A DNA stretch of 64,000 bases from assembly GCA_028293725.1 (NCBI GenBank), contig JAQGOE010000091.1:1-64000 (forward strand), in the 5' to 3' direction. The position numbers and the translations under genes were made by a program. The notes beneath the pieces were generated by a model. It ran no database searches. It was not told where the DNA came from and saw only the letters and a list, made by a program, of their open reading frames with translations. Within the stretch, counting starts at the first letter, position 1. Every line of letters starts with the position of its first letter. The stretch comes from Gammaproteobacteria bacterium (GTDB lineage Bacteria > Pseudomonadota > Gammaproteobacteria > Steroidobacterales > Steroidobacteraceae). This document shows positions 1 through 64,000 of this stretch, piece by piece.

Positions 1-176
1 TCGGTCTGGTTCACGAGGGCGCTGTAGGTAGCACCGTTATAAGAGACCTGGGTCCCGGCCGTGTAGTACACATCGGGCTGCCAGGCGGACGCGGCGAAAG
101 CGGATCCCGCGCCGAGCATACAAAGGGAGACCATCACCCGGACGTTGTTTCGTCGAGTTAGCATTGACAAATTCAT
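1..176 (-). CDS. Secreted carbohydrate-binding-module protein, N-terminal part (cut by window edge)
   Basis: Read on the minus strand, an ATG at 176 opens a frame running off the left edge (58 codons visible). Residues 1-29 form a Sec signal peptide: basic N-terminus, hydrophobic core, and a probable cleavage after AFA or ASA. The mature start reads AWQPDVYYTAGTQVSYNGAT, the pattern of the small chitin-binding modules CBM5/12 (aromatic residues around a YxxGxxVxYxGxxY core). A good Shine-Dalgarno (AGGAAGGA) lies 7-8 nt before the ATG. The protein is probably an exported chitinase-like enzyme or a binding protein; the catalytic part would lie outside the window. Family assignment is by motif only. 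Confidence 0.7.
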   Translation of the reverse strand, partial: MNLSMLTRRNNVRVMVSLCMLGAGSAFAASAWQPDVYYTAGTQVSYNGATYSALVNQT

Positions 177-500
177 CGCTGAATCCTTCCTGATTCGGTG
201 AGCTACGGTGCTCGAGGCCGTCGCATTGAATCGGAGTGATCGAAACGGTGCAATGTCCTACCAGAGCGACAAAAAACGGTGGTTATGTTGGATTAAGTCA
301 CGCCAGTGTGGCGCTTGTAGCAACGCAAGTGGTTGACATGCCACACAACGGGGAAAAGTGGTATTGCCAGGGGAGTCGCGGCACCTAAGAAAGTGGTACT
401 AACAAGCCGCGGCGGATAATATTTTTGTTCCCGTGCTTGAATGTCGTCGCTGACGCCGTGTAGCGACGTTGAATCGAGACCAAAGACGGATAAAGACGAG
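177..500. other. Intergenic region, no gene recognised
   Basis: No convincing coding frame or RNA gene. It holds the 5' leader of the CBM protein (minus strand) and an inverted repeat at about 444-467 (7-bp arms CGTCGCT/AGCGACG). I looked for a -24/-12 promoter for the CBM gene and found none with correct GG-N10-GC spacing and flanking matches. Confidence 0.5.
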
Positions 501-519
501 CCGCGAGATCAGCTCGCGG
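501..519 (-). terminator. Candidate terminator hairpin after the small hypothetical gene
   Basis: Perfect inverted repeat, CCGCGAG arm, 5-nt loop, CTCGCGG arm. It lies 18 nt past the stop of the minus-strand gene at 537-755. On that strand it is followed by a weakly pyrimidine-rich tract (CTCGTCTTTA), so it could act as an intrinsic terminator, but there is no strong U run. Confidence 0.4.
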
Positions 520-536
520 TGATCATCGTGGGAGAA

Positions 537-755
537 TCAGGCCGCGACGCTCTCGGCCTTCGAATCGGGATAGATGTACCAGTCCACACACCCATAGGCC
601 AACGACGGATCGAGGATCGTCGGATGAGGTGCGGCGACAGCATGTGCAGGTTCGATGGGAGCGTTGCGGAAAGAGCTCTCGAGGATGAGCAACTCCTCCG
701 GGAAAGGGACGGCGGAGAGGATCCCGTTCCGTGTCTGCTCAGATGTAGGCTTCAT
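537..755 (-). CDS. Small hypothetical protein (72 aa)
   Basis: Not recognised. The 72-aa frame starts with ATG at 755 behind a GGAGG Shine-Dalgarno about 10 nt upstream, and a strong hairpin lies just past its stop; those two signals are why I list it. The product is soluble-looking, with no signal peptide or membrane segment, and ends in an aromatic patch (CVDWYIYPDSK). The overlapping plus-strand frame has poorer signals. It could be a lone small gene transcribed in the same direction as the CBM gene. Confidence 0.45.
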   Translation of the reverse strand: MKPTSEQTRNGILSAVPFPEELLILESSFRNAPIEPAHAVAAPHPTILDPSLAYGCVDWYIYPDSKAESVAA

Positions 756-877
756 TGCGAGCTGGCCTCCGATGCTGTGTCAGCATCTTTGCGCCCAATA
801 TGTGACGGGGTCATGATGCTCCCGTACCCTCCGCAACGCCAGCCTGAGCGTTGAGGTAACAGGCTCCTAGCCGCTCG

Positions 878-1489
878 CTACCTGCCGCGCTCGATCGTAT
901 GCAACGGCACCGTGTTAACTGGTCGCTGCGACGCGTCCTCGCGCCCGGGCGGAACCGCCGTGAGCGGCTGGCACTCCTGCAACGACGCCAAGCAGCGCAC
1001 GGCGAGCTCGTGGTACTCCCGCGTCCCGACTGCCTTCCAGGCGATCTCTTCTTCGGTGAGTTTGCGAACCTCCCGAGCAGGCGCCCCCGTCACGAGCGTG
1101 CGAGGCGGCACGATGAATCCAGCACGAACGAAACTCGCCGCGCCGACCAGAGCCTCCTCGCCTACCACTACGTCGTCCATCAGCACCGCATTAATCCCCA
1201 CGAGCGCCCCGCGCTTAACTGTGCAGCCGTGAAGGACCGCGCCGTGCCCAATGTGAGCATCTTCTTCGAGTCGGACTTCCTTGGACGGGAAGGTATGCAG
1301 CACGCAGTTATCCTGCACGTTCGATCCCGCGCCCATCACTATGCGGCCCATATCCCCGCGCAACGACGCGCCCGGCCCGACATAGCACCGTGGCCCGATG
1401 ACAACGTCGCCAATCAGTACGGCCTGCGGATGGACGAACGCAGTCGGATCGACGACGGGAATGACGCCCTCGAGGGAATAGACCGGCAT
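878..1489 (-). CDS. paaY: PaaY-type gamma-carbonic anhydrase-like thioesterase
   Basis: Left-handed beta-helix protein of the gamma-carbonic anhydrase superfamily, 203 aa (E. coli PaaY is about the same length). The sequence follows PaaY throughout, from MPVYSLEGVIPVVDP to the C-terminal helix with WKAVGTREYHEL. Hexapeptide repeats span about residues 15-135, and the metal ligands are most likely His65, His82 and His87. PaaY-type enzymes hydrolyse CoA thioesters that stall the phenylacetate pathway. The enoyl-CoA hydratase gene ends 3 nt upstream, so the two are co-transcribed. No other paa genes are present, so the substrate here may differ. Confidence 0.88.
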   Translation of the reverse strand: MPVYSLEGVIPVVDPTAFVHPQAVLIGDVVIGPRCYVGPGASLRGDMGRIVMGAGSNVQDNCVLHTFPSKEVRLEEDAHIGHGAVLHGCTVKRGALVGINAVLMDDVVVGEEALVGAASFVRAGFIVPPRTLVTGAPAREVRKLTEEEIAWKAVGTREYHELAVRCLASLQECQPLTAVPPGREDASQRPVNTVPLHTIERGR

Positions 1490-1492
1490 GGC

Positions 1493-2245
1493 TCAGCCGC
1501 GCCGTGCCTTGGCAAAGAATGCCTCCACCGCCGCTTTGAATTCACCGGAGCCGAGCTGCTCCCGGAAGGCAGCCAGCTCCTCGTCGACTCGTGCGCTCAC
1601 GCTGCCAGCCTCACTCCTTAGCAGCCTCTTAGTCGCCATCAAGGCGTTCGGCGGCTGCGCAGCGACGGTACGCGCCAGATTCCGGGCCTCTTCCATGAGC
1701 GCCTGATCCTCGACCACCCGGTTCACGATCCCCATCTCGAGCGCCGCGGCGGCATCGAATGGCTTCCCGAGCAACAGCAGCTCGGCGGCCCGGTGGTATC
1801 CAATCGCCCGAGGCAGCAGCAGAGAGCTGCCCGCCTCCGGTACCAGCCCCAGTTTCACGAAAGGCATCGACATTTGAGTATTACGGGCGGCGACGACGAG
1901 GTCACAGTGCAGAAGCATCGTCACGCCGATTCCGACAGTCTGGCCGTGCACGGCCGCGATCAGTACCTTGCGGAAGGTCGGCAGGAGGCGCAGTAAGCGG
2001 ACAGCATTGTTGTCATCGCCGAGGTCCGCCTGACTGAGGAAATCATTTAGATCATTGCCTGCGGTGAAGCTCGCGCCCGCGCCACTAATGAGCACTACAC
2101 GCACACTGTCGTCCGCACGCACCTCATTCAACGCGTCCACGAGCGCCCCATACATAGCCAATGTAATGGCGTTCCGTTTCTCCGGACGATTCAGCTGGAC
2201 TTCGCAGACGCCGTCGGAGCGTGAGACAACGACTTGATCGCTCAT
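1493..2245 (-). CDS. Enoyl-CoA hydratase/isomerase family protein
   Basis: Crotonase-fold enzyme, 250 aa. Oxyanion-hole segments are visible: SFTAGNDL near residue 60, and HGQTVGIGVTM followed by CDLV near residues 98-118. The second segment ends in KLGLVPEAGSS, where a typical hydratase has PGAGGT, so it may be an isomerase-like or broad crotonase. I chose the ATG at 2245 (AGAGG about 12 nt upstream) over a TTG seven codons earlier. It sits directly upstream of paaY on the same strand, which suggests acyl-CoA catabolism. Exact substrate unknown. Confidence 0.8.
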   Translation of the reverse strand: MSDQVVVSRSDGVCEVQLNRPEKRNAITLAMYGALVDALNEVRADDSVRVVLISGAGASFTAGNDLNDFLSQADLGDDNNAVRLLRLLPTFRKVLIAAVHGQTVGIGVTMLLHCDLVVAARNTQMSMPFVKLGLVPEAGSSLLLPRAIGYHRAAELLLLGKPFDAAAALEMGIVNRVVEDQALMEEARNLARTVAAQPPNALMATKRLLRSEAGSVSARVDEELAAFREQLGSGEFKAAVEAFFAKARRG

Positions 2246-2293
2246 AGGGTCAGCTTGCCTCTGCAACCGGCCGTGCGCAACTCTTGGAGCACC

Positions 2294-3757
2294 CTACCGT
2301 ACGTCGCTCCGCGCCGTAGTAGCCTGTGTGTCGGGGGCCATCTCCCCTTTCCCCCACAAGTCCTGAATAGCCTCCAGGCTGCGCCCCTTTGTCTCCGGCA
2401 CATACCGGATCACGAACAGTGCAGCCAGTACGCTCATTCCCCCGTAGATCCAATACGCGAATCCGTGATTGAACAACGCGTTGAGCGTCGAGTTGCCATC
2501 GAGCACCTTGAACGATGCGGACACTACGAGATTCGCCAGCCACTGCGCGGCGACGGCGAGACCCAGTCCCTTGCCCTTGATCGAGTTGGGAAACATCTCC
2601 GCCAGTAGCACCCAGGCCACAGGTCCCCATGAGAAGGCGAAGCCACCAATGTAAACCACCACGGCAACCAGGGCGCCCAGCCCCACAACCTTCGCGTTGA
2701 ACAAACACCCGAGCGCGATCATCGCCGCCGCCATCACCACGGCACCGGCGACGAGCAGGGGCTTCCTTCCCAACCGGTCCACGCTGACGATGGCGACGAC
2801 CGTAAAGACGACGTTCGCAGCGCCGACGACGATCGTTTGCAACAGGGCGCCCTCAGTCGAGGCTCCCATGTTCTGGAACATGAGCGGCGCGTAGTAGAGG
2901 ACCGCGTTGATGCCGACGAACTGTTGAAACACCGAGATGAGGATACCCACCACGACGACGGCGGGACCGAACGAGAACAAACGTCCGGAGCGCACTTCCA
3001 GGGTGCGCTGGATGTCCCCGAGGATCGAGCGGGCGTCCGCTTCCTCGGTCACCCGCTTCAACTGCGCGAGAGCCTCGTCATTACGGCCTCTTAGCACCAG
3101 CCAGCGGGGGGTGTCTGGTACAAACACCAGCAACACCAGGAATACGGCGGAGGGTATCGCCTCGGACGCCAGCATCCACCGCCACCCCACCGACTTCAAC
3201 CATGCGTCGTTCCCCAGGGAAGCGATATACCAGTTGACGAAGTAGACGACCAGGATACCCAGGACAATGGCGAGCTGGTTGAACGAGACCAGCCGTCCCC
3301 GGATCGCACTCGGGGAGATTTCAGCGATGTACAGCGGCGACAGCATGGAGGCAATGCCCACCCCCACCCCGCCCAGAATCCGGTAGAAAATAAAGGGCCA
3401 CAAGGCGTGCGGCCCCATCTGCCCGATAGTGCCGAAACCGAATTCCGGTACCGCCGAGCCGAGCGAGCCGGCAAAAAACAGCAGGGCCGCGACAATGAGG
3501 CCGCCCTTGCGCCCCAGGGCAGTGGAGATCCAGCCCGCCACGGCGGCGCCGATGATACAACCGACCAGCGCGCTCGAGATGGTCCATCCGGACAGGCTGG
3601 TGCGCGCCGTCTCGGAGAGTCCGAGCGGGTCGATAAAGTAGGCATCGATAGAGCTCACCGCGCCGGATATGACCGCGGTATCCCAGCCGAACAGCAGACC
3701 GCCCAACGTCGCGACGAACGTCAGCCCGACGACGAGCGGTGTATTGAACTTCGCCAT
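2294..3757 (-). CDS. Sugar porter family MFS transporter (sugar/H+ symporter)
   Basis: A 487-aa, 12-TM major facilitator of the sugar porter family. Diagnostic motifs are GRKGG after TM2, RILGGVGVGIASMLSPLYIA at the TM4-5 region, PDTPRWL before the central loop, QQFVGINAVLYYAP in TM7 and PETKGRSLE at the C-terminal end. It most resembles XylE/GalP-like proton symporters for hexoses or pentoses, so the substrate is a monosaccharide, not further definable. The ATG at 3757 follows AGGGGGA by 6 nt. The open frame continues 61 codons upstream, but that part overlaps ybdK and is not protein-like. Confidence 0.88.
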   Translation of the reverse strand: MAKFNTPLVVGLTFVATLGGLLFGWDTAVISGAVSSIDAYFIDPLGLSETARTSLSGWTISSALVGCIIGAAVAGWISTALGRKGGLIVAALLFFAGSLGSAVPEFGFGTIGQMGPHALWPFIFYRILGGVGVGIASMLSPLYIAEISPSAIRGRLVSFNQLAIVLGILVVYFVNWYIASLGNDAWLKSVGWRWMLASEAIPSAVFLVLLVFVPDTPRWLVLRGRNDEALAQLKRVTEEADARSILGDIQRTLEVRSGRLFSFGPAVVVVGILISVFQQFVGINAVLYYAPLMFQNMGASTEGALLQTIVVGAANVVFTVVAIVSVDRLGRKPLLVAGAVVMAAAMIALGCLFNAKVVGLGALVAVVVYIGGFAFSWGPVAWVLLAEMFPNSIKGKGLGLAVAAQWLANLVVSASFKVLDGNSTLNALFNHGFAYWIYGGMSVLAALFVIRYVPETKGRSLEAIQDLWGKGEMAPDTQATTARSDVR

Positions 3758-3824
3758 CAAATCCCCCTTGAGGCCGTTAGGCCGAGGGGGGAGTATGCGC
3801 GACGCCCGGTCGCGGGTAAAACTC

Positions 3825-4958
3825 TCAGATTCCGGCGGCGGTCTCGCGAATGAGAAAATCCACCACCGCCTGCAGCGCCTCGCGTTGAGTTGCACCGCCG
3901 GAACGGGCCTCGTCGAAGGTGCGTAACTGCCGGTGCGCACTGGTCCCGCGAGCGAGGATGGTGCGAATATGTGCTATCTCGCGCTGACACCCCAACACCC
4001 GGGCGTCCTCGTCGACCAGGGCGATCAACTCCTCCGCAAGCTGCGCAAAAGGCACCAACTCGCCGCGCGCCAGGTCGAGGAGTTTCTCATCGAAGCTGTA
4101 ACGCATCGCCCGCCAGCGATTTTCCGCGATGAGCACGTTCGGGTAGAGGCGCCAACTCTGGTTATCCTGCCGCAGGCGGTACAACCGCCGCGCGAGACAT
4201 ACGACGAGCGCCGCGAGACTCATGGCGTCATCGATGCTGGTGCAACAATCCATCACTCGCATTTCGAGCGTGGGATAACGCGGACTGGGCCTGATGTCCC
4301 ACCACATCTTGGTCGTATTCTCGATAACGCCGTTGCGGATGAGCATATCGAGATGTCGCCGCAGGTCCGTGTAGCTCGTGAAGCGATCCGGCAGCCCCGT
4401 GCGCGGCAACGAACTGAACAGCGTGCAACGAAAAGACATCAGCCCCGTCCGCTCCCCTTCCCAGAAGGGTGACGAACAGGACAGCGCCAGCAGATGAGGC
4501 ACGAAGTACGAGAGCTGATTCATGAGATCGACGCGCAGGTCGTCATCGTCGATTCCGATGTGGACGTGCATCCCACACACCATCAGCCGGCGTGCCGCCG
4601 CCTGCATCTCCCGCGCGAGCGCGAAGAACTGTTCCTTCTCGGTGGGCATCTGGCGGGTAGCGCTGCCGAACGGATGAGTCGAAGCGGCGATCGGCGCGAG
4701 TCCGTACTTGCCCGCGACATCGACAATGATCGAGCGAAGCCTTGCGAGATCCGCGCGAACTTCGGCGATGGTGCGGCAGACGCGAGTGCTTACTTCGAGC
4801 TGACACCGCAGGAACTCGGGGCTGATCTGACTTCCGCCACGCTCCGTGCACTCACGTAGCAACTCCGGTGGCGGATTCTCGTTCACATCGCGGGTGTCGA
4901 GGTTGACGAGAAGATACTCTTCCTCGATCCCGAGCGTGAATGGCGGCTCTGCGCTCAC
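3825..4958 (-). CDS. ybdK: Carboxylate-amine ligase YbdK (GCS2 family)
   Basis: Glutamate-cysteine ligase type 2 family, 377 aa, matching YbdK length. The ATP/Mg site motif GIEEEYLLV is at residues 10-18, followed by the family pattern CGMHVHIGI, WWDIRPSPRYPTLEMRVMD and ENRWRAMRY. YbdK has weak glutamate-cysteine ligase activity, and its physiological substrate is not settled. It starts with GTG at 4958, preceded by a strong GAGGGGGGA. It lies 49 nt after the GGDEF/EAL gene on the same strand and may be its last operon partner. Confidence 0.87.
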   Translation of the reverse strand: MSAEPPFTLGIEEEYLLVNLDTRDVNENPPPELLRECTERGGSQISPEFLRCQLEVSTRVCRTIAEVRADLARLRSIIVDVAGKYGLAPIAASTHPFGSATRQMPTEKEQFFALAREMQAAARRLMVCGMHVHIGIDDDDLRVDLMNQLSYFVPHLLALSCSSPFWEGERTGLMSFRCTLFSSLPRTGLPDRFTSYTDLRRHLDMLIRNGVIENTTKMWWDIRPSPRYPTLEMRVMDCCTSIDDAMSLAALVVCLARRLYRLRQDNQSWRLYPNVLIAENRWRAMRYSFDEKLLDLARGELVPFAQLAEELIALVDEDARVLGCQREIAHIRTILARGTSAHRQLRTFDEARSGGATQREALQAVVDFLIRETAAGI

Positions 4959-5007
4959 TTATTGAAATCCCCCCTCTGCGGTACAGGCAGTATAGCGGGG
5001 GTGAGGC

Positions 5008-8000
5008 TTATCCTTCGAGTTGTGCCAGGGGCATGGGCCGCGCCAGGTGATAGCCTTGCGCGTAATCGACTCCGATGCGCTTCAGCTCATCCAGCACGGC
5101 CTCGCTTTCCACCCATTCGGCTACAGTGGCGATACCGAGTGCGCGTCCGACCTTGCTGATCGCCTCCACCATGCTGCGGTCAACGGCATCCGTGGCGATC
5201 TGACTGATGAACTGACCATCGATCTTGAGATAGTCGACCGGCAACGTCTTCAGATACATGAAGGACGACAGGCCGGTCCCGAAGTCATCGAGGGCGAATT
5301 TGCAGCCCCGCGCCTTGAGCTCGCGCATGAAGAAGGTGGCATTGGACAGACTGGTCACCGCCGCCGTCTCCGTGATCTCAAAACAAAGGGCGCTGGCGAT
5401 TTCAGGCTCCCCGACCGTGTGCAGAACGAATTCGGCGAATGACTGCTCGTTCAGTGACGTGCCGGAGAGGTTCACCGCCAACAAGGGCAGTGAGCCCCCG
5501 GCCTCACGCCGGCGCTTCAGCAGTTCCACTGCGCGGATCACGACCCAGCGGTCGATGATCGACATGACGTTGTAGCGCTCGGCGGCCGGAATGAATTCGC
5601 TCGGCGGTACCAGCCGCCCGTCATCGTCGCGCAAGCGGATGGTGAGCTCATGAAACGTCGGTGCCTCCTGCGCGCCGATACGCACGATCGGCTGGAAGAA
5701 CAGCTCGAGGCGGTTCTCCTCCGCAGCGCGTGTAACGCGGGCCACCCAGTGCATCTCGCGATGGCGATGAGACACTCCATCGGCCTCGTAAACATGGATG
5801 CGGTTGCGGCCCTCGTCCTTCGCGGCGTAGCAGGCGATATCCGCAGCGCTCATGATGGCTGCGACATTCTCGGTGTCCGCACTGATCTGAACGACGCCGA
5901 CACTCGCGCCCACAGAAAGAGTGGTCGCTGCCCAGACGAAACGGTAGTCCTTGATCGCCTGACGGACACCATCTGCCACGCGCGCGGACTGCTCAGGAGT
6001 GCATCCCTCGAGCAGAACCCCGAACTCGTCGCCGCCGAGGCGAGCGATGGTATCGGAGGCACGAACGCGCCCCTGCAGGAGTCCGGTCACGTCGCGGAGC
6101 AGACGGTCTCCGGCCTGGTGACCACACGTGTCATTGACGACTTTGAATTGATCGAGGTCGATGTAGAGCAGCGCGTACGTACCCTCGCCTCGCTGCGCGC
6201 TCAACACCGCGGCATGCAGGCGATTGTCGAATTCACGCCGGTTGATGAGACCGGTGAGCGCGTCATGACTCGCCTGGTAAGACAGTGCGCGCTTGAGACG
6301 CCGCTCCTTGGTGACATCGTGAAATACGATGACAGCGCCGATGACCCTGCCCTGTCGGTCGCAGATGGGTGCGGCCGATTCCTGGATCGCCACTTCCTGT
6401 CCCGAGCGCGTGAGGAGCACGGAGTGGTCCGCAGCCGGGCCGGTCTCGCCGCGACCGAGCGCGCACACGAGTGGATTTTCGATCGGCTCGCGCGTGATCT
6501 CATTAACGAGATTCAGCACGTCGCCAATAGGCCGTCCGCGCGCTTCCGCAAGACTCCATGCCGTAAGATTTTCGGCGACGGGATTGATGTACTCGATGCG
6601 GCCTTCCGCATCCGTGCTGATCACCGCGTCGCCGATGGACTGGAGCGTCACCTGCGCTCGCTCCTTCTCGGCAAAGATGGCTTGCTCGGCGCGCTTGCGT
6701 TCGGTGATGTTCGCAATCGTACCCTCATAACCGGTGATACGGTCGCCTGCGTCCCGCACGGCGCGTGCATTCTCGAGAATCACAACCTGTTGCCCATCCC
6801 TCGTGCGCATGCAGAATTCTGCGTTGCGAATCTCACCTTCGGACTCCACACGTCGCATGAACTCCGTCCGATCAGCGGGGTCCCAATAGAGCAAGGCAAC
6901 GTTTGGCAGCGCGTATAGTTCCTCCGCACTGCTGTAGCCCAAGATGGTGACGAACGCGGGATTTACGGAGAGCAAACGGCCGTCCCGACCGCTCTGATAA
7001 ACGCCCTCGGCGATACTCTCAAACAGGCCGCGGAATTTGGCTTCGCTGCCGCGAAGAGCCTGTTCCGCCAGCCTCCGCTCTATAGCGATGCCTGCCAGCT
7101 GTGCCGCGTGCGCCATGATGGCGGCTTCTGCCGGCCCGGGCAGCCCCGGCTCGACGCGGTAGACTCCCAGCGAACCGAGCGCCCCACCTTCCGCAGTCTT
7201 GATGGGGGTTGCCCACGCCTCGTGCAGACCCGCGGCCAAGGCAGCGTCGCGCTGACGCGCCCAGAGCGTGTCCTTGCCAACATCGGCGAGCTGAATCACG
7301 CCCACGCCGACCGGCTCGATGAGGCGCGTGATGGAAGCCAGCACTTCGGAGAGAGGAGCGTTGGTGGTGAGCTGCGCGAAAACCTCACGCTCGGCAGCCG
7401 CGACCCGCTCCGCGCGTTTTCGGTCCGAGATGTCCGCGATACTGCCGCGGACCAGGCGACGGCTTCCGCTCGGCAACCGCACCAGGCGCACTTCGCAGGT
7501 GATCTCCTTCCCGAATCCGTCGTACAACACCCACTCGTACACCTGCGGCTCGCCTGCGAGCGCCTGTTGTGTATAGGTGCGGGCGAGTTGCGCGGAGGGC
7601 GTCCCGTCAGCCTGCAGCGTCGGACTGCGTTCGACTGCTCCCACCTGCAGTAACTGTTTTCGCTCCATACCGAACAGCTTCTCAGCGTATTCGTTAGCGT
7701 CTACGAAACGGCCTTCGTCCGCGTCGAAGACGACGATAGCCTCGGGTGCGTGATCGACGAGAAGTCGATAACGCGCTTCGCTCTCACGCATCGCCTGCTC
7801 GGACTCGCGCCGTTCGGTTACGTCCCGCAGACACAGAACAAACATTTCCCGGCGCGACAGACGCGCCTTGCTCACCGCGACCTCGGCAGGGAAATACTCA
7901 CCCCCCTTTCGCTGCGCCCCTAACTCGCGGGACGCGAGATCGAGATGCGTATCGCCTGAGCTCGCGGCGAGCCGGTGCAATGCCTGCGTGATGCTCTCGT

Positions 8001-8457
8001 GAGTGGCAATCTTCGGGATGAGCTGATCGATGCGCTGTCCAACCACCTCAGCTTCGACGTACCCAAAAACCCGCTCGCCGGTGGGATTGAAAGTCTGTAT
8101 GACGCCATCCTCATCGACCGTGAGGACCACGTCCTTGATGTGATCGAGGATGACCTGGAGATGCTCGGAACTCTGCTCGCGGGCCTCGTGGGCCATCGCG
8201 CGGGCTTCATCGGCCATGAGACGCATCGACTGCACGATGCCGCGCCTCTCCTGGTCGATGGAATCGTAGTGGGCGCTGATCAGGCGCAACAACACGCCAA
8301 GGTCGGGAGCCGTGGGACTGTTGCTACGGAGCCGCGCTTCCTTGAGCTGCGCCCGCAGCTGGGCGTGTAGTTCGGGGCTATCTTCCTCGGTAGTGGTCGC
8401 CCCCGAGACAGCGTCGGGAGCATTCACCAGCGATCGAAGCGTGGGCGCATTTGACAT
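5008..8457 (-). CDS. Multi-PAS GGDEF-EAL protein (c-di-GMP synthesis/hydrolysis)
   Basis: 1149 aa, no obvious membrane segment. Order: N-terminal helical region (1-95), PAS (about 100-215), PAS (225-350), GAF-like (350-465), PAS (470-592), PAS (597-720), GGDEF (725-890), EAL (910-1145). The GGDEF motif is intact at 808-812, with an RxxD inhibitory site (RASD) five residues before it. In the EAL domain the name motif reads ELT (937-939), but the metal Glu, the Asn of NLSGTS, FEITET, LDDFGTG, YLKIDGQF and the EWVE segment are kept, so hydrolysis is plausible. It could set the c-di-GMP level read by the riboswitch at 44129-44218. A lipoprotein gene precedes it by 22 nt. Confidence 0.93.
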   Translation of the reverse strand: MSNAPTLRSLVNAPDAVSGATTTEEDSPELHAQLRAQLKEARLRSNSPTAPDLGVLLRLISAHYDSIDQERRGIVQSMRLMADEARAMAHEAREQSSEHLQVILDHIKDVVLTVDEDGVIQTFNPTGERVFGYVEAEVVGQRIDQLIPKIATHESITQALHRLAASSGDTHLDLASRELGAQRKGGEYFPAEVAVSKARLSRREMFVLCLRDVTERRESEQAMRESEARYRLLVDHAPEAIVVFDADEGRFVDANEYAEKLFGMERKQLLQVGAVERSPTLQADGTPSAQLARTYTQQALAGEPQVYEWVLYDGFGKEITCEVRLVRLPSGSRRLVRGSIADISDRKRAERVAAAEREVFAQLTTNAPLSEVLASITRLIEPVGVGVIQLADVGKDTLWARQRDAALAAGLHEAWATPIKTAEGGALGSLGVYRVEPGLPGPAEAAIMAHAAQLAGIAIERRLAEQALRGSEAKFRGLFESIAEGVYQSGRDGRLLSVNPAFVTILGYSSAEELYALPNVALLYWDPADRTEFMRRVESEGEIRNAEFCMRTRDGQQVVILENARAVRDAGDRITGYEGTIANITERKRAEQAIFAEKERAQVTLQSIGDAVISTDAEGRIEYINPVAENLTAWSLAEARGRPIGDVLNLVNEITREPIENPLVCALGRGETGPAADHSVLLTRSGQEVAIQESAAPICDRQGRVIGAVIVFHDVTKERRLKRALSYQASHDALTGLINRREFDNRLHAAVLSAQRGEGTYALLYIDLDQFKVVNDTCGHQAGDRLLRDVTGLLQGRVRASDTIARLGGDEFGVLLEGCTPEQSARVADGVRQAIKDYRFVWAATTLSVGASVGVVQISADTENVAAIMSAADIACYAAKDEGRNRIHVYEADGVSHRHREMHWVARVTRAAEENRLELFFQPIVRIGAQEAPTFHELTIRLRDDDGRLVPPSEFIPAAERYNVMSIIDRWVVIRAVELLKRRREAGGSLPLLAVNLSGTSLNEQSFAEFVLHTVGEPEIASALCFEITETAAVTSLSNATFFMRELKARGCKFALDDFGTGLSSFMYLKTLPVDYLKIDGQFISQIATDAVDRSMVEAISKVGRALGIATVAEWVESEAVLDELKRIGVDYAQGYHLARPMPLAQLEG

Positions 8458-8479
8458 AAAATGGAGTCGGGACTCCTCG

Positions 8480-9082
8480 TCAATGCGATTTGAGGCCCGT
8501 CCCTGCCACGGGCTGTGCGTCCGCGACTTCCGATTTGGCCGCTAGCTCTGGAAGGCCGTCGCCCACAATCAAGGGGATTGTGAAAATGCGCGTGATGGAA
8601 TCCGTGCCAAGATCCACGTTTACCGCAGCGGTTACGGTAAAAATGCCGTCCTGTTTGGGAAGCAGCCGGACTACGTGGCGAATGACAGTCCCCTGCGCCG
8701 GCTTTTCGACAGCTGGAATATCGCCGCCCTCCACCACAGACACGCTCTCTCCGCCCTGGATCTTGCCCTCGATGTGGTCGATCGCCACCGCGTTAGGAAG
8801 GATCGCGAGGTCGATATCGACGGGCTGTCCCGCCTCGGGACTGGAGCGTACCTCGAACTTGAGCCCCACGGGCGGGCCACCCTTACCCGCGCTGACAGCG
8901 GCGACCATGTCCTCAGGGGCACGGTTGGACGGGTCGGCCACCCGGTGGAAGGTCTTTTTGGAACCTGAATGAGCCGCGTCTCCGGAAGCGGAGGACGAGG
9001 AGCCGCAGCCATTCAGGCCCAGCAGCAGCGAGGCCGCCGCAACGGTCCAGCCCGCTCGGGAGATTCGTGTGGATGTCTTCAT
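8480..9082 (-). CDS. Putative lipoprotein of unknown function
   Basis: 200 aa from the ATG at 9082. A lipoprotein signal with lipobox GLNGC ends near residue 26 and is followed by a Ser/Gly-rich linker. The mature part looks all-beta, with a line of short strands (VGLKFEVRSSP, PVDIDLAILPNAV, DGIFTVTAAVNVDLGTDS), like a small immunoglobulin-like periplasmic domain. The frame extends 119 codons further upstream, but that part overlaps srkA and has no protein character. It lies 22 nt upstream of the GGDEF/EAL gene; a sensory partnership is possible but unproven. Confidence 0.65.
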   Translation of the reverse strand: MKTSTRISRAGWTVAAASLLLGLNGCGSSSSASGDAAHSGSKKTFHRVADPSNRAPEDMVAAVSAGKGGPPVGLKFEVRSSPEAGQPVDIDLAILPNAVAIDHIEGKIQGGESVSVVEGGDIPAVEKPAQGTVIRHVVRLLPKQDGIFTVTAAVNVDLGTDSITRIFTIPLIVGDGLPELAAKSEVADAQPVAGTGLKSH

Positions 9083-9192
9083 GACGTCCGTGCGTAGCCC
9101 TTCAAATCCTGATTTAACATGAAGATACCGCGTCTCGGCCGCCGAGCGCACGTCCGACTTGTGTATTTCGTGAGCCACACCCGACAACACGG

Positions 9193-10191
9193 CTATCCTC
9201 GTAGCAGCGGCGGGTCCTCGATCACCTCCACCTGCTCGATGAGATCGCGCAGATACCCTTCCCAATACCGGGCCTCGCCCAACCACGGGAAGGCACGCGG
9301 AAAGGCCGGATCGAGCCAGCGATGCGAGACCCAAGCTGCATGATGCAGCATGCGTAATGCCCGCAACGCTTCGATCAGACGCACCTCGCGAAAATCGAAA
9401 TCGGCGAACTGCGCATAGCCCTCGAGGAGCTCGCTCCACTGCCGCTGCTGCTCCGAGCCGGAGCCCGCCAGCATCATCCAGAGGTCCTGCACCCGCGGAC
9501 CCATAGCGCAGTCGTCAAGGTCGACGAGCACGGGACCCCGCTCGTTCCAGAGCAGATTGCCCATGTGGCAGTCGCCGTGTATCCGGATGTCACGCACGTC
9601 ACCGGCCTCCTGAAAGGTCTGCTCGACCCGCTCCAGCAACGTGGCGCTCACCGACTCGTAACGCTCGTGCAGGTACTCCGGCAGCAGCTCCCCGGACAAC
9701 ACCTGCTCGCGGGCCTCCCAGCCCAGCCGCCGCACTCCGAGTTTCGGCCTTACCAGGAAAGGCTGCCGGGCCCCTATCTGATGCATACGCGCCAGGGTCC
9801 TGCCAAAGATCTGCCGTGCCTCGGGCGCATCCAGCTCCGGCGCCCGCCCCGCCATCCAGGGAAAAGCGGCGAAGCGAAATTCCCGGTATTTAAAGAGAGT
9901 GCGGCCCTCGATGCGCACGGGCGCCGCCACCGGCAGCTCCGCGGCCGCCATTTCCTCGGTAAAAACGTGCTCTTCGTCGATCTGGGCGTCGCTCCAGCGG
10001 GCCGACCGATAGAACTTCAGCACCAGCATCCCGCCCGTGCTGCCGAGCTGGTACACGCGGTTTTCGTAGCTGTTGAGGGCGAACATCCGCCCATCGACCT
10101 CCAGGCCGACGGAAGCCGCAGCGTCGAGCACGACTTCAGGGCTGAGGCCCGCGAAAGGCTTCACATCCGTGGCGCCGCTTTTGTTTATCAT
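9193..10191 (-). CDS. srkA: Stress response Ser/Thr kinase SrkA (YihE/RdoA)
   Basis: 332 aa, the normal length of SrkA. Kinase-like (APH fold) motifs: nucleotide loop NSYENRVYQLG (40-50), Lys59 in VLKFYR, catalytic loop HGDCHMGNLLW (205-215) and metal-binding DLDD (224-227). In E. coli SrkA counteracts MazF-linked cell death under envelope and oxidative stress. The start ATG at 10191 follows AAAGGCGGG. It is divergent from galE, with 41 nt between the starts. Confidence 0.88.
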   Translation of the reverse strand: MINKSGATDVKPFAGLSPEVVLDAAASVGLEVDGRMFALNSYENRVYQLGSTGGMLVLKFYRSARWSDAQIDEEHVFTEEMAAAELPVAAPVRIEGRTLFKYREFRFAAFPWMAGRAPELDAPEARQIFGRTLARMHQIGARQPFLVRPKLGVRRLGWEAREQVLSGELLPEYLHERYESVSATLLERVEQTFQEAGDVRDIRIHGDCHMGNLLWNERGPVLVDLDDCAMGPRVQDLWMMLAGSGSEQQRQWSELLEGYAQFADFDFREVRLIEALRALRMLHHAAWVSHRWLDPAFPRAFPWLGEARYWEGYLRDLIEQVEVIEDPPLLRG

Positions 10192-10232
10192 CCCGCCTTT
10201 ACCATTGCGTCGTCCTCCGCAGGGGATTTCCC

Positions 10233-11225
10233 ATGAATCGCGGCACCATCTTAGTCACCGGCGGCGCGGGCTACATCGGCAGCCACACCGTTCTTCAGCT
10301 TCGCGCTCGCGGCGAGCGGGTCGTTGTCCTGGACGATCTTTCGCGAGGATTTCGCCAGGCTGTGCTCGACACACCACTGGTCGTAGGCAAGGTCGGTGAC
10401 CGTGAAACCGTGCTCAACGCCCTGCGCACCCACGGCGTCGACACCGTCATGCACTTTGCCGCCTACACCATCGTCCCGGAATCGGTGGCTGAGCCCCTCA
10501 AATACTACGGCAACAACACCTGCTCCACGCGTAATCTGCTGGAGTGCTGTGTCGAGGCGGGCGTACGCAACTTCGTCTTTTCCTCTACTGCCGCGGTCTA
10601 CGGTATCCCGGCTGAGGGATACGCCGCGGAAGACACCGCGACGGCACCAATAAATCCCTACGGCACCTCGAAACTCATGTCGGAATGGATGCTGCGGGAT
10701 GTAGCCGCCGCCTCCCCCATGAAATACGTGGCACTCAGGTATTTCAACGTGGCCGGCTCGGATACAGGCGGAAGGATCGGGCAGGCCACCCCCAAAGCTA
10801 CACTGCTGGTGAAAGTCGCTGTCGAGGCGGCGGTAGGCAAACGGCCGCACGTCTCGATCTTCGGCACCGACTACGCGACACCTGACGGCACTGGGATCCG
10901 GGACTACATCCACGTGGAGGATCTCGCTACCGCTCACCTGGACGCGCTCGAATACCTGCGAAAGGAAGGCGACTCCGCCGTTCTGAACGTGGGCTACGGC
11001 CACGGATACAGCGTTCGCCAGGTGCTGGAGAGTGTCGAGCGGGTGGCCGGCAAACGACTCAAGGTCAAGGAGGAGCCCCGCCGGGCCGGGGATCCGCCCG
11101 CCCTGGTCGCGAAGGCAGACCGTATACGGGCAGAGCTCGGATGGAAGCCCCGCCTCGACAACCTCGATACCATCGTCGCCACGGCGCTCAAGTGGGAGCA
11201 GCGTCTCCTTCAGAACCCTTGGTGA
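10233..11225 (+). CDS. galE: UDP-glucose 4-epimerase GalE
   Basis: 330-aa extended SDR. NAD-binding VTGGAGYIGSHT is at residues 8-19; the catalytic SST is at 117-119 and YGTSK at 143-147 (Tyr143, Lys147). The C-terminal region carries DYIHVEDLA and the sugar-binding NVGYGHGYSVRQV typical of GalE. It interconverts UDP-glucose and UDP-galactose and so supplies precursors for the EPS genes downstream. AGGGGA lies just before the ATG. It is 22 nt upstream of glrK and probably in the same operon. Confidence 0.93.
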   Translation: MNRGTILVTGGAGYIGSHTVLQLRARGERVVVLDDLSRGFRQAVLDTPLVVGKVGDRETVLNALRTHGVDTVMHFAAYTIVPESVAEPLKYYGNNTCSTRNLLECCVEAGVRNFVFSSTAAVYGIPAEGYAAEDTATAPINPYGTSKLMSEWMLRDVAAASPMKYVALRYFNVAGSDTGGRIGQATPKATLLVKVAVEAAVGKRPHVSIFGTDYATPDGTGIRDYIHVEDLATAHLDALEYLRKEGDSAVLNVGYGHGYSVRQVLESVERVAGKRLKVKEEPRRAGDPPALVAKADRIRAELGWKPRLDNLDTIVATALKWEQRLLQNPW

Positions 11226-11247
11226 CCTTCACGGGGTAGAATGCTCT

Positions 11248-12735
11248 ATGCAGTGGGCCCGTCCCAAGTCATTGAGCGGACTGATGCTCCTAGGCCTGGC
11301 GCTGATCGCCGTGCCGCTTCTGGTCGCTATCCTTACCGCCGCCCTCCAGATCCGCTCCCTGGCCGACACTGGTCAGAAGATCGTGGTCGAGGGCGTCAAT
11401 GCCGCGCGCGCCAGTCAGGAGTTGTTCAGTCAGATCGCCTCGCTCGAGCGCACCGCCCGACTCTATGACGTGCTCAATGACTCGAATCTGCTCGATCTAT
11501 ACCGCCGCCAGGATGCACGCCTCACCGTGACGCGCGAGCAACTCAACCAGCATGCCGCCACGGAAGCGCGTGTCACTCTCGGAGAGGTGGGTGATCTACA
11601 GCAGAAGATCCGGGTCAGAGTTCTCTCCATGACCGCGGGGAGCGGCACCGCCAACATGGCTGCCCTGTCGCGGGACTTCACCGCGCTCAGCAGCCTGGTC
11701 GATACCGTGTCGACCCAGAGCAACGCGCAGATCGACGCGGAAGTCGCGGCGTTGGAAGAGCAGACCCTGCGTGCGCGCCGGCGCCTCCTTTGGCAGGCCG
11801 CGCTGCTGGTACCCCTGACCATCGTCGCAATCTTCGCCCTCACCGTCGCGGTCGGCCGGCCGCTGCGACAGCTCGACCGTGCTATCAGTGAGCTCGGCCA
11901 GGGCACCTTCACCAACCAGATCGCAGTTTCGGGCCCGCACGATCTGGAGCGCCTCGGTGGCCAGCTCGAATGGCTGCGCCAGCGCCTCCTCGATCTCGCC
12001 CACGAGCGGAACCGATTTTTAAGACACATGTCGCATGAGCTCAAAACGCCACTCGCCAACATCCGGGAAGGTACGGAGCTGCTCATGGACGGCGCCGTGG
12101 GGGAGTTAGACTCCAACCAACGCGAGGTGGCCGGCATCCTTCGCGAGAACGGTATCAAACTGCAACGCATGATTGAAAACCTGCTGTCCTTCAGCGCCTG
12201 GCAGACCTCGAGCATCGGCATCGACTCGAGTGAATTCCGCCTGCGTCCCGTAGTGAAACAAGTGCTGGAGAACCAGCAACTCACCCTTCTCTCCCAACGT
12301 GTGCGTCTGGACGTCCGTGTCGACGACGTCACCCTTATCGCGGATCGCAGCAAAATCCGTCTCATTCTCGAAAACCTGGTGTCGAACGCGGTCAAGTACT
12401 CGCCGAAAGGAGGCACGATTCACCTGAAGGCGCGCACGTCCGGGAAGCAGTTTGTGCTCGACGTGGCCGACAACGGGCCCGGTGTCCCCATGGAGGATCG
12501 TGAACACGTGTTCGAAGCTTTCTATACTGGCAGGGCCGCGAAGAGCACCGCCGTCAAAGGCACCGGCATCGGCCTGTCGGTCGTACTCGAATTTGTCTCG
12601 GCGCACGGCGGCACCATCGAGATCATCGACGGCGAGTACCCCGGCGCCCATTTCCGCATCACCATGCCCATCAACACGGCCGATAGCGGCGTACCGGCCG
12701 GCCTGCAAGCCAAGGCGCAAGCGCATGCGGCATGA
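11248..12735 (+). CDS. glrK: Sensor histidine kinase GlrK (QseE-type)
   Basis: 495 aa. TM1 is about 11-34, a mostly helical periplasmic domain 35-178, TM2 180-202, HAMP 203-255. HisKA contains RHMSHELKTPLANIREG with His263. The HATPase has ENLVSNAVKYS (375-385), DNGPG (408-412) and GTGIGL (438-443). The phosphoacceptor region matches GlrK, and gene order (kinase, small lipoprotein, sigma-54 regulator) is that of glrK-qseG-glrR. The start chosen is the ATG of MQWARPKS; longer in-frame extension would overlap galE. It overlaps the next gene by 11 nt. Confidence 0.88.
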   Translation: MQWARPKSLSGLMLLGLALIAVPLLVAILTAALQIRSLADTGQKIVVEGVNAARASQELFSQIASLERTARLYDVLNDSNLLDLYRRQDARLTVTREQLNQHAATEARVTLGEVGDLQQKIRVRVLSMTAGSGTANMAALSRDFTALSSLVDTVSTQSNAQIDAEVAALEEQTLRARRRLLWQAALLVPLTIVAIFALTVAVGRPLRQLDRAISELGQGTFTNQIAVSGPHDLERLGGQLEWLRQRLLDLAHERNRFLRHMSHELKTPLANIREGTELLMDGAVGELDSNQREVAGILRENGIKLQRMIENLLSFSAWQTSSIGIDSSEFRLRPVVKQVLENQQLTLLSQRVRLDVRVDDVTLIADRSKIRLILENLVSNAVKYSPKGGTIHLKARTSGKQFVLDVADNGPGVPMEDREHVFEAFYTGRAAKSTAVKGTGIGLSVVLEFVSAHGGTIEIIDGEYPGAHFRITMPINTADSGVPAGLQAKAQAHAA

Positions 12736-13393
12736 ATCCGTCGTGGCGCCCAAGCACACGCTCGCAGCACGCACCGTAAGTGTGACACTCGTCACAACTT
12801 TGATGATCTGCGGATGCGCGAGCGACTTGTTCCAGCAGCACGAACACCCAACTCATGACGTCACGCCGGTCGTAAACCGGGCGGCCGCGACCTCCACGGT
12901 GTTGGCCGACGACCTGCAACTACTGCAGACGTTGGTAACGGGCACGCCCTCAGTGCAGGCGGAAATCGTCGCCACGGCCCAACGCGACTACGAAACAGCC
13001 CCTACACCGAGCCGGCAGCTGCGTTTTGCGCTGATTCTGGCCACTCCCGGCCATCCGGGGACCGATTTACCTCGGGCACAACGGCTGCTGCGCGAACTTA
13101 TGGCAAATCCTGAGATGCTGATGTCCAGCGAGCGGACGCTAGCATTTTTGGAACTGCAGCAAATTGACGACCATTTGACGTTGGAGGGAGAAAATCGCAG
13201 GCTGCAGTCTGACGCTGTACGCGCTGACAGGGAGCGCCTGGCAAACGTGAATCACCGTCTCCAACTGGAGACAGATGAGAACGGACGTTTGCGCAAGGAA
13301 CTCGAGGAGGCGCGTGCGAAGCTCGATGCGATAGCCAACATCGAGCGTTCGCTGAACGAGCGCAAACCCAGCAACGAAGGACGACCACAGTGA
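12725..13393 (+). CDS. QseG-like lipoprotein
   Basis: 222 aa from ATG 12725. The signal peptide ends in a lipobox-like MICGC near residue 29. The mature protein is helical with a long C-terminal coiled coil (about residues 145-215, rich in E/R/L). It sits between kinase and regulator exactly where QseG lies in enterobacteria, and QseG activates the kinase from the outer membrane. Sequence identity to QseG looks low, so the name rests mainly on position, lipoprotein signal and coiled coil. It overlaps glrK by 11 nt and glrR by 4 nt. Confidence 0.75.
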   Translation: MRHESVVAPKHTLAARTVSVTLVTTLMICGCASDLFQQHEHPTHDVTPVVNRAAATSTVLADDLQLLQTLVTGTPSVQAEIVATAQRDYETAPTPSRQLRFALILATPGHPGTDLPRAQRLLRELMANPEMLMSSERTLAFLELQQIDDHLTLEGENRRLQSDAVRADRERLANVNHRLQLETDENGRLRKELEEARAKLDAIANIERSLNERKPSNEGRPQ

Positions 13394-14787
13394 ACATTCC
13401 CGCGAGCATGTTGCATCCCGAGCCACGAAGGACGACGACCTTGAACCAGATCGGCAAACGCAAAGCGCGAATTCTCGTGGTCGACGACGACCCCGGACTG
13501 CTGCGCCTGTTGACTATCCGGCTGCGCGCGGAGAGTTATGACGTCGAGGCGGTTGAAAGCGGTGTGCTGGCACTGGCGGCGGCGAGCCGATTTCGACCCG
13601 ACCTGGTCATCACCGACTTGCGCATGGATCACATGGACGGCATCGGGCTCCTCAAGGAGTTGCAGAATCGCTGGCCGGGCCTGAAGGTCATTATTCTGAC
13701 CGCCCATGGGACCATTCCAGACGCGGTGCAGGCCACGCAGATGGGCGCGTTCGGCTTCCTCACCAAGCCGGTGGACAAACAGGAGTTGCTCGACCAGGTG
13801 CAGAAGGCTCTGCGGATCTCCGGCTTCGGCACCTCCGATGAGGACTGGCGCTCCGAGATCGTCACGCGCAGCTCGGCGATGGAAGAGAAGCTCGCGCAAG
13901 CTCACATGGTCGCGGGCACCGATGCGCGCGTCCTGATCACCGGTGAAAGTGGAACGGGTAAAGAACTGCTGGCCCGCGCCATCCATAAGGCGAGCCCGCG
14001 TCGTAACAAACCTTTCGTCGCCATCAACTGCAGCGCCATGGCGGAGAACCTGCTCGAGTCGGAGTTGTTCGGCCACGAGAAGGGCTCGTTCACAGGTGCC
14101 ACGCGCGCGCACCGTGGACTCTTCATGGCTGCTGACGGCGGTACGTTGATGCTCGATGAGATCGGCGATATGCCGATGAGGCTGCAGGTAAAGCTGCTGC
14201 GGGTCCTGCAGGAGAACGTCATCCGTCCGGTCGGCAGCACCGACGCGATTCCGGTGAACGTACGCGTCATCTCCGCTACGCACCGCGATCTGCAAAATCT
14301 CATGAGCGCCGCGCAGTTCCGCGAGGACCTCTACTACCGTCTGAATGTCGTCCACATCGAGATGCCGCCCCTGAACCGGCGCCGTGAGGACATCCCGCTG
14401 TTGGTTGCGCACTTCCTGGCGCAGATTGCGAAGGAAAGCGGCGTTCGGAAGATTTATGCCCCCGAGGCGGTCGAGTTGCTCGCCACAGCCGACTGGCCGG
14501 GCAACATCCGCCAGCTGCAGAACGTAGTGCGTCAGAACGTCGCGCTGTCGCAGACGCCGATCATCCCGGTGGAGCTCGTACAGCAATCTCTCGGCGGCGG
14601 CCCGGGTCGGTTGCCCTCCTTCGATGAGGCGCGCGACGAGTTCACTCGTAGCTACCTGTCGCAGATCCTGCAGATCACGGGCGGCAACGTCAGCCAGGCG
14701 GCACGGCTTGCGAAACGCAACCGCACCGACTTCTACAAGCTGCTCGCCCGCCACCAGCTCACGCCCGAGGAATTCAAGCAGCGCTAG
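13390..14787 (+). CDS. glrR: Sigma-54-dependent response regulator GlrR
   Basis: 465 aa from a GTG overlapping the preceding stop (an ATG six codons in is an alternative). Receiver domain 27-140 with acidic pocket DDD (32-34), phospho-acceptor Asp76 in VITDLRM and Lys126. AAA+ domain with Walker A GESGTGKE (185-192), GAFTGA loop as GSFTGA (232-237) and Walker B GTLMLDEIGD (251-260). C-terminal Fis-type HTH in the last 45 residues. It activates RNA polymerase-sigma-54; known GlrR sites are TGTC-N10-GACA, and such a palindrome occurs at 35553-35572. Candidate regulator of the EPS locus in this window. Confidence 0.9.
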   Translation: MNIPASMLHPEPRRTTTLNQIGKRKARILVVDDDPGLLRLLTIRLRAESYDVEAVESGVLALAAASRFRPDLVITDLRMDHMDGIGLLKELQNRWPGLKVIILTAHGTIPDAVQATQMGAFGFLTKPVDKQELLDQVQKALRISGFGTSDEDWRSEIVTRSSAMEEKLAQAHMVAGTDARVLITGESGTGKELLARAIHKASPRRNKPFVAINCSAMAENLLESELFGHEKGSFTGATRAHRGLFMAADGGTLMLDEIGDMPMRLQVKLLRVLQENVIRPVGSTDAIPVNVRVISATHRDLQNLMSAAQFREDLYYRLNVVHIEMPPLNRRREDIPLLVAHFLAQIAKESGVRKIYAPEAVELLATADWPGNIRQLQNVVRQNVALSQTPIIPVELVQQSLGGGPGRLPSFDEARDEFTRSYLSQILQITGGNVSQAARLAKRNRTDFYKLLARHQLTPEEFKQR

Positions 14788-14793
14788 CGCCAA

Positions 14794-14811
14794 GACCAGC
14801 GAAGGCTGGTC
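14794..14811 (+). terminator. Hairpin after glrR, possible terminator
   Basis: Perfect 7-bp stem (GACCAGC/GCTGGTC) with a 4-nt loop, 7 nt after the glrR stop. No U run follows, so intrinsic termination is uncertain; it may only be an mRNA 3'-end stabiliser. Confidence 0.35.
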
Positions 14812-14835
14812 AAAAGCTCCGGTTTGTGTGACGGT

Positions 14836-14862
14836 CGGCTTCCGGGTTATATGCGGAAGCCG
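14836..14862 (+). promoter_or_regulatory. 9-bp hairpin covering the ribosome-binding site of the O-methyltransferase gene
   Basis: Perfect inverted repeat: 9-nt arms (CGGCTTCCG and CGGAAGCCG) around a 9-nt loop. The 3' arm contains GGAAG, the only Shine-Dalgarno-like sequence at the right distance (8 nt) from the ATG at 14868. Folding would hide the ribosome-binding site. Whether this regulates translation is inference. Confidence 0.5.
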
Positions 14863-14867
14863 TAGTC

Positions 14868-15536
14868 ATGACAGAGCGCGAATGGAGCGACGTCGACCGT
14901 TATTTCACTGATCTTCTGGTTCGGCCGGACCCCGCTCTGGCGGCCACCCTGGAGGCCAGTGATGCAGCCGGCCTGCCGCCGATCAACGTAGCCGACAACC
15001 AGGGTAAGTTCCTCATGCTCCTCGCCCTGGCGCGGGGAGCACGCAACATCCTCGAGATCGGTACTCTCGGTGGATACAGCACCATCTGGCTCGCGCGCGC
15101 ACTTCCCTCCGACGGACGCCTGATTACCCTCGAGGCCGTACCGACCCACGCGAAGGTAGCTCGCGAGAACATCGAGCGCGCGGGCTTCGGGAAGACGGTG
15201 GAGGTCCGGCTCGGGCGCGCCAGCGACACACTTCCGCAGCTCGCCGCGGAAGGGCTCGGGCCCTTCGACTTCATTTTCATCGATGCCAACAAGTCCGGGT
15301 ATCCGGAGTACTTCGAGTGGTCGCTGAAGCTCGCCCATCGCGGCACCGTCATCGTCGCGGACAATGTGGTGCGGCATGGCGCTGTCATCGACGGCCACAG
15401 CCGTGACGCGAACGTCATCGGTGTGCGGCGTTTCATGGAGTTGGTTTCGCTCGAGCCGCGTGTCAGTGCGACTGCCATTCAAACGGTGGGGAGCAAGGGG
15501 TACGATGGGTTCGCGATGGCGGTTGTGATCGACTAA
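14868..15536 (+). CDS. Class I SAM-dependent O-methyltransferase (CCoAOMT-like)
   Basis: 222 aa. Motif I ILEIGTLGGYSTIWLA (about 61-76) binds SAM. The metal-binding segment FIFIDANKSGYPEYFEW and the later IVADNVVRHG match caffeoyl-CoA/catechol O-methyltransferases (divalent metal Asp, Asp, Asn). It probably methylates a small catechol-like or similar hydroxyl substrate; the true substrate is unknown. It lies alone between glrR and the convergent heparinase gene, whose stop is 8 nt away. Its ribosome-binding site is buried in a hairpin. Confidence 0.85.
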   Translation: MTEREWSDVDRYFTDLLVRPDPALAATLEASDAAGLPPINVADNQGKFLMLLALARGARNILEIGTLGGYSTIWLARALPSDGRLITLEAVPTHAKVARENIERAGFGKTVEVRLGRASDTLPQLAAEGLGPFDFIFIDANKSGYPEYFEWSLKLAHRGTVIVADNVVRHGAVIDGHSRDANVIGVRRFMELVSLEPRVSATAIQTVGSKGYDGFAMAVVID

Positions 15537-15544
15537 CTGGCGAG

Positions 15545-17521
15545 TCAGCCTCGCTTGATCGAGACGCTGGTACGCAAAACAGCATTCCCATGGATTTCCC
15601 CGGCAAACACCGCGGTGTGCGCCGGCTTCCTGGCGTCGAAGCCGCCAGAGAACCAACCGAGCGGCGGATCCTCGCGACCTTTCACGAGCGCCGGTTCGAG
15701 CCCGTCGTAACAAGTCAGGATGACCCGCTCGTTGTCCCTGCTCGCGGTCACCGAATTTCCTGCAACCACCACGATACATTCGGGTGCGAAGTGCCAATGG
15801 ATGGCGACAGAGTGCACAGCGCTACAGACTAACTCGTCCGTGATCGCGAGGCTCGAGATACCGGCCGTATAGCGCCAGGTGCGGCGGTGACGAACCGGGT
15901 CGGACAGCCGCCGGTAACCATCATGATGCGCGGCGAGCGTCTGCTCGTCGCCCGAGGCACGGAACGTTTCCACGACGGCGTTTGCGTGCTCGAGCCAGAG
16001 GAAGCTGCCGCCGTACTCCGACTGATCCTTATCGTCGACGACGACGGTGTTATGTGCCGCCGTGCTGCGGAAGTAGCGGCGCCAGGGCTGCGCGCTGTAG
16101 GAGAACGTCCCTGGATCGATGAGGATCGGCTTGCCGGCAACGCTCAACGTAAATGCCAACGCGTCCGCATGTCCATGCGCCGCGATGGCCAGATATCCAA
16201 GCGGTCCAGCGTCGGCAACGAGACGCACCTCGCGGGGGGTCTCGAAATCCTCGCCGAGAATGAAATAGCCGCCTTCCGGGAAGGCGCGCCGCACGGGAAA
16301 AGCCTTGGACGCGTCTATGTCAGCGAAAGCCGACGCAGCCTCGTCGCCCAACAGCCAACGGCTCTTGTCGTCGAAGCGCCCGCTTTTGGCCCGCAGCGCC
16401 GGCCGATTGAAGAGCACCGCGCCCGTGGCAAGAAGAGAGCGAAACACGTCCGTGTCGGCCGGCACGAGCCGCAGGAGCACGCCCTCATCCGCGTCCCCAA
16501 TCATCGGCACATTCCCACCGACGTCCATCACACTCGCAATGAACTCGAGCATGACCTCCAACCGTCCCCAATACTCCTTCCCGAAGTCACGCCCGTTCGC
16601 CCGCGCCACGAGGCCCGCTACCAGCATCATGTCCGCGACGGCGTGGTGATACCAGATTGCCTGTTCCTTGTTAACGCCGTCGGCAAAGGTTTGCGCCAGC
16701 GCCTCTCTCTCCAACTCCGCGCGCGCCTGCCGGGCCCACTCCGCGCTTTCCCGCCACAGCGGCCAGGTCAAGGCGCCCACCAACAACCCCGTGGCCTCAC
16801 CCAACAGATGATTGTTCGCCGAGGAGTGCCGCGACCAATGCCGCGGAATGAAATGGCAGTGACGATAGATGGTCTCGAGCCAGCGGGCTCGAAACGCCCG
16901 CCCCTCGGGGCCCGCGAACACCGTGGCGTCATCGCCACCGAGCAGGAACCACGCAAACGACCAATTTACCAACCGCACCGCGTGCTCGAGACTCACGCAC
17001 CAGTTCACGCCGCGCGGATACGGACATTGGTCAAACCAGGACTCGAGCATCGTCCGACAACCAACGGCGTAACGCTCGTCGCGCGTCAGGTGCCACGCCT
17101 GCGCAAGAGTCACCAACTCCAGGTGTCGGTTCGGCTCCCAGAGATACTTGACGTCACCGACCAGCGCCGGATCGCGGTAGTTGAGCTCCTTCCCGAACAC
17201 CAGCGGCGCCTCGGTCCCGGTGCGTGGATCGACATTCCAGCGAGGCGGAAACCCGAGCTGCGCGCCATGCAACGAGAAGACATCGAACACCCCGCTCAGA
17301 ATGCGGTCGGCGGCGCGCCGATAGCGCTCGACGTCGAAGTCGCGCGGCCGCCGCGCCAACCATGGCTTCCCACACTGCCCCTCGGGAACCGATGGCCGCG
17401 CAAGCCCGATCCCGGCCCGCTCTACCGTGCCCTGGATTTTCCGCCCCACGCGAAAGCCCACCTCGGAGGGGCTCATTGCCTTGAGGCGGCTCAAGGTCCA
17501 GTGTATGCGCGAAACGTCCAC
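15545..17521 (-). CDS. Heparinase II/III family polysaccharide lyase
   Basis: 658 aa. An alpha/alpha toroid N-terminal half (conserved IHWTLSRLKAMSPSEVGFRV, NWCVSLEHAVRLVNW, SSANNHLLGEATGLL) is followed by the beta-sandwich half with GGYFIL, HGHADALAFTL, DPGTFSY and STAAHNTVVVDD, the active-site belt of this family. These lyases cleave uronic-acid-containing polysaccharides and are common in EPS clusters, where they trim or release polymer. No clear Sec signal peptide is seen, so export is uncertain. GTG start at 17521, overlapping gtrA by 31 nt; it is the last gene of the epsE operon. Confidence 0.85.
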   Translation of the reverse strand: MDVSRIHWTLSRLKAMSPSEVGFRVGRKIQGTVERAGIGLARPSVPEGQCGKPWLARRPRDFDVERYRRAADRILSGVFDVFSLHGAQLGFPPRWNVDPRTGTEAPLVFGKELNYRDPALVGDVKYLWEPNRHLELVTLAQAWHLTRDERYAVGCRTMLESWFDQCPYPRGVNWCVSLEHAVRLVNWSFAWFLLGGDDATVFAGPEGRAFRARWLETIYRHCHFIPRHWSRHSSANNHLLGEATGLLVGALTWPLWRESAEWARQARAELEREALAQTFADGVNKEQAIWYHHAVADMMLVAGLVARANGRDFGKEYWGRLEVMLEFIASVMDVGGNVPMIGDADEGVLLRLVPADTDVFRSLLATGAVLFNRPALRAKSGRFDDKSRWLLGDEAASAFADIDASKAFPVRRAFPEGGYFILGEDFETPREVRLVADAGPLGYLAIAAHGHADALAFTLSVAGKPILIDPGTFSYSAQPWRRYFRSTAAHNTVVVDDKDQSEYGGSFLWLEHANAVVETFRASGDEQTLAAHHDGYRRLSDPVRHRRTWRYTAGISSLAITDELVCSAVHSVAIHWHFAPECIVVVAGNSVTASRDNERVILTCYDGLEPALVKGREDPPLGWFSGGFDARKPAHTAVFAGEIHGNAVLRTSVSIKRG

Positions 17522-17880
17522 AAACTATTCCCCAAAAAATTCCACAGGAATACTACGGCCGTGGCACACACCTGGGCGAGTAGGTAGTACACCCCAGCCG
17601 CGCCAAGTACCTGCATCAGCACAAAATTGATCACCAGTCCCACCGCGGCCAACGTCACGAACTTCGCCGCGGCCGGCCCGTGGGGCCGCTCGCTTTGGAA
17701 CGTGAAGTGGTAATTCAACAGATAGTTGCCGGACGAGCTGGCGACGAACCCGATCGCGGAGGCGAGCGCGGGCCACATTCCCCACTCACGCACCAACACG
17801 ATCAGGATCAGATACTGGATCCCCGTGGCCACGGCGCCCACCAGCCCGAATCGCATGAGCGTGCCGAGCCAGGCCCTCAC
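17491..17880 (-). CDS. GtrA-family membrane protein
   Basis: 129 aa with four predicted membrane segments, the usual GtrA size. The family signature GLVGAVATGIQYLILIVLV is near the start, with NYLLNYHFTFQSE in the middle and FLWNFLGNSLWTF at the end. GtrA proteins are thought to help flip polyprenyl-linked sugars, usually next to a DPM1/GtrB-like GT2 as here. GTG at 17880 overlaps the stop of the upstream GT2 by 4 nt, which fixes the start. Confidence 0.85.
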   Translation of the reverse strand: MRAWLGTLMRFGLVGAVATGIQYLILIVLVREWGMWPALASAIGFVASSSGNYLLNYHFTFQSERPHGPAAAKFVTLAAVGLVINFVLMQVLGAAGVYYLLAQVCATAVVFLWNFLGNSLWTFRAYTGP

Positions 17881-18836
17881 ACGTGCTTCTCGATGATGTA
17901 CCGCGGCCGCGCCTTGGTCTCCTGGTAAACTTTCCCTAGATACTCCCCGAGCACTCCGGTGCACAGAATCTGAATCCCTCCCAGCAGGTAGATGGGCAAC
18001 AATGTCGACGTCCACCCTGGCACCGCCCGATCCGTGAACAGCCGCACCCACAACGTCCACAGCCCCATGGCGCCGCTCAACAGGAACACCAGGAACCCGA
18101 TTCCCGTGATGAACCGTAACGGCGCCACCGAAAACGAGGTGACCGCATCGAGCGCCAGGGCGAGCATTTTCCGCAGCGGGTACTTGGACTCCCCGGCGAA
18201 GCGCTCGCTGCGCGTGTAGTACACGATGGCCGACTTGAACCCGATGAGCGGCACCATGCCCCGCAGGAACAGGTTCACCTCGCGGAAGCTCTTGAGTGCC
18301 TCGATGGCCCGGCGGCTCATCAGGCGGAAATCCGCGTGGTTGTAGACAGACTCCGCTCCGAGCGCGCTGATGAGACGGTAAAATCCCTGCGCCGTGGCGC
18401 GCTTGAAGAAGCCATCGCTGGCCCGGTTGTTCCGGACACCATACACCACCTGCGCGCCACGGGCGTATGCCTGGACCATTTCCGGAATGACCTGGATGTC
18501 ATCCTGCAGATCGGCATCCACGCTCAACAGCACGTCCGCATCGCAGGTGTACAACCCTGCCAGCAAGGCATTCTGATGCCCGCGATTGCGCGACAGCTTG
18601 ATCCCGCCAATGCGCGTATCCGAGTTTGCCAGCCCCTCGATCATCTCCCAGGTACCGTCGCGGCTGCCGTCGTCGACGAATACAACCTGACTGCCCGCCG
18701 CCACGCGACCGTCCGTCATCATTCCTTGCAACAGAGCGATCAGGCGGCGCGCCGTCTCCGGCAGCACTTCCTCCTCGTTGAAGCACGGAACCACGATTCC
18801 GAGCCGCGGAATGACATTGACGTCGCTGCTCGACAC
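17877..18836 (-). CDS. GT2 glycosyltransferase, GtrB/DPM1-like
   Basis: 319 aa from GTG 18836, preceded by GAGGGAGA. GT-A fold: VVPCFNEEE (15-23), VFVDDGSRDGTW (52-63), catalytic DADLQDD (107-113), then two C-terminal membrane helices (about 230-255 and 270-295). Such enzymes attach a sugar to undecaprenyl phosphate at the inner leaflet. The next gene is GtrA, the classical flippase partner. The donor sugar cannot be told. Confidence 0.87.
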   Translation of the reverse strand: MSSSDVNVIPRLGIVVPCFNEEEVLPETARRLIALLQGMMTDGRVAAGSQVVFVDDGSRDGTWEMIEGLANSDTRIGGIKLSRNRGHQNALLAGLYTCDADVLLSVDADLQDDIQVIPEMVQAYARGAQVVYGVRNNRASDGFFKRATAQGFYRLISALGAESVYNHADFRLMSRRAIEALKSFREVNLFLRGMVPLIGFKSAIVYYTRSERFAGESKYPLRKMLALALDAVTSFSVAPLRFITGIGFLVFLLSGAMGLWTLWVRLFTDRAVPGWTSTLLPIYLLGGIQILCTGVLGEYLGKVYQETKARPRYIIEKHV

Positions 18837-18858
18837 GGACTCTCCCTCGCTGCGAGTC

Positions 18859-20481
18859 TCACCCGGGAGGCGCGGGGATGGCGCACTGCCCGTCCGCCGC
18901 TTTTTCGATGCAATACCGTCTCTCTTCCGGGACCGTGGTGCGATCGGAAGGGTTACGCCTGGATTCCTGAAAGTAGATCGGCCACTGCGCATCGTATCCC
19001 GCCTCCAGAAACTCTCGTAGCGCGTCCCGATGCCATGCCGCCGCCTTCTCGACGAAGTCGACGGAGCATCGCGCACCGCGCACCTGTATTACTTTGCTGT
19101 CACCCACGTCGACAGACCTGATCCGGATCGACCGATCGAGCTCCACGAGCGACAGCATCATGTAGTGGGGCTCTTCCGCAAACGCCAGCACGTTACCTGA
19201 GCAGGTGCGTGCAAATGCGCGGCCCTCATTCCTCAGCAGCATGAACAGTTCCTGCTTCGCGTCATGATCGAGAGGAAATGCGCCCATCGGAACCGACTGC
19301 GTCGCCCGGCGCCCCGTGAGCAGCGGAAATGTCCACTGATAATGCTGCTCGAGCGTGTTATGAGAAACTTCCGCGATCGCCTGGTTGGAAATGACCAGGA
19401 GCGCCGCGGCGGGAATCGCCCATTGCGGACGGGCCGCTCGCGTCAATATCAATGCGATGGTCAACGCGACCGCCAGTGTGACCAGGATGAGATGCCGGCC
19501 CGGCGTCGAATTCGGGAGCCAGAACGCCAGCGACGGCAATGCCAAAGCCAGTATCGCAACGGAATTGACGAGCGGCAGCGCGCGTGCGGCACGCATGCAA
19601 ACCAGCCACAGGAAGGCCAGCATGGTCGCCACTCCGCTGCATAGAACGACGACAATGAGACCGCGTGGAACGGTATCCGTCTTGTAGAAGGTCGCGAAGA
19701 ACGTGGCCACGAAGCCCGCCTTGCCGCCCGGACCGCTGCTGAATGAGTGCGCTTGAAGGACGAGAAACACGGCGAAAGCGGGAATCAGCACCGCGAGCCG
19801 CTGCCCCGCCGCTTGCAACCAGGTCCGACGCGAGTTCAACTCGCGGTCACCGGCGACGAGCGTTATGAAGGGAAACGCGAGTACGAAATCCCCACGCATC
19901 GTCAGCGCCGCCGTCAGAGCGGCGAAAGCCGCGACTCCCGCCAGGAGCCGTCGCCCGGGACGCAGCTCGATATCCGTAACATAGGTCAGCAGCCATGCCC
20001 CGAGCAGAGTCAGAGCGATCCCCGGCACCTGCGGATGGCCGCTGGTGCCGAGATCGAGAAATACGGGACTGAATCCAAACAAAACGCAGGTCACGACGGC
20101 CGCCGCAACACCAAACAGCCGCGCAACGTACAGCGCCAGCATCCCCATGGCGACGACAGCCGACCCGTACCCGATGAAGTTAATGGCCGCGATGAGTGCC
20201 GATGAATCGAGGAGCACCGGCTGCGGCAGGAGATGATAAATCGCGGCGTAGTAGCCGAAGCTGACTTCCAGGCCGTAGTGGTAACCGGCCGCCTCGTGCA
20301 ACCCGGAAGAAGCACCGTACAGGATGGCCATCGCAGTCCGCTCGAGGTCCGGCTCGCCTACCACGTCGTGGAACACGAACGGCAACACCGCAAGCGCGTA
20401 CAGAACGGCCGGAACGGCTAACAGCCATCGGCCGGGATTGAGCTGCGGGACGGCCACCCGTCGTTGCAGGATTGTACTCAT
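18859..20481 (-). CDS. Polytopic membrane protein, GT-C-like (unassigned)
   Basis: 540 aa. About ten hydrophobic segments between residues 20 and 400 precede a soluble C-terminal domain (about 410-540) with several Cys and Trp. The layout (large first loop with an acidic VVGEPDLERT motif, many TMs, periplasmic tail) resembles GT-C/ArnT-type glycosyltransferases that use polyprenyl-linked sugars, but I do not recognise a specific family. Position between GT2/GtrA and two other GT2 genes supports the idea. ATG at 20481; a TTG three codons earlier is possible. Confidence 0.6.
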   Translation of the reverse strand: MSTILQRRVAVPQLNPGRWLLAVPAVLYALAVLPFVFHDVVGEPDLERTAMAILYGASSGLHEAAGYHYGLEVSFGYYAAIYHLLPQPVLLDSSALIAAINFIGYGSAVVAMGMLALYVARLFGVAAAVVTCVLFGFSPVFLDLGTSGHPQVPGIALTLLGAWLLTYVTDIELRPGRRLLAGVAAFAALTAALTMRGDFVLAFPFITLVAGDRELNSRRTWLQAAGQRLAVLIPAFAVFLVLQAHSFSSGPGGKAGFVATFFATFYKTDTVPRGLIVVVLCSGVATMLAFLWLVCMRAARALPLVNSVAILALALPSLAFWLPNSTPGRHLILVTLAVALTIALILTRAARPQWAIPAAALLVISNQAIAEVSHNTLEQHYQWTFPLLTGRRATQSVPMGAFPLDHDAKQELFMLLRNEGRAFARTCSGNVLAFAEEPHYMMLSLVELDRSIRIRSVDVGDSKVIQVRGARCSVDFVEKAAAWHRDALREFLEAGYDAQWPIYFQESRRNPSDRTTVPEERRYCIEKAADGQCAIPAPPG

Positions 20482-20517
20482 TGCCCGCAATCCTCGGACG
20501 AAACGACTCCGCCGCCC

Positions 20518-21558
20518 TCAGACGGCGTGCGAGCGGGTGACTTCTGTCCCAACCGGCGATGCGGCGCGATTGCCGGCAACAGCCTCCGGGTAGCGGACGA
20601 CCTCGTCGACCTGGTAGTCCTTGATATCCCGGGCATGGGTGAAAATGATGAGCTCACCCAGCAAGCCGAGCGCGAGCAACTGCATACCCAACACCACGAG
20701 CAATGACGACAGCAGCAGGGCCGGCCGGTCGGCCAGCGGGTGCTGGAACACGAGCCGGTCGATCGCGAGATACGCCACCAGCAGGGCACCGATCACAAAA
20801 GTCGTGGCTCCCACCATGCCGAAAAAGCGTAGCGGCTTCTTCGTGAAGCGCACCAGGAAGAAGACGGTGAAGATATCGAGGACCCGATGCAGGTATTCCT
20901 TCGGCGGATAGCCCGCTTCATTACGATCCAGCGGGGACTGCGCGACGTCGACTTCGACGATGCGGAATCCCTGGCGGTTCGCCAGAACGGGCAGAAAGCG
21001 ATGTTGGTCGCCGTAGAGGGAAATCTCATCCAACACCCGCCGCTTCATGGCGCGGGCCCCGCAACCCAGGTCGTTGAAGCGTTGCCCGCCGGTCGCGATC
21101 AAGCGGTGAAACGCGTCGCGGCGGATGACCTCGAAACGACTGCCAACGCGCGGCCAGCGCCGCCCGATGGCGACATCCGACTTGTCCAACGCTCGCACCA
21201 GCTTACCGAGCTCCGCGCCCTGGATCTGGTGATAGGCCGGCGCGGTCACGATCACACGGCCCGAGGCACGCTGGAACCCCGCCATGAGCGCGGTCGCCTC
21301 GCCGAATCGCTTGGTGAGACTGATGACAATGAGGTTCTCACCCCGCTCGAGCAGACGCTGCAAGGTGGCAGCGACCTCGGGCCGCGGTCCATCCAGGACC
21401 ACGATGAACTCGTAGGGCACATCGAGGCTCGCGAGTCCGACTTTGTACTCCGCGTAGAGCGCCGCGAGGTCGGCGGCATGACGTTTGCCCACCGGCATGA
21501 TGACCGACAGGGGCAGGCGGGCAGGATCAGAAGTGGCGGTCGTCATGGATGGACTCAC
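20518..21558 (-). CDS. GT2-like protein with DxD motif replaced
   Basis: 346 aa. It has the N-terminal PLSVIMPVG strand, FIVVLDGPRP (51-60) and two C-terminal TM helices of DPM1-like GT2s. However, the catalytic DxD position reads TAPAYHQIQ (105-113) instead of DADLQ, and LGCGARAMKRR replaces the usual acceptor-loop text. The fold seems kept while the metal-binding Asp pair is gone. It may be a non-catalytic partner or use a different mechanism. GTG start overlaps the preceding stop by 4 nt; an ATG four codons later is the alternative. Confidence 0.75.
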   Translation of the reverse strand: MSPSMTTATSDPARLPLSVIMPVGKRHAADLAALYAEYKVGLASLDVPYEFIVVLDGPRPEVAATLQRLLERGENLIVISLTKRFGEATALMAGFQRASGRVIVTAPAYHQIQGAELGKLVRALDKSDVAIGRRWPRVGSRFEVIRRDAFHRLIATGGQRFNDLGCGARAMKRRVLDEISLYGDQHRFLPVLANRQGFRIVEVDVAQSPLDRNEAGYPPKEYLHRVLDIFTVFFLVRFTKKPLRFFGMVGATTFVIGALLVAYLAIDRLVFQHPLADRPALLLSSLLVVLGMQLLALGLLGELIIFTHARDIKDYQVDEVVRYPEAVAGNRAASPVGTEVTRSHAV

Positions 21559-22511
21559 TGAATGATGAGGGAGCGGACCCGGATCTGCTGGGTGAGTCCC
21601 GAGAACTCGTGCTCACGCATGTCGCCCAGCTTGTAGACGAGCTCACCGATCGCGCCGCTTCCCAGGAGGATGATGGCCGAGCTGAGAAAGATCACCCCGC
21701 AGCCGGCGATGGGCAACGAGTAGGTTCCGTCCGAAACGAGAGTCACGATCGTCGTGGCAAATGCAACAGTCGCCGCAAGCAACATCGGTACGGACAACAT
21801 GCCGAACCACAACATCGGCCGGGCCGTGAACGAGGCCACGGTCTTGATCACCATGAGATCGAGCAGCACTTTGTAGATCCGCGAAAGACCATATTTCGAC
21901 TGTCCGAACTGGCGCGCGTGATGCTGCACCTTGATCTCCGCGATCTTCGGCCCCGCGATCGAGGCCATCGCGGGAATAAAACGGTGCATTTCGGAATACA
22001 GAGGGATCTTCTTGATGAGCGAGGCACGATAGGCTTTGAGCGAGCAGCCGTTGTCCTTGATCGGCACCCCCGTCACCTTCGCAATCAGCTTGTTGGCGAT
22101 ACGCGAAGGGATTTTCCGCGACACCAGTTTGTCCTGCCGGTCGAAGCGCCAACCCACGACGATGTCGTAACCCTCGTCGATCTTGCGTAGCAGGGCACCG
22201 ATATCCGCCGGATCGTTCTGCAGATCGCCGTCCATGGTCACGATCACATCCCCGGAGGACTGCGCGATGCCGGCCGCCATGGCCGGTGTTTGGCCATAGT
22301 TCCGGCGGAACTTCACCAGGCAGACACGGGGGTCGGACCGAGCGATCTCGTCCGCAATGCGCACTGTCGCATCCCTGCTGCCATCGTCCACAAAGACGAT
22401 CTCGAACGAAATCCCGAGCGGCGCCACGGCGTGAGTAATCGCCGCATACAACGGGCGGAGGCTATCCTCCTCGTTGTAAAGCGGCACGACGATGGAGAGC
22501 TCGGGTGTCAT
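21555..22511 (-). CDS. GT2 glycosyltransferase, ArnC/DPM1-like
   Basis: 318 aa with canonical motifs: SIVVPLYNEED (6-16), VFVDDGSRDATV (39-50), DGDLQND (94-100), and two membrane helices between about 230 and 290. Predicted to transfer a sugar from a nucleotide donor to undecaprenyl phosphate. It is followed at a 4-nt overlap by the degenerate GT2, so the two are likely made together. Gap to the upstream kinase gene is 2 nt. Confidence 0.88.
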   Translation of the reverse strand: MTPELSIVVPLYNEEDSLRPLYAAITHAVAPLGISFEIVFVDDGSRDATVRIADEIARSDPRVCLVKFRRNYGQTPAMAAGIAQSSGDVIVTMDGDLQNDPADIGALLRKIDEGYDIVVGWRFDRQDKLVSRKIPSRIANKLIAKVTGVPIKDNGCSLKAYRASLIKKIPLYSEMHRFIPAMASIAGPKIAEIKVQHHARQFGQSKYGLSRIYKVLLDLMVIKTVASFTARPMLWFGMLSVPMLLAATVAFATTIVTLVSDGTYSLPIAGCGVIFLSSAIILLGSGAIGELVYKLGDMREHEFSGLTQQIRVRSLIIQ

Positions 22512-22513
22512 GC

Positions 22514-23341
22514 TCAGTAGTACGGGCTGTCGTTACGCTCGGTCGAGCGATTCAACACAACACCCATGAGATTCACCTCCGCCAATACCTCCTTGGCATT
22601 CGCCAGCGTGCGGCGGGCGGTCTGCCCCTGTGACACGACCAGCAGGAAGGTGTCGACACGCGGCGCAAAGGCGAGAACGTCGTCCGTGACCAAGAGCGGT
22701 GGCATGTCGAACACAATCACCCGGCGCGGAATCTGCGCTTCCAGGGCGGTGAGAAACTCTCCCATACGGGGAGAGCCCAGCAGCTCCGAGGAGTTCTCGA
22801 CGGAGGACGCGTTCGGGATGACCGCGAGCCGCTTGACCCCGATGTCGTAGATGATCTGATCGAGCTCCACCTGGCCTGTCAGGTAGTCCGTCAGGCCGTG
22901 CTCGTAGCTCATACCGAGGTAGTTACCCAACTGCGGCCGTTGCAGGTCCAGGTCGACCAGAAACACGGATGTGTTGACATCCTGCGCGAGAGCGAGCGCG
23001 AGATTGACCGAGGTCAGGCTCTTACCCTCACCGGCCATCGTGCCGGTGATGCCGAGCGTGAACCAGTTGTTCGCTGCCAGCCGGTGCAGAACCCGCGTGC
23101 GCAAAATTTTGTACGCCCTGGAGATACCGACGTCCGGGACCCGGAGCAGCACGCGGTTTCGCTCCATCGCCTGCGGGTCGACCGGTGCCGGCCGGTACTG
23201 CACCGGAACGAAGTTCTCCGGCAACGGCGGCGGCGCAGCGGGCGGCTGCCGCCCGATTCGGGAGGGGGACAGCGCAGGCCCCGGCATAGCGGCCGTGCGC
23301 TCGTGCGCCGAGCGGCGCATGACTTCTTCGATCAAGCTCAT
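22514..23341 (-). CDS. Bacterial tyrosine autokinase of the EPS export system (EpsG/CpsD-like)
   Basis: 275 aa cytoplasmic BY-kinase. A Pro-rich N-terminal region (18-60) precedes Walker A GTMAGEGKS (100-108), Walker A' VFLVDLDLQRP (126-136) and Walker B VIVFDMPPLL (about 209-218). The C-terminus is short and ends in a Tyr pair (SPYY), the likely autophosphorylation cluster. It partners the Wzz-like protein encoded just upstream (25-nt gap) and controls polymer length and export by cycles of phosphorylation. This kinase type is usual in XrtA-type EPS loci. Confidence 0.9.
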   Translation of the reverse strand: MSLIEEVMRRSAHERTAAMPGPALSPSRIGRQPPAAPPPLPENFVPVQYRPAPVDPQAMERNRVLLRVPDVGISRAYKILRTRVLHRLAANNWFTLGITGTMAGEGKSLTSVNLALALAQDVNTSVFLVDLDLQRPQLGNYLGMSYEHGLTDYLTGQVELDQIIYDIGVKRLAVIPNASSVENSSELLGSPRMGEFLTALEAQIPRRVIVFDMPPLLVTDDVLAFAPRVDTFLLVVSQGQTARRTLANAKEVLAEVNLMGVVLNRSTERNDSPYY

Positions 23342-23365
23342 GAGAATTGATACCTCATCGCACGG

Positions 23366-25027
23366 TCAGTAAAAATTGCGGACGGTCACAACGATCGCCG
23401 TACTGGCGACCACCACGCACGCTGTCAGAGTCGCCATTCGCCAGCGCGCCCTACGAGCGCTCACGGCATCCTGGATCTCTGGAATGACTCCCAGGGGTGA
23501 TAGATCCAATACACGACGCACATCCCGGCTCCCACGTACGGTCTGGTCCACGCTCTCGGCAACCACGACGGCCGTCAGGGAGAGCAGGATCGCAAGCATC
23601 ACGCCTATGGCTGCAATCGCGACCCGCTTCGGCTTCGCTGGTTTGGCCGGCACCGACGGCGCCTGCACGAGACTGAGCTCGTCGCTGCGGCCACTGGTGA
23701 TGGCGGCGCTCGTCAGCTCCGAATCCATCATGCTCTTGTTGATTTCGTCGTACTTGGCGTGGGCGACCTCCAAGTCACGGGTGAGCGTCTTGTATTCACG
23801 CTCGGTTTGAGGCGTCTGCTCGACGCGTCGTTCCATTGTATCGAGCTTGGTTCGCAGCTCACCAGCGCGGCGATCGAGGCCCGCGATCTGCGTGTCCATC
23901 GCGTTGATCTGAGTCTTGAGCTGCACTACCGCAGGACTTCCCACAACGTTGCCCGCGTTGACCTCGCCGGAGGCAATGCGGGTCTGGAGGGTCTTGATCT
24001 GCCTCTCGATCCGCTTCACGTCGGGGTGATCCTCGCTGTAGCGCTGCCGGGCCTGCGCCAGGATCTGTTTCTGCGCTTGCAACTGCGCCGACAACGACAA
24101 GCTGTCGATTGCGCCACCGCCAGCCTTGATGGCGTCAATCTGACGACGCAGGGCAATCATGTCAGGATGGTTCTCGTCGTAAGTCGAGAGTTTCTTGCTG
24201 TACTCGGCCTGCAACTGCTGCAGCATGCCCTCATCCGTTCCAGCGTTGCGCGCCTGCACCAGCTGCTGCTCCAGAAAGATCTTGTCCTGACGCAAGGCGC
24301 GCTGCTGCTGACCTATGTCGTCAAGGTCACGCTGCGTACGGTCCAGCAAGTTCAGATTCAGGTCCGTGAGCTCGGGCAGATTGCCGAAATTCTTCGCTTT
24401 GAAGATCGCGAGCTTGGACTCGAGGTCGGCGATATCCTTGCGGTACTGCTCAGCCTGCACGTTGTAGAACTGGGCCGCGGCCTTGGCGCGGACCAGCAGG
24501 TTACCGCGGCTCACCACCATAAATTGATTCGTCAGCCACGCGGAGGCTTTCTGGGCGATCTCCGGATTGCGGCTACCGTACTGCACGGTAAACGCCGAAA
24601 TGATCTCGCGCTCACGGCTGCTGTCCGGATCGAGCACCGGCATCTTGACAGTCTCGACCCGCGTCTTGCGATTAATGTCCTTCATCGCATCCTCGAGAGT
24701 CCCGTCGGCCGGCACCGCTTCCGGTACATCCTTGACCAGCTTGGTCAGACTTCGTGCACTCATCACCGATTCCGACAAGCTGGCCACGTACTGATCCATG
24801 TACGATTTTTCGCGGCTGGCTCTCTCCTTGTCGGTCGGCAATTGGCCCGACACGGTCGCGTCCGAGAACGTGATGAGCCCGGTGGAAACGTAGACGTCCG
24901 GGAGCCCTATGGCGAGTGCCAGCGCGATTGCAAGGATCGGCAAGCCGATCGACACGAGCAACAAGCGCCGTCGTTTGATGGCGGCAATGTAATCGGAAAA
25001 GTCCGGGGTGTTCAGCGTCTCGCTCAT
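23366..25027 (-). CDS. Polysaccharide chain-length determinant protein (Wzz/EpsF-like)
   Basis: 553 aa. TM1 about 19-43, a large periplasmic domain with long coiled coils (about 175-430, many Q/R/E/L heptads), TM2 about 470-490, and a short cytoplasmic region with another hydrophobic stretch near the C-terminus. It lacks its own kinase domain; the kinase is the next gene. Works in the inner membrane as polysaccharide co-polymerase between Wzy and the export channel. It overlaps the outer-membrane protein gene by 4 nt. Confidence 0.9.
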   Translation of the reverse strand: MSETLNTPDFSDYIAAIKRRRLLLVSIGLPILAIALALAIGLPDVYVSTGLITFSDATVSGQLPTDKERASREKSYMDQYVASLSESVMSARSLTKLVKDVPEAVPADGTLEDAMKDINRKTRVETVKMPVLDPDSSREREIISAFTVQYGSRNPEIAQKASAWLTNQFMVVSRGNLLVRAKAAAQFYNVQAEQYRKDIADLESKLAIFKAKNFGNLPELTDLNLNLLDRTQRDLDDIGQQQRALRQDKIFLEQQLVQARNAGTDEGMLQQLQAEYSKKLSTYDENHPDMIALRRQIDAIKAGGGAIDSLSLSAQLQAQKQILAQARQRYSEDHPDVKRIERQIKTLQTRIASGEVNAGNVVGSPAVVQLKTQINAMDTQIAGLDRRAGELRTKLDTMERRVEQTPQTEREYKTLTRDLEVAHAKYDEINKSMMDSELTSAAITSGRSDELSLVQAPSVPAKPAKPKRVAIAAIGVMLAILLSLTAVVVAESVDQTVRGSRDVRRVLDLSPLGVIPEIQDAVSARRARWRMATLTACVVVASTAIVVTVRNFY

Positions 25028-26388
25028 TGGGGCCTGTCCAGTGGAAGTGCGTTGTAGTTGGTGAGCGGCTTGTAACGGCTCGGGGGTTGCCAGATGACCG
25101 AGACTGCTATGCCGTTGGAGGCCGCGTAGGGCTCCCCCTGAAAGCGCTGCCAGGTGAAGTCGTATTCGGTAGATAGCCGATAGTTCGTCGTCAGCTGATA
25201 CTGGAGAGCCACGCTCGCGGCGGCGTAGTCACTGCCCTGTACACCGAGAATGGTCTGGCTCGCGCCGCGCACGCGGACCCCGCGAGCGGCAACCACAGCA
25301 TACAAACGAGGCTGTAGCGCACGGAGGATCCGGAAACGGATCTCGTCGTGTTCGACAACTGCACCGGCAGCACTCGGCGATAGGTCACGGACGCCGTCCA
25401 GGATGTACTGCGAGAGCTGGTACGTCCAGACGACTCCGGCACCGCCTACTGCCAGCGTCTTGTTAATGACGCCGTCGACCGCCGTGTTGGCATGAACTTC
25501 GTTCAACCCGACACGCACATAGGTCTGTATGGTGTCGGTGGGCTTCGTGTCCCACTGCGCTTCCACGCCATAGCGCTGGGTGTTGGTCGACGAACTCCGC
25601 ACCTGTCCCGCGTCGGCTCCAGTTCCGAGGTTCGTGACCTGGTCGGGCATGAACTCCGCAAAGAGTGCACGGAAGATGATGTCCTGGCGCTGGGTAAGGT
25701 CGTACTGGAGACCGGCACTGCCATAAAAGTCCTTGAAGCCCACCTGTACGTACTGCGCCTGCTGCTGCGCGGTGAGCCCGGAGTTTCCAGCCAGGTTGTT
25801 GCTGAAGTTGGCGTTCTCGAGCACTGCGTTGAGCTGGAGGTGATAACGCGGCGTGAAGTCGTAGGTCATCTTTGGAGCGATCTGCTCCAGTTGCCGCCGG
25901 TTGTGAATGCTGACGCGGCCGGTCGCCTCGCCGACCACCTGGCCCAGGTTGACGCCCGGAAAGTCCGCGGCCAACAGCTCGGACGAGATGACCGTCTCGT
26001 TGGCATAGCTCGCGGTTCCGCTGTACGTGGCCCGTTGGGCACGGTATTCGCCGACGATATTCAGGAAACCATCGGTGGATTGATCCTCGTGATCGTCGGG
26101 GAAAAAACTCGAATGGACCCGGGGGACGATATCCACCTCGCCGCGCGGATCATTCAGCGAAAAGCCCATTGCCGCATCAACCAGAGTGCCGTAGGCCGGT
26201 ATTTTCGGCGTCCCGCTCTGCGCCAGACGGTAGTTGTCGTTGTACTGACCGCCTACTTCGACGCGTGGATTGAACTCCCAATTGTCCGCGCGCGCCTTAC
26301 CCGCCACGAGTAACGCCGAGGCCATCGTCGCGCCCGCCAGCGCCGCCTTTGCGGCCGCCGTGTATGAGTTACGGAACGACGACGACAT
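25024..26388 (-). CDS. Outer-membrane beta-barrel EPS protein (EpsL-like)
   Basis: 454 aa from ATG 26388, giving MSSSFRNSYT and a signal peptide ending near GKARA-DNWEF. The mature part is a run of amphipathic strands with frequent aromatic ends (VEVGGQYNDNYRL, YSGTASYANE, LSTEYDFTWQRFQG), the pattern of EpsL-type barrels in XrtA EPS operons. Probably forms or assists the outer-membrane passage of the polymer. It overlaps the epsE-like gene by 20 nt, which excludes the longer upstream reading. Confidence 0.82.
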   Translation of the reverse strand: MSSSFRNSYTAAAKAALAGATMASALLVAGKARADNWEFNPRVEVGGQYNDNYRLAQSGTPKIPAYGTLVDAAMGFSLNDPRGEVDIVPRVHSSFFPDDHEDQSTDGFLNIVGEYRAQRATYSGTASYANETVISSELLAADFPGVNLGQVVGEATGRVSIHNRRQLEQIAPKMTYDFTPRYHLQLNAVLENANFSNNLAGNSGLTAQQQAQYVQVGFKDFYGSAGLQYDLTQRQDIIFRALFAEFMPDQVTNLGTGADAGQVRSSSTNTQRYGVEAQWDTKPTDTIQTYVRVGLNEVHANTAVDGVINKTLAVGGAGVVWTYQLSQYILDGVRDLSPSAAGAVVEHDEIRFRILRALQPRLYAVVAARGVRVRGASQTILGVQGSDYAAASVALQYQLTTNYRLSTEYDFTWQRFQGEPYAASNGIAVSVIWQPPSRYKPLTNYNALPLDRPQ

Positions 26389-26953
26389 CGCCAGCCTGCA
26401 GCATGATGTTCTGATCAAGGTTCCTGCCACGCACGACATCCGTGTACTTGAATGGCAGCGCCTGCTGCTGGCCGGTGTCGTTGCGCCTCAAAATCATGAT
26501 GTCCCCGAGAGATGCGAACGGCGTCGTGCCGCCCGCCATACTCAGCGCCTGCATGACATCAACGCGCGGATTGACGACAAAGTCACCGGGCTTCTGTACC
26601 TGCCCGATCACATAAACTTTATTTCCCTTGATCTCCTGGATTGACACGGTGACCACCGGATCGGAGATGAACTTCTTGAGCTTCGCAGTCAGCTCCTGTT
26701 GGAGTTCCTGCACCGTCTTGTTGCGGGCGTCCATCTGCCCGGCGAGCGGGAAGGAAAACGCACCGTCAGGCCGCACGAGCACGGGACCCTGGAGATCCGG
26801 CTCCTTCCATACGGAAACCACCAGGGTGTCCCCAGGCTTGACCGTGTAGGCGGCGTCAACGGGAGGCGCGGCGCTGGCGGCGAGCGGAAAAACGCTCGCA
26901 AGAAAACACGCTAGGTAAAGCCTCCATGATAGGCGGCGTCTGGATAACTGCAT
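26369..26953 (-). CDS. Polysaccharide export protein (EpsE/Wza-like)
   Basis: 194 aa. Sec signal peptide (cleavage near residue 28, ASA), then the polysaccharide-export domain (YTVKPGDTLVVSVW, VRPDGAFSFPLAG) and one SLBB domain (GNKVYVIGQVQKPGDFVV). It is shorter than Wza, lacks a lipobox Cys and the C-terminal helix barrel, and probably relies on the EpsL-like barrel for the outer membrane. ATG 26953 has GGAGG 8 nt upstream. First gene of a ten-gene minus-strand operon ending at 15545, with a sigma-54-type promoter at 27024-27039. Confidence 0.9.
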   Translation of the reverse strand: MQLSRRRLSWRLYLACFLASVFPLAASAAPPVDAAYTVKPGDTLVVSVWKEPDLQGPVLVRPDGAFSFPLAGQMDARNKTVQELQQELTAKLKKFISDPVVTVSIQEIKGNKVYVIGQVQKPGDFVVNPRVDVMQALSMAGGTTPFASLGDIMILRRNDTGQQQALPFKYTDVVRGRNLDQNIMLQAGDVVVVP

Positions 26954-26996
26954 TCGAGGAACCTCCGGTTTTTTCTGCGTATCGGGGGTGTAGGGT

Positions 26997-27016
26997 TTGG
27001 CCAATTTTCTGGCCAA
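26997..27016 (-). promoter_or_regulatory. Inverted repeat at the predicted 5' end of the epsE-like mRNA
   Basis: Perfect arms TTGGCCA/TGGCCAA with a 6-nt A/T-rich loop. It lies 8 nt downstream (minus strand) of the -12 element at 27024-27039, so it would fall at the start of the transcript or serve as an operator overlapping the start point. Confidence 0.4.
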
Positions 27017-27023
27017 GCTTAGG

Positions 27024-27039
27024 AGCAAGGACCGTACCC
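27024..27039 (-). promoter_or_regulatory. Candidate sigma-54 promoter of the epsE-like operon
   Basis: Minus strand reads GGGTACG, 4 nt, TTGCT. GG and GC are 10 nt apart, and 10 of 12 positions agree with the TGGCACG-N4-TTGCW consensus. Predicted start point is about 60 nt before the epsE-like ATG. Confidence 0.6.
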
Positions 27040-27207
27040 GCAACCCTTCAGGCCAAGTGCGGATCCCGTCGCTGGTGCTGTAGCAAGGAGCGCGACCCTT
27101 CCACTGCCTCCACGCGGAACGTTTCGCTTCCGCCCGCGTTTGTTTTGAAGAGGCTCTCCGGGTAGTTATGATCCGGCGCACGCGGTCGCGACTTCCCCGG
27201 CAACTAC

Positions 27208-28374
27208 ATGACGGTCGACTTTCACAGCGCTCCAACCATCTGCTTCGTGGGCCTCGCCAACCTTCCCGTGCTCGCGCGCGAATACGGGCGGTATGGCGTG
27301 GGGGGCGCGGAATTGCAGCAGACATTGCTGGCCAAGGCCCTGGTGGCTCGTGGCTACAACGTTTCCATGGTCGTCGCCGACTACGGCCAGCCGGACGGCG
27401 CGATCTGGGACGGCATCAAAACTTACAAGGCTTATCGTTCCGACGCGGGCATCCCGGTACTGCGCTTCGTGCATCCACGCTGGACCGGAGTGTGGTCCGC
27501 AATGAAACGAGCGGGTGCCGACGTTTATTACACGAGTTGCGCTGGCGCTCTGCTGGGCCAGGTCACTCTGTTCGCACGCGTGTACGGCGCCAGGGTCATT
27601 TTTCGGGTCGCCAGTAACTCCGACTGCGACCCGGCCTCACTGCTGATCCGCTATTGGCGCGACAAGCGTCTTTATCGCTACGGGCTGCGTCGCGCGGATC
27701 TGGTTTTGTCGCAGACGTCCGAACAGCAGCAGGCGCTGTTGAAAAATTTTCGACGCGAAAGTCGGGTCGCTCCCTCTTTGACCGACACGGTGGGCCGGCG
27801 TCCGGAGTTCGCGGAACGTGACAGCGTGCTCTGGGTGGGCAACATCCGCGCCCTGAAACGACCGGAGTTACTGCTCGAGGCAGCGGGGAAATTGCCCCAC
27901 CTGGAATTTCACATAATCGGCGGCCCGATGCCGGGATCGGAAAGTTTGTATGCAGCGGTGCGCGCGCAGGCCGCAAAGCTGGCAAATGTGCGCTTCCACG
28001 GGCCCGTTCCTTACCACGAGGTGGGTGAATTTTACGAACGTGCCCGGGTGTTCGTCGGTACGTCCGAGATCGAGGGCTTTCCGAACACGTATTTACAGGC
28101 GTGGTCGCGCGGCACGCCCGTCGTGGCGTTCCTGGATCCGGAACAACTCATCGCTCGAAATGGCATGGGACGTGCAGTAACCAGCGTTTCAGAAATGTGC
28201 GAGGCGATTGCGACGCTCAACGGCGATGCGCACGCCTGGGGAGCGGCCAGCCAACGTAGCCGTGAGTACATGGACAACCGTTTCAACCTCACGCGGATGA
28301 CTGCGCCCTATGTCGAAGCACTGTCGGCTCTGATGGGGGGTCCGCGCCCGGCCGAGCGAGTCGATCATGCTTGA
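27208..28374 (+). CDS. GT4 glycosyltransferase
   Basis: 388 aa, GT-B fold. N-terminal domain begins ICFVGLANLPVLAREYGRYG with GGAELQQTLLAKALVARGY, the acceptor-side helix typical of GT4. The C-terminal donor domain has VLWVGNIRALKRPELLLEAA, FHIIGGPMPG and the sugar-nucleotide motif GTSEIEGFPNTYLQAWSRG (E-x7-E type). Cytoplasmic, adds a sugar to the lipid-linked repeat unit; specificity unknown. First gene of a five-gene plus-strand operon divergent from the epsE operon; overlaps the next gene by 8 nt. Confidence 0.85.
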   Translation: MTVDFHSAPTICFVGLANLPVLAREYGRYGVGGAELQQTLLAKALVARGYNVSMVVADYGQPDGAIWDGIKTYKAYRSDAGIPVLRFVHPRWTGVWSAMKRAGADVYYTSCAGALLGQVTLFARVYGARVIFRVASNSDCDPASLLIRYWRDKRLYRYGLRRADLVLSQTSEQQQALLKNFRRESRVAPSLTDTVGRRPEFAERDSVLWVGNIRALKRPELLLEAAGKLPHLEFHIIGGPMPGSESLYAAVRAQAAKLANVRFHGPVPYHEVGEFYERARVFVGTSEIEGFPNTYLQAWSRGTPVVAFLDPEQLIARNGMGRAVTSVSEMCEAIATLNGDAHAWGAASQRSREYMDNRFNLTRMTAPYVEALSALMGGPRPAERVDHA

Positions 28375-29503
28375 GTCAGCTGTCACGTCGCCCTATCACG
28401 CCACGCGCGAGCCGACCGCTCGCAGCGTAATCATGGTCGGCACCGACCTTGACGGCATGGGTGGAGTGCGCGCGGTTGTCAGGGGTTATCTCGATGGCGG
28501 CCTGTTCGAACGCTATGACTGCGTCTACGTCGCTTCGCATCGCGCCGGCAACCCGTTGTTAAAAATCACCACTGCTTTGAAAGCCTGGGTGCAAGTGGCC
28601 GTGCTGCTGCGGAAACTCGATGCGCCACTGGTTCATGTGCAAACTGCATCGCGCGGCTCGTTCTGGCGGAAGTTCGTAGTGTGTCTGCTGGCGCGAGCGG
28701 CCCGACGGCCCTACATCGTGCACCTTCATGGTGGCGGCTTTACTCGCTTCTATGAGAATGAATCGAGCTCCCTGGGGCGCCGCTTGATACGCAGCACACT
28801 AGGGCACGCCGCGCTGGTTATTGCGTTGTCGGAGGAGTGGCGCGAGCGCGTGCTGCGAATCTGTCCGACCGCGAAAGTTGAAGTGTTACACAACGCGGTC
28901 GCGATCCCGGACAGGGCGAGAGTCCGGCGCCTCGAAGCTCACGAGCCGACGTTGTTGTTTCTCGGGCATCTGCTGCGGGACAAAGGCGTTTACGATCTCG
29001 TGCGAGCCTTCGGCCTGGTCGCTCGGCGCTTTCCGGAGCTGAAGCTCGTCTTGGGGGGTGTTGGCAACATCGACGAGGTGCGGCAACTTGCGGCGCAGCT
29101 CGAAATACAGGAACGCGTGTCCTGTCCGGGCTGGCTCGACACCGAGCGCAAAACCGCGGCTCTCGCCAGCAGCACAATATTCATTCTACCCTCGTATGCG
29201 GAGGGCATGCCCATGGCGCTCCTCGAAGCAATGTCCTGGGAAATGCCAGTCATCGCCACACCGGTGGGCGGCATTCCGCAGGTGGTTGAGAACGGTGTCA
29301 ACGGACTGTTGGTCGCGCCCGGCGACATCGACGGCCTGGCCGCTGCCATTCGCCGGCTGTTGGAAGACACGGCCCTGCGCGAACGACTCGCCACGGCCGC
29401 CCGCGCGACGGTCGAGGCGGCCTTTTCGCTGAACGAGGCGCTGGCGAAGTTGAGTGGAATTTACGACCGGTTTGGAATCGCAGCACGTGGAGAACTCGAT
29501 TGA
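28367..29503 (+). CDS. GT4 glycosyltransferase
   Basis: 378 aa, GT-B fold. Glycine-rich start MVGTDLDGMGGVRAVVRGYL, then HLHGGGF and ALSEEWRE in the N-domain. The C-domain has LLFLGHLLRDKGVYDLV, LVLGGVGN and the E-x7-E donor motif in PSYAEGMPMALLEAMSWEMP. One sugar-addition step in repeat-unit assembly. Overlaps the preceding gene by 8 nt and the following by 4 nt. Confidence 0.87.
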   Translation: MLESAVTSPYHATREPTARSVIMVGTDLDGMGGVRAVVRGYLDGGLFERYDCVYVASHRAGNPLLKITTALKAWVQVAVLLRKLDAPLVHVQTASRGSFWRKFVVCLLARAARRPYIVHLHGGGFTRFYENESSSLGRRLIRSTLGHAALVIALSEEWRERVLRICPTAKVEVLHNAVAIPDRARVRRLEAHEPTLLFLGHLLRDKGVYDLVRAFGLVARRFPELKLVLGGVGNIDEVRQLAAQLEIQERVSCPGWLDTERKTAALASSTIFILPSYAEGMPMALLEAMSWEMPVIATPVGGIPQVVENGVNGLLVAPGDIDGLAAAIRRLLEDTALRERLATAARATVEAAFSLNEALAKLSGIYDRFGIAARGELD

Positions 29504-31827
29504 AGCAGATTGCCCAATACCAGGACGGCCGGCTGGAACTGCAGGATGTGCCGCTGCCGACCGCCCCGCCCGGCGGCATCCTCGTGCGGCTCACACACTC
29601 CGTGATCAGCGTCGGCACCGAGAAAATGAAGGTCGAGCAGGCGCGCATGAATCTGCTGCAAAAGGCGCGAGCGCGCCCGGACCAGGTCCGCAAAGTCCTC
29701 GACACCGCCCGCACTCTCGGCTGGCGCGCGGCGCTGGAAAAAGTCCGCAATCGCCTCGAAATCCCCAGCCCGTTGGGTTATAGCGCCGCGGGCATCGTCG
29801 AAGCGGTTGACACCGCCAACACGCGGTTCCGGGTCGGCGACCGCGTCGCCATCGGCGGCGCGGAATGTGCCTTCCACGCGGAGTATGCGGCGGTTCCCGA
29901 TATGTTGGCCGCGCACGTGCCGGAAGGAGTGGAGAACTGGCAGGCTGCCTACACAACCATTGCCTCCATTTCGTTGCAGGCGGTGCGACAGCTACAACCA
30001 TCATTGGGCGACCGCGTGCTCGTGGTAGGACAAGGTCTCGTCGGCCTGTTGGTCACTGCCTTCCTGCGCGCCAGTGGTGCCCGTGTCATGGCCCTTGATG
30101 TCGCCCCCGCGCGTCGCGCGCTCGCGCATGCCATGGGCGCGGAGAAAGTCGTCATCGCCGGTCAACAGGACCTGCGACAGGAAGTGCGTGCCTGGACAGA
30201 TGGCTTTGGAATAGACGCCGCCGTACTCGCCGCCTCTGCGTCGAGCAACGGCCCCACCGACCAGGCCCTGGAGGTGCTGCGCGACCGGGGCCGCCTGGTC
30301 GTCGTCGGCAAAACCAAGGTCGATTTGCCCTGGGAATATGCCTTCGGCAAGGAAATCGAAGTCCGTTTCTCACGCAGCTACGGCCCCGGTCGCTACGACC
30401 CCGCGTACGAGTGGGCGGGTGCGGACTACCCCATCGGTTATGTTCGCTGGACCGAGCAGCGTAACTTTGAGGCCTGCCTACAATTGATGCGCACCGGCGG
30501 GCTGAACATCGCCGCTCTGACGACGCGCCGCGCGCCGTTCACACAGGCGTTGCAGGTGTATCAACACCTGATGGGGGAAGGCGCGGCCAGCGAGGCTGGC
30601 GTGATTCTCGAGTATGGGCCGGCGCTGCGTGAGAGCGACGCGTCTCGCGGAAGCGATGCGGCTGCTCGCTTGGGTGAGGCCGCGCGCGAAGGGGACGCCC
30701 CACGTGCTGCAGCCTCGCCGCGGCTGACGTTGGTGCAGGCTGCGCCAACAGAATCGCCGCCGTCCGCGGCCACCGCGGCGCTGGCCTCGATCGCCGCGAG
30801 GAGATTGGACCCCGGCGAACCATCGAACCAGGGCGTGCCGGCGCGACGGCTCTCGGCCCCCGTCTCTCGCGTTGACGTCATCGGCGCGGGCAACTTCGCC
30901 CGCACGATGCTCCTTCCCCATCTGAAGGACCGCATCCCCCTCGGCACGGTCGTCAACAACACCGCACTGAGCGCGAGCCACGTCCGCAACAAATTCCGTT
31001 TTGCCCACTCGGCGACGAGTTCCGAGCGAGTGTTCTCCGATCACGTCCCTGCCGGGGTGCTCATCGCTACTCGGCATCACTTACACGCGCCTCTCGTCAT
31101 CGCGGCCCTGGGCGCCGATAGACACGTCTTCGTGGAAAAGCCACTCTGTCTCAGCCGCGGCGAACTGGGTCAAATCGACACCGCCCTTGCGGGCAGCCAG
31201 GGCAGCGTGCAGGTTGGATTCAACAGGCGGTTCGCGGGAGCGGCAACCGAACTCCGTAGTCTCGTGCGGTCCACCCCCGGACCCAAGACTGCGAGTTTCC
31301 GAGTCATGGCCGGAGCCCTCGAGCCCACCAGCTGGTTCGCCAACCACGCCGAAAGCGGCGGCCGCGTTCTGGGCGAGGCCTGCCACTTCTTCGACTTCCT
31401 TTGCTTCCTGTTCGAGTCCCGACCGATACGGGTCAGCGCGCAAACAGTCTGGCCCTCCGCTGGCAGGTTACCCTTCCCGGACAGCGTCACCGCCCAGATT
31501 GAATTCGCCGATGGGTCGTGCGGACAGCTCGTCTATTCCGCCGAGGGCGACAGCTCCTGGCCGAAGGAGATCTGCACCGTATTCGGCGCCGGACTCACCG
31601 CCGAATTGGAGAACTTCAAGACGCTCAACATCCACCGCCGGCGCAAGCGCACCTCCCGGAGCTTCGAAGGCAAGGGCCACGCCGAGCAGATGGGCGCCTG
31701 GACGGCCTTCCTGCGTGGCGAGAGCCCGCACCCGGTGCCCTTCGAGGAGGCGCGACGCTCCATGCTCCTCACCTTCGCGGCGGTGGAGGCCCTCCAGCAA
31801 GGCCGCAGCATCGACGTCGAGGCCTGA
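29500..31827 (+). CDS. Bi-domain oxidoreductase: zinc-type alcohol dehydrogenase fused to Gfo/Idh/MocA dehydrogenase
   Basis: 775 aa from a TTG overlapping the preceding stop by 4 nt. Residues 1-370 are a medium-chain dehydrogenase/reductase (VISVGTEKMKVEQAR, PLGYSAAGIVEAV, nucleotide motif VLVVGQGLVGLLVT). An Ala/Ser/Pro-rich linker runs about 370-455. Residues 455-770 are a Gfo/Idh/MocA enzyme (DVIGAGNFARTMLL, HVFVEKPLCLS, GEACHFFDFLCFL). The MDR half lacks the usual GHE zinc motif (reads GTE). Such fusions occur in polysaccharide loci and may oxidise/reduce a nucleotide sugar or acyl-sugar; the reaction is not established. Confidence 0.82.
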   Translation: MKQIAQYQDGRLELQDVPLPTAPPGGILVRLTHSVISVGTEKMKVEQARMNLLQKARARPDQVRKVLDTARTLGWRAALEKVRNRLEIPSPLGYSAAGIVEAVDTANTRFRVGDRVAIGGAECAFHAEYAAVPDMLAAHVPEGVENWQAAYTTIASISLQAVRQLQPSLGDRVLVVGQGLVGLLVTAFLRASGARVMALDVAPARRALAHAMGAEKVVIAGQQDLRQEVRAWTDGFGIDAAVLAASASSNGPTDQALEVLRDRGRLVVVGKTKVDLPWEYAFGKEIEVRFSRSYGPGRYDPAYEWAGADYPIGYVRWTEQRNFEACLQLMRTGGLNIAALTTRRAPFTQALQVYQHLMGEGAASEAGVILEYGPALRESDASRGSDAAARLGEAAREGDAPRAAASPRLTLVQAAPTESPPSAATAALASIAARRLDPGEPSNQGVPARRLSAPVSRVDVIGAGNFARTMLLPHLKDRIPLGTVVNNTALSASHVRNKFRFAHSATSSERVFSDHVPAGVLIATRHHLHAPLVIAALGADRHVFVEKPLCLSRGELGQIDTALAGSQGSVQVGFNRRFAGAATELRSLVRSTPGPKTASFRVMAGALEPTSWFANHAESGGRVLGEACHFFDFLCFLFESRPIRVSAQTVWPSAGRLPFPDSVTAQIEFADGSCGQLVYSAEGDSSWPKEICTVFGAGLTAELENFKTLNIHRRRKRTSRSFEGKGHAEQMGAWTAFLRGESPHPVPFEEARRSMLLTFAAVEALQQGRSIDVEA

Positions 31828-33020
31828 TGACCCTGCTGTCACCACCCGGCCTGTTGTTCATTGTCAACTCGCTGGAGCTCGGCGGTGCCGAGAAGCAGGT
31901 CGTCACGCTTCTGAATCACCTCGATACCGACCGCTTTCGCCTGCATCTCGCGTATCTGAAACCTAGCCAACGCCTGCTCCCGCAACTCGACACGGCAAGA
32001 CTCGACGCGCTCGTGTGTTGCGATGTCACTCGCGGTGTCGAGCGGCGGGCGATACGTCAACTCGGGTCCCTCATCCATACACGGCGAATCGACGCGATCG
32101 TATGCACGAATACCTACTCGATGCTGTACGGTTATCTCGCCCGGCAAGCCGTGCGCGAGCGACCGAAGCTGGCCACGGTATTCCACACAACGCTGCTGCG
32201 GACCTACAAGGAAAAGGCGCAGATGCTGCTGTATCAGCAACTCTTCAAGCGTAGCGACCTGTTGCTGTATGTGTGCGAGAACCAGCGGGACTACTGGCGC
32301 GATCGCGGTTTGCGCGCGGCGACTGACGGGGTGGTTCACAACGGCATAGATGTAAGCCATTTCACCGACCAGCGGTCGGCGGCGGAGAGACTCGCATTGC
32401 GCGCCGAGTTGGGCTTCGCGCCGCAAGACTATGTTATCGGCCTCTGCTCGTCGCTGCGTCCTGAGAAGGCTCATGGCGATCTGCTGCAGGCGCTCGGGCA
32501 ACTGCGCTCGCGAGGCGTGGCCGCGAAGACGCTCTTCATTGGCGACGGCCCTGAGCGCGCGACGATCGAGAACGCCGCTCGCGACCTTGGACTCCGCGAA
32601 CACGTGGTCATCACGGGACTTCAGGAGGACGTACGCCCGTTCATCGGCTGCTGCGATGTCATGACCCTGGTCTCACATGCCATCGAGACATTCTCGCTGG
32701 CTGCCCTGGAATCGATGGCCCTGGCAAAACCCCTGGTCATGAGCGATATCGGCGGCGCCTCGGAACAGGTTCTGCACGGGCAGACCGGGCTGCTGTTCGA
32801 GCCCGGAGACCTCACCACTCTCGCGGGCCACCTGCAAACCCTGGAATCAGAATCCGTGCGGGCGCGGATGGGAGCGGCCGCGCAACGGCGAGTCCGCCAA
32901 CTTTTCACGGTAGAGACCATGACAACCGGTTTCACCGGCCAGATTGAGCGTCTGCTGGGCACCAGCGGGTCGAGTCCCGCCCTGGAAAGTCGGGCCACAC
33001 ACGGTAGTTACCTCGCGTGA
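31827..33020 (+). CDS. GT4 glycosyltransferase
   Basis: 397 aa. ATG shares one nucleotide with the preceding stop (TGATG). N-domain LLFIVNSLELGGAEKQVVTL is the classic GT4 glycine loop. The C-domain has IGLCSSLRPEKAHGDLLQA, LFIGDGPERATIE, VITGLQEDV and SHAIETFSLAALESMALAKP with the E-x7-E donor motif. Likely one of the EPS repeat-unit transferases. Overlaps the next gene by 4 nt. Confidence 0.87.
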   Translation: MTLLSPPGLLFIVNSLELGGAEKQVVTLLNHLDTDRFRLHLAYLKPSQRLLPQLDTARLDALVCCDVTRGVERRAIRQLGSLIHTRRIDAIVCTNTYSMLYGYLARQAVRERPKLATVFHTTLLRTYKEKAQMLLYQQLFKRSDLLLYVCENQRDYWRDRGLRAATDGVVHNGIDVSHFTDQRSAAERLALRAELGFAPQDYVIGLCSSLRPEKAHGDLLQALGQLRSRGVAAKTLFIGDGPERATIENAARDLGLREHVVITGLQEDVRPFIGCCDVMTLVSHAIETFSLAALESMALAKPLVMSDIGGASEQVLHGQTGLLFEPGDLTTLAGHLQTLESESVRARMGAAAQRRVRQLFTVETMTTGFTGQIERLLGTSGSSPALESRATHGSYLA

Positions 33021-33952
33021 GTATGAACCCAACTGTTCCAACGGCATTCGAGCTGTACTTTGCCCGTGGCAGGGCCGAGCCGGATGAGCGGCAGTTCGAA
33101 GAGCGCGAGGACCTCTTTTTCCACTCCATTGAATTGCGCAATGGCACGCGCAAGACGACCCGGCACCGCCGGCTCGACGACCTGAACGCGTTGGTGCAAA
33201 AGCTCCTGCCAGCAAAGCGGCCGCTGGAGATTATGGACGTTGCGGTGTCATCGGGAGTGAGTACCGCGGAGTGGCTGGTTGAGCTCGAGCGCGCTGGAAT
33301 CGAGTGCAACATGCTGGCCGGCGACGCGGTGGTCGATGCCTTTCTGATCTCCCTCGGTCCGCGATTGAGAGCGCTCGTCGATCGCACCGGCCATCTGATG
33401 CAGTTAGACGTAAACGGCGAGGCAATCCGGGTGCCACCACCACGGCGCCGTGACCGAATACGCTATCTGCCGTACACGCAACTCATGAAGGCCGCCACCG
33501 TCCTGTTCGATCTTAGCGGGCCAGCACGCGCGCAGACCGGGCCGCAGTCAGGCGGTCCGACGCAACACCGACTCGGAGTCACCTGTCGCCCACTGACGCT
33601 GATGAGCCCCTCGCTCAGGCAGCTGCCGCAGCTACAGGCCGTCGAAGATGACATCCTCCTCAACACCAGCTACACGCAGCGCTTTCACGTGCTCCGTGCC
33701 GCCAACATCCTGAACCTCGCTTATTTCGATAGGGCGACCCTCGAGCGCATGCTGTGCAACCTGCGCTCACGATTGCTGCCCGGCGGCCTTCTGATCGTGT
33801 GCAGAACGAACGAGAAGGGCGTGAACAATGCGACCGTGTTCACTCTCGAAAAAGATGGGCGGCTCACTGCAACCGCCCATCTCAACGACGGATCCGAAGT
33901 CACGGACCTGGTCGTGCGCCTGCCCCCAGCTGGAAGCCCGGAGCTACTGTGA
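33017..33952 (+). CDS. SAM-methyltransferase-like protein of unknown function
   Basis: 311 aa from GTG 33017 (4-nt overlap with the GT4 stop). Residues 70-85 (LEIMDVAVSSGVSTAEW) resemble the SAM-binding motif I, and the later segment HVLRAANILNLAYFDRATLE plus LLPGGLLIVCRTNE resembles the post-motif region of class I/CheR-like methyltransferases. There is a long insertion (about 105-210) that is not typical. It may methylate a sugar or protein of the EPS pathway. Its stop abuts the stop of the convergent glycosidase gene with no spacer. Confidence 0.55.
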   Translation: MSMNPTVPTAFELYFARGRAEPDERQFEEREDLFFHSIELRNGTRKTTRHRRLDDLNALVQKLLPAKRPLEIMDVAVSSGVSTAEWLVELERAGIECNMLAGDAVVDAFLISLGPRLRALVDRTGHLMQLDVNGEAIRVPPPRRRDRIRYLPYTQLMKAATVLFDLSGPARAQTGPQSGGPTQHRLGVTCRPLTLMSPSLRQLPQLQAVEDDILLNTSYTQRFHVLRAANILNLAYFDRATLERMLCNLRSRLLPGGLLIVCRTNEKGVNNATVFTLEKDGRLTATAHLNDGSEVTDLVVRLPPAGSPELL

Positions 33953-35284
33953 TCAATGCTCGACGCTGAAACCCGTCGGCGTCGCAGGCCGGGTGACCGG
34001 GTTCGGCCGTAGCAGCATGATTCCGTCACGATCCTTGAGCGTAACGGTGGTGACCGTCTGTCCGCTGTTAGTCGACGGATCCTGCGTTCCCTTGATCTTC
34101 AGGTAAGACGTCTCGAGCGTGACGGTCTGGGGACCGTTACCCTTCGGATTCACCAGCACGATGCCGTTGTCGAAGTCGCGACGCCAGACACCCTTCTGCC
34201 ACGCGGCCGTGGGAGCCGCCTGCCCGGCACCGAGACTCTGGTCGAGCTCGTCGAACCAGACCACACCGTAATAACCCGCCTTGGTATCGGTGAAGCTGTA
34301 GTAGCCGTCGTCGAGGAGACACGTCCCCAAGCCGTAACGCATTCCCTGGTAGTCGGTGGAAGAGCCCCACTGGTTGAAGATGACGAGTTTCGGAGCGGCG
34401 CTTGCGCTCATCACCTTGCGATACTGGGCCAGCATATTGGCCCAGCCGGACCAGGTCTCCACCGACCAGGACTTACCGATAAAGGCCTCGAGCACACCGC
34501 CGTTTACCATTCCCTGGTACTCGGTGAGCGTGGAGCTCGGATTACCCCAGTCGCCGATGTTGCCCAACTGGTATTTACCGGGCATGAGCGTCTTGACGAG
34601 CGAGAAGTAGCGTGCGTAGCCCTGGCGGAGCCAGCTTTGCACGGTTGGATTCGTCTGCGAGTCGACCACACCGTCGCGATTCCAGTCGCCGTCGATGTAC
34701 GGCCGCCAGAACACGTTGTCCATGAAGAAGCCGTCTATGGCGGGCGCCGGTTTCGAGTACGTGTTGACAAAGAAGCGGGTCATCCAGTCGATCGCGGTGT
34801 TGCCGCTCGAATCCTTCGGGGTGAACAGAGTCAAATTGATCGCGTTGTCGCCCGCCGTGCCAAAGCCGGAATTGACGAACTGCGACAGCGACTTGTCCTT
34901 GTACAACCACCACTTATTGCTGTTGATCGTGGAACGATAAGGCCCCCACGAGGTGGTCCCGAGCGCCTGGTCGGGGCGCAGCTGGTTGGCGTTGACATAA
35001 GTGAACACCAGGGCGTTGGGATTCTTCGCCTTGATGTTGCTCACCGCCTGTTGCATGGACATGCCGCCCGGCGCCATGGTCGGGTAATCGGCGAGCACCA
35101 TGATGCTCTGCTTGGCCAGGTTGGCCTCGTACGTCGGATCCTGGTAGTTGAATGGGCTGCCGATCTGGATTCCCCCGACACGCGGAAAATTGGGCGGATT
35201 CCAGGCGAAAGACGTTGTGCTGGCTGCGAGCGCGATGGTCGCGGCCGCAATGAGCGTTCCTTTTCTAATCGAGTCAAAAAGCAT
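33953..35284 (-). CDS. Secreted putative glycoside hydrolase (GHL15-like)
   Basis: 443 aa. Signal peptide about 1-27 (ALAASTTSFA). The mature protein is TIM-barrel-like with VGGIQIGSPFNYQDP, IMVLADYPTMAP, VFTYVNANQL, DGFFMDNVFWRPYIDGDWNRDG (likely catalytic/metal acidic residues, an EF-like DxDxDG) and LVIFNQWGSS, the pattern of hypothetical glycosyl hydrolase family 15 proteins. Probably trims or releases the exported polysaccharide. ATG 35284 follows GGGGGA. It has a sigma-54-type promoter and a distant GlrR-like site upstream. Confidence 0.75.
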   Translation of the reverse strand: MLFDSIRKGTLIAAATIALAASTTSFAWNPPNFPRVGGIQIGSPFNYQDPTYEANLAKQSIMVLADYPTMAPGGMSMQQAVSNIKAKNPNALVFTYVNANQLRPDQALGTTSWGPYRSTINSNKWWLYKDKSLSQFVNSGFGTAGDNAINLTLFTPKDSSGNTAIDWMTRFFVNTYSKPAPAIDGFFMDNVFWRPYIDGDWNRDGVVDSQTNPTVQSWLRQGYARYFSLVKTLMPGKYQLGNIGDWGNPSSTLTEYQGMVNGGVLEAFIGKSWSVETWSGWANMLAQYRKVMSASAAPKLVIFNQWGSSTDYQGMRYGLGTCLLDDGYYSFTDTKAGYYGVVWFDELDQSLGAGQAAPTAAWQKGVWRRDFDNGIVLVNPKGNGPQTVTLETSYLKIKGTQDPSTNSGQTVTTVTLKDRDGIMLLRPNPVTRPATPTGFSVEH

Positions 35285-35335
35285 TTTTCCCCCGGGCAGG
35301 TGATAAATCGACGCAAGCGTCGAGCGATGAGGCGC

Positions 35336-35351
35336 TGCAGCTGACCGGCCA
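35336..35351 (-). promoter_or_regulatory. Candidate sigma-54 promoter of the GHL15-like gene
   Basis: Minus strand reads TGGCCGG, 4 nt, CTGCA, with exact GG-N10-GC spacing and 9 of 12 consensus matches. The start point would be about 40 nt before the ATG at 35284. The palindrome 35553-35572 is about 200 nt upstream, a normal enhancer distance. Confidence 0.5.
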
Positions 35352-35552
35352 AAGGGGCACGCATTGCGCATGCCGTCGCGGCGGTTCTCGTGGTGTCCTC
35401 GGAGTGCGAATCCGTGGGCGCACAGCGGTTCGATGACCGCATTGCACGTCTGCAACGTCGGGCCGAGCTATCGGCCTCGCCCCTATTGTTCCCACCAGCC
35501 CGAAAACGTCAATAGAAGCAGGTCTAATTTACAAACATAAATTGAAATTTTT

Positions 35553-35572
35553 ATGTCTGTTATCACAGACAT
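35553..35572. promoter_or_regulatory. Perfect palindrome TGTC-N10-GACA, candidate GlrR enhancer site
   Basis: 20-nt perfect palindrome (8-bp arms ATGTCTGT/ACAGACAT around TATC). It contains TGTC, exactly 10 nt, GACA, which is the published GlrR-binding motif. Placed between the divergent glycosidase and WecG-like genes in an A/T-rich patch. GlrR is encoded at 13390-14787. Confidence 0.6.
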
Positions 35573-35653
35573 GCGGCCATAGAGAGACACAAGACCCGGG
35601 AAGCAAACTTGCTAATGAACCAACACGGCACCAGCCGTGAGTGGAGAGCGAGC

Positions 35654-36400
35654 ATGAGAGAAACGGTCCGCACGCTTGCCGACGAGCGCTTCGTGGGGGG
35701 CGTCCCCGTCAGCCCCTTCCAGTCGCTCGAGGCTTGCGCGCAACGTATCCTGGCCGACGCGCGCAGCGGTGCCGGCGGATTCGCGATCGCCATCAATGCT
35801 GAAAAAGTGATCACCTGCGGAGTAGACCGTGACCTGGAAGCAACAGTTGAGCGTGCCACTCTGCGCTATCCGGATGGCGCAGGTGTCGTTGTTGCCATGC
35901 GATTGAAGGGCGCCCGCTCCACCCGGGTTGCTGGAGCGGACCTCTGGCTCGAAGTACTACGCCAGTCCCGCGGCCGGCCCATCAATGTCGCGCTCATCGG
36001 AGCGAAACCCGAAGTCCTGAACGCCACGCTCCGCCGCCTCGAGGCCGAATTCCCCAACGTCACCGTTTCGATCGCTCGCAACGGGTACGAAGGCACGCGC
36101 GATGTGGACGCCCTCGTGCGCGAACTGGAGGACGCGAAACCGGCTCTCGTGTTCGTCGCATTGGGCTCTCCTCGACAGGAACTGCTCATCGAGCGCTTCC
36201 GTGCCGTGCACCCCGCCGGCTTCTACATGGGCCTCGGCGGATCGTTCGACATCTACGCGGGCGTGAAGAGGCGCGCGCCACTATGGATGCAGCGGCGCGG
36301 ACTCGAATGGCTGTATCGTTTTCTGGCCGAGCCGTCACGTGCACCCCGCGAGACCAAGCGCCTGAAATTCCTCGCGCTCCTCATGTTGGGAAAACTGTAA
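35654..36400 (+). CDS. WecG/TagA/CpsF family glycosyltransferase
   Basis: 248 aa from ATG 35654 (GGAGAG 8 nt upstream), the usual WecG/TagA length; upstream ATG 35615 and TTG 35609 in frame are alternatives with poorer ribosome-binding sites. Family motifs: INAEKVITC, YPDGAGVVVA, VALIGAKPEV, VFVALGSPRQE and the C-terminal GLGGSFDIYAGVKRRAPLWM followed by GLEWLYRFLAEP. Transfers a sugar (often ManNAc or ManNAcA type) to a polyprenyl-linked acceptor. Monocistronic-looking and convergent with the Wzy-like gene. Confidence 0.88.
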   Translation: MRETVRTLADERFVGGVPVSPFQSLEACAQRILADARSGAGGFAIAINAEKVITCGVDRDLEATVERATLRYPDGAGVVVAMRLKGARSTRVAGADLWLEVLRQSRGRPINVALIGAKPEVLNATLRRLEAEFPNVTVSIARNGYEGTRDVDALVRELEDAKPALVFVALGSPRQELLIERFRAVHPAGFYMGLGGSFDIYAGVKRRAPLWMQRRGLEWLYRFLAEPSRAPRETKRLKFLALLMLGKL

Positions 36401-36410
36401 CGGCGGCGGC

Positions 36411-37721
36411 CTAAGCGCGCCGCAACGACACCCCTACCCCCAAGCGTGGCGCGGGAGTCGCGGCCGCACGCTCGGTAGCGGTCACCTTATCGAATACGAA
36501 CATCGCCCCGCGCATCGACAGACCAACATACATCCAGATGTACGGTTTCGACGTGTAGAGGTTGCCGAAGAATACCGATACGGACAACCCCAACATACCG
36601 AACACGTATGCAATCAGATCGGCACGCAATGGGCCGACCGTCAACGCCGCCGCCTGCTTCGCGGTCCTGACCGTCAGGTAGATGATGAAGACATACGCCC
36701 CGACCCCCAGCAACCCGAGGTTGAACCACTGATCGAGGTAGGTGTTATGCATCGCGAAGACGGTTGGCATGGTGGAGTAGACATTCCAGCCGAATCCCGT
36801 GATCAGCGTAACCGGGTTGGCCATCATCTCGTTGATGGCCTGCATCCAGATGTCGGTGCGGCCGGATGAGGCTTCGCTCATACCCATCGATCCGATACCG
36901 AACACACGGTCCGCGATGGAGGCGGCCGAGCGCGGATTGGCGATACTCATGACTCCCGCGCCGATCACCGCCAAGACGATGCCCGCGAGAATCCAGATGG
37001 CGATGCGACCCGGCGGAAGCAGGCGCCGGAACATGAGAACGGCGATCGGATACCCGATCGCAACGCCGACATAAGCGCCCCGCGATACCGTCAAAATAAA
37101 CACCGCGGCGGTAGCAGCGCTGCAGCCGAGCCAGAACAGGCGCCAGAATCCACGCGTCGAGGAGGTCATCGCGATCACGCCCGGCAACATGAGAGCGAGC
37201 AGCGCGGCGGTCTCATTCGCATGACCGAACGCACCGAACACCCGATCGGCCTCCGCCCCGGACTCGCCTATCTTCGTACCGAGTCCCGTCAGACCCACCA
37301 TGTCCGTGAGGGTCAACACGCTCGAGATGCCGATCGCCGCCATGAGCGCGGTCATGACAGTGCGGTAATCCTTCTCGTCCTGCACACCGTAGAAGACCAC
37401 GAAACAGAAAATGGCCGAATCGATGATGTCGGACTTCAATGCGATGGCGGATTGAACCGCGTCGTAGCTGCGATAGTGAATCACCAGCCACGCCGCGAAG
37501 AAAGTCAGGATGGCATAGCCGATCCACATGCCCCAGGCCATGTGCAACCCCGGCAGGCGCAGCTTGAAGTTTCCCGACAAAGCCATGCGGAACATCAGCG
37601 CCATCGCGATCACGTATAGCATGGCGTTCTTCATGCTCAGGCCCGGACCCAGGCCGGGGTTGTGGCCGAGAAAGTCACTCGTGATGAGCAGCGTGACCAA
37701 CAACACGAACATCCAGCGCAT
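36411..37721 (-). CDS. O-antigen ligase/Wzy-like polymerase
   Basis: 436 aa, about 11-12 membrane segments. A large loop carries the O-antigen-ligase-family region (SSGRTDIWMQAINEMMANPV, GFGWNVYSTM, AMHNTYLDQWFNLGLLGV). The HNTYLD histidine segment is the conserved periplasmic motif. Probably polymerises lipid-linked repeat units in the periplasm. ATG 37721 has GAGAGG upstream. Last of a minus-strand operon WcaJ-GT39-Wzx-Wzy; 11 nt after the flippase stop. Confidence 0.83.
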   Translation of the reverse strand: MRWMFVLLVTLLITSDFLGHNPGLGPGLSMKNAMLYVIAMALMFRMALSGNFKLRLPGLHMAWGMWIGYAILTFFAAWLVIHYRSYDAVQSAIALKSDIIDSAIFCFVVFYGVQDEKDYRTVMTALMAAIGISSVLTLTDMVGLTGLGTKIGESGAEADRVFGAFGHANETAALLALMLPGVIAMTSSTRGFWRLFWLGCSAATAAVFILTVSRGAYVGVAIGYPIAVLMFRRLLPPGRIAIWILAGIVLAVIGAGVMSIANPRSAASIADRVFGIGSMGMSEASSGRTDIWMQAINEMMANPVTLITGFGWNVYSTMPTVFAMHNTYLDQWFNLGLLGVGAYVFIIYLTVRTAKQAAALTVGPLRADLIAYVFGMLGLSVSVFFGNLYTSKPYIWMYVGLSMRGAMFVFDKVTATERAAATPAPRLGVGVSLRRA

Positions 37722-37732
37722 GATCAAACCTC

Positions 37733-39205
37733 TCAGGAACGAGCTTGCGAAGCGCAGCGGAACACGAGCCGTTTACCCCACGCCTGCAGCACCATAGCCT
37801 CGGGAATACGCATCACCTGCAGCAGAAGAGCGAACGCTGCCAGGTAGGCGAGACCGGCCAGTAGGATTCCGGCTCGTCCGAAAACTTCTGTCCATACAGA
37901 GTTGGCAATGAGGACGCCGGCCACGGCGGCCGCCAGGACCGTCCGCGCGATACTCCGCCAGGGGAGTAGCTCTCTAAGCGGCACACCATATGCCTGCAGC
38001 GTCCGCCAGCCGAGCCAGGTCACGTCGACATAGCTGGCGATGACGAAGGCAATCATGGCGCCCACGAGCCCGGCAACCGGGATCAGTAACAGCATGGCGA
38101 CCGTGCAGGCCAGGAGGCCGGCGACATTGCTCTCCACGAGCGGGCGGGTCCGATTGACCGCGCGCAGGGCCGGCGCGAAATCGAAGCATTCGCGAATGAC
38201 CACGAGCATGTAGATCTGCATAATGAGCGCCGCGCCCAGGTAGCTCGAGCCAAATACCATCACGACGAGCGGCTGCGCATAGCGTGCCGCCAGCACGACG
38301 ATCGGAAACAACATGATGGCGTTGACGACCGTGGCCTTCTGCCAAAGGGCTAGTGCCGTATTCCCGGTCTGTTTGTCACGATCCTTGCGCACCATCTCGG
38401 GCAGGATCACGGCCGACACGGAATTGCGGACGGTGGCGACGACTGGCTCACCGAACCGGCCGATCGCGTACTGCGCCAGGGCTACCGCGCCGAGCGTGCG
38501 TGCGACGATGACGTTGCTGATGTTCCTGTTGAGCATCGCGAGCAGCGAGGCCGTTCCGGACGGGATGCAGAAGCGCAACTGGTCCCGCCAAGGCTCCCTG
38601 AGCGGCGGCTCCCCCCGGCTTCGGTCGACTACCAGCATGGCAATCCCGGCGGCCACGAGTCGCGCACCCTCGAGCGCCACCAGCGCCCAGATGACGGCGT
38701 GGAAATCGTGAGTGAGGCTGGCGGTTACGACCACGACGAGGACTCGCACGGCGAGGCGGCCTGCGGAGTAAAAAAACACGGGCTGCGCACGGCCGTTGGC
38801 GAGCCAGAAATACTCCCAGAAATCCAGGTTCACCGAAAACAGCGTGTAGGCCGCCAGTGGCACGACGTAACCATTCACGAGCCGCCCGCCGCTGCTGCTA
38901 TCGAGCGCTACCAGCACCAGGACGACCAACACACTACTACACAGGGTGAGGAGCGCCGTTTGCCGCGCCAGTCGCCACGGGCTCTGCGGATTCGCAGGGA
39001 CGCAATACAACAGGCTGTCGTTGATCGAGAACTGCGCGAACGCCTGGAGAATCGCGGCGTACAGCAGGAACTCGCGATAGCGGCCGAAATCGGCCACCGT
39101 GAGCAGACGCACGAGAAAGATCGGGCTGATCAACTGGAGCCCGTAGCTCGCCAGACGCGACAGCGTCAGAATCGCAGTTCGGTTGCCGAGGCCGGACATC
39201 GTCAT
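37733..39205 (-). CDS. Oligosaccharide flippase (Wzx-like)
   Basis: 490 aa, 12-14 membrane helices of the MATE/MOP superfamily polysaccharide transporters. The N-terminal RTAILTLSRLASYGLQLISP and TM2 region VADFGRYREFLLYAAI are family-like, as is LAQYAIGRFGEPV in the middle. Flips undecaprenyl-linked repeat units to the periplasm. ATG 39205 overlaps the preceding gene by 4 nt (ATGA), followed by the polymerase gene; together with the export operon this is a complete Wzx/Wzy pathway. Confidence 0.85.
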   Translation of the reverse strand: MTMSGLGNRTAILTLSRLASYGLQLISPIFLVRLLTVADFGRYREFLLYAAILQAFAQFSINDSLLYCVPANPQSPWRLARQTALLTLCSSVLVVLVLVALDSSSGGRLVNGYVVPLAAYTLFSVNLDFWEYFWLANGRAQPVFFYSAGRLAVRVLVVVVTASLTHDFHAVIWALVALEGARLVAAGIAMLVVDRSRGEPPLREPWRDQLRFCIPSGTASLLAMLNRNISNVIVARTLGAVALAQYAIGRFGEPVVATVRNSVSAVILPEMVRKDRDKQTGNTALALWQKATVVNAIMLFPIVVLAARYAQPLVVMVFGSSYLGAALIMQIYMLVVIRECFDFAPALRAVNRTRPLVESNVAGLLACTVAMLLLIPVAGLVGAMIAFVIASYVDVTWLGWRTLQAYGVPLRELLPWRSIARTVLAAAVAGVLIANSVWTEVFGRAGILLAGLAYLAAFALLLQVMRIPEAMVLQAWGKRLVFRCASQARS

Positions 39206-41238
39206 CTGCCCCTGGCAACGGTTGGGGACGGGGCGTCCACTTTCCAGACCAGGGTGAACCCGTCGCGACCGCGGAATACGAGGCGAAAAGGCGGCGACTG
39301 CAATGCCTCGGAGATACCGAAGGCACGCATGAGGGTGCGCCCGTCCTCCTGGTTCTCACCGCTGCCGATGACGTAAATCGCGCCACGGTTCTGGTTCTCG
39401 ACCAGGCGATCCAACTCGACACCCGAGCCGATGAGCGGCGTATCGGTATAGAAGTCCAGCCAACGGCCGTTCACACTGTGCATGAAGGGAGCGGCGACCT
39501 GTTTGTTGACGAGCCAGTAGTCGACGTGACCCAGGTAGTACGTCTGCTGAAGAACGTCTTCGGCCACGATGATGTCCCGCGGTCCCGGATGAAGACCGGC
39601 GACGAATTCCGCGGCGCCTTTGTGATCTGGATGATGGGCGTAGCCGGAATCCACAGCCGCCGCGACGTGAATCGGATTGACGACCAGCAGGCAGGCTAAC
39701 ACGGCCGCGCCGGCAATCCAGGCCGGGGAGCCGCCAACCGGAAGCAGGCCCGGCCTGCCCCCAACAGGTCGCATCGGCGCTACGCCTGCCTGCCCGGCGC
39801 CCACGGACGGCCCCAGCGTGGCGCCAGTCGTAACCGACCGCGACGGGCGCAACAAGCGCAGCGCCCACGCCCCTACCGCCCACTGCATTGCGGCAAACGC
39901 GGCCACCAGCAAGGGCATGATCTGCGCGGCCGCGTAGCGCGATGGGATATTCCACTTCATGAACCCGATCATGAGCAGCGGCACCCACACCCCGAGCACC
40001 AGCAACAACACGTGATCTGGTGCGGGCCTGCGATGGGCCAGGAGCCACAGTCCGCATGCGAGAGAACCGGCTACGGCCAGAATCGCCATGCCTGAATAGT
40101 CCGCGAGCGAGATAAACGGCCACACGCTGGGCCATCCGAGCATGACGCCCGCGATCTGCTTTGCAGATCCCGCAGCGTGCCGTACGAGAAACACAACCTC
40201 CGCCACCGCAACACCCGCACTTACGACAGCGAATAGCGCGAGCCGCGGCCAGGACAACAGGCCGACACGCCGCGCGAAGACCAACGCCGCGACTAAAAGC
40301 AGCGCCGCGAGATGCCACGCCAGCGCGACCTCCGCGACCAAGGCCGCCGCGAGCAGGAGCCCCGCCAGGATGCCTCGCCGCACCATCACCCAAAACGAAA
40401 GAGCGAGCGCCGGCAGAGCCGCAGCCAGCAGCCACAAGTGTTTGAGATGCGGGATGACCGCCGCATGCGGGCCATTCACGACAGGGCCGTTGTCACTTTC
40501 AACCGACTGAGGATAGGCGTGGTCAATCAAGGTGTTGATCGCTTCGAACCCGACGACGAGCACCGCAAAGGCCAACACGGCCGCCCAGAACTTCCGCGAG
40601 TCGCCCTGCAAGAGTCCAGGCAGGAACACCAGGAAGGCCGCGAAGATGGCGAGAGTGTGAAATTGGATCCCGACCAGCAGCGTCACCACCGCCGCCACCA
40701 GGTAGCCCACGCGACCGCTACGCTCCCATGCGAAAATCAACGCCATGTAGCCCGCGACAGCGGTCACGAGAAACACATACATGCGCGCGGTCTGAGCGTC
40801 CTCGATGAAGCTGGGTAGAAACGCTACCGCTGCCGTGAACGCGAGATTCCAGAGTGGTGTCAGAAAGCGCGCGCCCACCTTCCAGGCCAGAATGATGAGC
40901 AACACCCCACACAGCGCCGACGGTAGCCGTAGAGCCCACTCGGATTGCCCGAACGCTAGGACGGACGCCGCCATCAGGTAGAGCTGCGCCACGGCACGGG
41001 GGTAAAACATTCCGCTCGGCATGAGCGGTGACCCATGCTCGACCAGGTTCATGACCGGGAGTGCCATGGTCTTCTCGTCGCCGTGGAGACCGACCGTGCC
41101 CAATCCCCAGAAGCGGACGATCGCGCCAGCCAACACAATGAGCGCTAGAAGCCACAGAGTCGTAGGTGAGTTCCTGCGCCCCGCCGGGTCGGCCACCACG
41201 AACAGCGCCGCGAAGTCTCTGAGGATTTGCGCGATCAT
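39202..41238 (-). CDS. GT39/ArnT-like membrane glycosyltransferase
   Basis: 678 aa from ATG 41238 (TTG nine codons earlier also possible). About 12 TM helices. The first periplasmic loop has LHGDEKTMALPVMNL, the DE motif of GT-C enzymes that use polyprenyl-phosphate sugars, then WALRLPSALCGVLLI and EDAQTARMYVFL as in GT39/PMT-2 proteins. The C-terminal soluble domain starts near 550. It probably adds a sugar on the periplasmic side to the polysaccharide or its lipid carrier. 60 nt after the WcaJ-like gene. Confidence 0.82.
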   Translation of the reverse strand: MIAQILRDFAALFVVADPAGRRNSPTTLWLLALIVLAGAIVRFWGLGTVGLHGDEKTMALPVMNLVEHGSPLMPSGMFYPRAVAQLYLMAASVLAFGQSEWALRLPSALCGVLLIILAWKVGARFLTPLWNLAFTAAVAFLPSFIEDAQTARMYVFLVTAVAGYMALIFAWERSGRVGYLVAAVVTLLVGIQFHTLAIFAAFLVFLPGLLQGDSRKFWAAVLAFAVLVVGFEAINTLIDHAYPQSVESDNGPVVNGPHAAVIPHLKHLWLLAAALPALALSFWVMVRRGILAGLLLAAALVAEVALAWHLAALLLVAALVFARRVGLLSWPRLALFAVVSAGVAVAEVVFLVRHAAGSAKQIAGVMLGWPSVWPFISLADYSGMAILAVAGSLACGLWLLAHRRPAPDHVLLLVLGVWVPLLMIGFMKWNIPSRYAAAQIMPLLVAAFAAMQWAVGAWALRLLRPSRSVTTGATLGPSVGAGQAGVAPMRPVGGRPGLLPVGGSPAWIAGAAVLACLLVVNPIHVAAAVDSGYAHHPDHKGAAEFVAGLHPGPRDIIVAEDVLQQTYYLGHVDYWLVNKQVAAPFMHSVNGRWLDFYTDTPLIGSGVELDRLVENQNRGAIYVIGSGENQEDGRTLMRAFGISEALQSPPFRLVFRGRDGFTLVWKVDAPSPTVARGR

Positions 41239-41298
41239 GAAGAAGGACAATGCCCCCCGTAACAATGTCGATGCGGACGCCAGCGTTGGCGTTAGGCG

Positions 41299-42714
41299 TT
41301 AGTAAGCCTTCTCGTCGCGCAGCAGACGGACGGCCGTCAGGAACAGGATCTTGAAATCCAGCAGCGGCGACCAGTGCCGCAGGTACTCGAGGTCGTAATC
41401 GATGCGCGCCTGCATATCCTCCACACGGGCGGTCTCACCGCGGCAGCCATTCACCTGGGCGAGGCCGGTGATTCCTGGAGGTACCTTGTGTCGGATCATG
41501 TAGCCCTTGATGAGCTTGCGATATTCCTCGTTGTGCGCGACCGCGTGCGGGCGGGGGCCGACGAGACTCATATGCCCCTGTAACACGTTAACGAGTTGCG
41601 GCAGCTCATCGAGTGAATAGCGCCGCATGAAACGCCCCACCGCCGTGATGCGCGCGTCCTCGCGGCTCGCCTGTATAATATTAGGGCCATCCTCTACCAC
41701 GTTCATGGTGCGGAACTTGTAGACCATGATCTCGCGCCCATCGAGCCCATAACGGCGCTGTTTGAAAATGACCGGTCCAGGCGACGACATCCGCACGAGC
41801 ACCGTGAGAGCTAGCATGAGCGGGAGCGCCACAACGAGAACCGTCACGGCCAGCGCTATGTCGATGATTCGCTTTACGACACCCCGGTACCCGTAGAAAG
41901 GCGTCTCACAGAGCGCCACGACCGGAATGCCGAACAACTCGCCACTGCGGGCCTGGATGAGGTCGATCGCGAAGATGTCTGGAACGTAATACACCGACGC
42001 CGTCGTGTCCCGCAGCTCATCGAGAAGTTGCACGACCCTGCGGATATGACTCACCGGCAGGGCGACAAACACCACATCGATCTGATTCCGCTTCACGAAT
42101 GACACGAGGTCGGGCAGCGTGCCCAACAGGCGCGCCGGCGCCGCCAGTCCCAGGCGCTGTGCGCTGCGATCGTCGAAAAAGCCCTCGACCTGCATACCCA
42201 GGGAGCCGCCGCCAATCCGCTGGGCGAGAGACAGGCTCACCTCGTTACAACCTGCGAAGGCAACGCGGCGCACCATCGACGGGTCGTACAACAGGCGCCG
42301 CATGAGCTCGTGCAGAGAGACGGTCACGAGGATCAGTACCGCCGGTGTCGCCACCGCCCAGGTGAGCACCACGCGTCGCGAGAAGTCCACCGAGTACTTG
42401 GTGACGAAACCGATCGCCAGCAGAATCGCGATGATCACCATCCAGCGCACGACGACGCGTATCGCGAGCGGCAGAGTAGACCTCACCAACTGCGCGGGCT
42501 GGGCCGGCTGTCCGCGCGGAAGCAACAGCGAGAGCATGCCGGATAGGATGGCGAGGACGACAAAAAAGCCTTTAAACTCGATACCGTAAACAGCGCATAG
42601 CCCGTACAGCAGCCCCACGGCGACCAACGCCGGTAGCACCGCATCGAGGAACGCCATCAGGGCTATCGATAGGCCTCGAGTAAACGTTGTAGGCTCTGTC
42701 ATCCGCGCGCGCAT
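41299..42714 (-). CDS. Undecaprenyl-phosphate glucose phosphotransferase (WcaJ-like)
   Basis: 471 aa from ATG 42714 (run of G 9 nt upstream; ATG 42702 is an alternative). Four N-terminal TMs, a Rossmann-like CoA-binding-type middle domain (VAFAGCNEVSLSLA, GFFDDR) and the C-terminal bacterial sugar transferase domain: KRIIDIALA re-entrant helix, VYKFRTMNV, RYSLDELPQLVNVLQGHMSL, VGPRPHA, KVPPGITGLAQVNG. Starts repeat-unit synthesis by moving a hexose-1-phosphate to undecaprenyl phosphate. First gene of the WcaJ-GT39-Wzx-Wzy operon. Confidence 0.9.
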   Translation of the reverse strand: MRARMTEPTTFTRGLSIALMAFLDAVLPALVAVGLLYGLCAVYGIEFKGFFVVLAILSGMLSLLLPRGQPAQPAQLVRSTLPLAIRVVVRWMVIIAILLAIGFVTKYSVDFSRRVVLTWAVATPAVLILVTVSLHELMRRLLYDPSMVRRVAFAGCNEVSLSLAQRIGGGSLGMQVEGFFDDRSAQRLGLAAPARLLGTLPDLVSFVKRNQIDVVFVALPVSHIRRVVQLLDELRDTTASVYYVPDIFAIDLIQARSGELFGIPVVALCETPFYGYRGVVKRIIDIALAVTVLVVALPLMLALTVLVRMSSPGPVIFKQRRYGLDGREIMVYKFRTMNVVEDGPNIIQASREDARITAVGRFMRRYSLDELPQLVNVLQGHMSLVGPRPHAVAHNEEYRKLIKGYMIRHKVPPGITGLAQVNGCRGETARVEDMQARIDYDLEYLRHWSPLLDFKILFLTAVRLLRDEKAY

Positions 42715-42751
42715 TGTGACTGGCCCCCCGGGGCCCGATACCAGAGGTCTC

Positions 42752-42767
42752 AGCAAAGAGCGGTCCC
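42752..42767 (-). promoter_or_regulatory. Candidate sigma-54 promoter of the WcaJ operon
   Basis: Minus strand reads GGGACCG, 4 nt, TTGCT; GG-N10-GC spacing is exact and 9 of 12 positions match. Start point predicted about 27 nt before the ATG at 42714. Confidence 0.5.
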
Positions 42768-42850
42768 GCAACGCACGAATGTCGGCGTTTGGCGGCGGTG
42801 AGTCGCGGCGCGTCTGTGGTCGAGGCACCCTGCGGTGTGGCCCTGCGGTT

Positions 42851-42866
42851 GGGCACGTTTTGTGCT
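42851..42866 (+). promoter_or_regulatory. Candidate sigma-54 promoter of the methyltransferase gene
   Basis: GGGCACG, TTTT, GTGCT with exact GG-N10-GC spacing; 10 of 12 consensus positions match. Start point about 32 nt before the ATG at 42909. It is divergent from the similar element at 42752-42767, so one intergenic region would serve both. Confidence 0.55.
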
Positions 42867-42908
42867 ACCCCGCTCAGGATCCCGCCGGAGATCAAGGCAA
42901 GGACACTC

Positions 42909-43712
42909 ATGCTTCCGAACTGCGCAGTTGATATCGGACACGCGGCGCCGCGCTTCGTATTCCCGAAACGCGGAGTGGACATCTACACCTGCCCCACCTG
43001 CGGTTGCATCATGGCCGATCTCGAGTTCGTGCCTGAGCAGTACGAGGCCACGAACTACTACACCATGGCCTTCAAGACCCGGTCTGAGATCGAGGCCGAG
43101 TGGGGTTTCCGGTGGCGCTACATCCTGCGGATGCTGCGGCGCCAGACGGCCGGGCCAAAGCTTCTCGATGTCGGTGCCGGCAATGGCTACTTCGTCTACC
43201 TGGCGCGCACTGAGTTCGGGCTGCGCGCCGACGGTCTCGAAATATCCGCGGCGGAAGCCGACTACGCACGCGACACCTTCGGGATCGAGCTCTTGCGCGG
43301 CGATCTCTCGGTCATCACAGAGAACTACGACGTCGTAAGCTCATTCAACGTGCTCGAGCACGTGAAGAAGCCGTTGACACTGCTGACGGAAATGAGCGAT
43401 CGGCTCGCACCTGGCGGACTGCTAGTGCTGACGACGCCGAACCCATCCTGCATTCATCGGCGGCTGCGCGGCCTCAACGGCTGGAACATGGTCTGTCCGC
43501 CCCACCACATCAACCTGTTCACCCGGACGGCGCTGCAGGAGATGTTGACCCGCGCGGGTTTTGAGGTGCTCGAGTACAGCACCGTGAGCACGTACATCAA
43601 TTCCGTCCGCAAGATCGACACGCCCAGTCTCGTGCTACGCCGAGCGGCATTCCAGGCGCTCAAGACCGCCAACCTCGGTGCCGACCACTTCCTGATCTGT
43701 AGGAAGGGCTGA
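42909..43712 (+). CDS. Class I SAM-dependent methyltransferase with Cys-rich N-terminus
   Basis: 267 aa from ATG 42909 (AAGGA 6 nt upstream). The N-terminal stretch has Cys5 and a CPTCGC knuckle near residues 28-33, as in zinc-ribbon methyltransferases of sugar pathways. Core: LLDVGAGNGYFVYLA (motif I), DGLEISAAEADYA, YDVVSSFNVLEHVKKP, APGGLLVLTTPNP, then PPHHINLFTRTALQEMLTRAGF, typical of Methyltransf_23 proteins. Likely methylates a sugar of the EPS. Monocistronic between the WcaJ operon and the riboswitch region. A tandem 17-nt repeat starts in its last codons. Confidence 0.83.
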   Translation: MLPNCAVDIGHAAPRFVFPKRGVDIYTCPTCGCIMADLEFVPEQYEATNYYTMAFKTRSEIEAEWGFRWRYILRMLRRQTAGPKLLDVGAGNGYFVYLARTEFGLRADGLEISAAEADYARDTFGIELLRGDLSVITENYDVVSSFNVLEHVKKPLTLLTEMSDRLAPGGLLVLTTPNPSCIHRRLRGLNGWNMVCPPHHINLFTRTALQEMLTRAGFEVLEYSTVSTYINSVRKIDTPSLVLRRAAFQALKTANLGADHFLICRKG

Positions 43713-43790
43713 TCTGCCGGAAGGGCTGACCCGCGGCAAGAGTTGACCCGCGGCGCGGCAAGGGGCCGATCTGCGGCAAGAGCCGACCTG
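43694..43790. repeat. Degenerate tandem 17-nt repeat across the end of the methyltransferase gene
   Basis: Five head-to-tail copies of a GAYCYGYNGSMAGRGYY-like unit: 43694-43710, 43711-43727, 43728-43744, 43745-43767 (6-nt insertion) and 43768-43784, then a decayed sixth. Copy 1 is the last coding 17 nt of the methyltransferase; the rest are downstream of its stop. The unit length is not a multiple of three. Confidence 0.7.
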
Positions 43791-44008
43791 TCGCCAGTAC
43801 GGGACCCCCGTAGCCGATGGCTGACAATCGCGTTTTCTCCGCCTTTCACCGGCCTTTCATCGCTCTGGATCGCCAGATTATGTCTCCTTGGGCGCCGTCA
43901 AGGCCAAAACCGTATCCAAGTGGCGACGGCCCCCTTTGTCTTACAAAACAGCCCCTTAGACCCCCTCCTGCGACGCCGCGCACAGACCTCCGTCTTAGAA
44001 CACAGACA
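43789..44008. promoter_or_regulatory. Three imperfect TGTC-N10-GACA-like sites upstream of the riboswitch promoter
   Basis: TGTC-N10-GACC at 43789-43806, TGTC-N10-GCCC at 43938-43955 and CGTC-N10-GACA at 43991-44008. The last two share GTCTTA and ACAG cores with each other and resemble the palindrome at 35553-35572. They lie about 80-300 nt upstream of the -24/-12 element at 44085, as enhancer sites should. The rest of this 400-nt region (43713-44084) shows no gene. Confidence 0.35.
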
Positions 44009-44084
44009 AGAATCGTGCCGTAAGGCTGCCACCCAGCTTGCGTCCAAGCTGGGAATTTCAACAGTATCAACCAGTTGCTTTGGC

Positions 44085-44100
44085 TGGCACGCCGGCTGCA
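44085..44100 (+). promoter_or_regulatory. Candidate sigma-54 promoter in front of the c-di-GMP riboswitch
   Basis: TGGCACG, CCGG, CTGCA: 11 of 12 consensus positions with exact GG-N10-GC spacing, the best such match in the window. Transcription would start near 44111, 18 nt before the riboswitch P1 stem. Confidence 0.7.
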
Positions 44101-44128
44101 TTACCGGGAACGTGCAGCTGGCATCGTA

Positions 44129-44218
44129 CCGGCGACACCTAAAGGCAAACCCGTCGAAAGACGGGGGCGCAAAACTTCCGGTCTAACGGCGCCAAGCCTA
44201 CGACAGCGGGGTTGCCGG
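44129..44218 (+). promoter_or_regulatory. Cyclic di-GMP-I riboswitch (GEMM-I)
   Basis: The aptamer consensus is present in order: P1 5' strand CCGGC (44129-44133), CACCTAAAGGCAAACC, P2 stem with GAAA tetraloop (CCGTCGAAAGACGG), the joining GGCGCAAAACTTCCGGTCTA, P3 (ACGGCGCCAAGCCTACGACAG is the irregular part), then AGCGGGGTTGCC and P1 3' strand GCCGG (44214-44218). The residue equivalent to G20 of the Vc2 aptamer is G, fitting c-di-GMP rather than cGAMP. The expression platform (44219-44340) is not obvious; a CCGG hairpin near 44299 and a GGGGG ribosome-binding site close to the ATG are candidates. Confidence 0.88.
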
Positions 44219-44340
44219 GGCGCTCGCACCGCCTCGTGAGAGACAGCAAAGCTAAAGCTGTGCTGCACACTCGTGCAACCGCCTGATTGTGACTTCGTGT
44301 CCGGCCTGACCGGCATTGGAAGTCAATTTTCGGGGGTTGC

Positions 44341-44889
44341 ATGCAGAAAGCCGAACGGGGATTTGGGTCGGGTCGTATTGTCTGGATCGCGGTGTTGGGA
44401 AGCTTGGGCGTTGCACTCGCCGGCTGCGGAAGTAACGAGTCAGGCTCGTCTACCGCGGCAACCAGTACCACCAGCACGAGTACGACGGGCTCCAACCCAC
44501 AAACGGCCGCCGACTCGAGCACGAGCGGCAGCTCGACGACATCGGGTTCCACTACGTCTGGTTCCACCACATCCGGATCGACCACCACGACGGGCTCCAG
44601 CTCGACTCCGCCCACCACGCCGGTGGCGGGCACGAGCCTTACCCTCGGTTGGGTGGCGCCCACGCAGAACAGCAATGGATCGCCCATCACCGACCTGGCC
44701 GGCTACAAGATCCACTACGGCACGACCTCGGCGAATTACACGAAGGTGGTCGCTGTGAGTAATCCGAGCCTCAGCCGGTACGTCCTGGACAGCCTGGAGA
44801 GCGGGACCTACTTTTTCGCGATTACGGCCTACAACTCGAAGGGCATCGAGAGCACCCTGTCAGGCGAAATCAGCGCGACGATGAACTAA
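44341..44889 (+). CDS. Fibronectin type III lipoprotein under c-di-GMP riboswitch control
   Basis: 182 aa. Lipobox ALAGC puts the lipidated Cys near residue 29. A Ser/Thr/Gly linker (about 30-97) with three exact TTSGS units (44536-44580) leads to one FN3 domain (about 98-182: LTLGWVAPTQNSNGSPITDL, AGYKIHYGTTSANYTK, SGTYFFAITAYNSKG). Looks like a surface-anchored extension that binds polysaccharide or protein. The riboswitch 122 nt upstream ties expression to c-di-GMP. Its stop overlaps the convergent EpsB-type gene's stop. Confidence 0.85.
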   Translation: MQKAERGFGSGRIVWIAVLGSLGVALAGCGSNESGSSTAATSTTSTSTTGSNPQTAADSSTSGSSTTSGSTTSGSTTSGSTTTTGSSSTPPTTPVAGTSLTLGWVAPTQNSNGSPITDLAGYKIHYGTTSANYTKVVAVSNPSLSRYVLDSLESGTYFFAITAYNSKGIESTLSGEISATMN

Positions 44890-46289
44890 CGCGCGCCCTT
44901 ACCCATGAACACGACCTCGGCCGTCTGCACCAGGATGGCCAGGTCGAACAACAGCGTATTGTTCTTGATGTAATACAAGTCGTATTGCAGCTTCTCGAGC
45001 GCGTCTTCTTCGGACGAGCCGTAGGGATAGCACAGCTGCGCCCAGCCGGTGATCCCGGGCTTTACGCAATGCCGCTGCACGTAATAGGGAATCTTCTGGG
45101 CGAGCTCGGCCACGAACTGTGGGCGCTCGGGGCGCGGGCCGACGAAGCTCATCTGCCCGGTCAGCACGTTGAGAATCTGGGGCAGCTCGTCGATCCGCAG
45201 CTTGCGAATCACCGCGCCCACGCGCGTGACGCGTGGGTCGGACTTCTGCGCCCATTGCGCCTGTCCGTCGCGCTCGGCATCGGTACGCATGCTCCTGAAC
45301 TTCAGCACCGTGAACGGCTGCCCCGCGAGACCGACGCGTGCCTGGCCATAGAAAAGCGGTGCCCGCCAGCCGTCCTCGAGCTTGATCGCGACCATGGTGA
45401 TCAGCATGAACGGCAGGGAGAGAATGAGCAGCGCCACGCTCGCCATGAGATCCAGCGCCCTGGAGGAGAACAGGCGCACCGGGTCGCGCCGGAAGCCCTC
45501 GCCGAAAATCATCCAACTCGGGTTCAGCACATCGATGCGCACCCGGCCCGTCTCACGCTCCAGGAACGTCAGCAGCTCGGTGACTTCGATGCCGGCGAGC
45601 CGGCACTCCAGCAACCCGAGGATGGGGAACCCGCGCCGCCGGTCCTCCATGGCCACGACGATCTCGTGCACATCGAGACGGGTGCACAGCTGCAGCATGC
45701 CCGCGGAGGCTTCCTGCACCCGGTCCGCAGGCACCGCGATACCTTCGCCGTCGGGCTGCACGTAACCGACGATCTCGAATCCGCGCCGGTCGGAGCGGCG
45801 GCGTAATCCCGAAATCGCGGTGGTCCGCTGACCCACGCCGTAGACGAGCACGCGACGCTTGAGAAGACTTTCGTCCATCATTCGCGCGAACACACCGTGC
45901 GCGGCGCCGACACCGAGGAGCGAGAAAAGCAAGGCCAATCCCAGCACGCCACGGCCGATATACAAGGATGGAATGAAGTAGAACAGCAATGCGGTCGCGG
46001 CGGTCGCGGCAGCGCACGCTGCGATCAATCGCACGAATACACCGCCGGTTCGCGCCCGCTGCCGCGAGCTGTACAGACCGAATCCCAGCACGCTCACCAG
46101 GCTCATGGCGGTGAATACGGCCGCACAGAGCCAAAGGGCTTCTTCCGAGCCGATCGACGGCACCGGGTACCAAGTGTGGAACCGCGTCCGGTAGGCGAGC
46201 AGCATGGCACAGAAAAAAACGACCGCATCGACCGCCGCCATGGCCGCGATCGAAACGTGTACATAGTGACCGAGCAGGCGGACGCGCAT
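44886..46289 (-). CDS. Polyprenyl glycosylphosphotransferase of XrtA-type EPS systems (EpsB/TIGR03013-like)
   Basis: 467 aa. Five N-terminal hydrophobic segments, a middle Rossmann-like region (RVLVYGVGQRTTAI, GFEIVGYVQPDGE) and the C-terminal sugar transferase domain: FSSRALDLMASVALLIL, VLKFRSMRTDAE, IRKLRIDELPQILNVLTGQ, FVGPRPERPQFV, KPGITGWAQLCYPYG. The sequence fits the PEP-CTERM/XrtA-associated family. It starts lipid-linked oligosaccharide synthesis, so this window has two initiating enzymes. ATG 46289 has GGAG 5 nt upstream. A CTTTAC/GTAAAG inverted repeat lies at 46345-46361. Confidence 0.9.
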   Translation of the reverse strand: MRVRLLGHYVHVSIAAMAAVDAVVFFCAMLLAYRTRFHTWYPVPSIGSEEALWLCAAVFTAMSLVSVLGFGLYSSRQRARTGGVFVRLIAACAAATAATALLFYFIPSLYIGRGVLGLALLFSLLGVGAAHGVFARMMDESLLKRRVLVYGVGQRTTAISGLRRRSDRRGFEIVGYVQPDGEGIAVPADRVQEASAGMLQLCTRLDVHEIVVAMEDRRRGFPILGLLECRLAGIEVTELLTFLERETGRVRIDVLNPSWMIFGEGFRRDPVRLFSSRALDLMASVALLILSLPFMLITMVAIKLEDGWRAPLFYGQARVGLAGQPFTVLKFRSMRTDAERDGQAQWAQKSDPRVTRVGAVIRKLRIDELPQILNVLTGQMSFVGPRPERPQFVAELAQKIPYYVQRHCVKPGITGWAQLCYPYGSSEEDALEKLQYDLYYIKNNTLLFDLAILVQTAEVVFMGKGAR

Positions 46290-46451
46290 AGATCTCCAGA
46301 AATCGGCTTGCCCCGGAGGGGCCTTGGGCCGAAACGGAGGCGCACTTTACAAGGCGTAAAGAAATTCCCCAATGCCGCTGTGAAGATCGCTCACAGTTGC
46401 ACTACACTCCGGTTCGTGCCGACCTTGATGTCCCATAACGTCGCGAGCTTA

Positions 46452-46467
46452 CGGCACGCTGCGTCCC
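46452..46467 (-). promoter_or_regulatory. Candidate sigma-54 promoter of the EpsB-type gene
   Basis: Minus strand reads TGGGACG, 4 nt, GTGCC: exact GG-N10-GC spacing and 9 of 12 matches. The 5' leader would be about 150 nt and includes the inverted repeat at 46345-46361. Confidence 0.4.
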
Positions 46468-46525
46468 AGTCGCGACAGCCCCCTCCGACGCTAACCGCGG
46501 AACTTCGGGGCGGCAGCATCCGACC

Positions 46526-47518
46526 ATGAGCGCCGATTTTCAAGCACGCACTCGCCAATTTCGCGCGGCTCTCGGCTCATTCGCCACGGGCGTGACCATT
46601 GTCACCACCCGCAACGCGGCCGGCGAGGATATCGGACTCACGGCCAACAGTTTCAACTCGGTGTCATTGGATCCGCCCATGGTCCTGTGGAGCCTGGCGC
46701 GCAAATCCCTCAGCCTGCCGGCATTCCTGGAAAGCGGCTACTTCGCCGTGCACGTGCTGGCCGCAAGCCAGGAAGACCTGTCGCTGACCTTCGCGACGCG
46801 CGGCGCCAGTAAGTTCGCCGGATTGCCGGTGACACGGGGAGCCGGTGGCATCCCGCTCCTGCCCGACTGCTCCGCCGTATTCCAATGCCGCACAGCCTTC
46901 AATTACGAAGGCGGCGACCACGTTATTTTCGTGGGAGAGGTGCAGGAGTTCGAGCACTTCAACCGCCCGCCCCTGGTCTTCCACAGCGGCCGTTACGCCG
47001 TCGCTGTCGAGAAGGCTCCGGCGGCTCCGCCCCCGGGCCAGGACGACAATGAGCCCGATAGCAGTTTCAGCCAGGACTTCCTGATCTACCTGCTGCAGCG
47101 GGCGCACTTTCAGCTCTTCCTGGGTTTACGACGCGATCTGGAACGTCATGGCCTGAGCGAGGACCAGTGGTTCGTACTGAGCATCCTGGGCATCTCCGAC
47201 AATCGCACTGCCGCCGAGCTTGATCGCCTCCTCTGGTATACCGGCAGAAGGGTGACTTATGAGTTGCTCGCCGGCCTGACGGCTGCCGGATTCGCACGCC
47301 TTCATGGGCACTACGACCCGCACGCGCTGGTGACGCTGACCGATCTGGGGAAGCGTGTGGTGCTCGAGCTCGTCGCGGTCGCCAAAGCCGCGGAGTCGGA
47401 TGCGGAGCGCAGCCTGGGATACGGCGAGACGCAGCAACTGAAACGAGCTCTTCGCGGCATCATCCGCGAGACCGATCCCGGTCCGCCCCCGGTAGCTTCC
47501 TCGCACTATCCTGAATAA
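46526..47518 (+). CDS. Flavin reductase domain fused to a MarR-type winged helix
   Basis: 330 aa. Residues 1-165 are a flavin reductase-like (FMN-binding split barrel) domain: ALGSFATGVTIVTT, GLTANSFNSVSLDPPMVLWSL, SGYFAVHVLA, GEVQEFEHF. A short acidic/Pro linker follows (166-185). Residues 186-315 look like MarR: FLIYLLQRAHFQLFLGLRRDLE, LSEDQWFVLSILG, TAAELDRLLWYTGRRVTYELLAGLTAAGFAR, LTDLGKRV. It could be a flavin-sensing regulator or a reductase partner of a monooxygenase with autoregulation. First plus-strand gene after the EPS locus. Confidence 0.8.
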   Translation: MSADFQARTRQFRAALGSFATGVTIVTTRNAAGEDIGLTANSFNSVSLDPPMVLWSLARKSLSLPAFLESGYFAVHVLAASQEDLSLTFATRGASKFAGLPVTRGAGGIPLLPDCSAVFQCRTAFNYEGGDHVIFVGEVQEFEHFNRPPLVFHSGRYAVAVEKAPAAPPPGQDDNEPDSSFSQDFLIYLLQRAHFQLFLGLRRDLERHGLSEDQWFVLSILGISDNRTAAELDRLLWYTGRRVTYELLAGLTAAGFARLHGHYDPHALVTLTDLGKRVVLELVAVAKAAESDAERSLGYGETQQLKRALRGIIRETDPGPPPVASSHYPE

Positions 47519-47543
47519 ACCTGGCCCGAATAAACCTGGCCCG
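47514..47543. repeat. Direct tandem duplication of 15 nt
   Basis: Two identical copies of AATAAACCTGGCCCG at 47514-47528 and 47529-47543. The first copy contains the stop codon of the flavin reductase gene; the second ends just before the GNAT start codon at 47545. Confidence 0.85.
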
Positions 47544-47544
47544 A

Positions 47545-47961
47545 ATGACGCCCGACGACGTAATCCACTACCGCAGCGACCGTAAGGTCGACGCGGCGAC
47601 CTTCAAGGACATCCTCGAGCGCTCGGGACTCGCGGCCCGCCGACCCGTGAACAATATCGAGCGGCTCGAGCGGATGCTGAACGCCTACAACCTCGTCCTC
47701 ACCGCCTGGCGGGGCGAATCGCTGGTGGGGATCGCGACCTGCTGGACCGACTACGCCTATTCCGCCTACCTCGCCGACCTGGCGGTGGCGGCGGATTCGC
47801 AGCGCTGCGGCATCGGCCGGCAGCTGGTCGATCTCGCCCGTGCCATGGTCGGTCCGCAGGTCACCCTCATGCTGCTGTCCGCGCCCGCAGCCGTGGATTA
47901 CTACCCGAAAATCGGCATGGAGCGCTTCAAGGACTGCTTCATCTTCCGGCGCTCCGAGTAG
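47545..47961 (+). CDS. GNAT family N-acetyltransferase
   Basis: 138 aa. Core motif: strand AYLADLAVAADSQRCGIGRQLVDLAR, where RCGIGRQL is the acetyl-CoA pyrophosphate loop (R/Q-x-x-G-x-G/A), then VTLMLLSAPAAVDYYPKIGMERF. Substrate unknown; a small-molecule amine acetyltransferase is most likely. 26 nt downstream of the flavin reductase gene and 82 nt before the carrier protein. Confidence 0.8.
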   Translation: MTPDDVIHYRSDRKVDAATFKDILERSGLAARRPVNNIERLERMLNAYNLVLTAWRGESLVGIATCWTDYAYSAYLADLAVAADSQRCGIGRQLVDLARAMVGPQVTLMLLSAPAAVDYYPKIGMERFKDCFIFRRSE

Positions 47962-48043
47962 TTCACATAACGCCCCGGGTCCGGTGCCTTACTATTGCGG
48001 ACCATCGCAGACTTCGAATTCTTTGGCGTTACCCCAGAAAATC

Positions 48044-48298
48044 ATGACCGCAACAGATGACCTCCAGACGATCCGCCGCATCCTCAAGGAGCACGGCCGC
48101 CTCAGCCGGGATATCGACACCCTCGGCGCCGAATCCGACCTCTACGAAGCCGGCATGACCTCGCACGCCAGCGTCAACGTGATGCTCGCTCTCGAAGGCG
48201 AATTCGAAATCGAATTCCCGGACAGCATGCTCAAGCGCAGTGTGTTCGAGAGTATCGCCGCGATCGGTGCGGCGGTGAGTGAGCTGCGCGGCTCGTGA
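48044..48298 (+). CDS. Acyl carrier protein, variant Thr-Ser phosphopantetheine motif
   Basis: 84 aa, four-helix carrier protein. The attachment region is LYEAGMTSHASVNVMLALE, with Ser40 as the 4'-phosphopantetheine site; the usual Asp before Ser is Thr. Helix III IEFPDSMLKRSVFESI is typical. ACPs of this type occur next to amino acid:carrier protein ligases, one of which is encoded at 52957-53868. ATG 48044 preceded by AGAAAA only, a weak ribosome-binding site. The next gene begins 10 nt after its stop. Confidence 0.85.
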   Translation: MTATDDLQTIRRILKEHGRLSRDIDTLGAESDLYEAGMTSHASVNVMLALEGEFEIEFPDSMLKRSVFESIAAIGAAVSELRGS

Positions 48299-48308
48299 TG
48301 GCACGCCG

Positions 48309-50921
48309 ATGCCGGCCTCCGTCAAGAGCATTACCGGACACCGGCGCCAGGCACTGACCACGGGCTGGGAGCTCCGCTCAACACCACCCGACGCTCATCG
48401 AAGCCCGGAAGATCTGGCACTGGCGCCATTGCAGTGGCTGCCCGCGCACGCGCCGACCACGGCGGCGGCCTGCCTGCGCGCGGCAAATCTCTGGAGTCTC
48501 GACGCGCCCGCCCGACGCTTCGACGCCGAAGACTGGTGGTACCGCCTGCATTTCAGCGCTCCGCCCCGCGAGTCGCACGAGGAGTTGGTTCTCGGCTTTG
48601 ACGGACTCGCGACCGTGGCGGATGCCTGGTTGAACGGCGTGCCGCTGTTGAGCAGTGACAACATGTTCCTGGCCCACGAGCGGGTCATCGACGCACCGCT
48701 GAGCGGCGCGAACGAGCTCATCATCCGCTTTCGCGCACTCGACCGGCTGTTGGAAGCCAAGCGGCCGCGTCCGAAGTGGCGTGCTCCGATGGTGGAAAAT
48801 CAACAGTTGCGTTGGTTTCGAACCACCTTGCTGGGACGCACTCCCGGCTGGTCGCCGCCGGCGGCGCCCGTGGGACCCTGGCGCGGAGTGTGGCTCGAGA
48901 CTCGCGCGGTCATTCGTGTCCCGAGCCTCGTCGTGCGCAGCGGCGTGGAGGGAGCTACGGGTTGGGTGGAAGTGACGGCCACTCTGGAGTCCATGGCTCA
49001 CGGCGGCGCGATAGCTGACGTCGCCCTGGTCGTAGCCCGTGGCACGGACCGACGGCACTCGATCGCGCTACAACGTACCGCGGGCGCCGATTCCCACGCC
49101 TACGGCGGTCGGCTCGAGATTCCTGACATCGCATTGTGGTGGCCGCACACCCATGGCGAGCCGGCGCTCTACGAGGCGCGTCTGGAGGTAACAGTAACTC
49201 CCGATGGCCACAGCGGCGCACAGCGCGGCCAGGCGCTGCCAGACGCGCGCGCGGCGGACACCACGCTGCAGGTCGACCTGGGCCGAATAGGCTTCCGCAC
49301 CATTTCTCTCGACACTCAGGCAGGCGACTTCGCACTCCGCATCAACGGCGTGCCGGTTTTCTGCCGCGGTGCTTGTTGGACGCCCCCCGACCCCGTCAGC
49401 CTGGACACCCCCGCCGACTCTCTGCGCAGCGCATTGGAGCAAGTGCGCGCCGCGGGGATGAACATGCTGCGCGTCGGCGGCACGATGGTCTACGAAAGCG
49501 ACGCCTTCCTCGAGTTGTGCGACTCCAACGGCATTCTCCTGTGGCAGGACTTCATGTTCGCCAACATGGAGTATCCCGAGTCCGACGCCGGCTTCGCCGC
49601 CTCCGTCGCGGCCGAAGCGCGCCAACAGCTCGGCCGGCTGGCCACGCACCCCTGCCTGACTCTCCTGTGTGGCAACAGCGAAGGCGAGCAACAGGCGGCT
49701 ATGTGGGGTGCGCCCCGCGAAAGCTGGTCTCCGCGGCTGTTTCACGAGCAACTCGCGCAACTGTCCCGAGAGCTCTGCCCTGAGGTGCCCTACTGGCCCT
49801 CGAGCGCTCACGGCGGCTCGTTTCCACACGAGGGCAATTCCGGCACCACCTCATATTATGGAGTGGGGGCCTATCTGCGGCCCATGGAGGATGCGCGCCG
49901 CGCGGAGGTCCGCTTCGCCTCCGAGTGCCTGGCATTCGCCAACGTCCCGGAAGAGCGCACGCTGGCGAAAATGCCCGGAGGCGCGGCGATCCGTTGTCAC
50001 CACCCGGCCTGGAAAGCGCGCACACCGCGCGACCTGGGCGCCGGTTGGGACTTCGACGACGTGCGCGACCATTACCTGAAGTTGCTTTTCAAGGTCGATC
50101 CACTCGAGCTGCGGTATGCCGATCACGAGCGTTACCTGGCACTCAGCCGCGTGGTCTCCGGCGAAGTCATGGCGAAGGTGCTCGCCGAATGGCGCCGCAA
50201 ACGCTCGACGTGCCGCGGAGCCTTGATCTGGTTCTGGCGCGACCTGTGGTGCGGAGCCGGCTGGGGCGTGGTCGATGCGCTCGGTACTCCCAAGGCGGCG
50301 TATCACTACATTCGCCGGGCAGCGCAGCCCATTGCGCTTGCCATCAGCGACGAAGGCGGCAACGGACTCTATCTGCACGTGACGAATGAGCACGCCGCGC
50401 CGTTGGTGGCGACTCTGGAGTTGAAGTTATATCGGGGCGGTGAGATCGGCGTCGGCAGCGCGACCCGGACCCTGACACTTCCCGGCCGCGACACGGCCGA
50501 GCTTGCCGCGGCGGAGCTGTTCGAAGGATTTCTCGACCTCTCCTATGCCTACCGCTTTGGACCGCCCCCTCACGATCTGGTGGTCGCGACAGTCACCGAT
50601 TCGAGCGATAGCGTGTTGGCCCAGGCATTCCATATGGTGGGAGGGCTGAAGGACTCGCGAGAATTCGACATCGGGTTGAGCGCTACGGCCATCGCCCGGG
50701 GTGACACATTCGACTTGAAAATCACAACGCGCCGCTTTGCGCAGTCAGTATGGATCGAGAGCGAGGGCTTTCGCGCCGACGACGCTTACTTTCACATCGC
50801 GCCGGGCGGCGAAAAGACGCTGTCCCTCGCGCGGATTCCACACGAGCCCGAGCGCCCACTGCGCGGCCGCGTCCACGCTCTCAACGCACACACCGCCGCG
50901 AAGATCGAGATTCGCGCATGA
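48309..50921 (+). CDS. Glycoside hydrolase family 2 (beta-mannosidase-like)
   Basis: 870 aa from ATG 48309 (a GTG 10 codons earlier overlaps the ACP gene). GH2 layout: N-terminal jelly roll (YRLHFSAPP, LVLGFDGLATVADAWLNGVPLL, GPWRGVWLE), Ig-like domain, TIM barrel from about residue 350 (FCRGACWTPPD, RAAGMNMLRVGGTMVYES, LWQDFMFANMEYP) and C-terminal beta domains. General acid Glu458 in CGNSEGEQQ; nucleophile probably Glu539 in FASECLAF. No signal peptide, so apparently cytoplasmic, unusual for an EPS-degrading enzyme; perhaps it acts on a glycosylated intermediate. Confidence 0.85.
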   Translation: MPASVKSITGHRRQALTTGWELRSTPPDAHRSPEDLALAPLQWLPAHAPTTAAACLRAANLWSLDAPARRFDAEDWWYRLHFSAPPRESHEELVLGFDGLATVADAWLNGVPLLSSDNMFLAHERVIDAPLSGANELIIRFRALDRLLEAKRPRPKWRAPMVENQQLRWFRTTLLGRTPGWSPPAAPVGPWRGVWLETRAVIRVPSLVVRSGVEGATGWVEVTATLESMAHGGAIADVALVVARGTDRRHSIALQRTAGADSHAYGGRLEIPDIALWWPHTHGEPALYEARLEVTVTPDGHSGAQRGQALPDARAADTTLQVDLGRIGFRTISLDTQAGDFALRINGVPVFCRGACWTPPDPVSLDTPADSLRSALEQVRAAGMNMLRVGGTMVYESDAFLELCDSNGILLWQDFMFANMEYPESDAGFAASVAAEARQQLGRLATHPCLTLLCGNSEGEQQAAMWGAPRESWSPRLFHEQLAQLSRELCPEVPYWPSSAHGGSFPHEGNSGTTSYYGVGAYLRPMEDARRAEVRFASECLAFANVPEERTLAKMPGGAAIRCHHPAWKARTPRDLGAGWDFDDVRDHYLKLLFKVDPLELRYADHERYLALSRVVSGEVMAKVLAEWRRKRSTCRGALIWFWRDLWCGAGWGVVDALGTPKAAYHYIRRAAQPIALAISDEGGNGLYLHVTNEHAAPLVATLELKLYRGGEIGVGSATRTLTLPGRDTAELAAAELFEGFLDLSYAYRFGPPPHDLVVATVTDSSDSVLAQAFHMVGGLKDSREFDIGLSATAIARGDTFDLKITTRRFAQSVWIESEGFRADDAYFHIAPGGEKTLSLARIPHEPERPLRGRVHALNAHTAAKIEIRA

Positions 50922-51679
50922 CGCTCGACAGCGCCGCTGGCGATGCTCGCGCGCCGAAGGGCGAGCGCATTCTCGATATCGCGGGCCTTCGCACCACCGC
51001 CGTCGGAAACCCGGATGCGCCGTTGACGTTGGTGTTACTTCACGGGTACGACATGAAGCCCGCGGACCTCGCACCGTTCGCTCACTCCATAGGCATCCCG
51101 GCTTACTTTCTTCTCCCGCAAGGACCGGTCTCCACTCCCAACCGCGGTCATGCCTGGTGGGAGGTGGACCTGGAGGCTCGGGAATCCTCCCTCTCCGTCG
51201 GACCCCGGGATCTGGCGAACGACCACCCCCACGGTCTTGCAGCTGCACGCCGGCAGTTCGGGCAGTTCCTCGCGGCGGTGACAGCAGAGGTAAAGCCGGG
51301 CCCCACGGCCAGCCGAACGACCCGCCGCCCAACGACAATCATAGGCGGCTTCTCTCAGGGTGGAATGCTGGCGCTCGATTGGGTCTTGCGCGGCAACCAA
51401 CGCGTCGACGGCCTCGCACTGCTGTCAACCTCACGCCTGGCCCTGAGCGAGTGGGAGCCCCAGCGGGAACGGCTGCGGAATCTCCCGGTATTCCTCAGCC
51501 ACGGAGCGACCGATCGGGACCTGGCTTTTGCGGCGGGCGAGCGCCTGCGCGACTTTCTGTTGGAAAGTGCAGCGCAGCTCACGTGGACGCCCTTCGAGGG
51601 GGGACACGAGATCCCCTTGGTAGTGTGGCGCGGTTTGCGGAAGTTCCTTGCCGCCTCAGCTAAAATGAAAGGGATCTGA
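50918..51679 (+). CDS. Alpha/beta hydrolase (carboxylesterase/phospholipase-like)
   Basis: 253 aa from ATG 50918, overlapping the preceding stop (ATGA). LVLLHGYDMKPADLAPFA oxyanion strand, nucleophile motif IIGGFSQGGMLALDW, acid in HGATDRDLAF and His in EGGHEIPL. Matches the small carboxylesterase/lysophospholipase (YpfH/EstB) family. It may remove acyl groups from carrier proteins or sugars in this gene set. Cytoplasmic. Confidence 0.82.
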   Translation: MTLDSAAGDARAPKGERILDIAGLRTTAVGNPDAPLTLVLLHGYDMKPADLAPFAHSIGIPAYFLLPQGPVSTPNRGHAWWEVDLEARESSLSVGPRDLANDHPHGLAAARRQFGQFLAAVTAEVKPGPTASRTTRRPTTIIGGFSQGGMLALDWVLRGNQRVDGLALLSTSRLALSEWEPQRERLRNLPVFLSHGATDRDLAFAAGERLRDFLLESAAQLTWTPFEGGHEIPLVVWRGLRKFLAASAKMKGI

Positions 51680-51763
51680 AAGTCTCAAAGCGCGCACGCC
51701 CGCGAAAAATGTGGGCGGCGTCACACAAAATCGCCCCAGTACCAGGCACCGGATCGCGCGACT

Positions 51764-52939
51764 ATGACCAGTATTACCCCTGAATTCAGTGCTCACCTTG
51801 CCGCGCTCAAGGCCATCGCGGTCGACGTTGCCGCGGTAAATGCCGCCGATGTGGACGCCAAGGCCCGCTTTCCGCGCGAAACGATCCAGGCGCTGCAAAA
51901 GGCGAAACTGCTCTCGGCCCCCATCCCACGCGAGTTGGGCGGTCCCGGCTACCGCATGCGCGAGCTCGCCGCGTTGTGCTCGACCCTGGCACAGTCGTGC
52001 GGCTCGAGCGCGATGGTGTTGGCCATGCATTACATACAGGTCGCCTGCATCGCCCGGCACGCGCAAACCTCCGCCTTCTTCCGTGACTATCTGAAGGAGC
52101 TCATCGAGCACCAGTACGTCCTGGCTTCGATGACTTCTGAAAACGGCACTTTTGGCGAGACCCGCACCAGCATCTGTGCGGTCGAGCGCAGCGACGGCCG
52201 GTTCAAGCTAGATAAAGACGCCACGACCGGCTCCTACTGCGAGCACGCCGACGGCATCCTCGTGACCTGCCGGCGCGGACCGGAGGCTCCCAGCAGCGAC
52301 CAGGTTCTGGTCCTCGTCCGCAAAGGTGACTACAAGCTCACGCAGACCACCTCCTGGGACACCCTCGGCATGCGCGGCACGTGCAGCCCGGGCTTCAAAC
52401 TCGAGTCCGCGGGCTCCGAGGAGCAGATCATTCCGGGTGCCTTCGCCGACTCGTCGGCGCAAACGATGGTGCCGTATTCGCACATTCTCTGGGCATCCCT
52501 CTGGTGGGGAATCGCCGCCGACGCCGTCGGCCGCGCGGCCGAGTTCGTGCGCGCCGGCGCCCGTAAAAATCCCGGTACCGTGCCGCCGACAGCAACCCGC
52601 CTCGCGGAAGTTTCCACGCAGCTGCAGGCGGCCCGCCACAACTGGCTGGCGCTCGCCACTGAATTCGACGAGCTCGATGCGAAACCCAACGGCCTGAAGG
52701 ACCTGTTGAACATCGGCTGGGCGCTGAAGCTCAACAACCTCAAGATCAATGCCTCCGAGACCACGCCGCAGATCGTGCACAAGGCGCTGCAGATCACCGG
52801 CATTCTCGGCTACAAGAACGATTCGAAATTCAGCCTGGGCCGCCACTATCGCGATTCGTTGTCGGGAGCTCTCATGATCTCCAACGACCGCATCGCTTCC
52901 AAGAGCGCCTCGATGCTGCTGGTCTTCAAGGACAACTAA
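51764..52939 (+). CDS. Acyl-CoA (acyl-ACP) dehydrogenase family protein
   Basis: 391 aa, ACAD fold. ALQKAKLLSAPIPRELGGPG, CSTLAQSCGSSAMVLAMHYIQ, then LASMTSENGTFGETRT and WDTLGMRGTCSPGF (FAD-domain middle motif), C-terminal helices with RIASKSASMLL. The C-terminal motif of a canonical catalytic Glu is not obvious. Homologues sit beside amino acid:carrier protein ligases, so the substrate may be aminoacyl- or acyl-ACP. 17 nt upstream of the ligase gene, same operon. Confidence 0.8.
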   Translation: MTSITPEFSAHLAALKAIAVDVAAVNAADVDAKARFPRETIQALQKAKLLSAPIPRELGGPGYRMRELAALCSTLAQSCGSSAMVLAMHYIQVACIARHAQTSAFFRDYLKELIEHQYVLASMTSENGTFGETRTSICAVERSDGRFKLDKDATTGSYCEHADGILVTCRRGPEAPSSDQVLVLVRKGDYKLTQTTSWDTLGMRGTCSPGFKLESAGSEEQIIPGAFADSSAQTMVPYSHILWASLWWGIAADAVGRAAEFVRAGARKNPGTVPPTATRLAEVSTQLQAARHNWLALATEFDELDAKPNGLKDLLNIGWALKLNNLKINASETTPQIVHKALQITGILGYKNDSKFSLGRHYRDSLSGALMISNDRIASKSASMLLVFKDN

Positions 52940-52956
52940 ACTCGGGAGAAGGTCGG

Positions 52957-53868
52957 GTGACTGTCGATTACAACGCGGAAAAATTCTACGCGGGCCTCGT
53001 CGAGCACCGCCTCATCATCCCGGTCGGAGTGCAGGGTGCATTCGGCCGCGGAGCGGTCTTCGAGGATGTCCTCGAGCGTTTCAACGGCCTGGTCTCGCAG
53101 CTGTCGAAAAACGATAACGCCGAGTTCTATACCTTCCCGCCGGTCATCAGCCGCAAGGTGTTGGAAAAGGTCAACTACCTCGACTCGTTTCCGCACCTGT
53201 GCGGCGCGGTCTACAGTTTCTTCGGCAAGGAGCTGCAGGCGATCGCGCTGGCCAAGCGCGTGCACGAGGGCGAGCCGTGGGGCGACATGCTCGGCATGAC
53301 CGACGTGGTGTTGAATCCCGCCGCCTGCTATCCCGTCTATCCGAGCTTCACCGGTGTCGTGCCCAAGGGCGGCCGCCTCGTGACCATGTTGAATTGGGTC
53401 TACCGTCACGAGCCCTCGCCGGAACCGACACGCATGCAGTCCTTCCGGGTGCGCGAGTTCGTCCGCGTCGGTACGCCCGATGAAGTGGTCGAATGGCGCG
53501 ACATGTGGCTGCAACGCGGCATCGATCTGTTGACCTCGCTCGGCCTGCCCGCGAAATCCGACGTTGCCTCCGATCCGTTCTTCGGCCGCGGCGGCAAGAT
53601 CCTCGCCGCCGGCCAGAAAGAGCAGAAGCTCAAGTTCGAAGTGCTGGTCCCGGTGATCTCGGCGGAGGATCCCACCGCCGTGTGCTCGTTCAACTTCCAC
53701 CAGGAGCACTTCGGCTCCACCTTCGACATCCGCACCCAGGACGGCAATGTGGCCAACACGGCCTGCCTGGGCTTCGGCCTGGAGCGCATCGTGATGGCGC
53801 TCTTCAAGACCCACGGCTTCGACCCCGGCAAGTGGCCGACGGAAACGCGCCGCCTGCTGTGGCCCTAG
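52957..53868 (+). CDS. Amino acid:[carrier protein] ligase (class II aaRS-like)
   Basis: 303 aa from GTG 52957 (GGGAGAAGG upstream). It is a truncated homologue of atypical seryl-tRNA synthetase with no tRNA-binding domain. Zinc ligands by family pattern: Cys124 (NPAACYPVYPSF), Glu167 (SFRVREFVRVG) and Cys270 (NTACLGFGLERI). Class II motif 2 is around FRVREF and motif 3 around GLERIVMAL. Characterised relatives activate glycine or alanine with ATP and load it on the phosphopantetheine of a partner ACP. The likely partner is the carrier protein at 48044-48298. Confidence 0.9.
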   Translation: MTVDYNAEKFYAGLVEHRLIIPVGVQGAFGRGAVFEDVLERFNGLVSQLSKNDNAEFYTFPPVISRKVLEKVNYLDSFPHLCGAVYSFFGKELQAIALAKRVHEGEPWGDMLGMTDVVLNPAACYPVYPSFTGVVPKGGRLVTMLNWVYRHEPSPEPTRMQSFRVREFVRVGTPDEVVEWRDMWLQRGIDLLTSLGLPAKSDVASDPFFGRGGKILAAGQKEQKLKFEVLVPVISAEDPTAVCSFNFHQEHFGSTFDIRTQDGNVANTACLGFGLERIVMALFKTHGFDPGKWPTETRRLLWP

Positions 53869-53876
53869 AGCCTGAC

Positions 53877-54860
53877 TTGAGCCAGCCACCGGCGAGCGTT
53901 CTGCGGGGGCTCGATCCCGCCAACTACCCGCGCAGCGTTCTGCATGCGGAGAGTTGTGTCTGGGTGGAGAAGAACTGTTACGTCGACATCTGGATCGAAG
54001 TCATTCACGCGCTCGGCCTCGAGCCGCGCGCCATCCTGCCTTTCGTGGCCGCCATCGACTTCGAAGGCGACCAGTGGACGTTCTTCAAACCTCCGCACGG
54101 CGAGCTGAACGACCTGTACGGCATCGACGTGCAGGAGCTGAACGTCTGGCGCCCGTTGCTCGAGCACGCGCTCGAACACCTCGCCGCCGGCAAGCTGATC
54201 TCAACGGAAGCCGACGCATTCTGGCTGCCCGACACCTCCGGGACGGACTACCGGCGCCAGCATACGAAGTCGACCATCGTGCTGAACGATCTCGATCTCG
54301 AGAACCGTACCCTCGGCTACTTTCACAACGCCGGCTACTACCGCTTGGAGGGCGAGGATTTCGCGCGTACCTTCCGGCTCGACGTCCCACCGGACCCCAC
54401 ATTCATGCCCCTGTTCGCCGAAGTCGTGCGGATCGATCGTGTGATCCGCCGCCCTGAGGCAGAGCTGGTCGCGATGTCGCGTGAGCTCTGGCGTCGCCAC
54501 CTGGGGCGCCGTCCCACGCGCAATCCGGTTAGAAGCTTCCAGGAGCGCTTCGAGCGCGACCTGCCCGGCCTGCAGGAAAAGGGGCTCGCTCATTATCACG
54601 CCTGGGCTTTCGGAACGATCCGGCAGCTCGGCGCGGCCTTCGAGCTGGCAGCGCTCAACCTCAAGTGGCTCACCGCCAACGGCACCCCCGGCCTCGAGAC
54701 GGCCACCGCCGCCTTCGAGCAGCTCGCGAATACCAACAAGACGCTCATCCTCAAAGGCGCTCGTGCCACCAACAGCAGACGTCCCCTCGACGGCGCGCCG
54801 CTGTTCGACGCCATGGCTTCCGCCTGGGAAAACGGACTCGGCTCGTTGCACGAGCTTTAG
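53877..54860 (+). CDS. DUF1839 family protein
   Basis: 327 aa from TTG 53877, 8 nt after the ligase stop; there is no ATG nearby and the frame upstream overlaps the ligase. Conserved stretches: SVLHAESCVWVEKNCYVDIW, DFEGDQWTFFKPPHGELNDL, YGIDVQELNVW and FHNAGYYRLEGEDF. DUF1839 proteins are found almost only next to aminoacyl carrier protein ligases. The Cys and the DQWTFFKPP segment hint at an enzyme, perhaps a transferase taking the aminoacyl group from ACP, but no function is proven. Confidence 0.82.
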   Translation: MSQPPASVLRGLDPANYPRSVLHAESCVWVEKNCYVDIWIEVIHALGLEPRAILPFVAAIDFEGDQWTFFKPPHGELNDLYGIDVQELNVWRPLLEHALEHLAAGKLISTEADAFWLPDTSGTDYRRQHTKSTIVLNDLDLENRTLGYFHNAGYYRLEGEDFARTFRLDVPPDPTFMPLFAEVVRIDRVIRRPEAELVAMSRELWRRHLGRRPTRNPVRSFQERFERDLPGLQEKGLAHYHAWAFGTIRQLGAAFELAALNLKWLTANGTPGLETATAAFEQLANTNKTLILKGARATNSRRPLDGAPLFDAMASAWENGLGSLHEL

Positions 54861-54913
54861 GCTTTAACGCCTCGGTCACGATCCTTTGTCGTTGAAAATG
54901 ATAGGATTCCCGG

Positions 54914-56107
54914 ATGCAGATCCGAGTACTGGTGGATGTCTATCCGCATCCATTCAAACCCTATTTCGACGTGCAGTTCGAGGAATGGCGCCGCGCCGGC
55001 CATGACCTGGGCGTCTTCTCCCTGGCGAGGATTCCTGGAGCGATCAGCCCGGTAAGCGTGACGACGGTGAAATCACTGCGTGAGGCGCCGCTCACGCTTA
55101 CGCTGCGTGGCCTCGCGCGGTTCATAGGTGCGCCGCTACGGAGTCTGAAGCTCGCCAAGGCAGCCGGCTCCCTGCTGGAAGGCGTCAAATTGCTCGCCCT
55201 CGATGCACAGCTGCCGCTCACCGCTCCGGACGTCTTCTTCATGCACAACCTTGCGGCTGGCGCGCGAGTCTGGTACCTGAAGCGTGTTTTTCCGCGTGTT
55301 CCCGTCGGACTCTACTACCACGGTGGAGAGATTCCAGGCGTCGCCGCCATCACCCGGGAACAGGCCGGGCGCGCCCTGCAGGGGACCGACCTGGTGCTCA
55401 CCAACACCCAGAGCTCGGCCAGCGAGATCGTGGAGCGTGGCGCACGCGCGGACCAGATCCGCATCGTGCCGGTGGGCTTCCGACTCGAGGACTACCCTTG
55501 GCTGGAGAATCGGGCGTATCAACCGAACGGACGCTTCCGGATCGTGTCGGTGGGCAGGATGGCACCCGAGAAGGGCTTCGACGTCGCCATTCGCGCACTG
55601 AGCGAGTTGCATCGGCGCGGCACGGTCGCTTTCGAGTACACCCTCATCGGCGACGGACCCGAGATGGCCAACATCCGGCGCGTCGTGCAGGAGTGTGGCA
55701 TCGAGTCACTCGTGCGCTTCACCGGCGCCCTGCCTATTACCGAAGTCGTCAAGGCACTCAGTAATGCCGACGTGCTCGTTCTGCCGAGCGTGCCGCGACA
55801 CACCTGGAGGGAGAACCAGGCCTGCGTGATGCAGGAGGCCATGCTCATGGGCACGGTCGTCGTGGCGGCGGACATCGGTGGCGTCTCGGAGTCAATTCCC
55901 GAGGAAATGCGGAAGTTTCTCTTTCCTCCCGGTGAGCAGCAGCCGCTCACGGACAGTATCGAGCGCCTGCTCCGCACGGGCGCCACGGCGCTGCGCGAGC
56001 TGGGCCGCGTGGGACGGAATTTCGTGATACGTAAGTACGATGTGCGCGAATTGAATGCGCGGATCCTGACAGTCCTGCATGAAGTGAAGGACCAGCGTGT
56101 TATCTGA
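54914..56107 (+). CDS. GT4 glycosyltransferase
   Basis: 397 aa. N-domain IRVLVDVYPHPFKPYFDVQFEEW with FMHNLAAGARVWYLKRVFP and GLYYHGGEIPG. The C-domain has RIVSVGRMAPEKGFDVAIRA, YTLIGDGPEMANI, VRFTGALPITEV and ENQACVMQEAMLMGTVVVAADIGG, with the E-x7-E donor motif. Similar to transferases in capsule and EPS clusters. 53 nt after DUF1839, overlapping the next gene by 11 nt, so it links the carrier-protein module to sugar chemistry. Confidence 0.87.
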   Translation: MQIRVLVDVYPHPFKPYFDVQFEEWRRAGHDLGVFSLARIPGAISPVSVTTVKSLREAPLTLTLRGLARFIGAPLRSLKLAKAAGSLLEGVKLLALDAQLPLTAPDVFFMHNLAAGARVWYLKRVFPRVPVGLYYHGGEIPGVAAITREQAGRALQGTDLVLTNTQSSASEIVERGARADQIRIVPVGFRLEDYPWLENRAYQPNGRFRIVSVGRMAPEKGFDVAIRALSELHRRGTVAFEYTLIGDGPEMANIRRVVQECGIESLVRFTGALPITEVVKALSNADVLVLPSVPRHTWRENQACVMQEAMLMGTVVVAADIGGVSESIPEEMRKFLFPPGEQQPLTDSIERLLRTGATALRELGRVGRNFVIRKYDVRELNARILTVLHEVKDQRVI

Positions 56108-57260
56108 ATCAGTAGCCGACAGCCTGCGTGTGAGCGTTCTGTCGGCGGGCGACGGGCCGGCGCTGAGCGCGTTTTATCGCGCGGTGTGGAGCTCGAGCAG
56201 CGCGCCCGAGGAGCCTGCGTCGGATGCAACTGACTCGCGCATACCCTGCCCTTTTACAGCCGATCCGCCACCGGTGGTAGGTGTCTACGCGGGCGCGGAT
56301 CTCATTGGCCATCTGGGCTCGATTCCAACGGAGTTCTGGGACGGACAACGCGGCACCGGCGCCCACTGGCTCAAGGGCCTGATGGTGCTGGAGCAGTATC
56401 GCAACGGGCCGATCGGCTACCAACTCGTGAAGGAGATGATGAAGCAGGTCGCCGTTACCGCGGTCATGACGGTAGCACCGGCGGCTCGCCGCCTGTTCCA
56501 GGCGGTTGGCTTCAAGGACCTCGGCTCGGTCCCCAACTACGTCAGCGTGATTCGTCCCACACGAGTGTTACGAGCGATCGATGTGGAACGACTGGGGTTG
56601 ACGTCGCTCCCCCGTGCGTTGCGAACGATGCTGGGCCTGTCGCGCCTGCCACCGGTCGCCTGGGTTGGAGGTAGCCTGGCGGCCGTGGGACTGGGCCTGG
56701 TCGATGGCGCGAATCACCTGACCTGTCTGGGCTTGCGGGCCCGCATCGGCGCGACACCCCCGGGCGTTGCCGAGACGGACGCGGTTTGGGAGCGACTCCG
56801 GACCCAACTGGACCTGTCGCCCTCTCGCTGCGGCGCCTACATGGAATGGCGCTACGCCGGTCACCGGCCCGGACGCTACGAATTCATCGAAGTCCGCCGC
56901 GGCAGCCAGCTCGTGGCACTGGTGGTTGTAAGGCGACCCGAGAGAGTTGACGACCCGCGGCTGGCGGGCTTGCGTGTCGGGCTCGTCGTCGATCTGGTGG
57001 TCGATCCCACCGATACCGCGGCGGTCACCGCAGCCTTCCTGGCCGCGCGAAAATGGGGAAAAAAAGCCTCTTGCGACGCGGTTCTGTTAACTTTATCCCA
57101 CCTTGGCGTGGGGCGGCTTGTGAAGCGACTCGGCTTCATTAGAATTCCGGGAAACGTGCATTTCATGCTGCGTGCCCCCGCCGGCGCGCCAATAACGGCC
57201 CCCAAGGACACCGGGCGCTCCTGGTTGACACGTGGCGACGCGTGGGGCGACGATATTTGA
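56097..57260 (+). CDS. Large GNAT-family acyltransferase (two GNAT-like halves)
   Basis: 387 aa from GTG 56097. First half: GLMVLEQYRNGPIGYQLVKEMM is a GNAT acyl-donor loop, then VAPAARRLFQAVGFKDLG. Second half (about 215-370): CGAYMEWRYAGHRPGRYEFIEV, VVDLVVDPTDTAAVTAAFLAARKWGKK, VKRLGFIRIPGN. Proteins of this size and layout occur in polysaccharide loci and are thought to transfer acyl or aminoacyl groups to amino sugars; they can use acyl-ACP. The next gene encodes an ACP. Donor and acceptor not known. Confidence 0.75.
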   Translation: MLSESVADSLRVSVLSAGDGPALSAFYRAVWSSSSAPEEPASDATDSRIPCPFTADPPPVVGVYAGADLIGHLGSIPTEFWDGQRGTGAHWLKGLMVLEQYRNGPIGYQLVKEMMKQVAVTAVMTVAPAARRLFQAVGFKDLGSVPNYVSVIRPTRVLRAIDVERLGLTSLPRALRTMLGLSRLPPVAWVGGSLAAVGLGLVDGANHLTCLGLRARIGATPPGVAETDAVWERLRTQLDLSPSRCGAYMEWRYAGHRPGRYEFIEVRRGSQLVALVVVRRPERVDDPRLAGLRVGLVVDLVVDPTDTAAVTAAFLAARKWGKKASCDAVLLTLSHLGVGRLVKRLGFIRIPGNVHFMLRAPAGAPITAPKDTGRSWLTRGDAWGDDI

Positions 57261-57280
57261 TTCTTGCGGAGAGAAGGCAG

Positions 57281-57541
57281 TTGACCGACCCGATTCAAAG
57301 CAGGCTCGAGCAGATCTTCCGAGCCGTGTTCGAGCTGCCGCCGGATGCGCAGGTTCTGAACATCCGCCAGATCAACTTCCGCAAGTGGGACTCACTCGGC
57401 CACGTGCTGCTCATGTCGGCCGTTGAAAGCGAGTTTGGCCTCGAGATCAACATCGCCGCGAGCGCCAAGCTCACCTCCTTCGAGTCTCTGGAGCTCTACC
57501 TGACGGAGAACGCCCGTGACCGAAGCGCGGTTCACGGTTGA
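57281..57541 (+). CDS. Acyl carrier protein, canonical DSL motif
   Basis: 86 aa from TTG 57281, with GGAGAGAAGG directly upstream; a GTG 13 codons earlier would overlap the GNAT gene. Ser38 in FRKWDSLGHVLLMSAVE is the phosphopantetheine site. Helix III LTSFESLELYL follows. Overlaps the MaoC-SDR gene by 26 nt, and FkbH follows, so this ACP likely carries the glyceryl or acyl unit handled by those enzymes. Confidence 0.87.
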   Translation: MTDPIQSRLEQIFRAVFELPPDAQVLNIRQINFRKWDSLGHVLLMSAVESEFGLEINIAASAKLTSFESLELYLTENARDRSAVHG

Positions 57542-58616
57542 GGTCGACGCCGAGGCTCCGATTGCCTTTGCACGACTGAGCGGCGACTGGAATCCGCTCC
57601 ACACCCGCGCCGACTATGCGGCGCGCACTCCTTTCGGCCGTCCCGTCCTGCACGGCGCCTACCTGAGCGGCCTGCTTTCGCGACTGGCCGGCATGTTTCT
57701 GCCTGGCGAGAAGTGCCTGCTCCATGGGATCTCGTTACGTTTCATAGCGCCCGTACAACCTCCGGTAACGCTCGCCGTCGCCGGCAAACTCATCGACGGC
57801 TCGATGGAGCAGGGTAGGGTCGGTGTGCGCATCACCGACGCGGTTTCCGGGACGGCCTATGCCGAAGGTCATTATGACTTCGGACTGCACACTTCCGGGG
57901 AAACGACCGCCCCTGCTGTCCACACCGCCGCGCCCGCCACTGCGGGAGCGAGCACGGTTCTGGTTACTGGCGGCTCGGGCGCGCTCGCCAGGGCCGTACT
58001 CGCGAAATTGTCGCCCACGGGGGCGCTCGGTGTGTCGCGCTCTTCGAGCGGCCCGGGCCTCATCAAAGGGACCACGGCCACCGAGATTGAAGCTGCACTC
58101 GAGGGGCGGCGCATCTCCGCCATCGTTCACTGCGCGTGGCCATCTCCCGACAACGAGTCGCTGACAGACCTCACGGATGTTCGCGCCGCCACCGAATTCA
58201 ACATCGCCGCACCGTTACGCGAAGCCATCGAGCTGGCGCAACTGCTGAAAAAGCGCGGCACGGCCGACAGCATGCTCGTGCTCATCGGCTCGACGGCCGC
58301 GGAGCCCGGTCGTCATAACTATCGCATGCCGCTTTACACCTTGAGCAAATCGCTCGTCCCCACCCTGTGCCGGGTGCTGGCGACCGAGCTCGCCGTCTCC
58401 TCGCAGCGCTGCGTGGCCGTTGTTTATGACGTAATCGAAGGCGGAATGAATGGCCGCCTCAGTGCGAGCGCGCGTATCGCCCACAAAGATCGCTCGCCGT
58501 TCGGACGCATCGCCTCGCCCGACGAGGCCGCCGAGCAGTTGGTCTGGATTCTGAACAACAAGAGCTTCCTGGCCTCCGGATCGACCCTGGAGCTGACCGG
58601 AGGCGCCGCGCCGTGA
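57516..58616 (+). CDS. MaoC-like dehydratase fused to short-chain dehydrogenase/reductase
   Basis: 366 aa from GTG 57516. Residues 1-125: hot-dog (R)-hydratase, catalytic Asp24 and His29 in SGDWNPLHTRADYA followed by TPFGRPVLHGAYL. Residues 145-366: SDR with TGGSGALA (151-158), Ser259 in IGSTAAE, and Tyr274-Lys278 in YTLSK. Together these reactions (reversible 3-ketoacyl reduction and dehydration on ACP) equal half of a fatty acid elongation cycle. Downstream FkbH overlaps by 4 nt. Confidence 0.83.
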   Translation: MTEARFTVEVDAEAPIAFARLSGDWNPLHTRADYAARTPFGRPVLHGAYLSGLLSRLAGMFLPGEKCLLHGISLRFIAPVQPPVTLAVAGKLIDGSMEQGRVGVRITDAVSGTAYAEGHYDFGLHTSGETTAPAVHTAAPATAGASTVLVTGGSGALARAVLAKLSPTGALGVSRSSSGPGLIKGTTATEIEAALEGRRISAIVHCAWPSPDNESLTDLTDVRAATEFNIAAPLREAIELAQLLKKRGTADSMLVLIGSTAAEPGRHNYRMPLYTLSKSLVPTLCRVLATELAVSSQRCVAVVYDVIEGGMNGRLSASARIAHKDRSPFGRIASPDEAAEQLVWILNNKSFLASGSTLELTGGAAP

Positions 58617-60244
58617 ACTTCCTGCAAGCACATGCTGCCGTGAAAGGCTTGCGCGACGGCAAGCCGTTGCGCTTTACGTTGGTCTGCTCGGGGGTCACCG
58701 CGACTCTCGAGCTCTTCCTGCGCGCACACGCCGCACAGGAAGGCATTGACGCGCAGGTCGACACCATTCCCTTCAACTCGCTAGCGCAAAGGATCCGCAC
58801 CAAGGACACTTCCGGCATGTTGGAAGTGTTTCTGTTGCTGCCGTGGGACCTCCTGCCGGTGGCGGACTGGCGCACGGGCCTGCCCGGCAACTCGGTCAGT
58901 TATGAACAGGCGGAGGTCGTTCTCTCCGAGCATGTGCAGCTGCTTTCCCAGCGCTCCGCCGCACGCTTCGTCTACCTGCAGGCTCCGATCCCACCGCTGG
59001 GAACCACAGCGGCGGCGGCGCGCGCGCTCGAAACACAAGTTCTGGCGGCAGCCCGCCGTGTCGGCGCCGCTGAATTGCCCCGTCAGTGTTTCAACCTGGC
59101 GTCTTACTTCGAGACCGGCAATCCGCTCGCCTCGCAGTCCCTGAGCGAGATCGCCGGACAAATCATCCAGGCGGCGCTCGCCGCGCGGCGTGAGCCGAAG
59201 AAAGTCCTGGTCACCGACCTCGATAACACTCTCTGGAACGGCGTGATTGGCGAGGACGGCGTCGATGGCATCGCCTACGGGCCCGAAGGGCGTGGCTATC
59301 CGTTCTTCGCCTACCAATCGCTGCTCCACAAGCTACGGCAGGAGGGCACGATTCTCGCGGCCGTGAGCCGCAATGACGCCGACCTGGCGCTGGCTCCTTT
59401 CAAACGCGGACAGATGACCCTGCGCGAGGCTGACTTCGTCGCCATCATCGCCAGCTACAATTCGAAGTCCGCGCAAATCAGTCAGCTCGCGCAGGAGTTG
59501 AATCTCGGCCTCGATTCCTTCGTCTTCGTCGACGATAACCCCATCGAGCTCGAGGAAGTCGGGCGGGCGCTGCCGACGGTCGAGCGCGTCCTGTTCGAGG
59601 GCAAGCCGGCCGCATTGCCGGACTTGTTCGAGCGATTGACTGCACTGTTCGGAAAGGCCACGCTGACCGAAGAGGATACCAAGCGGACCGAGATGTACCG
59701 GGCGCGTCTCGGAAGCGCGGTGCCGAGCACCGCCGCGGGTGCGGATCTGACCGAGTTCCTGAGCTCCCTGGAGATGAAGCTGACGATCCGCGAGCGCGCG
59801 CTCGGTGACCACGCGCGCTGCCTACAGCTCATCAACAAAACGAACCAGTTCAATTTCAACGGCCGCCGCCTGAGCGAGGCCGAGCTCGAATCGACCCTCA
59901 CGGCTGGCGGCCACCTGATAGGGGTGACCCTCGATGATCGCAACGGGACTCACGGCGAAGTGATCGCTTGCCTGATCGATGCGGCGGGCACCGTCGAATC
60001 CTTCGTCATGTCCTGTCGCGTATTTCAACGACGTGCCGAGTTTGCGTTCGTCGCCTGGCTGGCGGCGCAGTCGTACGCGCCTCGGGAGTACCGCTATATT
60101 CCCACCGAGCGGAACGAGCCGGTCCGTATGTTTCTCGAACAGTTGCAACAGAGCACCAGCGAAGGATTGATCCCGTTCGAGGGGCAGCGCGTGGCGATGG
60201 AGTGCGCCTCGGACCTGGCCCTGTTCCGCGTCACCGCCACATAA
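58613..60244 (+). CDS. FkbH-like HAD-IIIC family protein
   Basis: 543 aa from GTG 58613 (4-nt overlap). N-terminal SGNH-like region (1-195), HAD domain with VTDLDNTLWNGVIGEDG (DLDNT 202-206), AVSRND and FVDDNPIELEEV, then a GNAT-like C-terminal domain (INKTNQFNFNGRRLSEAEL, HGEVIACLID). FkbH-type enzymes take 1,3-bisphosphoglycerate, dephosphorylate it and load glycerate onto an ACP; others act in polysaccharide or glycan acyl transfer. The ACP at 57281-57541 is the obvious partner. Confidence 0.87.
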   Translation: MNFLQAHAAVKGLRDGKPLRFTLVCSGVTATLELFLRAHAAQEGIDAQVDTIPFNSLAQRIRTKDTSGMLEVFLLLPWDLLPVADWRTGLPGNSVSYEQAEVVLSEHVQLLSQRSAARFVYLQAPIPPLGTTAAAARALETQVLAAARRVGAAELPRQCFNLASYFETGNPLASQSLSEIAGQIIQAALAARREPKKVLVTDLDNTLWNGVIGEDGVDGIAYGPEGRGYPFFAYQSLLHKLRQEGTILAAVSRNDADLALAPFKRGQMTLREADFVAIIASYNSKSAQISQLAQELNLGLDSFVFVDDNPIELEEVGRALPTVERVLFEGKPAALPDLFERLTALFGKATLTEEDTKRTEMYRARLGSAVPSTAAGADLTEFLSSLEMKLTIRERALGDHARCLQLINKTNQFNFNGRRLSEAELESTLTAGGHLIGVTLDDRNGTHGEVIACLIDAAGTVESFVMSCRVFQRRAEFAFVAWLAAQSYAPREYRYIPTERNEPVRMFLEQLQQSTSEGLIPFEGQRVAMECASDLALFRVTAT

Positions 60245-60247
60245 AGT

Positions 60248-61246
60248 ATGTATCCCGGTGGTAAACGTTTTGCCTTCACCGTCTTCGACGATACGGACGT
60301 TGCCACCCTGGATTCGATCCGTCCGGTCTACGATCTGCTGTATGACCTGGGATTTCTGACGACAAAAACAGTCTGGCCGCTGAGTTATGACCAGCCGAGC
60401 TCTTACGCGGGATCGAGCTCGCTCGAGGATGACGAGTACCGCGAGTACCTCCTCCTGTTGCAATCGCGGGGCTTCGAGATCGCCTCCCACGGCGCGACGA
60501 TGGAGACTTCACTGCGCGCCGACTCGGAACGCGCGTTGCAGTTGTTCCGCAGTGTCTTCGGCCACGGACCGACCTCGTATGCAGCCCACTCGCGCAACCG
60601 GGACAACCTCTACTGGGGACGTCACCGCTTTCAGTTCGGCCTCTGGCGCGGGCTTTATCAAACGCTGGCCGGTCGGCGTGATCCGGAATACTCCGGTCAC
60701 ATCGTCGGATCTGACGTCTATTGGCTCGATCTGGTGCCCGAGCTGCGCTATATCCGCAATTTCACCTACGACGGTGTCGACCTGAATCGCGTCACGCCGC
60801 ATATTCCCTACCGGACCGCGAAGACGGCGGCGGTACATGGCTGGTTTCCGTCATGCGACGCCGACAACGTTGAGGAGTTCCTCGAACTGCTGAGCCCCGG
60901 CAACCAGGAAGCGCTCGAGAAAGCGGGCGGTCTGTGCATCGTCAGCACTCATTTCGGCAAGGGTTTCATCCGTAACGGCCGCGTGCGCGACGATGTAGCA
61001 CGGACACTCGAAGTATTGAGCAAGCGCCCCGGCTGGTTCGTTCCGCTCACCCCATTGCTGGATCACCTGGCAGCCGCTCGTGGAATCACGAGCCTCACCG
61101 GCCCGCAGTTGTTTCGTCTCGAAGGCCTCTGGTTCGTGCATATGCTGCTGCGCCGCCGCCGCCACCGCCGTTACGAAGCGACCGAGACGCCTTTCCTCAT
61201 AGCCGCTCAGAAAGCGCGTGCCGCGCGACTGGAGCGCACGGCATGA
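60248..61246 (+). CDS. Polysaccharide deacetylase-like protein
   Basis: 332 aa. Starts GKRFAFTVFDDTDVATLDSI, where FDDTD is the metal Asp segment of NodB-type deacetylases; GFEIASHGATMETS supplies the His-containing motif 2 (SHGA). The later STHFGKGF may hold the last His. The normal RxPxG motif is not clear. Probably deacylates a sugar or carrier-linked glycan in the cytoplasm (no signal peptide). 3 nt after FkbH and 4-nt overlap with the acyltransferase. Confidence 0.7.
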   Translation: MYPGGKRFAFTVFDDTDVATLDSIRPVYDLLYDLGFLTTKTVWPLSYDQPSSYAGSSSLEDDEYREYLLLLQSRGFEIASHGATMETSLRADSERALQLFRSVFGHGPTSYAAHSRNRDNLYWGRHRFQFGLWRGLYQTLAGRRDPEYSGHIVGSDVYWLDLVPELRYIRNFTYDGVDLNRVTPHIPYRTAKTAAVHGWFPSCDADNVEEFLELLSPGNQEALEKAGGLCIVSTHFGKGFIRNGRVRDDVARTLEVLSKRPGWFVPLTPLLDHLAAARGITSLTGPQLFRLEGLWFVHMLLRRRRHRRYEATETPFLIAAQKARAARLERTA

Positions 61247-62340
61247 AGTTCAAGATCTCGGAAAACAACTTCGACCTGATCCGGCTGTTCGCGGCCACCG
61301 AAGTGGCCGTGCTGCATATTTTCTCGTACCTGTCGCCGCAGATCTATTCGCACCCCACGCCGCTGCAGGATGCCGTCATCCGGCTCCTGGAGATGTTTCC
61401 GGGCGTGCCCACGTTCTTCTTCATCAGCGGCTTTCTCATCAGCCGCTCGTACGAGCGCGTCGGCTCGTTGCGCGAATATGCGCGCAACCGGAGTCTGCGA
61501 ATATTTCCTGCACTGTATGCCTGTGTCGCCGTCAACCTGCTGATGGTGTGGGCGACCGGCTACCTCGCCGCCAACGGCGTCGGCTTCGGCCAGGTCATGT
61601 TGCTCTACATCGCCAAGACGACGTTCTTCCAGTTCTACAACCCCGATTTCATGCGCCATTTCGGCGATGGCGTGTTGAACGGCAGCCTGTGGACGGTGTG
61701 CGTGGAGCTGCAGTTCTATTTCCTGATACCGCTGGTCTACAAGCTGCTGCCCGGCGGGAACAAGCGAGCGACGAACATCGTCCTCATCGCGCTCATCGTC
61801 GTGTCGATCGTCTGCAACCGCTTGCTCTACGCAAACCAGCACGAGTTCGCCGACTCCAATTACTGGAAGCTGGCGCGCGTCAGCTTCCTGCCCTGGTTTT
61901 ACATGTTCCTGACGGGCGTGCTGGTCCAGAAGAATTTCGAGGCGGTCTGCCGGTTCCTGCCGCGGAACTCCTTCTTCATCTACATGCCCGCCTACATCGC
62001 CTACGCGGCACTCATGCTGAGTCTGGGTTTCAGCTTCCACAACGACATCAGCCCACTGCTGTACTTTCCGCTGGTGGCAGCGGTGCTGGCCAGCGCCTAC
62101 TCGGCCCCGACGCTGGCGCGCCGCTTGCTGAACGGAAACGACCTTTCGTACGGGATCTACATCTACCATGTCCCTTTTATGAACATGTTTCTGTTTTATG
62201 GCTGGCTGAACAACACGCTCTACACCGCAATCGTCATGGTGCTCACCATCGCCGCGGCGGCCATCTCCTGGTTTGTCATCGAGCGCCCCAGCCTGCGGCA
62301 GAAACACCGGACCATGCACCCAGTACCGGCCGCACCGTGA
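61243..62340 (+). CDS. Acyltransferase 3 family membrane protein (OafA/NodX-like)
   Basis: 365 aa, about ten TM helices. Family signatures: NNFDLIRLFAATEVAVLHIFSY with the catalytic-site His, FFFISGFLISRSYER, RNRSLRIFPAL, GSLWTVCVELQFYFLIPL, and SYGIYIYHVPFMNMF near the end. Transfers acetyl or other acyl groups across the inner membrane to polysaccharides. A carrier-protein-linked acyl donor is plausible from context. ATGA overlap with the deacetylase-like gene, GTGA with the hydrolase. Confidence 0.87.
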   Translation: MKFKISENNFDLIRLFAATEVAVLHIFSYLSPQIYSHPTPLQDAVIRLLEMFPGVPTFFFISGFLISRSYERVGSLREYARNRSLRIFPALYACVAVNLLMVWATGYLAANGVGFGQVMLLYIAKTTFFQFYNPDFMRHFGDGVLNGSLWTVCVELQFYFLIPLVYKLLPGGNKRATNIVLIALIVVSIVCNRLLYANQHEFADSNYWKLARVSFLPWFYMFLTGVLVQKNFEAVCRFLPRNSFFIYMPAYIAYAALMLSLGFSFHNDISPLLYFPLVAAVLASAYSAPTLARRLLNGNDLSYGIYIYHVPFMNMFLFYGWLNNTLYTAIVMVLTIAAAAISWFVIERPSLRQKHRTMHPVPAAP

Positions 62341-64000
62341 CTGGCGTAGAGCGGCGACCGCTGTATTTTGGAAACGAGGGCCGCCCGCTGTTCGGTTGGT
62401 TGCACCTGCCGGCGCACTCTACTGCATCTATCGGTCTCGTCATCTGCAACGCGTTCGGCAACGAGGCCCTCTGTTCTCATCGCAGCGTCCGCCACTTCGC
62501 CGAGCGGGCGGCCCGACAGGGTATTCCGACGCTGCGGTTCGATTACGACGGCACGGGTGATTCAGCGGGACATGATCTCGAAGCCGACCGTCTCGTCGCC
62601 TGGATCGCAAGTGCGGGAGCCGCGGCGGACGAGATCAGGGCCGCGACCGGTGTAGCGCGCGTCTGTTTTGCGGGCATTCGCCTCGGCGCCGCGATCGCCA
62701 CTCTGGCGGCTCTCGAGCGCACCGATGTGGCGGGACTCATTGCCATTGCACCGGTGCTCAGTGGGAAGGCCTACGTGCGCGAGTTGCGTCTGTTGACGCG
62801 GGCCATGGAGGCTAAAAGTAACAGTACTAACGGTACTAACAGTACAAATTCCGGCCGCCCTGACCTGTTGCAGGCCGCCGGCTTCGCGATGACTGCCCAG
62901 ACCCAGGAAAGTCTCCACGAGATCGACCTGAAGCGGCTCGCGAAGCCTCCCGCCGCTCAGATATTGGTTCTCGACCGGGCAGAACTGCCTGCGGGCGACG
63001 CGTGGCCGCAGCACCTTCGTAACCTCGGCGCACGGGCGGAACGGGTCGCGGTCGCCGGGTACACCGAGATGATGCTCGACAGTCACGAGACAGTCATTCC
63101 GCAGGAAATCATCGGCACCGCGTTAGGTTGGTTGGGTGGGATCTCCGCTCCCGGCCAGCGCACCGAAAGCAGGCCAACCTGGGCGGCACGTGAACGGGCC
63201 GTGATCCCACAGGGTTCCCAGATCGACCCTGTTACGGGAGACACGCCCTCGGCAACCGTAGAAGAGAGCTTTGTCAGGATTGGCCCAGCGCCCGAGCTTT
63301 TTGGAATTGTCAGCGTTCCGCTGTCGCAGCGACGTGACCGCGCCGCAAACGGTCCCGCTGTCCTGTTATTGAACGCTGGCGCGGTGTACCACGTCGGCCC
63401 AAATCGCCTGTACGTCGCGTTTGCACGTCATCTCGCGCGATCCGGCTACGTGGTGTTGCGCATGGACATCGCTGGTATCGGCGATAGCCCCGTGCGCGAG
63501 GGCGAGGCGGACAACATCGTCTACTCGAAGTTCGCGCTGGATGACCTGGGCAAGTCCATCGATTACCTGCGGCGCGAATGGGGCGTCCGCGATGTGCGCG
63601 CCGTCGGCCTGTGCTCGGGCGCCTATCACGCCTTCAAGGCGAGCGTCGCGCGCCTGCCGCTGACGCACGCCGTGATGATCAATCCGCTGACTTTTTTCTG
63701 GAAAGAAGGCATGTCGCTCGAATATCCCGAGCACCGGATTGCCGCTGACATCGTGCGCTACCGCACCAACGTGCTGCGTCTGTCTTCCTGGCTGAAACTC
63801 TTCACCGGCGGAGTGAATCTCGTGGAGCTTGGACACGTGCTCGCGCGACGTGCACGAACCGTCACGCTGACAGCGCTTCGCGCACCCGCACGCCTGTTGG
63901 GCATTCCCTTGCAGGATGACCTGCCGAGCGAGCTACGCACGGCGGCAAGGGCTCCTGTACAACTGCACTTTCTTTTCGCAGCCACCGATCCGGGGCAGGA
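62337..64000 (+). CDS. Two-domain alpha/beta hydrolase, exosortase A system-associated type (cut by window edge)
   Basis: GTG 62337 overlaps the acyltransferase stop by 4 nt; 554 codons are visible with no stop before the window end. Domain 1 (about 5-265): LFGWLHLPA, NAFGNEALCSHRSVRHFAERA, RFDYDGTGDSAG; the nucleophile elbow reads GIRLG (Arg115 instead of Ser). Domain 2 (about 315-554): LLNAGAVYHVGPNRLYVAFA, RMDIAGIGDSP, elbow GLCSG (Cys426). Related to XrtA-associated hydrolases. It may hydrolyse or transfer acyl/aminoacyl thioesters. Absent from automatic calls probably because it has no stop in the window. Confidence 0.85.
   Translation, partial: MTGVERRPLYFGNEGRPLFGWLHLPAHSTASIGLVICNAFGNEALCSHRSVRHFAERAARQGIPTLRFDYDGTGDSAGHDLEADRLVAWIASAGAAADEIRAATGVARVCFAGIRLGAAIATLAALERTDVAGLIAIAPVLSGKAYVRELRLLTRAMEAKSNSTNGTNSTNSGRPDLLQAAGFAMTAQTQESLHEIDLKRLAKPPAAQILVLDRAELPAGDAWPQHLRNLGARAERVAVAGYTEMMLDSHETVIPQEIIGTALGWLGGISAPGQRTESRPTWAARERAVIPQGSQIDPVTGDTPSATVEESFVRIGPAPELFGIVSVPLSQRRDRAANGPAVLLLNAGAVYHVGPNRLYVAFARHLARSGYVVLRMDIAGIGDSPVREGEADNIVYSKFALDDLGKSIDYLRREWGVRDVRAVGLCSGAYHAFKASVARLPLTHAVMINPLTFFWKEGMSLEYPEHRIAADIVRYRTNVLRLSSWLKLFTGGVNLVELGHVLARRARTVTLTALRAPARLLGIPLQDDLPSELRTAARAPVQLHFLFAATDPGQ
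62817..62849 (+). repeat. A/T-rich 9-nt tandem repeat inside the hydrolase gene
   Basis: Units AGTACTAAC (62823-62831), GGTACTAAC (62832-62840) and a decayed AGTACAAAT (62841-62849), preceded by a shortened AGTAAC. In frame it encodes a Ser/Thr/Asn run (SNSTNGTNSTNSG, residues 161-173) in domain 1. The base composition differs strongly from the surrounding G+C-rich sequence. Confidence 0.8.

Follow-up and report, generated by a model that had tools for sequence, protein, structure and literature searches.

In the D-alanylation of teichoic acids (DltA/DltC), a carrier-bound amino acid is destined for a surface polymer, through an A-domain ligase and membrane acyltransferases and with no papain-like enzyme. 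The gene cassette described here, found in a 64,000-nt stretch of DNA (contig JAQGOE010000091.1, positions 1 to 64,000, forward strand; hereafter the window), likewise involves an amino acid on a carrier protein, ACP1, which matches DltC weakly and below cut-off, but it differs from the Dlt system in having an aaRS-like loader and a papain-like protein, DUF1839. Lincosamide synthetase (CcbD/LmbD, a carrier protein, and an A domain) is a second point of comparison: its loader is an NRPS A domain rather than an aaRS-like ligase, and the cassette additionally includes an acyl-CoA-dehydrogenase-fold (ACAD) enzyme, a GH2 glycosidase, and a hydrolase, in an EPS setting. With XrtA/PEP-CTERM EPS loci, the window shares an EpsB_2 protein over cut-off and a hydrolase related to TIGR03100/03101 (below cut-off), and to our knowledge the ligase-ACP-DUF1839-GH2 set has not been reported from such loci. 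A search of their 2006 description (PMC1569441) for six terms, “acyl carrier”, “ligase”, and “hydrolase” among them, gave no match. For the amino acid:[carrier protein] ligases themselves, a 2022 review cites a 2010 description and calls their biological role still unknown (PMC9437257). Neither an acceptor pathway for these ligases nor any pathway with the present gene set was described in the literature searched; as that literature leaves out the bulk of subscription journals, and with them the 2010 PNAS ligase paper, this absence is no proof that no such paper exists.

All genes named in the original prediction, made for positions 47545..64000, were recovered by ORF and profile scans on the + strand, and the gene cluster is real. 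Its statement that many junctions overlap was borne out as well: given the chosen starts, neighbouring genes share 4-26 nt at 8 of 15 junctions (at 9 if the GH2 gene begins at an alternative GTG start at 48279), and the remaining junctions have gaps of 3-84 nt. Across a set of 80 loci, including a subset of 42 large loci with >8 kb on both sides, five core genes recur jointly in records labelled Gammaproteobacteria, Burkholderiales, Myxococcales, Gemmatimonadetes, and Acidobacteriota; the core is thus not a set of scattered, unlinked genes. The full gene set did not hold up as one conserved unit, a near-complete set of the accessory genes being found in locus L002 only. The MaoC-SDR, GT4, and “double GNAT” genes were seen with the cassette in L002 only, and FkbH, ACP2, and acyltransferase-3 (AT3) do so in L002 and L155, with a partial FkbH match in L012. 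The idea that FkbH, MaoC-SDR, and the double GNAT belong to the conserved core was rejected on the locus counts. The restriction of the near-complete accessory set to L002 would fit an accident by which operons with no relation to each other came to lie next to an EPS locus, yet the core co-occurs across phyla and FkbH, ACP2, and AT3 lie again beside the cassette in a distant genome (L155); we consider such an accident exceedingly improbable, and for the core it is largely refuted.

The predicted system for an ACP-bound amino acid is present, and both the ligase and ACP1 exceed curated cut-offs. The core amino acid:[carrier protein] ligase (52957..53868), a class-II aaRS-like protein, scores 397.1 bits over the whole protein against NF005479 (cut-off 357) and matches PDB entries 4h2w (E 8e-79) and 3mey, the structure of Bll0957 from Bradyrhizobium (E 1e-77), which together identify it as a member of this family. 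Its residues C124, E167, and C270 are invariant in an alignment of 23 sequences and, by hand count on the alignment, coincide with the Zn-binding Cys/Glu/Cys of Bll0957, which we take to be C131/E176/C279. Encoded near the ligase, the core aminoacyl carrier protein ACP1 (48044..48298, with the ATG start chosen at 48044) reaches 104 bits against NF005480 (cut-off 72, scored on a longer frame), and 100 of 100 loci matched by tblastn, a set with some mutual overlap, keep its attachment Ser. Because 12 of the 28 genomes with an over-cut-off ligase have no DUF1839, the idea that every ligase serves DUF1839 was rejected; in these ligase-only genomes an ACAD-like gene sits beside the ligase in 12/12 and ACP1 was detected in 10/12. 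A further 16 genomes yielded weaker ligase-like matches only. An AcpS (holo-ACP synthase) family, assigned from one scanned member (PF01648, E 6e-19), is found alongside the cassette at 48 of the 80 loci and at 31 of 42 large loci, but tblastn with members of this family gave no window match better than E 0.06, so AcpS is no part of this instance.

DUF1839 (53859..54860; core), whose gene overlaps that of the ligase by 10 nt, is a predicted carrier-protein-dependent amide-forming acyltransferase, a relationship that surfaced by structure only. Searching the PDB by sequence returned chance CorA matches only, a profile search returned GST only, and Pfam gave no PF14399 match at E 0.001. Structure comparison, in contrast, matched the predicted model to carrier-protein-dependent amide-forming enzymes, namely the natural-product enzymes CcbD, CtaG, and AziU3/U2, and revealed a papain-like N domain followed by a C-terminal helical domain, as in the CcbD/CtaG/BtrH type. 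Butirosin BtrH (PF14399), an ACP:aminoglycoside acyltransferase, is placed in the same papain-like superfamily as DUF1839 in a published classification (PMC10318531); BtrH itself was absent from the structure matches, and the similarity between DUF1839 and the BtrH_N profile is weak (hhalign probability 27%, E 7e-4, 195 columns). The candidate catalytic Cys, C40, is kept in 52 of 52 sequences and in 12 of 14 further copies, while the copy beside the ligase lacks it in 2 of 16 sample genomes. With T/S at position 138 and His at 156, the putative triad reads C-(T/S)-H, and the canonical Cys-His-Glu/Asp order is not found; the same classification describes this triad as rearranged, unlike the Cys-His-Glu of CcbD, and lists DUF1839 among papain-like cysteine peptidases (PMC10318531). 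Both that listing and the rearranged triad would suit a thioesterase, amidase, or peptidase, a hydrolase whose task is to edit the aminoacyl group or set it free without transferring it, which we judge improbable. Owing to the fold, the conserved Cys, and the genomic pairing with ACP and ligase, we instead predict a CcbD/CtaG/BtrH-like action and propose DUF1839 as a candidate transferase for the ACP-bound amino acid. Of the 5.39 million papers searched, a collection short of most subscription literature, one mentions DUF1839.

The core ACAD-fold flavoprotein (51764..52939; PF02771, E 3e-11) is encoded in 70 of 80 loci and 40 of 42 large loci. Its structure model (pLDDT 93.1) gave mixed top Foldseek matches, comprising dehydrogenases, TcsD, and the TdsC/DszC monooxygenases, and allowed no decision between dehydrogenase and monooxygenase. 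The catalytic Glu of dehydrogenating acyl-CoA dehydrogenases, presumably at positions MCAD-376 and IVD-254, is not found: by eye, the alignment has Ile at the MCAD-type position and Ser/His at the IVD-type position. Just outside the originally predicted range lies an accessory flavin reductase gene (46526..47518, + strand; PF01613, E 6e-43), whose p-hydroxyphenylacetate-hydroxylase-like product scores 194 bits against NF045919, below the cut-off of 340, and has a MarR-like C-terminal part resembling HpaR (E 0.006). This reductase is a possible partner of the flavoprotein, and the pair might tentatively be read as a two-component monooxygenase that would hydroxylate the carried group on N or C instead of dehydrogenating it. 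The substitution of both Glu positions, TdsC at the head of the Foldseek matches, and the nature of the adjacent reductase point in that direction, whereas dehydrogenases and TcsD match about equally well and the reductase occurs in only 6 of 42 large loci. Such a monooxygenase would be a variant of the transfer pathway proposed below and not an alternative to it.

An EPS locus lies next door (15545..42828), as identified by Pfam scans and by an NCBIfam scan of 20 window proteins, several EPS-locus ORFs with no Pfam match being left out of the latter. It encodes heparinase-like, ParA-type, chain-length, and Wzy_C proteins, glycosyltransferases, an SLBB exporter, a flippase, and a second initiating transferase; the XrtA chain-length family TIGR03007, at 187 bits, is under its cut-off of 279 but still the best family match. 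The XrtA-type EpsB initiating glycosylphosphotransferase of this neighbouring locus (44886..46289, - strand) scores 557 bits against TIGR03013 (cut-off 393). Across genomes, the proposed EPS link stands in part: the surroundings of the cassette are enriched in EPS genes, but 14 of 30 genomes have no EPS marker within 60 kb, and the XrtA linkage, with EpsB over cut-off in 7 of 30 genomes, is not universal. The marker count omits 7 transferase rows of <100 bits and 8 Poly_export rows (second ORF pieces or below cut-off), none of which would bring a marker to within 60 kb of DUF1839 where a genome lacked one. None of the 12 ligase-only genomes has a marker within 60 kb, with transferase rows taken from contigs of interest only, and the contrast between DUF1839 and ligase-only genomes is not significant at 20 kb (P 0.089) or 100 kb (P 0.13). 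What flanks the 80 loci varies widely (raw counts GT1 5, Poly_export 4; 130 of 196 flanking ORFs <600 aa scanned), with no single dominant neighbour, so the idea that the cassette always lies inside an EPS locus was dropped. Flanks in the phylum sample contained GT1 10, GNVR 4, Wzz 3, and Bac_transf 3 (raw counts among 113 of 121 proteins). The cassette could alternatively make a soluble, lincosamide- or mycothiol-like amino-acid-sugar molecule, with EPS genes merely frequent neighbours, as might be expected from the marker-less genomes, the diverse flanks, the natural-product enzymes among the DUF1839 fold relatives, and a beta-mannosidase-like GH2 that could process a small glycoside. We regard this as unlikely in view of the enrichment of EPS markers, the marker-less ligase-only genomes, the phylum-sample flank counts, the L097 and L098 proteins in which the double hydrolase is fused with a Wzx-like flippase domain, and the lack of any recognised transporter among the recurrent gene families annotated, which do not include small families.

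Overall, we consider it probable that the core works as a stand-alone pathway for aminoacyl transfer, with an amino sugar of an EPS precursor as the likely acceptor. The aaRS-like ligase would activate a small amino acid and load it onto ACP1, chemistry that is established for the ligase family; the flavoprotein would act on the aminoacyl-ACP thioester by dehydrogenation or oxygenation; and DUF1839 would take the group onto Cys40 and hand it to an amine, in the manner of CcbD, CtaG, or BtrH. Glycine or alanine would be the expected cargo, the 2022 review naming Ala, Gly, and Ser for the ligase family (PMC9437257). We infer that this amine belongs to an EPS sugar rather than to another acceptor, likely an amino sugar that sits on a cytoplasmic precursor linked to a lipid or a nucleotide, and that GH2 and the hydrolase may serve to trim intermediates or recycle them, either ahead of Wzx flipping or during it. 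Weighing against this pathway are the 14 of 30 genomes with no EPS marker within 60 kb, the diverse flanks, the non-significant 20 kb and 100 kb contrasts, the departure of the DUF1839 triad from that of CcbD, the missing Cys in 2 of 16 genomes, the weak BtrH_N profile similarity, a GH2 with no obvious role, and fold relatives that work in natural-product pathways and not on polysaccharides. It is conceivable, if somewhat doubtful, that DUF1839 represents a new class of aminoacyl-ACP:glycan N-acyltransferase which, with its loader and flavoenzyme, adds an oxidised amino acid, so far unseen in polysaccharides, to the EPS of many bacteria (Proteobacteria, Myxococcota, and further groups), providing the missing role of the ligase. 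If true, this would give a function to enzymes whose purpose the 2022 review calls unknown (PMC9437257), show that bacteria build surface polymers with antibiotic-assembly chemistry (a carrier-bound amino acid and an amino sugar), and lead one to expect exopolysaccharides modified with amino acids in many kinds of bacteria. Taking DUF1839 to be the partner transferase makes both roles testable in vitro with few proteins.

Among the other genes, the core GH2 glycosidase (48309..50921; PF22666, E 2e-20) has beta-mannosidase 5n6u as best PDB match (E 3e-60), largely retains the CGNSE and ECLAF motifs in a 66-sequence alignment, and shows no signal peptide by eye. The core double alpha/beta hydrolase (62337..64000, cut by the window end) is related to XrtA hydrolases 1 and 2, although below both cut-offs (TIGR03100 104 bits, TIGR03101 91 bits, longer frame), and occurs in 48 of 80 loci and 32 of 42 large loci. 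Accessory genes include a GNAT acetyltransferase (47545..47961; PF13673, E 4e-10) present in 2 of 42 large loci, a recurrent alpha/beta-hydrolase esterase (50918..51679; PF02230, E 1e-14) found in 28 of 80 loci, and a GT4 glycosyltransferase (54914..56107; PF13692, E 6e-27). For the supposed double GNAT (56097..57260), which has an L002 orthologue at 67% identity, the first GNAT domain was found (PF00583, E 2e-4) but a second was not seen; similarly, the gene called deacetylase-like (60248..61246) is present, but its identity is a sub-threshold DUF2334 match (E 0.048). A second carrier system, which a small number of other genomes share with this one, comprises FkbH (58613..60244; TIGR01686 227 bits, cut-off 147), ACP2 (57257..57541), AT3, and, here, a MaoC dehydratase-SDR reductase fusion (57516..58616; PF01575 E 6e-15, PF13561 E 3e-12), and would probably furnish the same polymer with a group that is either hydroxyacyl or derived from glycerate, with FkbH proposed to form glyceryl-ACP2. 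FkbH has the DLDNT motif, and a copy 40% identical adjoins the cassette in L155; ACP2 has a W-D-S-L motif despite its weak PF00550 match (E 0.071), with relatives in L002 (72%) and L155 (33%). AT3, a membrane O-acyltransferase (61243..62340; PF01757, E 4e-29), also has a counterpart at L155:7617-8663.

The original prediction described a one-strand set of carrier-protein, ligase, transferase and hydrolase genes attached to an exopolysaccharide (EPS) locus, and an ORF listing with Pfam and NCBIfam scans bore out its gene list. Sixteen tightly spaced + strand genes run from 46526 to the end of the window, adjoining an EPS locus at 15-46 kb that encodes a flippase, Wzy_C, an SLBB exporter, a chain-length protein, several glycosyltransferases and two initiating transferases, one of them XrtA-type (TIGR03013, 557 bits vs a cut-off of 393). 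Within this locus, a 775-aa ORF (29500-31827) combines zinc alcohol dehydrogenase and GFO/IDH/MocA domains, and nearby lies a histidine kinase and sigma-54 response regulator pair (11032-14787) which we take to resemble the XrtA-associated PrsK/PrsR pair. The flavin reductase (46526-47518) resembles the p-hydroxyphenylacetate hydroxylase reductase, and its C-terminal part is weakly MarR-like.

When contigs of GTDB genomes were scanned with profile guidance for DUF1839, a predicted carrier-protein-dependent amide-forming acyltransferase, 230 encoding stretches emerged, the best 80 of which, many of them short, were retained and scored by tblastn with the window proteins. Of these 80 loci, all 80 matched DUF1839, 75 the amino acid:[carrier protein] ligase, 71 GH2, 70 the acyl-CoA-dehydrogenase-fold flavoprotein (ACAD), 65 the aminoacyl carrier protein ACP1, 48 the double hydrolase, 28 the esterase and 6 the flavin reductase. 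Within the 42 of these loci extending more than 8 kb either side of DUF1839, the counts were 41 each for ligase, ACP1 and GH2, 40 for ACAD, 32 for hydrolase, 16 for esterase, 6 for flavin reductase and 2 for FkbH. ACAD, ligase and DUF1839 were contiguous and co-directional in 68 of the 70 loci holding all three. These recurrence counts delimit a conserved unit of ACP, ligase, ACAD, DUF1839, GH2 and hydrolase. ORF clustering of the best 80 of 230 loci revealed one further widely recurrent family, AcpS (48/80 loci; the single member that was scanned matched PF01648 at E 6e-19), although a search for AcpS members in the window found no copy.

As an independent sample, we took 398 genomes spread evenly over the phylum to which the Steroidobacter genome G001 belongs; 16 of them encode DUF1839 and 28 the ligase above cut-off. 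Sixteen more genomes gave weaker matches (best NF005479 101-175 bits, below cut-off), which represent a separate, more distant ligase-like family. The ligase directly adjoined a DUF1839 copy in all 16 DUF1839 genomes, and the order ACP1-ACAD-ligase-DUF1839-GH2 recurred in 15/15 new ones. In the 12 ligase-only genomes, an ACAD-like gene was always beside the ligase and ACP1 was detected in 10, while a profile search of the retrieved regions found no DUF1839. Instead, the gene following the ligase varied between loci: based on names read from sequence, at least four of the six loci L116-L121 (L116, L117, L118 and L121) have a GNAT-like gene adjoining the ligase, and an alpha/beta hydrolase follows the ligase in L123 and L124; in L123, the genes after the hydrolase encode an AMP-ligase-like protein and an SDR. 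We read this varying gene beside a conserved ACP-ACAD-ligase as an exchangeable design, in which ACP, ligase and flavoenzyme would generate an activated amino acid whose destination would depend on the enzyme encoded downstream. The surroundings of the ACP, ACAD and ligase genes are themselves conserved across L116-L121.

The cassette is enriched near EPS genes. Of 30 genomes that we picked from the best 80 of 230 loci, chiefly for longer contigs, 16 had a marker (initiating transferase or polysaccharide exporter) no more than 60 kb from DUF1839 vs 2.4 expected, and 9 had one no more than 20 kb away vs 0.98 expected, with expectations taken from marker density and ignoring contig ends and genome kinship, so that P values are indicative only. 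In the phylum sample, such a marker was commoner in DUF1839 genomes than in ligase-only ones at 60 kb (6/16 vs 0/12, one-sided P 0.021), but the differences at 20 kb (4/16 vs 0/12, P 0.089) and 100 kb (7/16 vs 2/12, P 0.13) were not significant. Around 14 loci of the phylum sample, each at most 20 kb long, we scanned 113 of the 121 flanking proteins and obtained 10 GT1, 8 GT4, 7 Hydrolase_4, 4 GNVR, 3 Wzz and 3 Bac_transf matches, these families overlapping on single proteins. By contrast, flanks of the best 80 of 230 loci (130 of 196 ORFs below 600 aa scanned; 226 before the size limit) were heterogeneous, and EPS families were scarce among them. A Wzx-like flippase domain (PF13440) is N-terminal to the double hydrolase in single ORFs of 1103 and 1108 aa (L097:1457-4768 and L098:14873-18199), and the two genes are separate with a 4-nt overlap in L099.

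What the analysis demonstrates directly is the gene content and its conservation, the match of the predicted DUF1839 fold to carrier-protein-dependent amide-forming enzymes, the conserved residues, and the enrichment near EPS genes. Ligases of this family load amino acids onto carrier proteins, and CcbD of lincosamide synthetase performs carrier-to-amino-sugar transfer. The window ligase matches solved Bll0957 structures, and the positions we take to be zinc ligands are conserved in its alignment. The donor for DUF1839 would be aminoacyl-ACP1, and the acceptor probably an EPS amino sugar. The cassette may work like lincosamide synthetase or the butirosin enzyme BtrH, but we do not class it with either because the triad order of its DUF1839 differs and membership in a common sequence family is not established. 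The ACAD-like protein is modelled with a complete fold, whose matches are a mixture of TdsC/DszC monooxygenases, KijD3, acyl-CoA dehydrogenases and the acyl-ACP dehydrogenase TcsD. In its alignment, both of what we assume to be the usual catalytic Glu positions lack Glu, and an invariant His240 occupies a site where Arg is presumably usual. The flavoprotein may either dehydrogenate or oxygenate its substrate, and GH2 and the hydrolase may have some part in the pathway. A 2022 review still calls the biological role of amino acid:carrier-protein ligases open (PMC9437257), a question to which this reading of the cassette offers a testable answer.

As a set, the accessory genes are common only to the window and a close relative, L002. 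Queried against 369 genomes from the same class as G001, the window FkbH matched in 22, the best match, and the sole one covering nearly the whole protein, being in G494 (40% identity). Around it (L155, L157), one strand carries ACP1, ACAD, ligase, DUF1839 (45% identical to that of the window), GH2, hydrolase, methyltransferase, acyltransferase-3, ACP2, FkbH and a second hydrolase, beyond which are a GNAT on the opposite strand, an ORF, a sulfotransferase, a GT2 and a DegT sugar aminotransferase. A partial FkbH match also shares a contig with the cassette in L012 (Myxococcales). These co-occurrences, although few, support the original proposal that two carrier systems serve one product, to which FkbH and ACP2 would contribute. 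No MaoC-SDR, GT4 or double GNAT was found around the G494 FkbH.

Two ligase-adjacent DUF1839 copies (L107:8401-9381 and L109:9935-10921) have Gln and Arg instead of the catalytic Cys and are possibly pseudoenzyme partners; both genomes encode a second copy, and the one read, from the L107 genome, retains the triad. In L138 and contig C255 of genome G326, a distant ligase-like match (below cut-off at 101 bits) is followed in a row, at about 7.2-10.2 kb, by a long ORF that on visual inspection resembles a MATE transporter and by a BtrH_N protein. This may be a second case in which an aaRS-like loader is paired with a BtrH-type protein.
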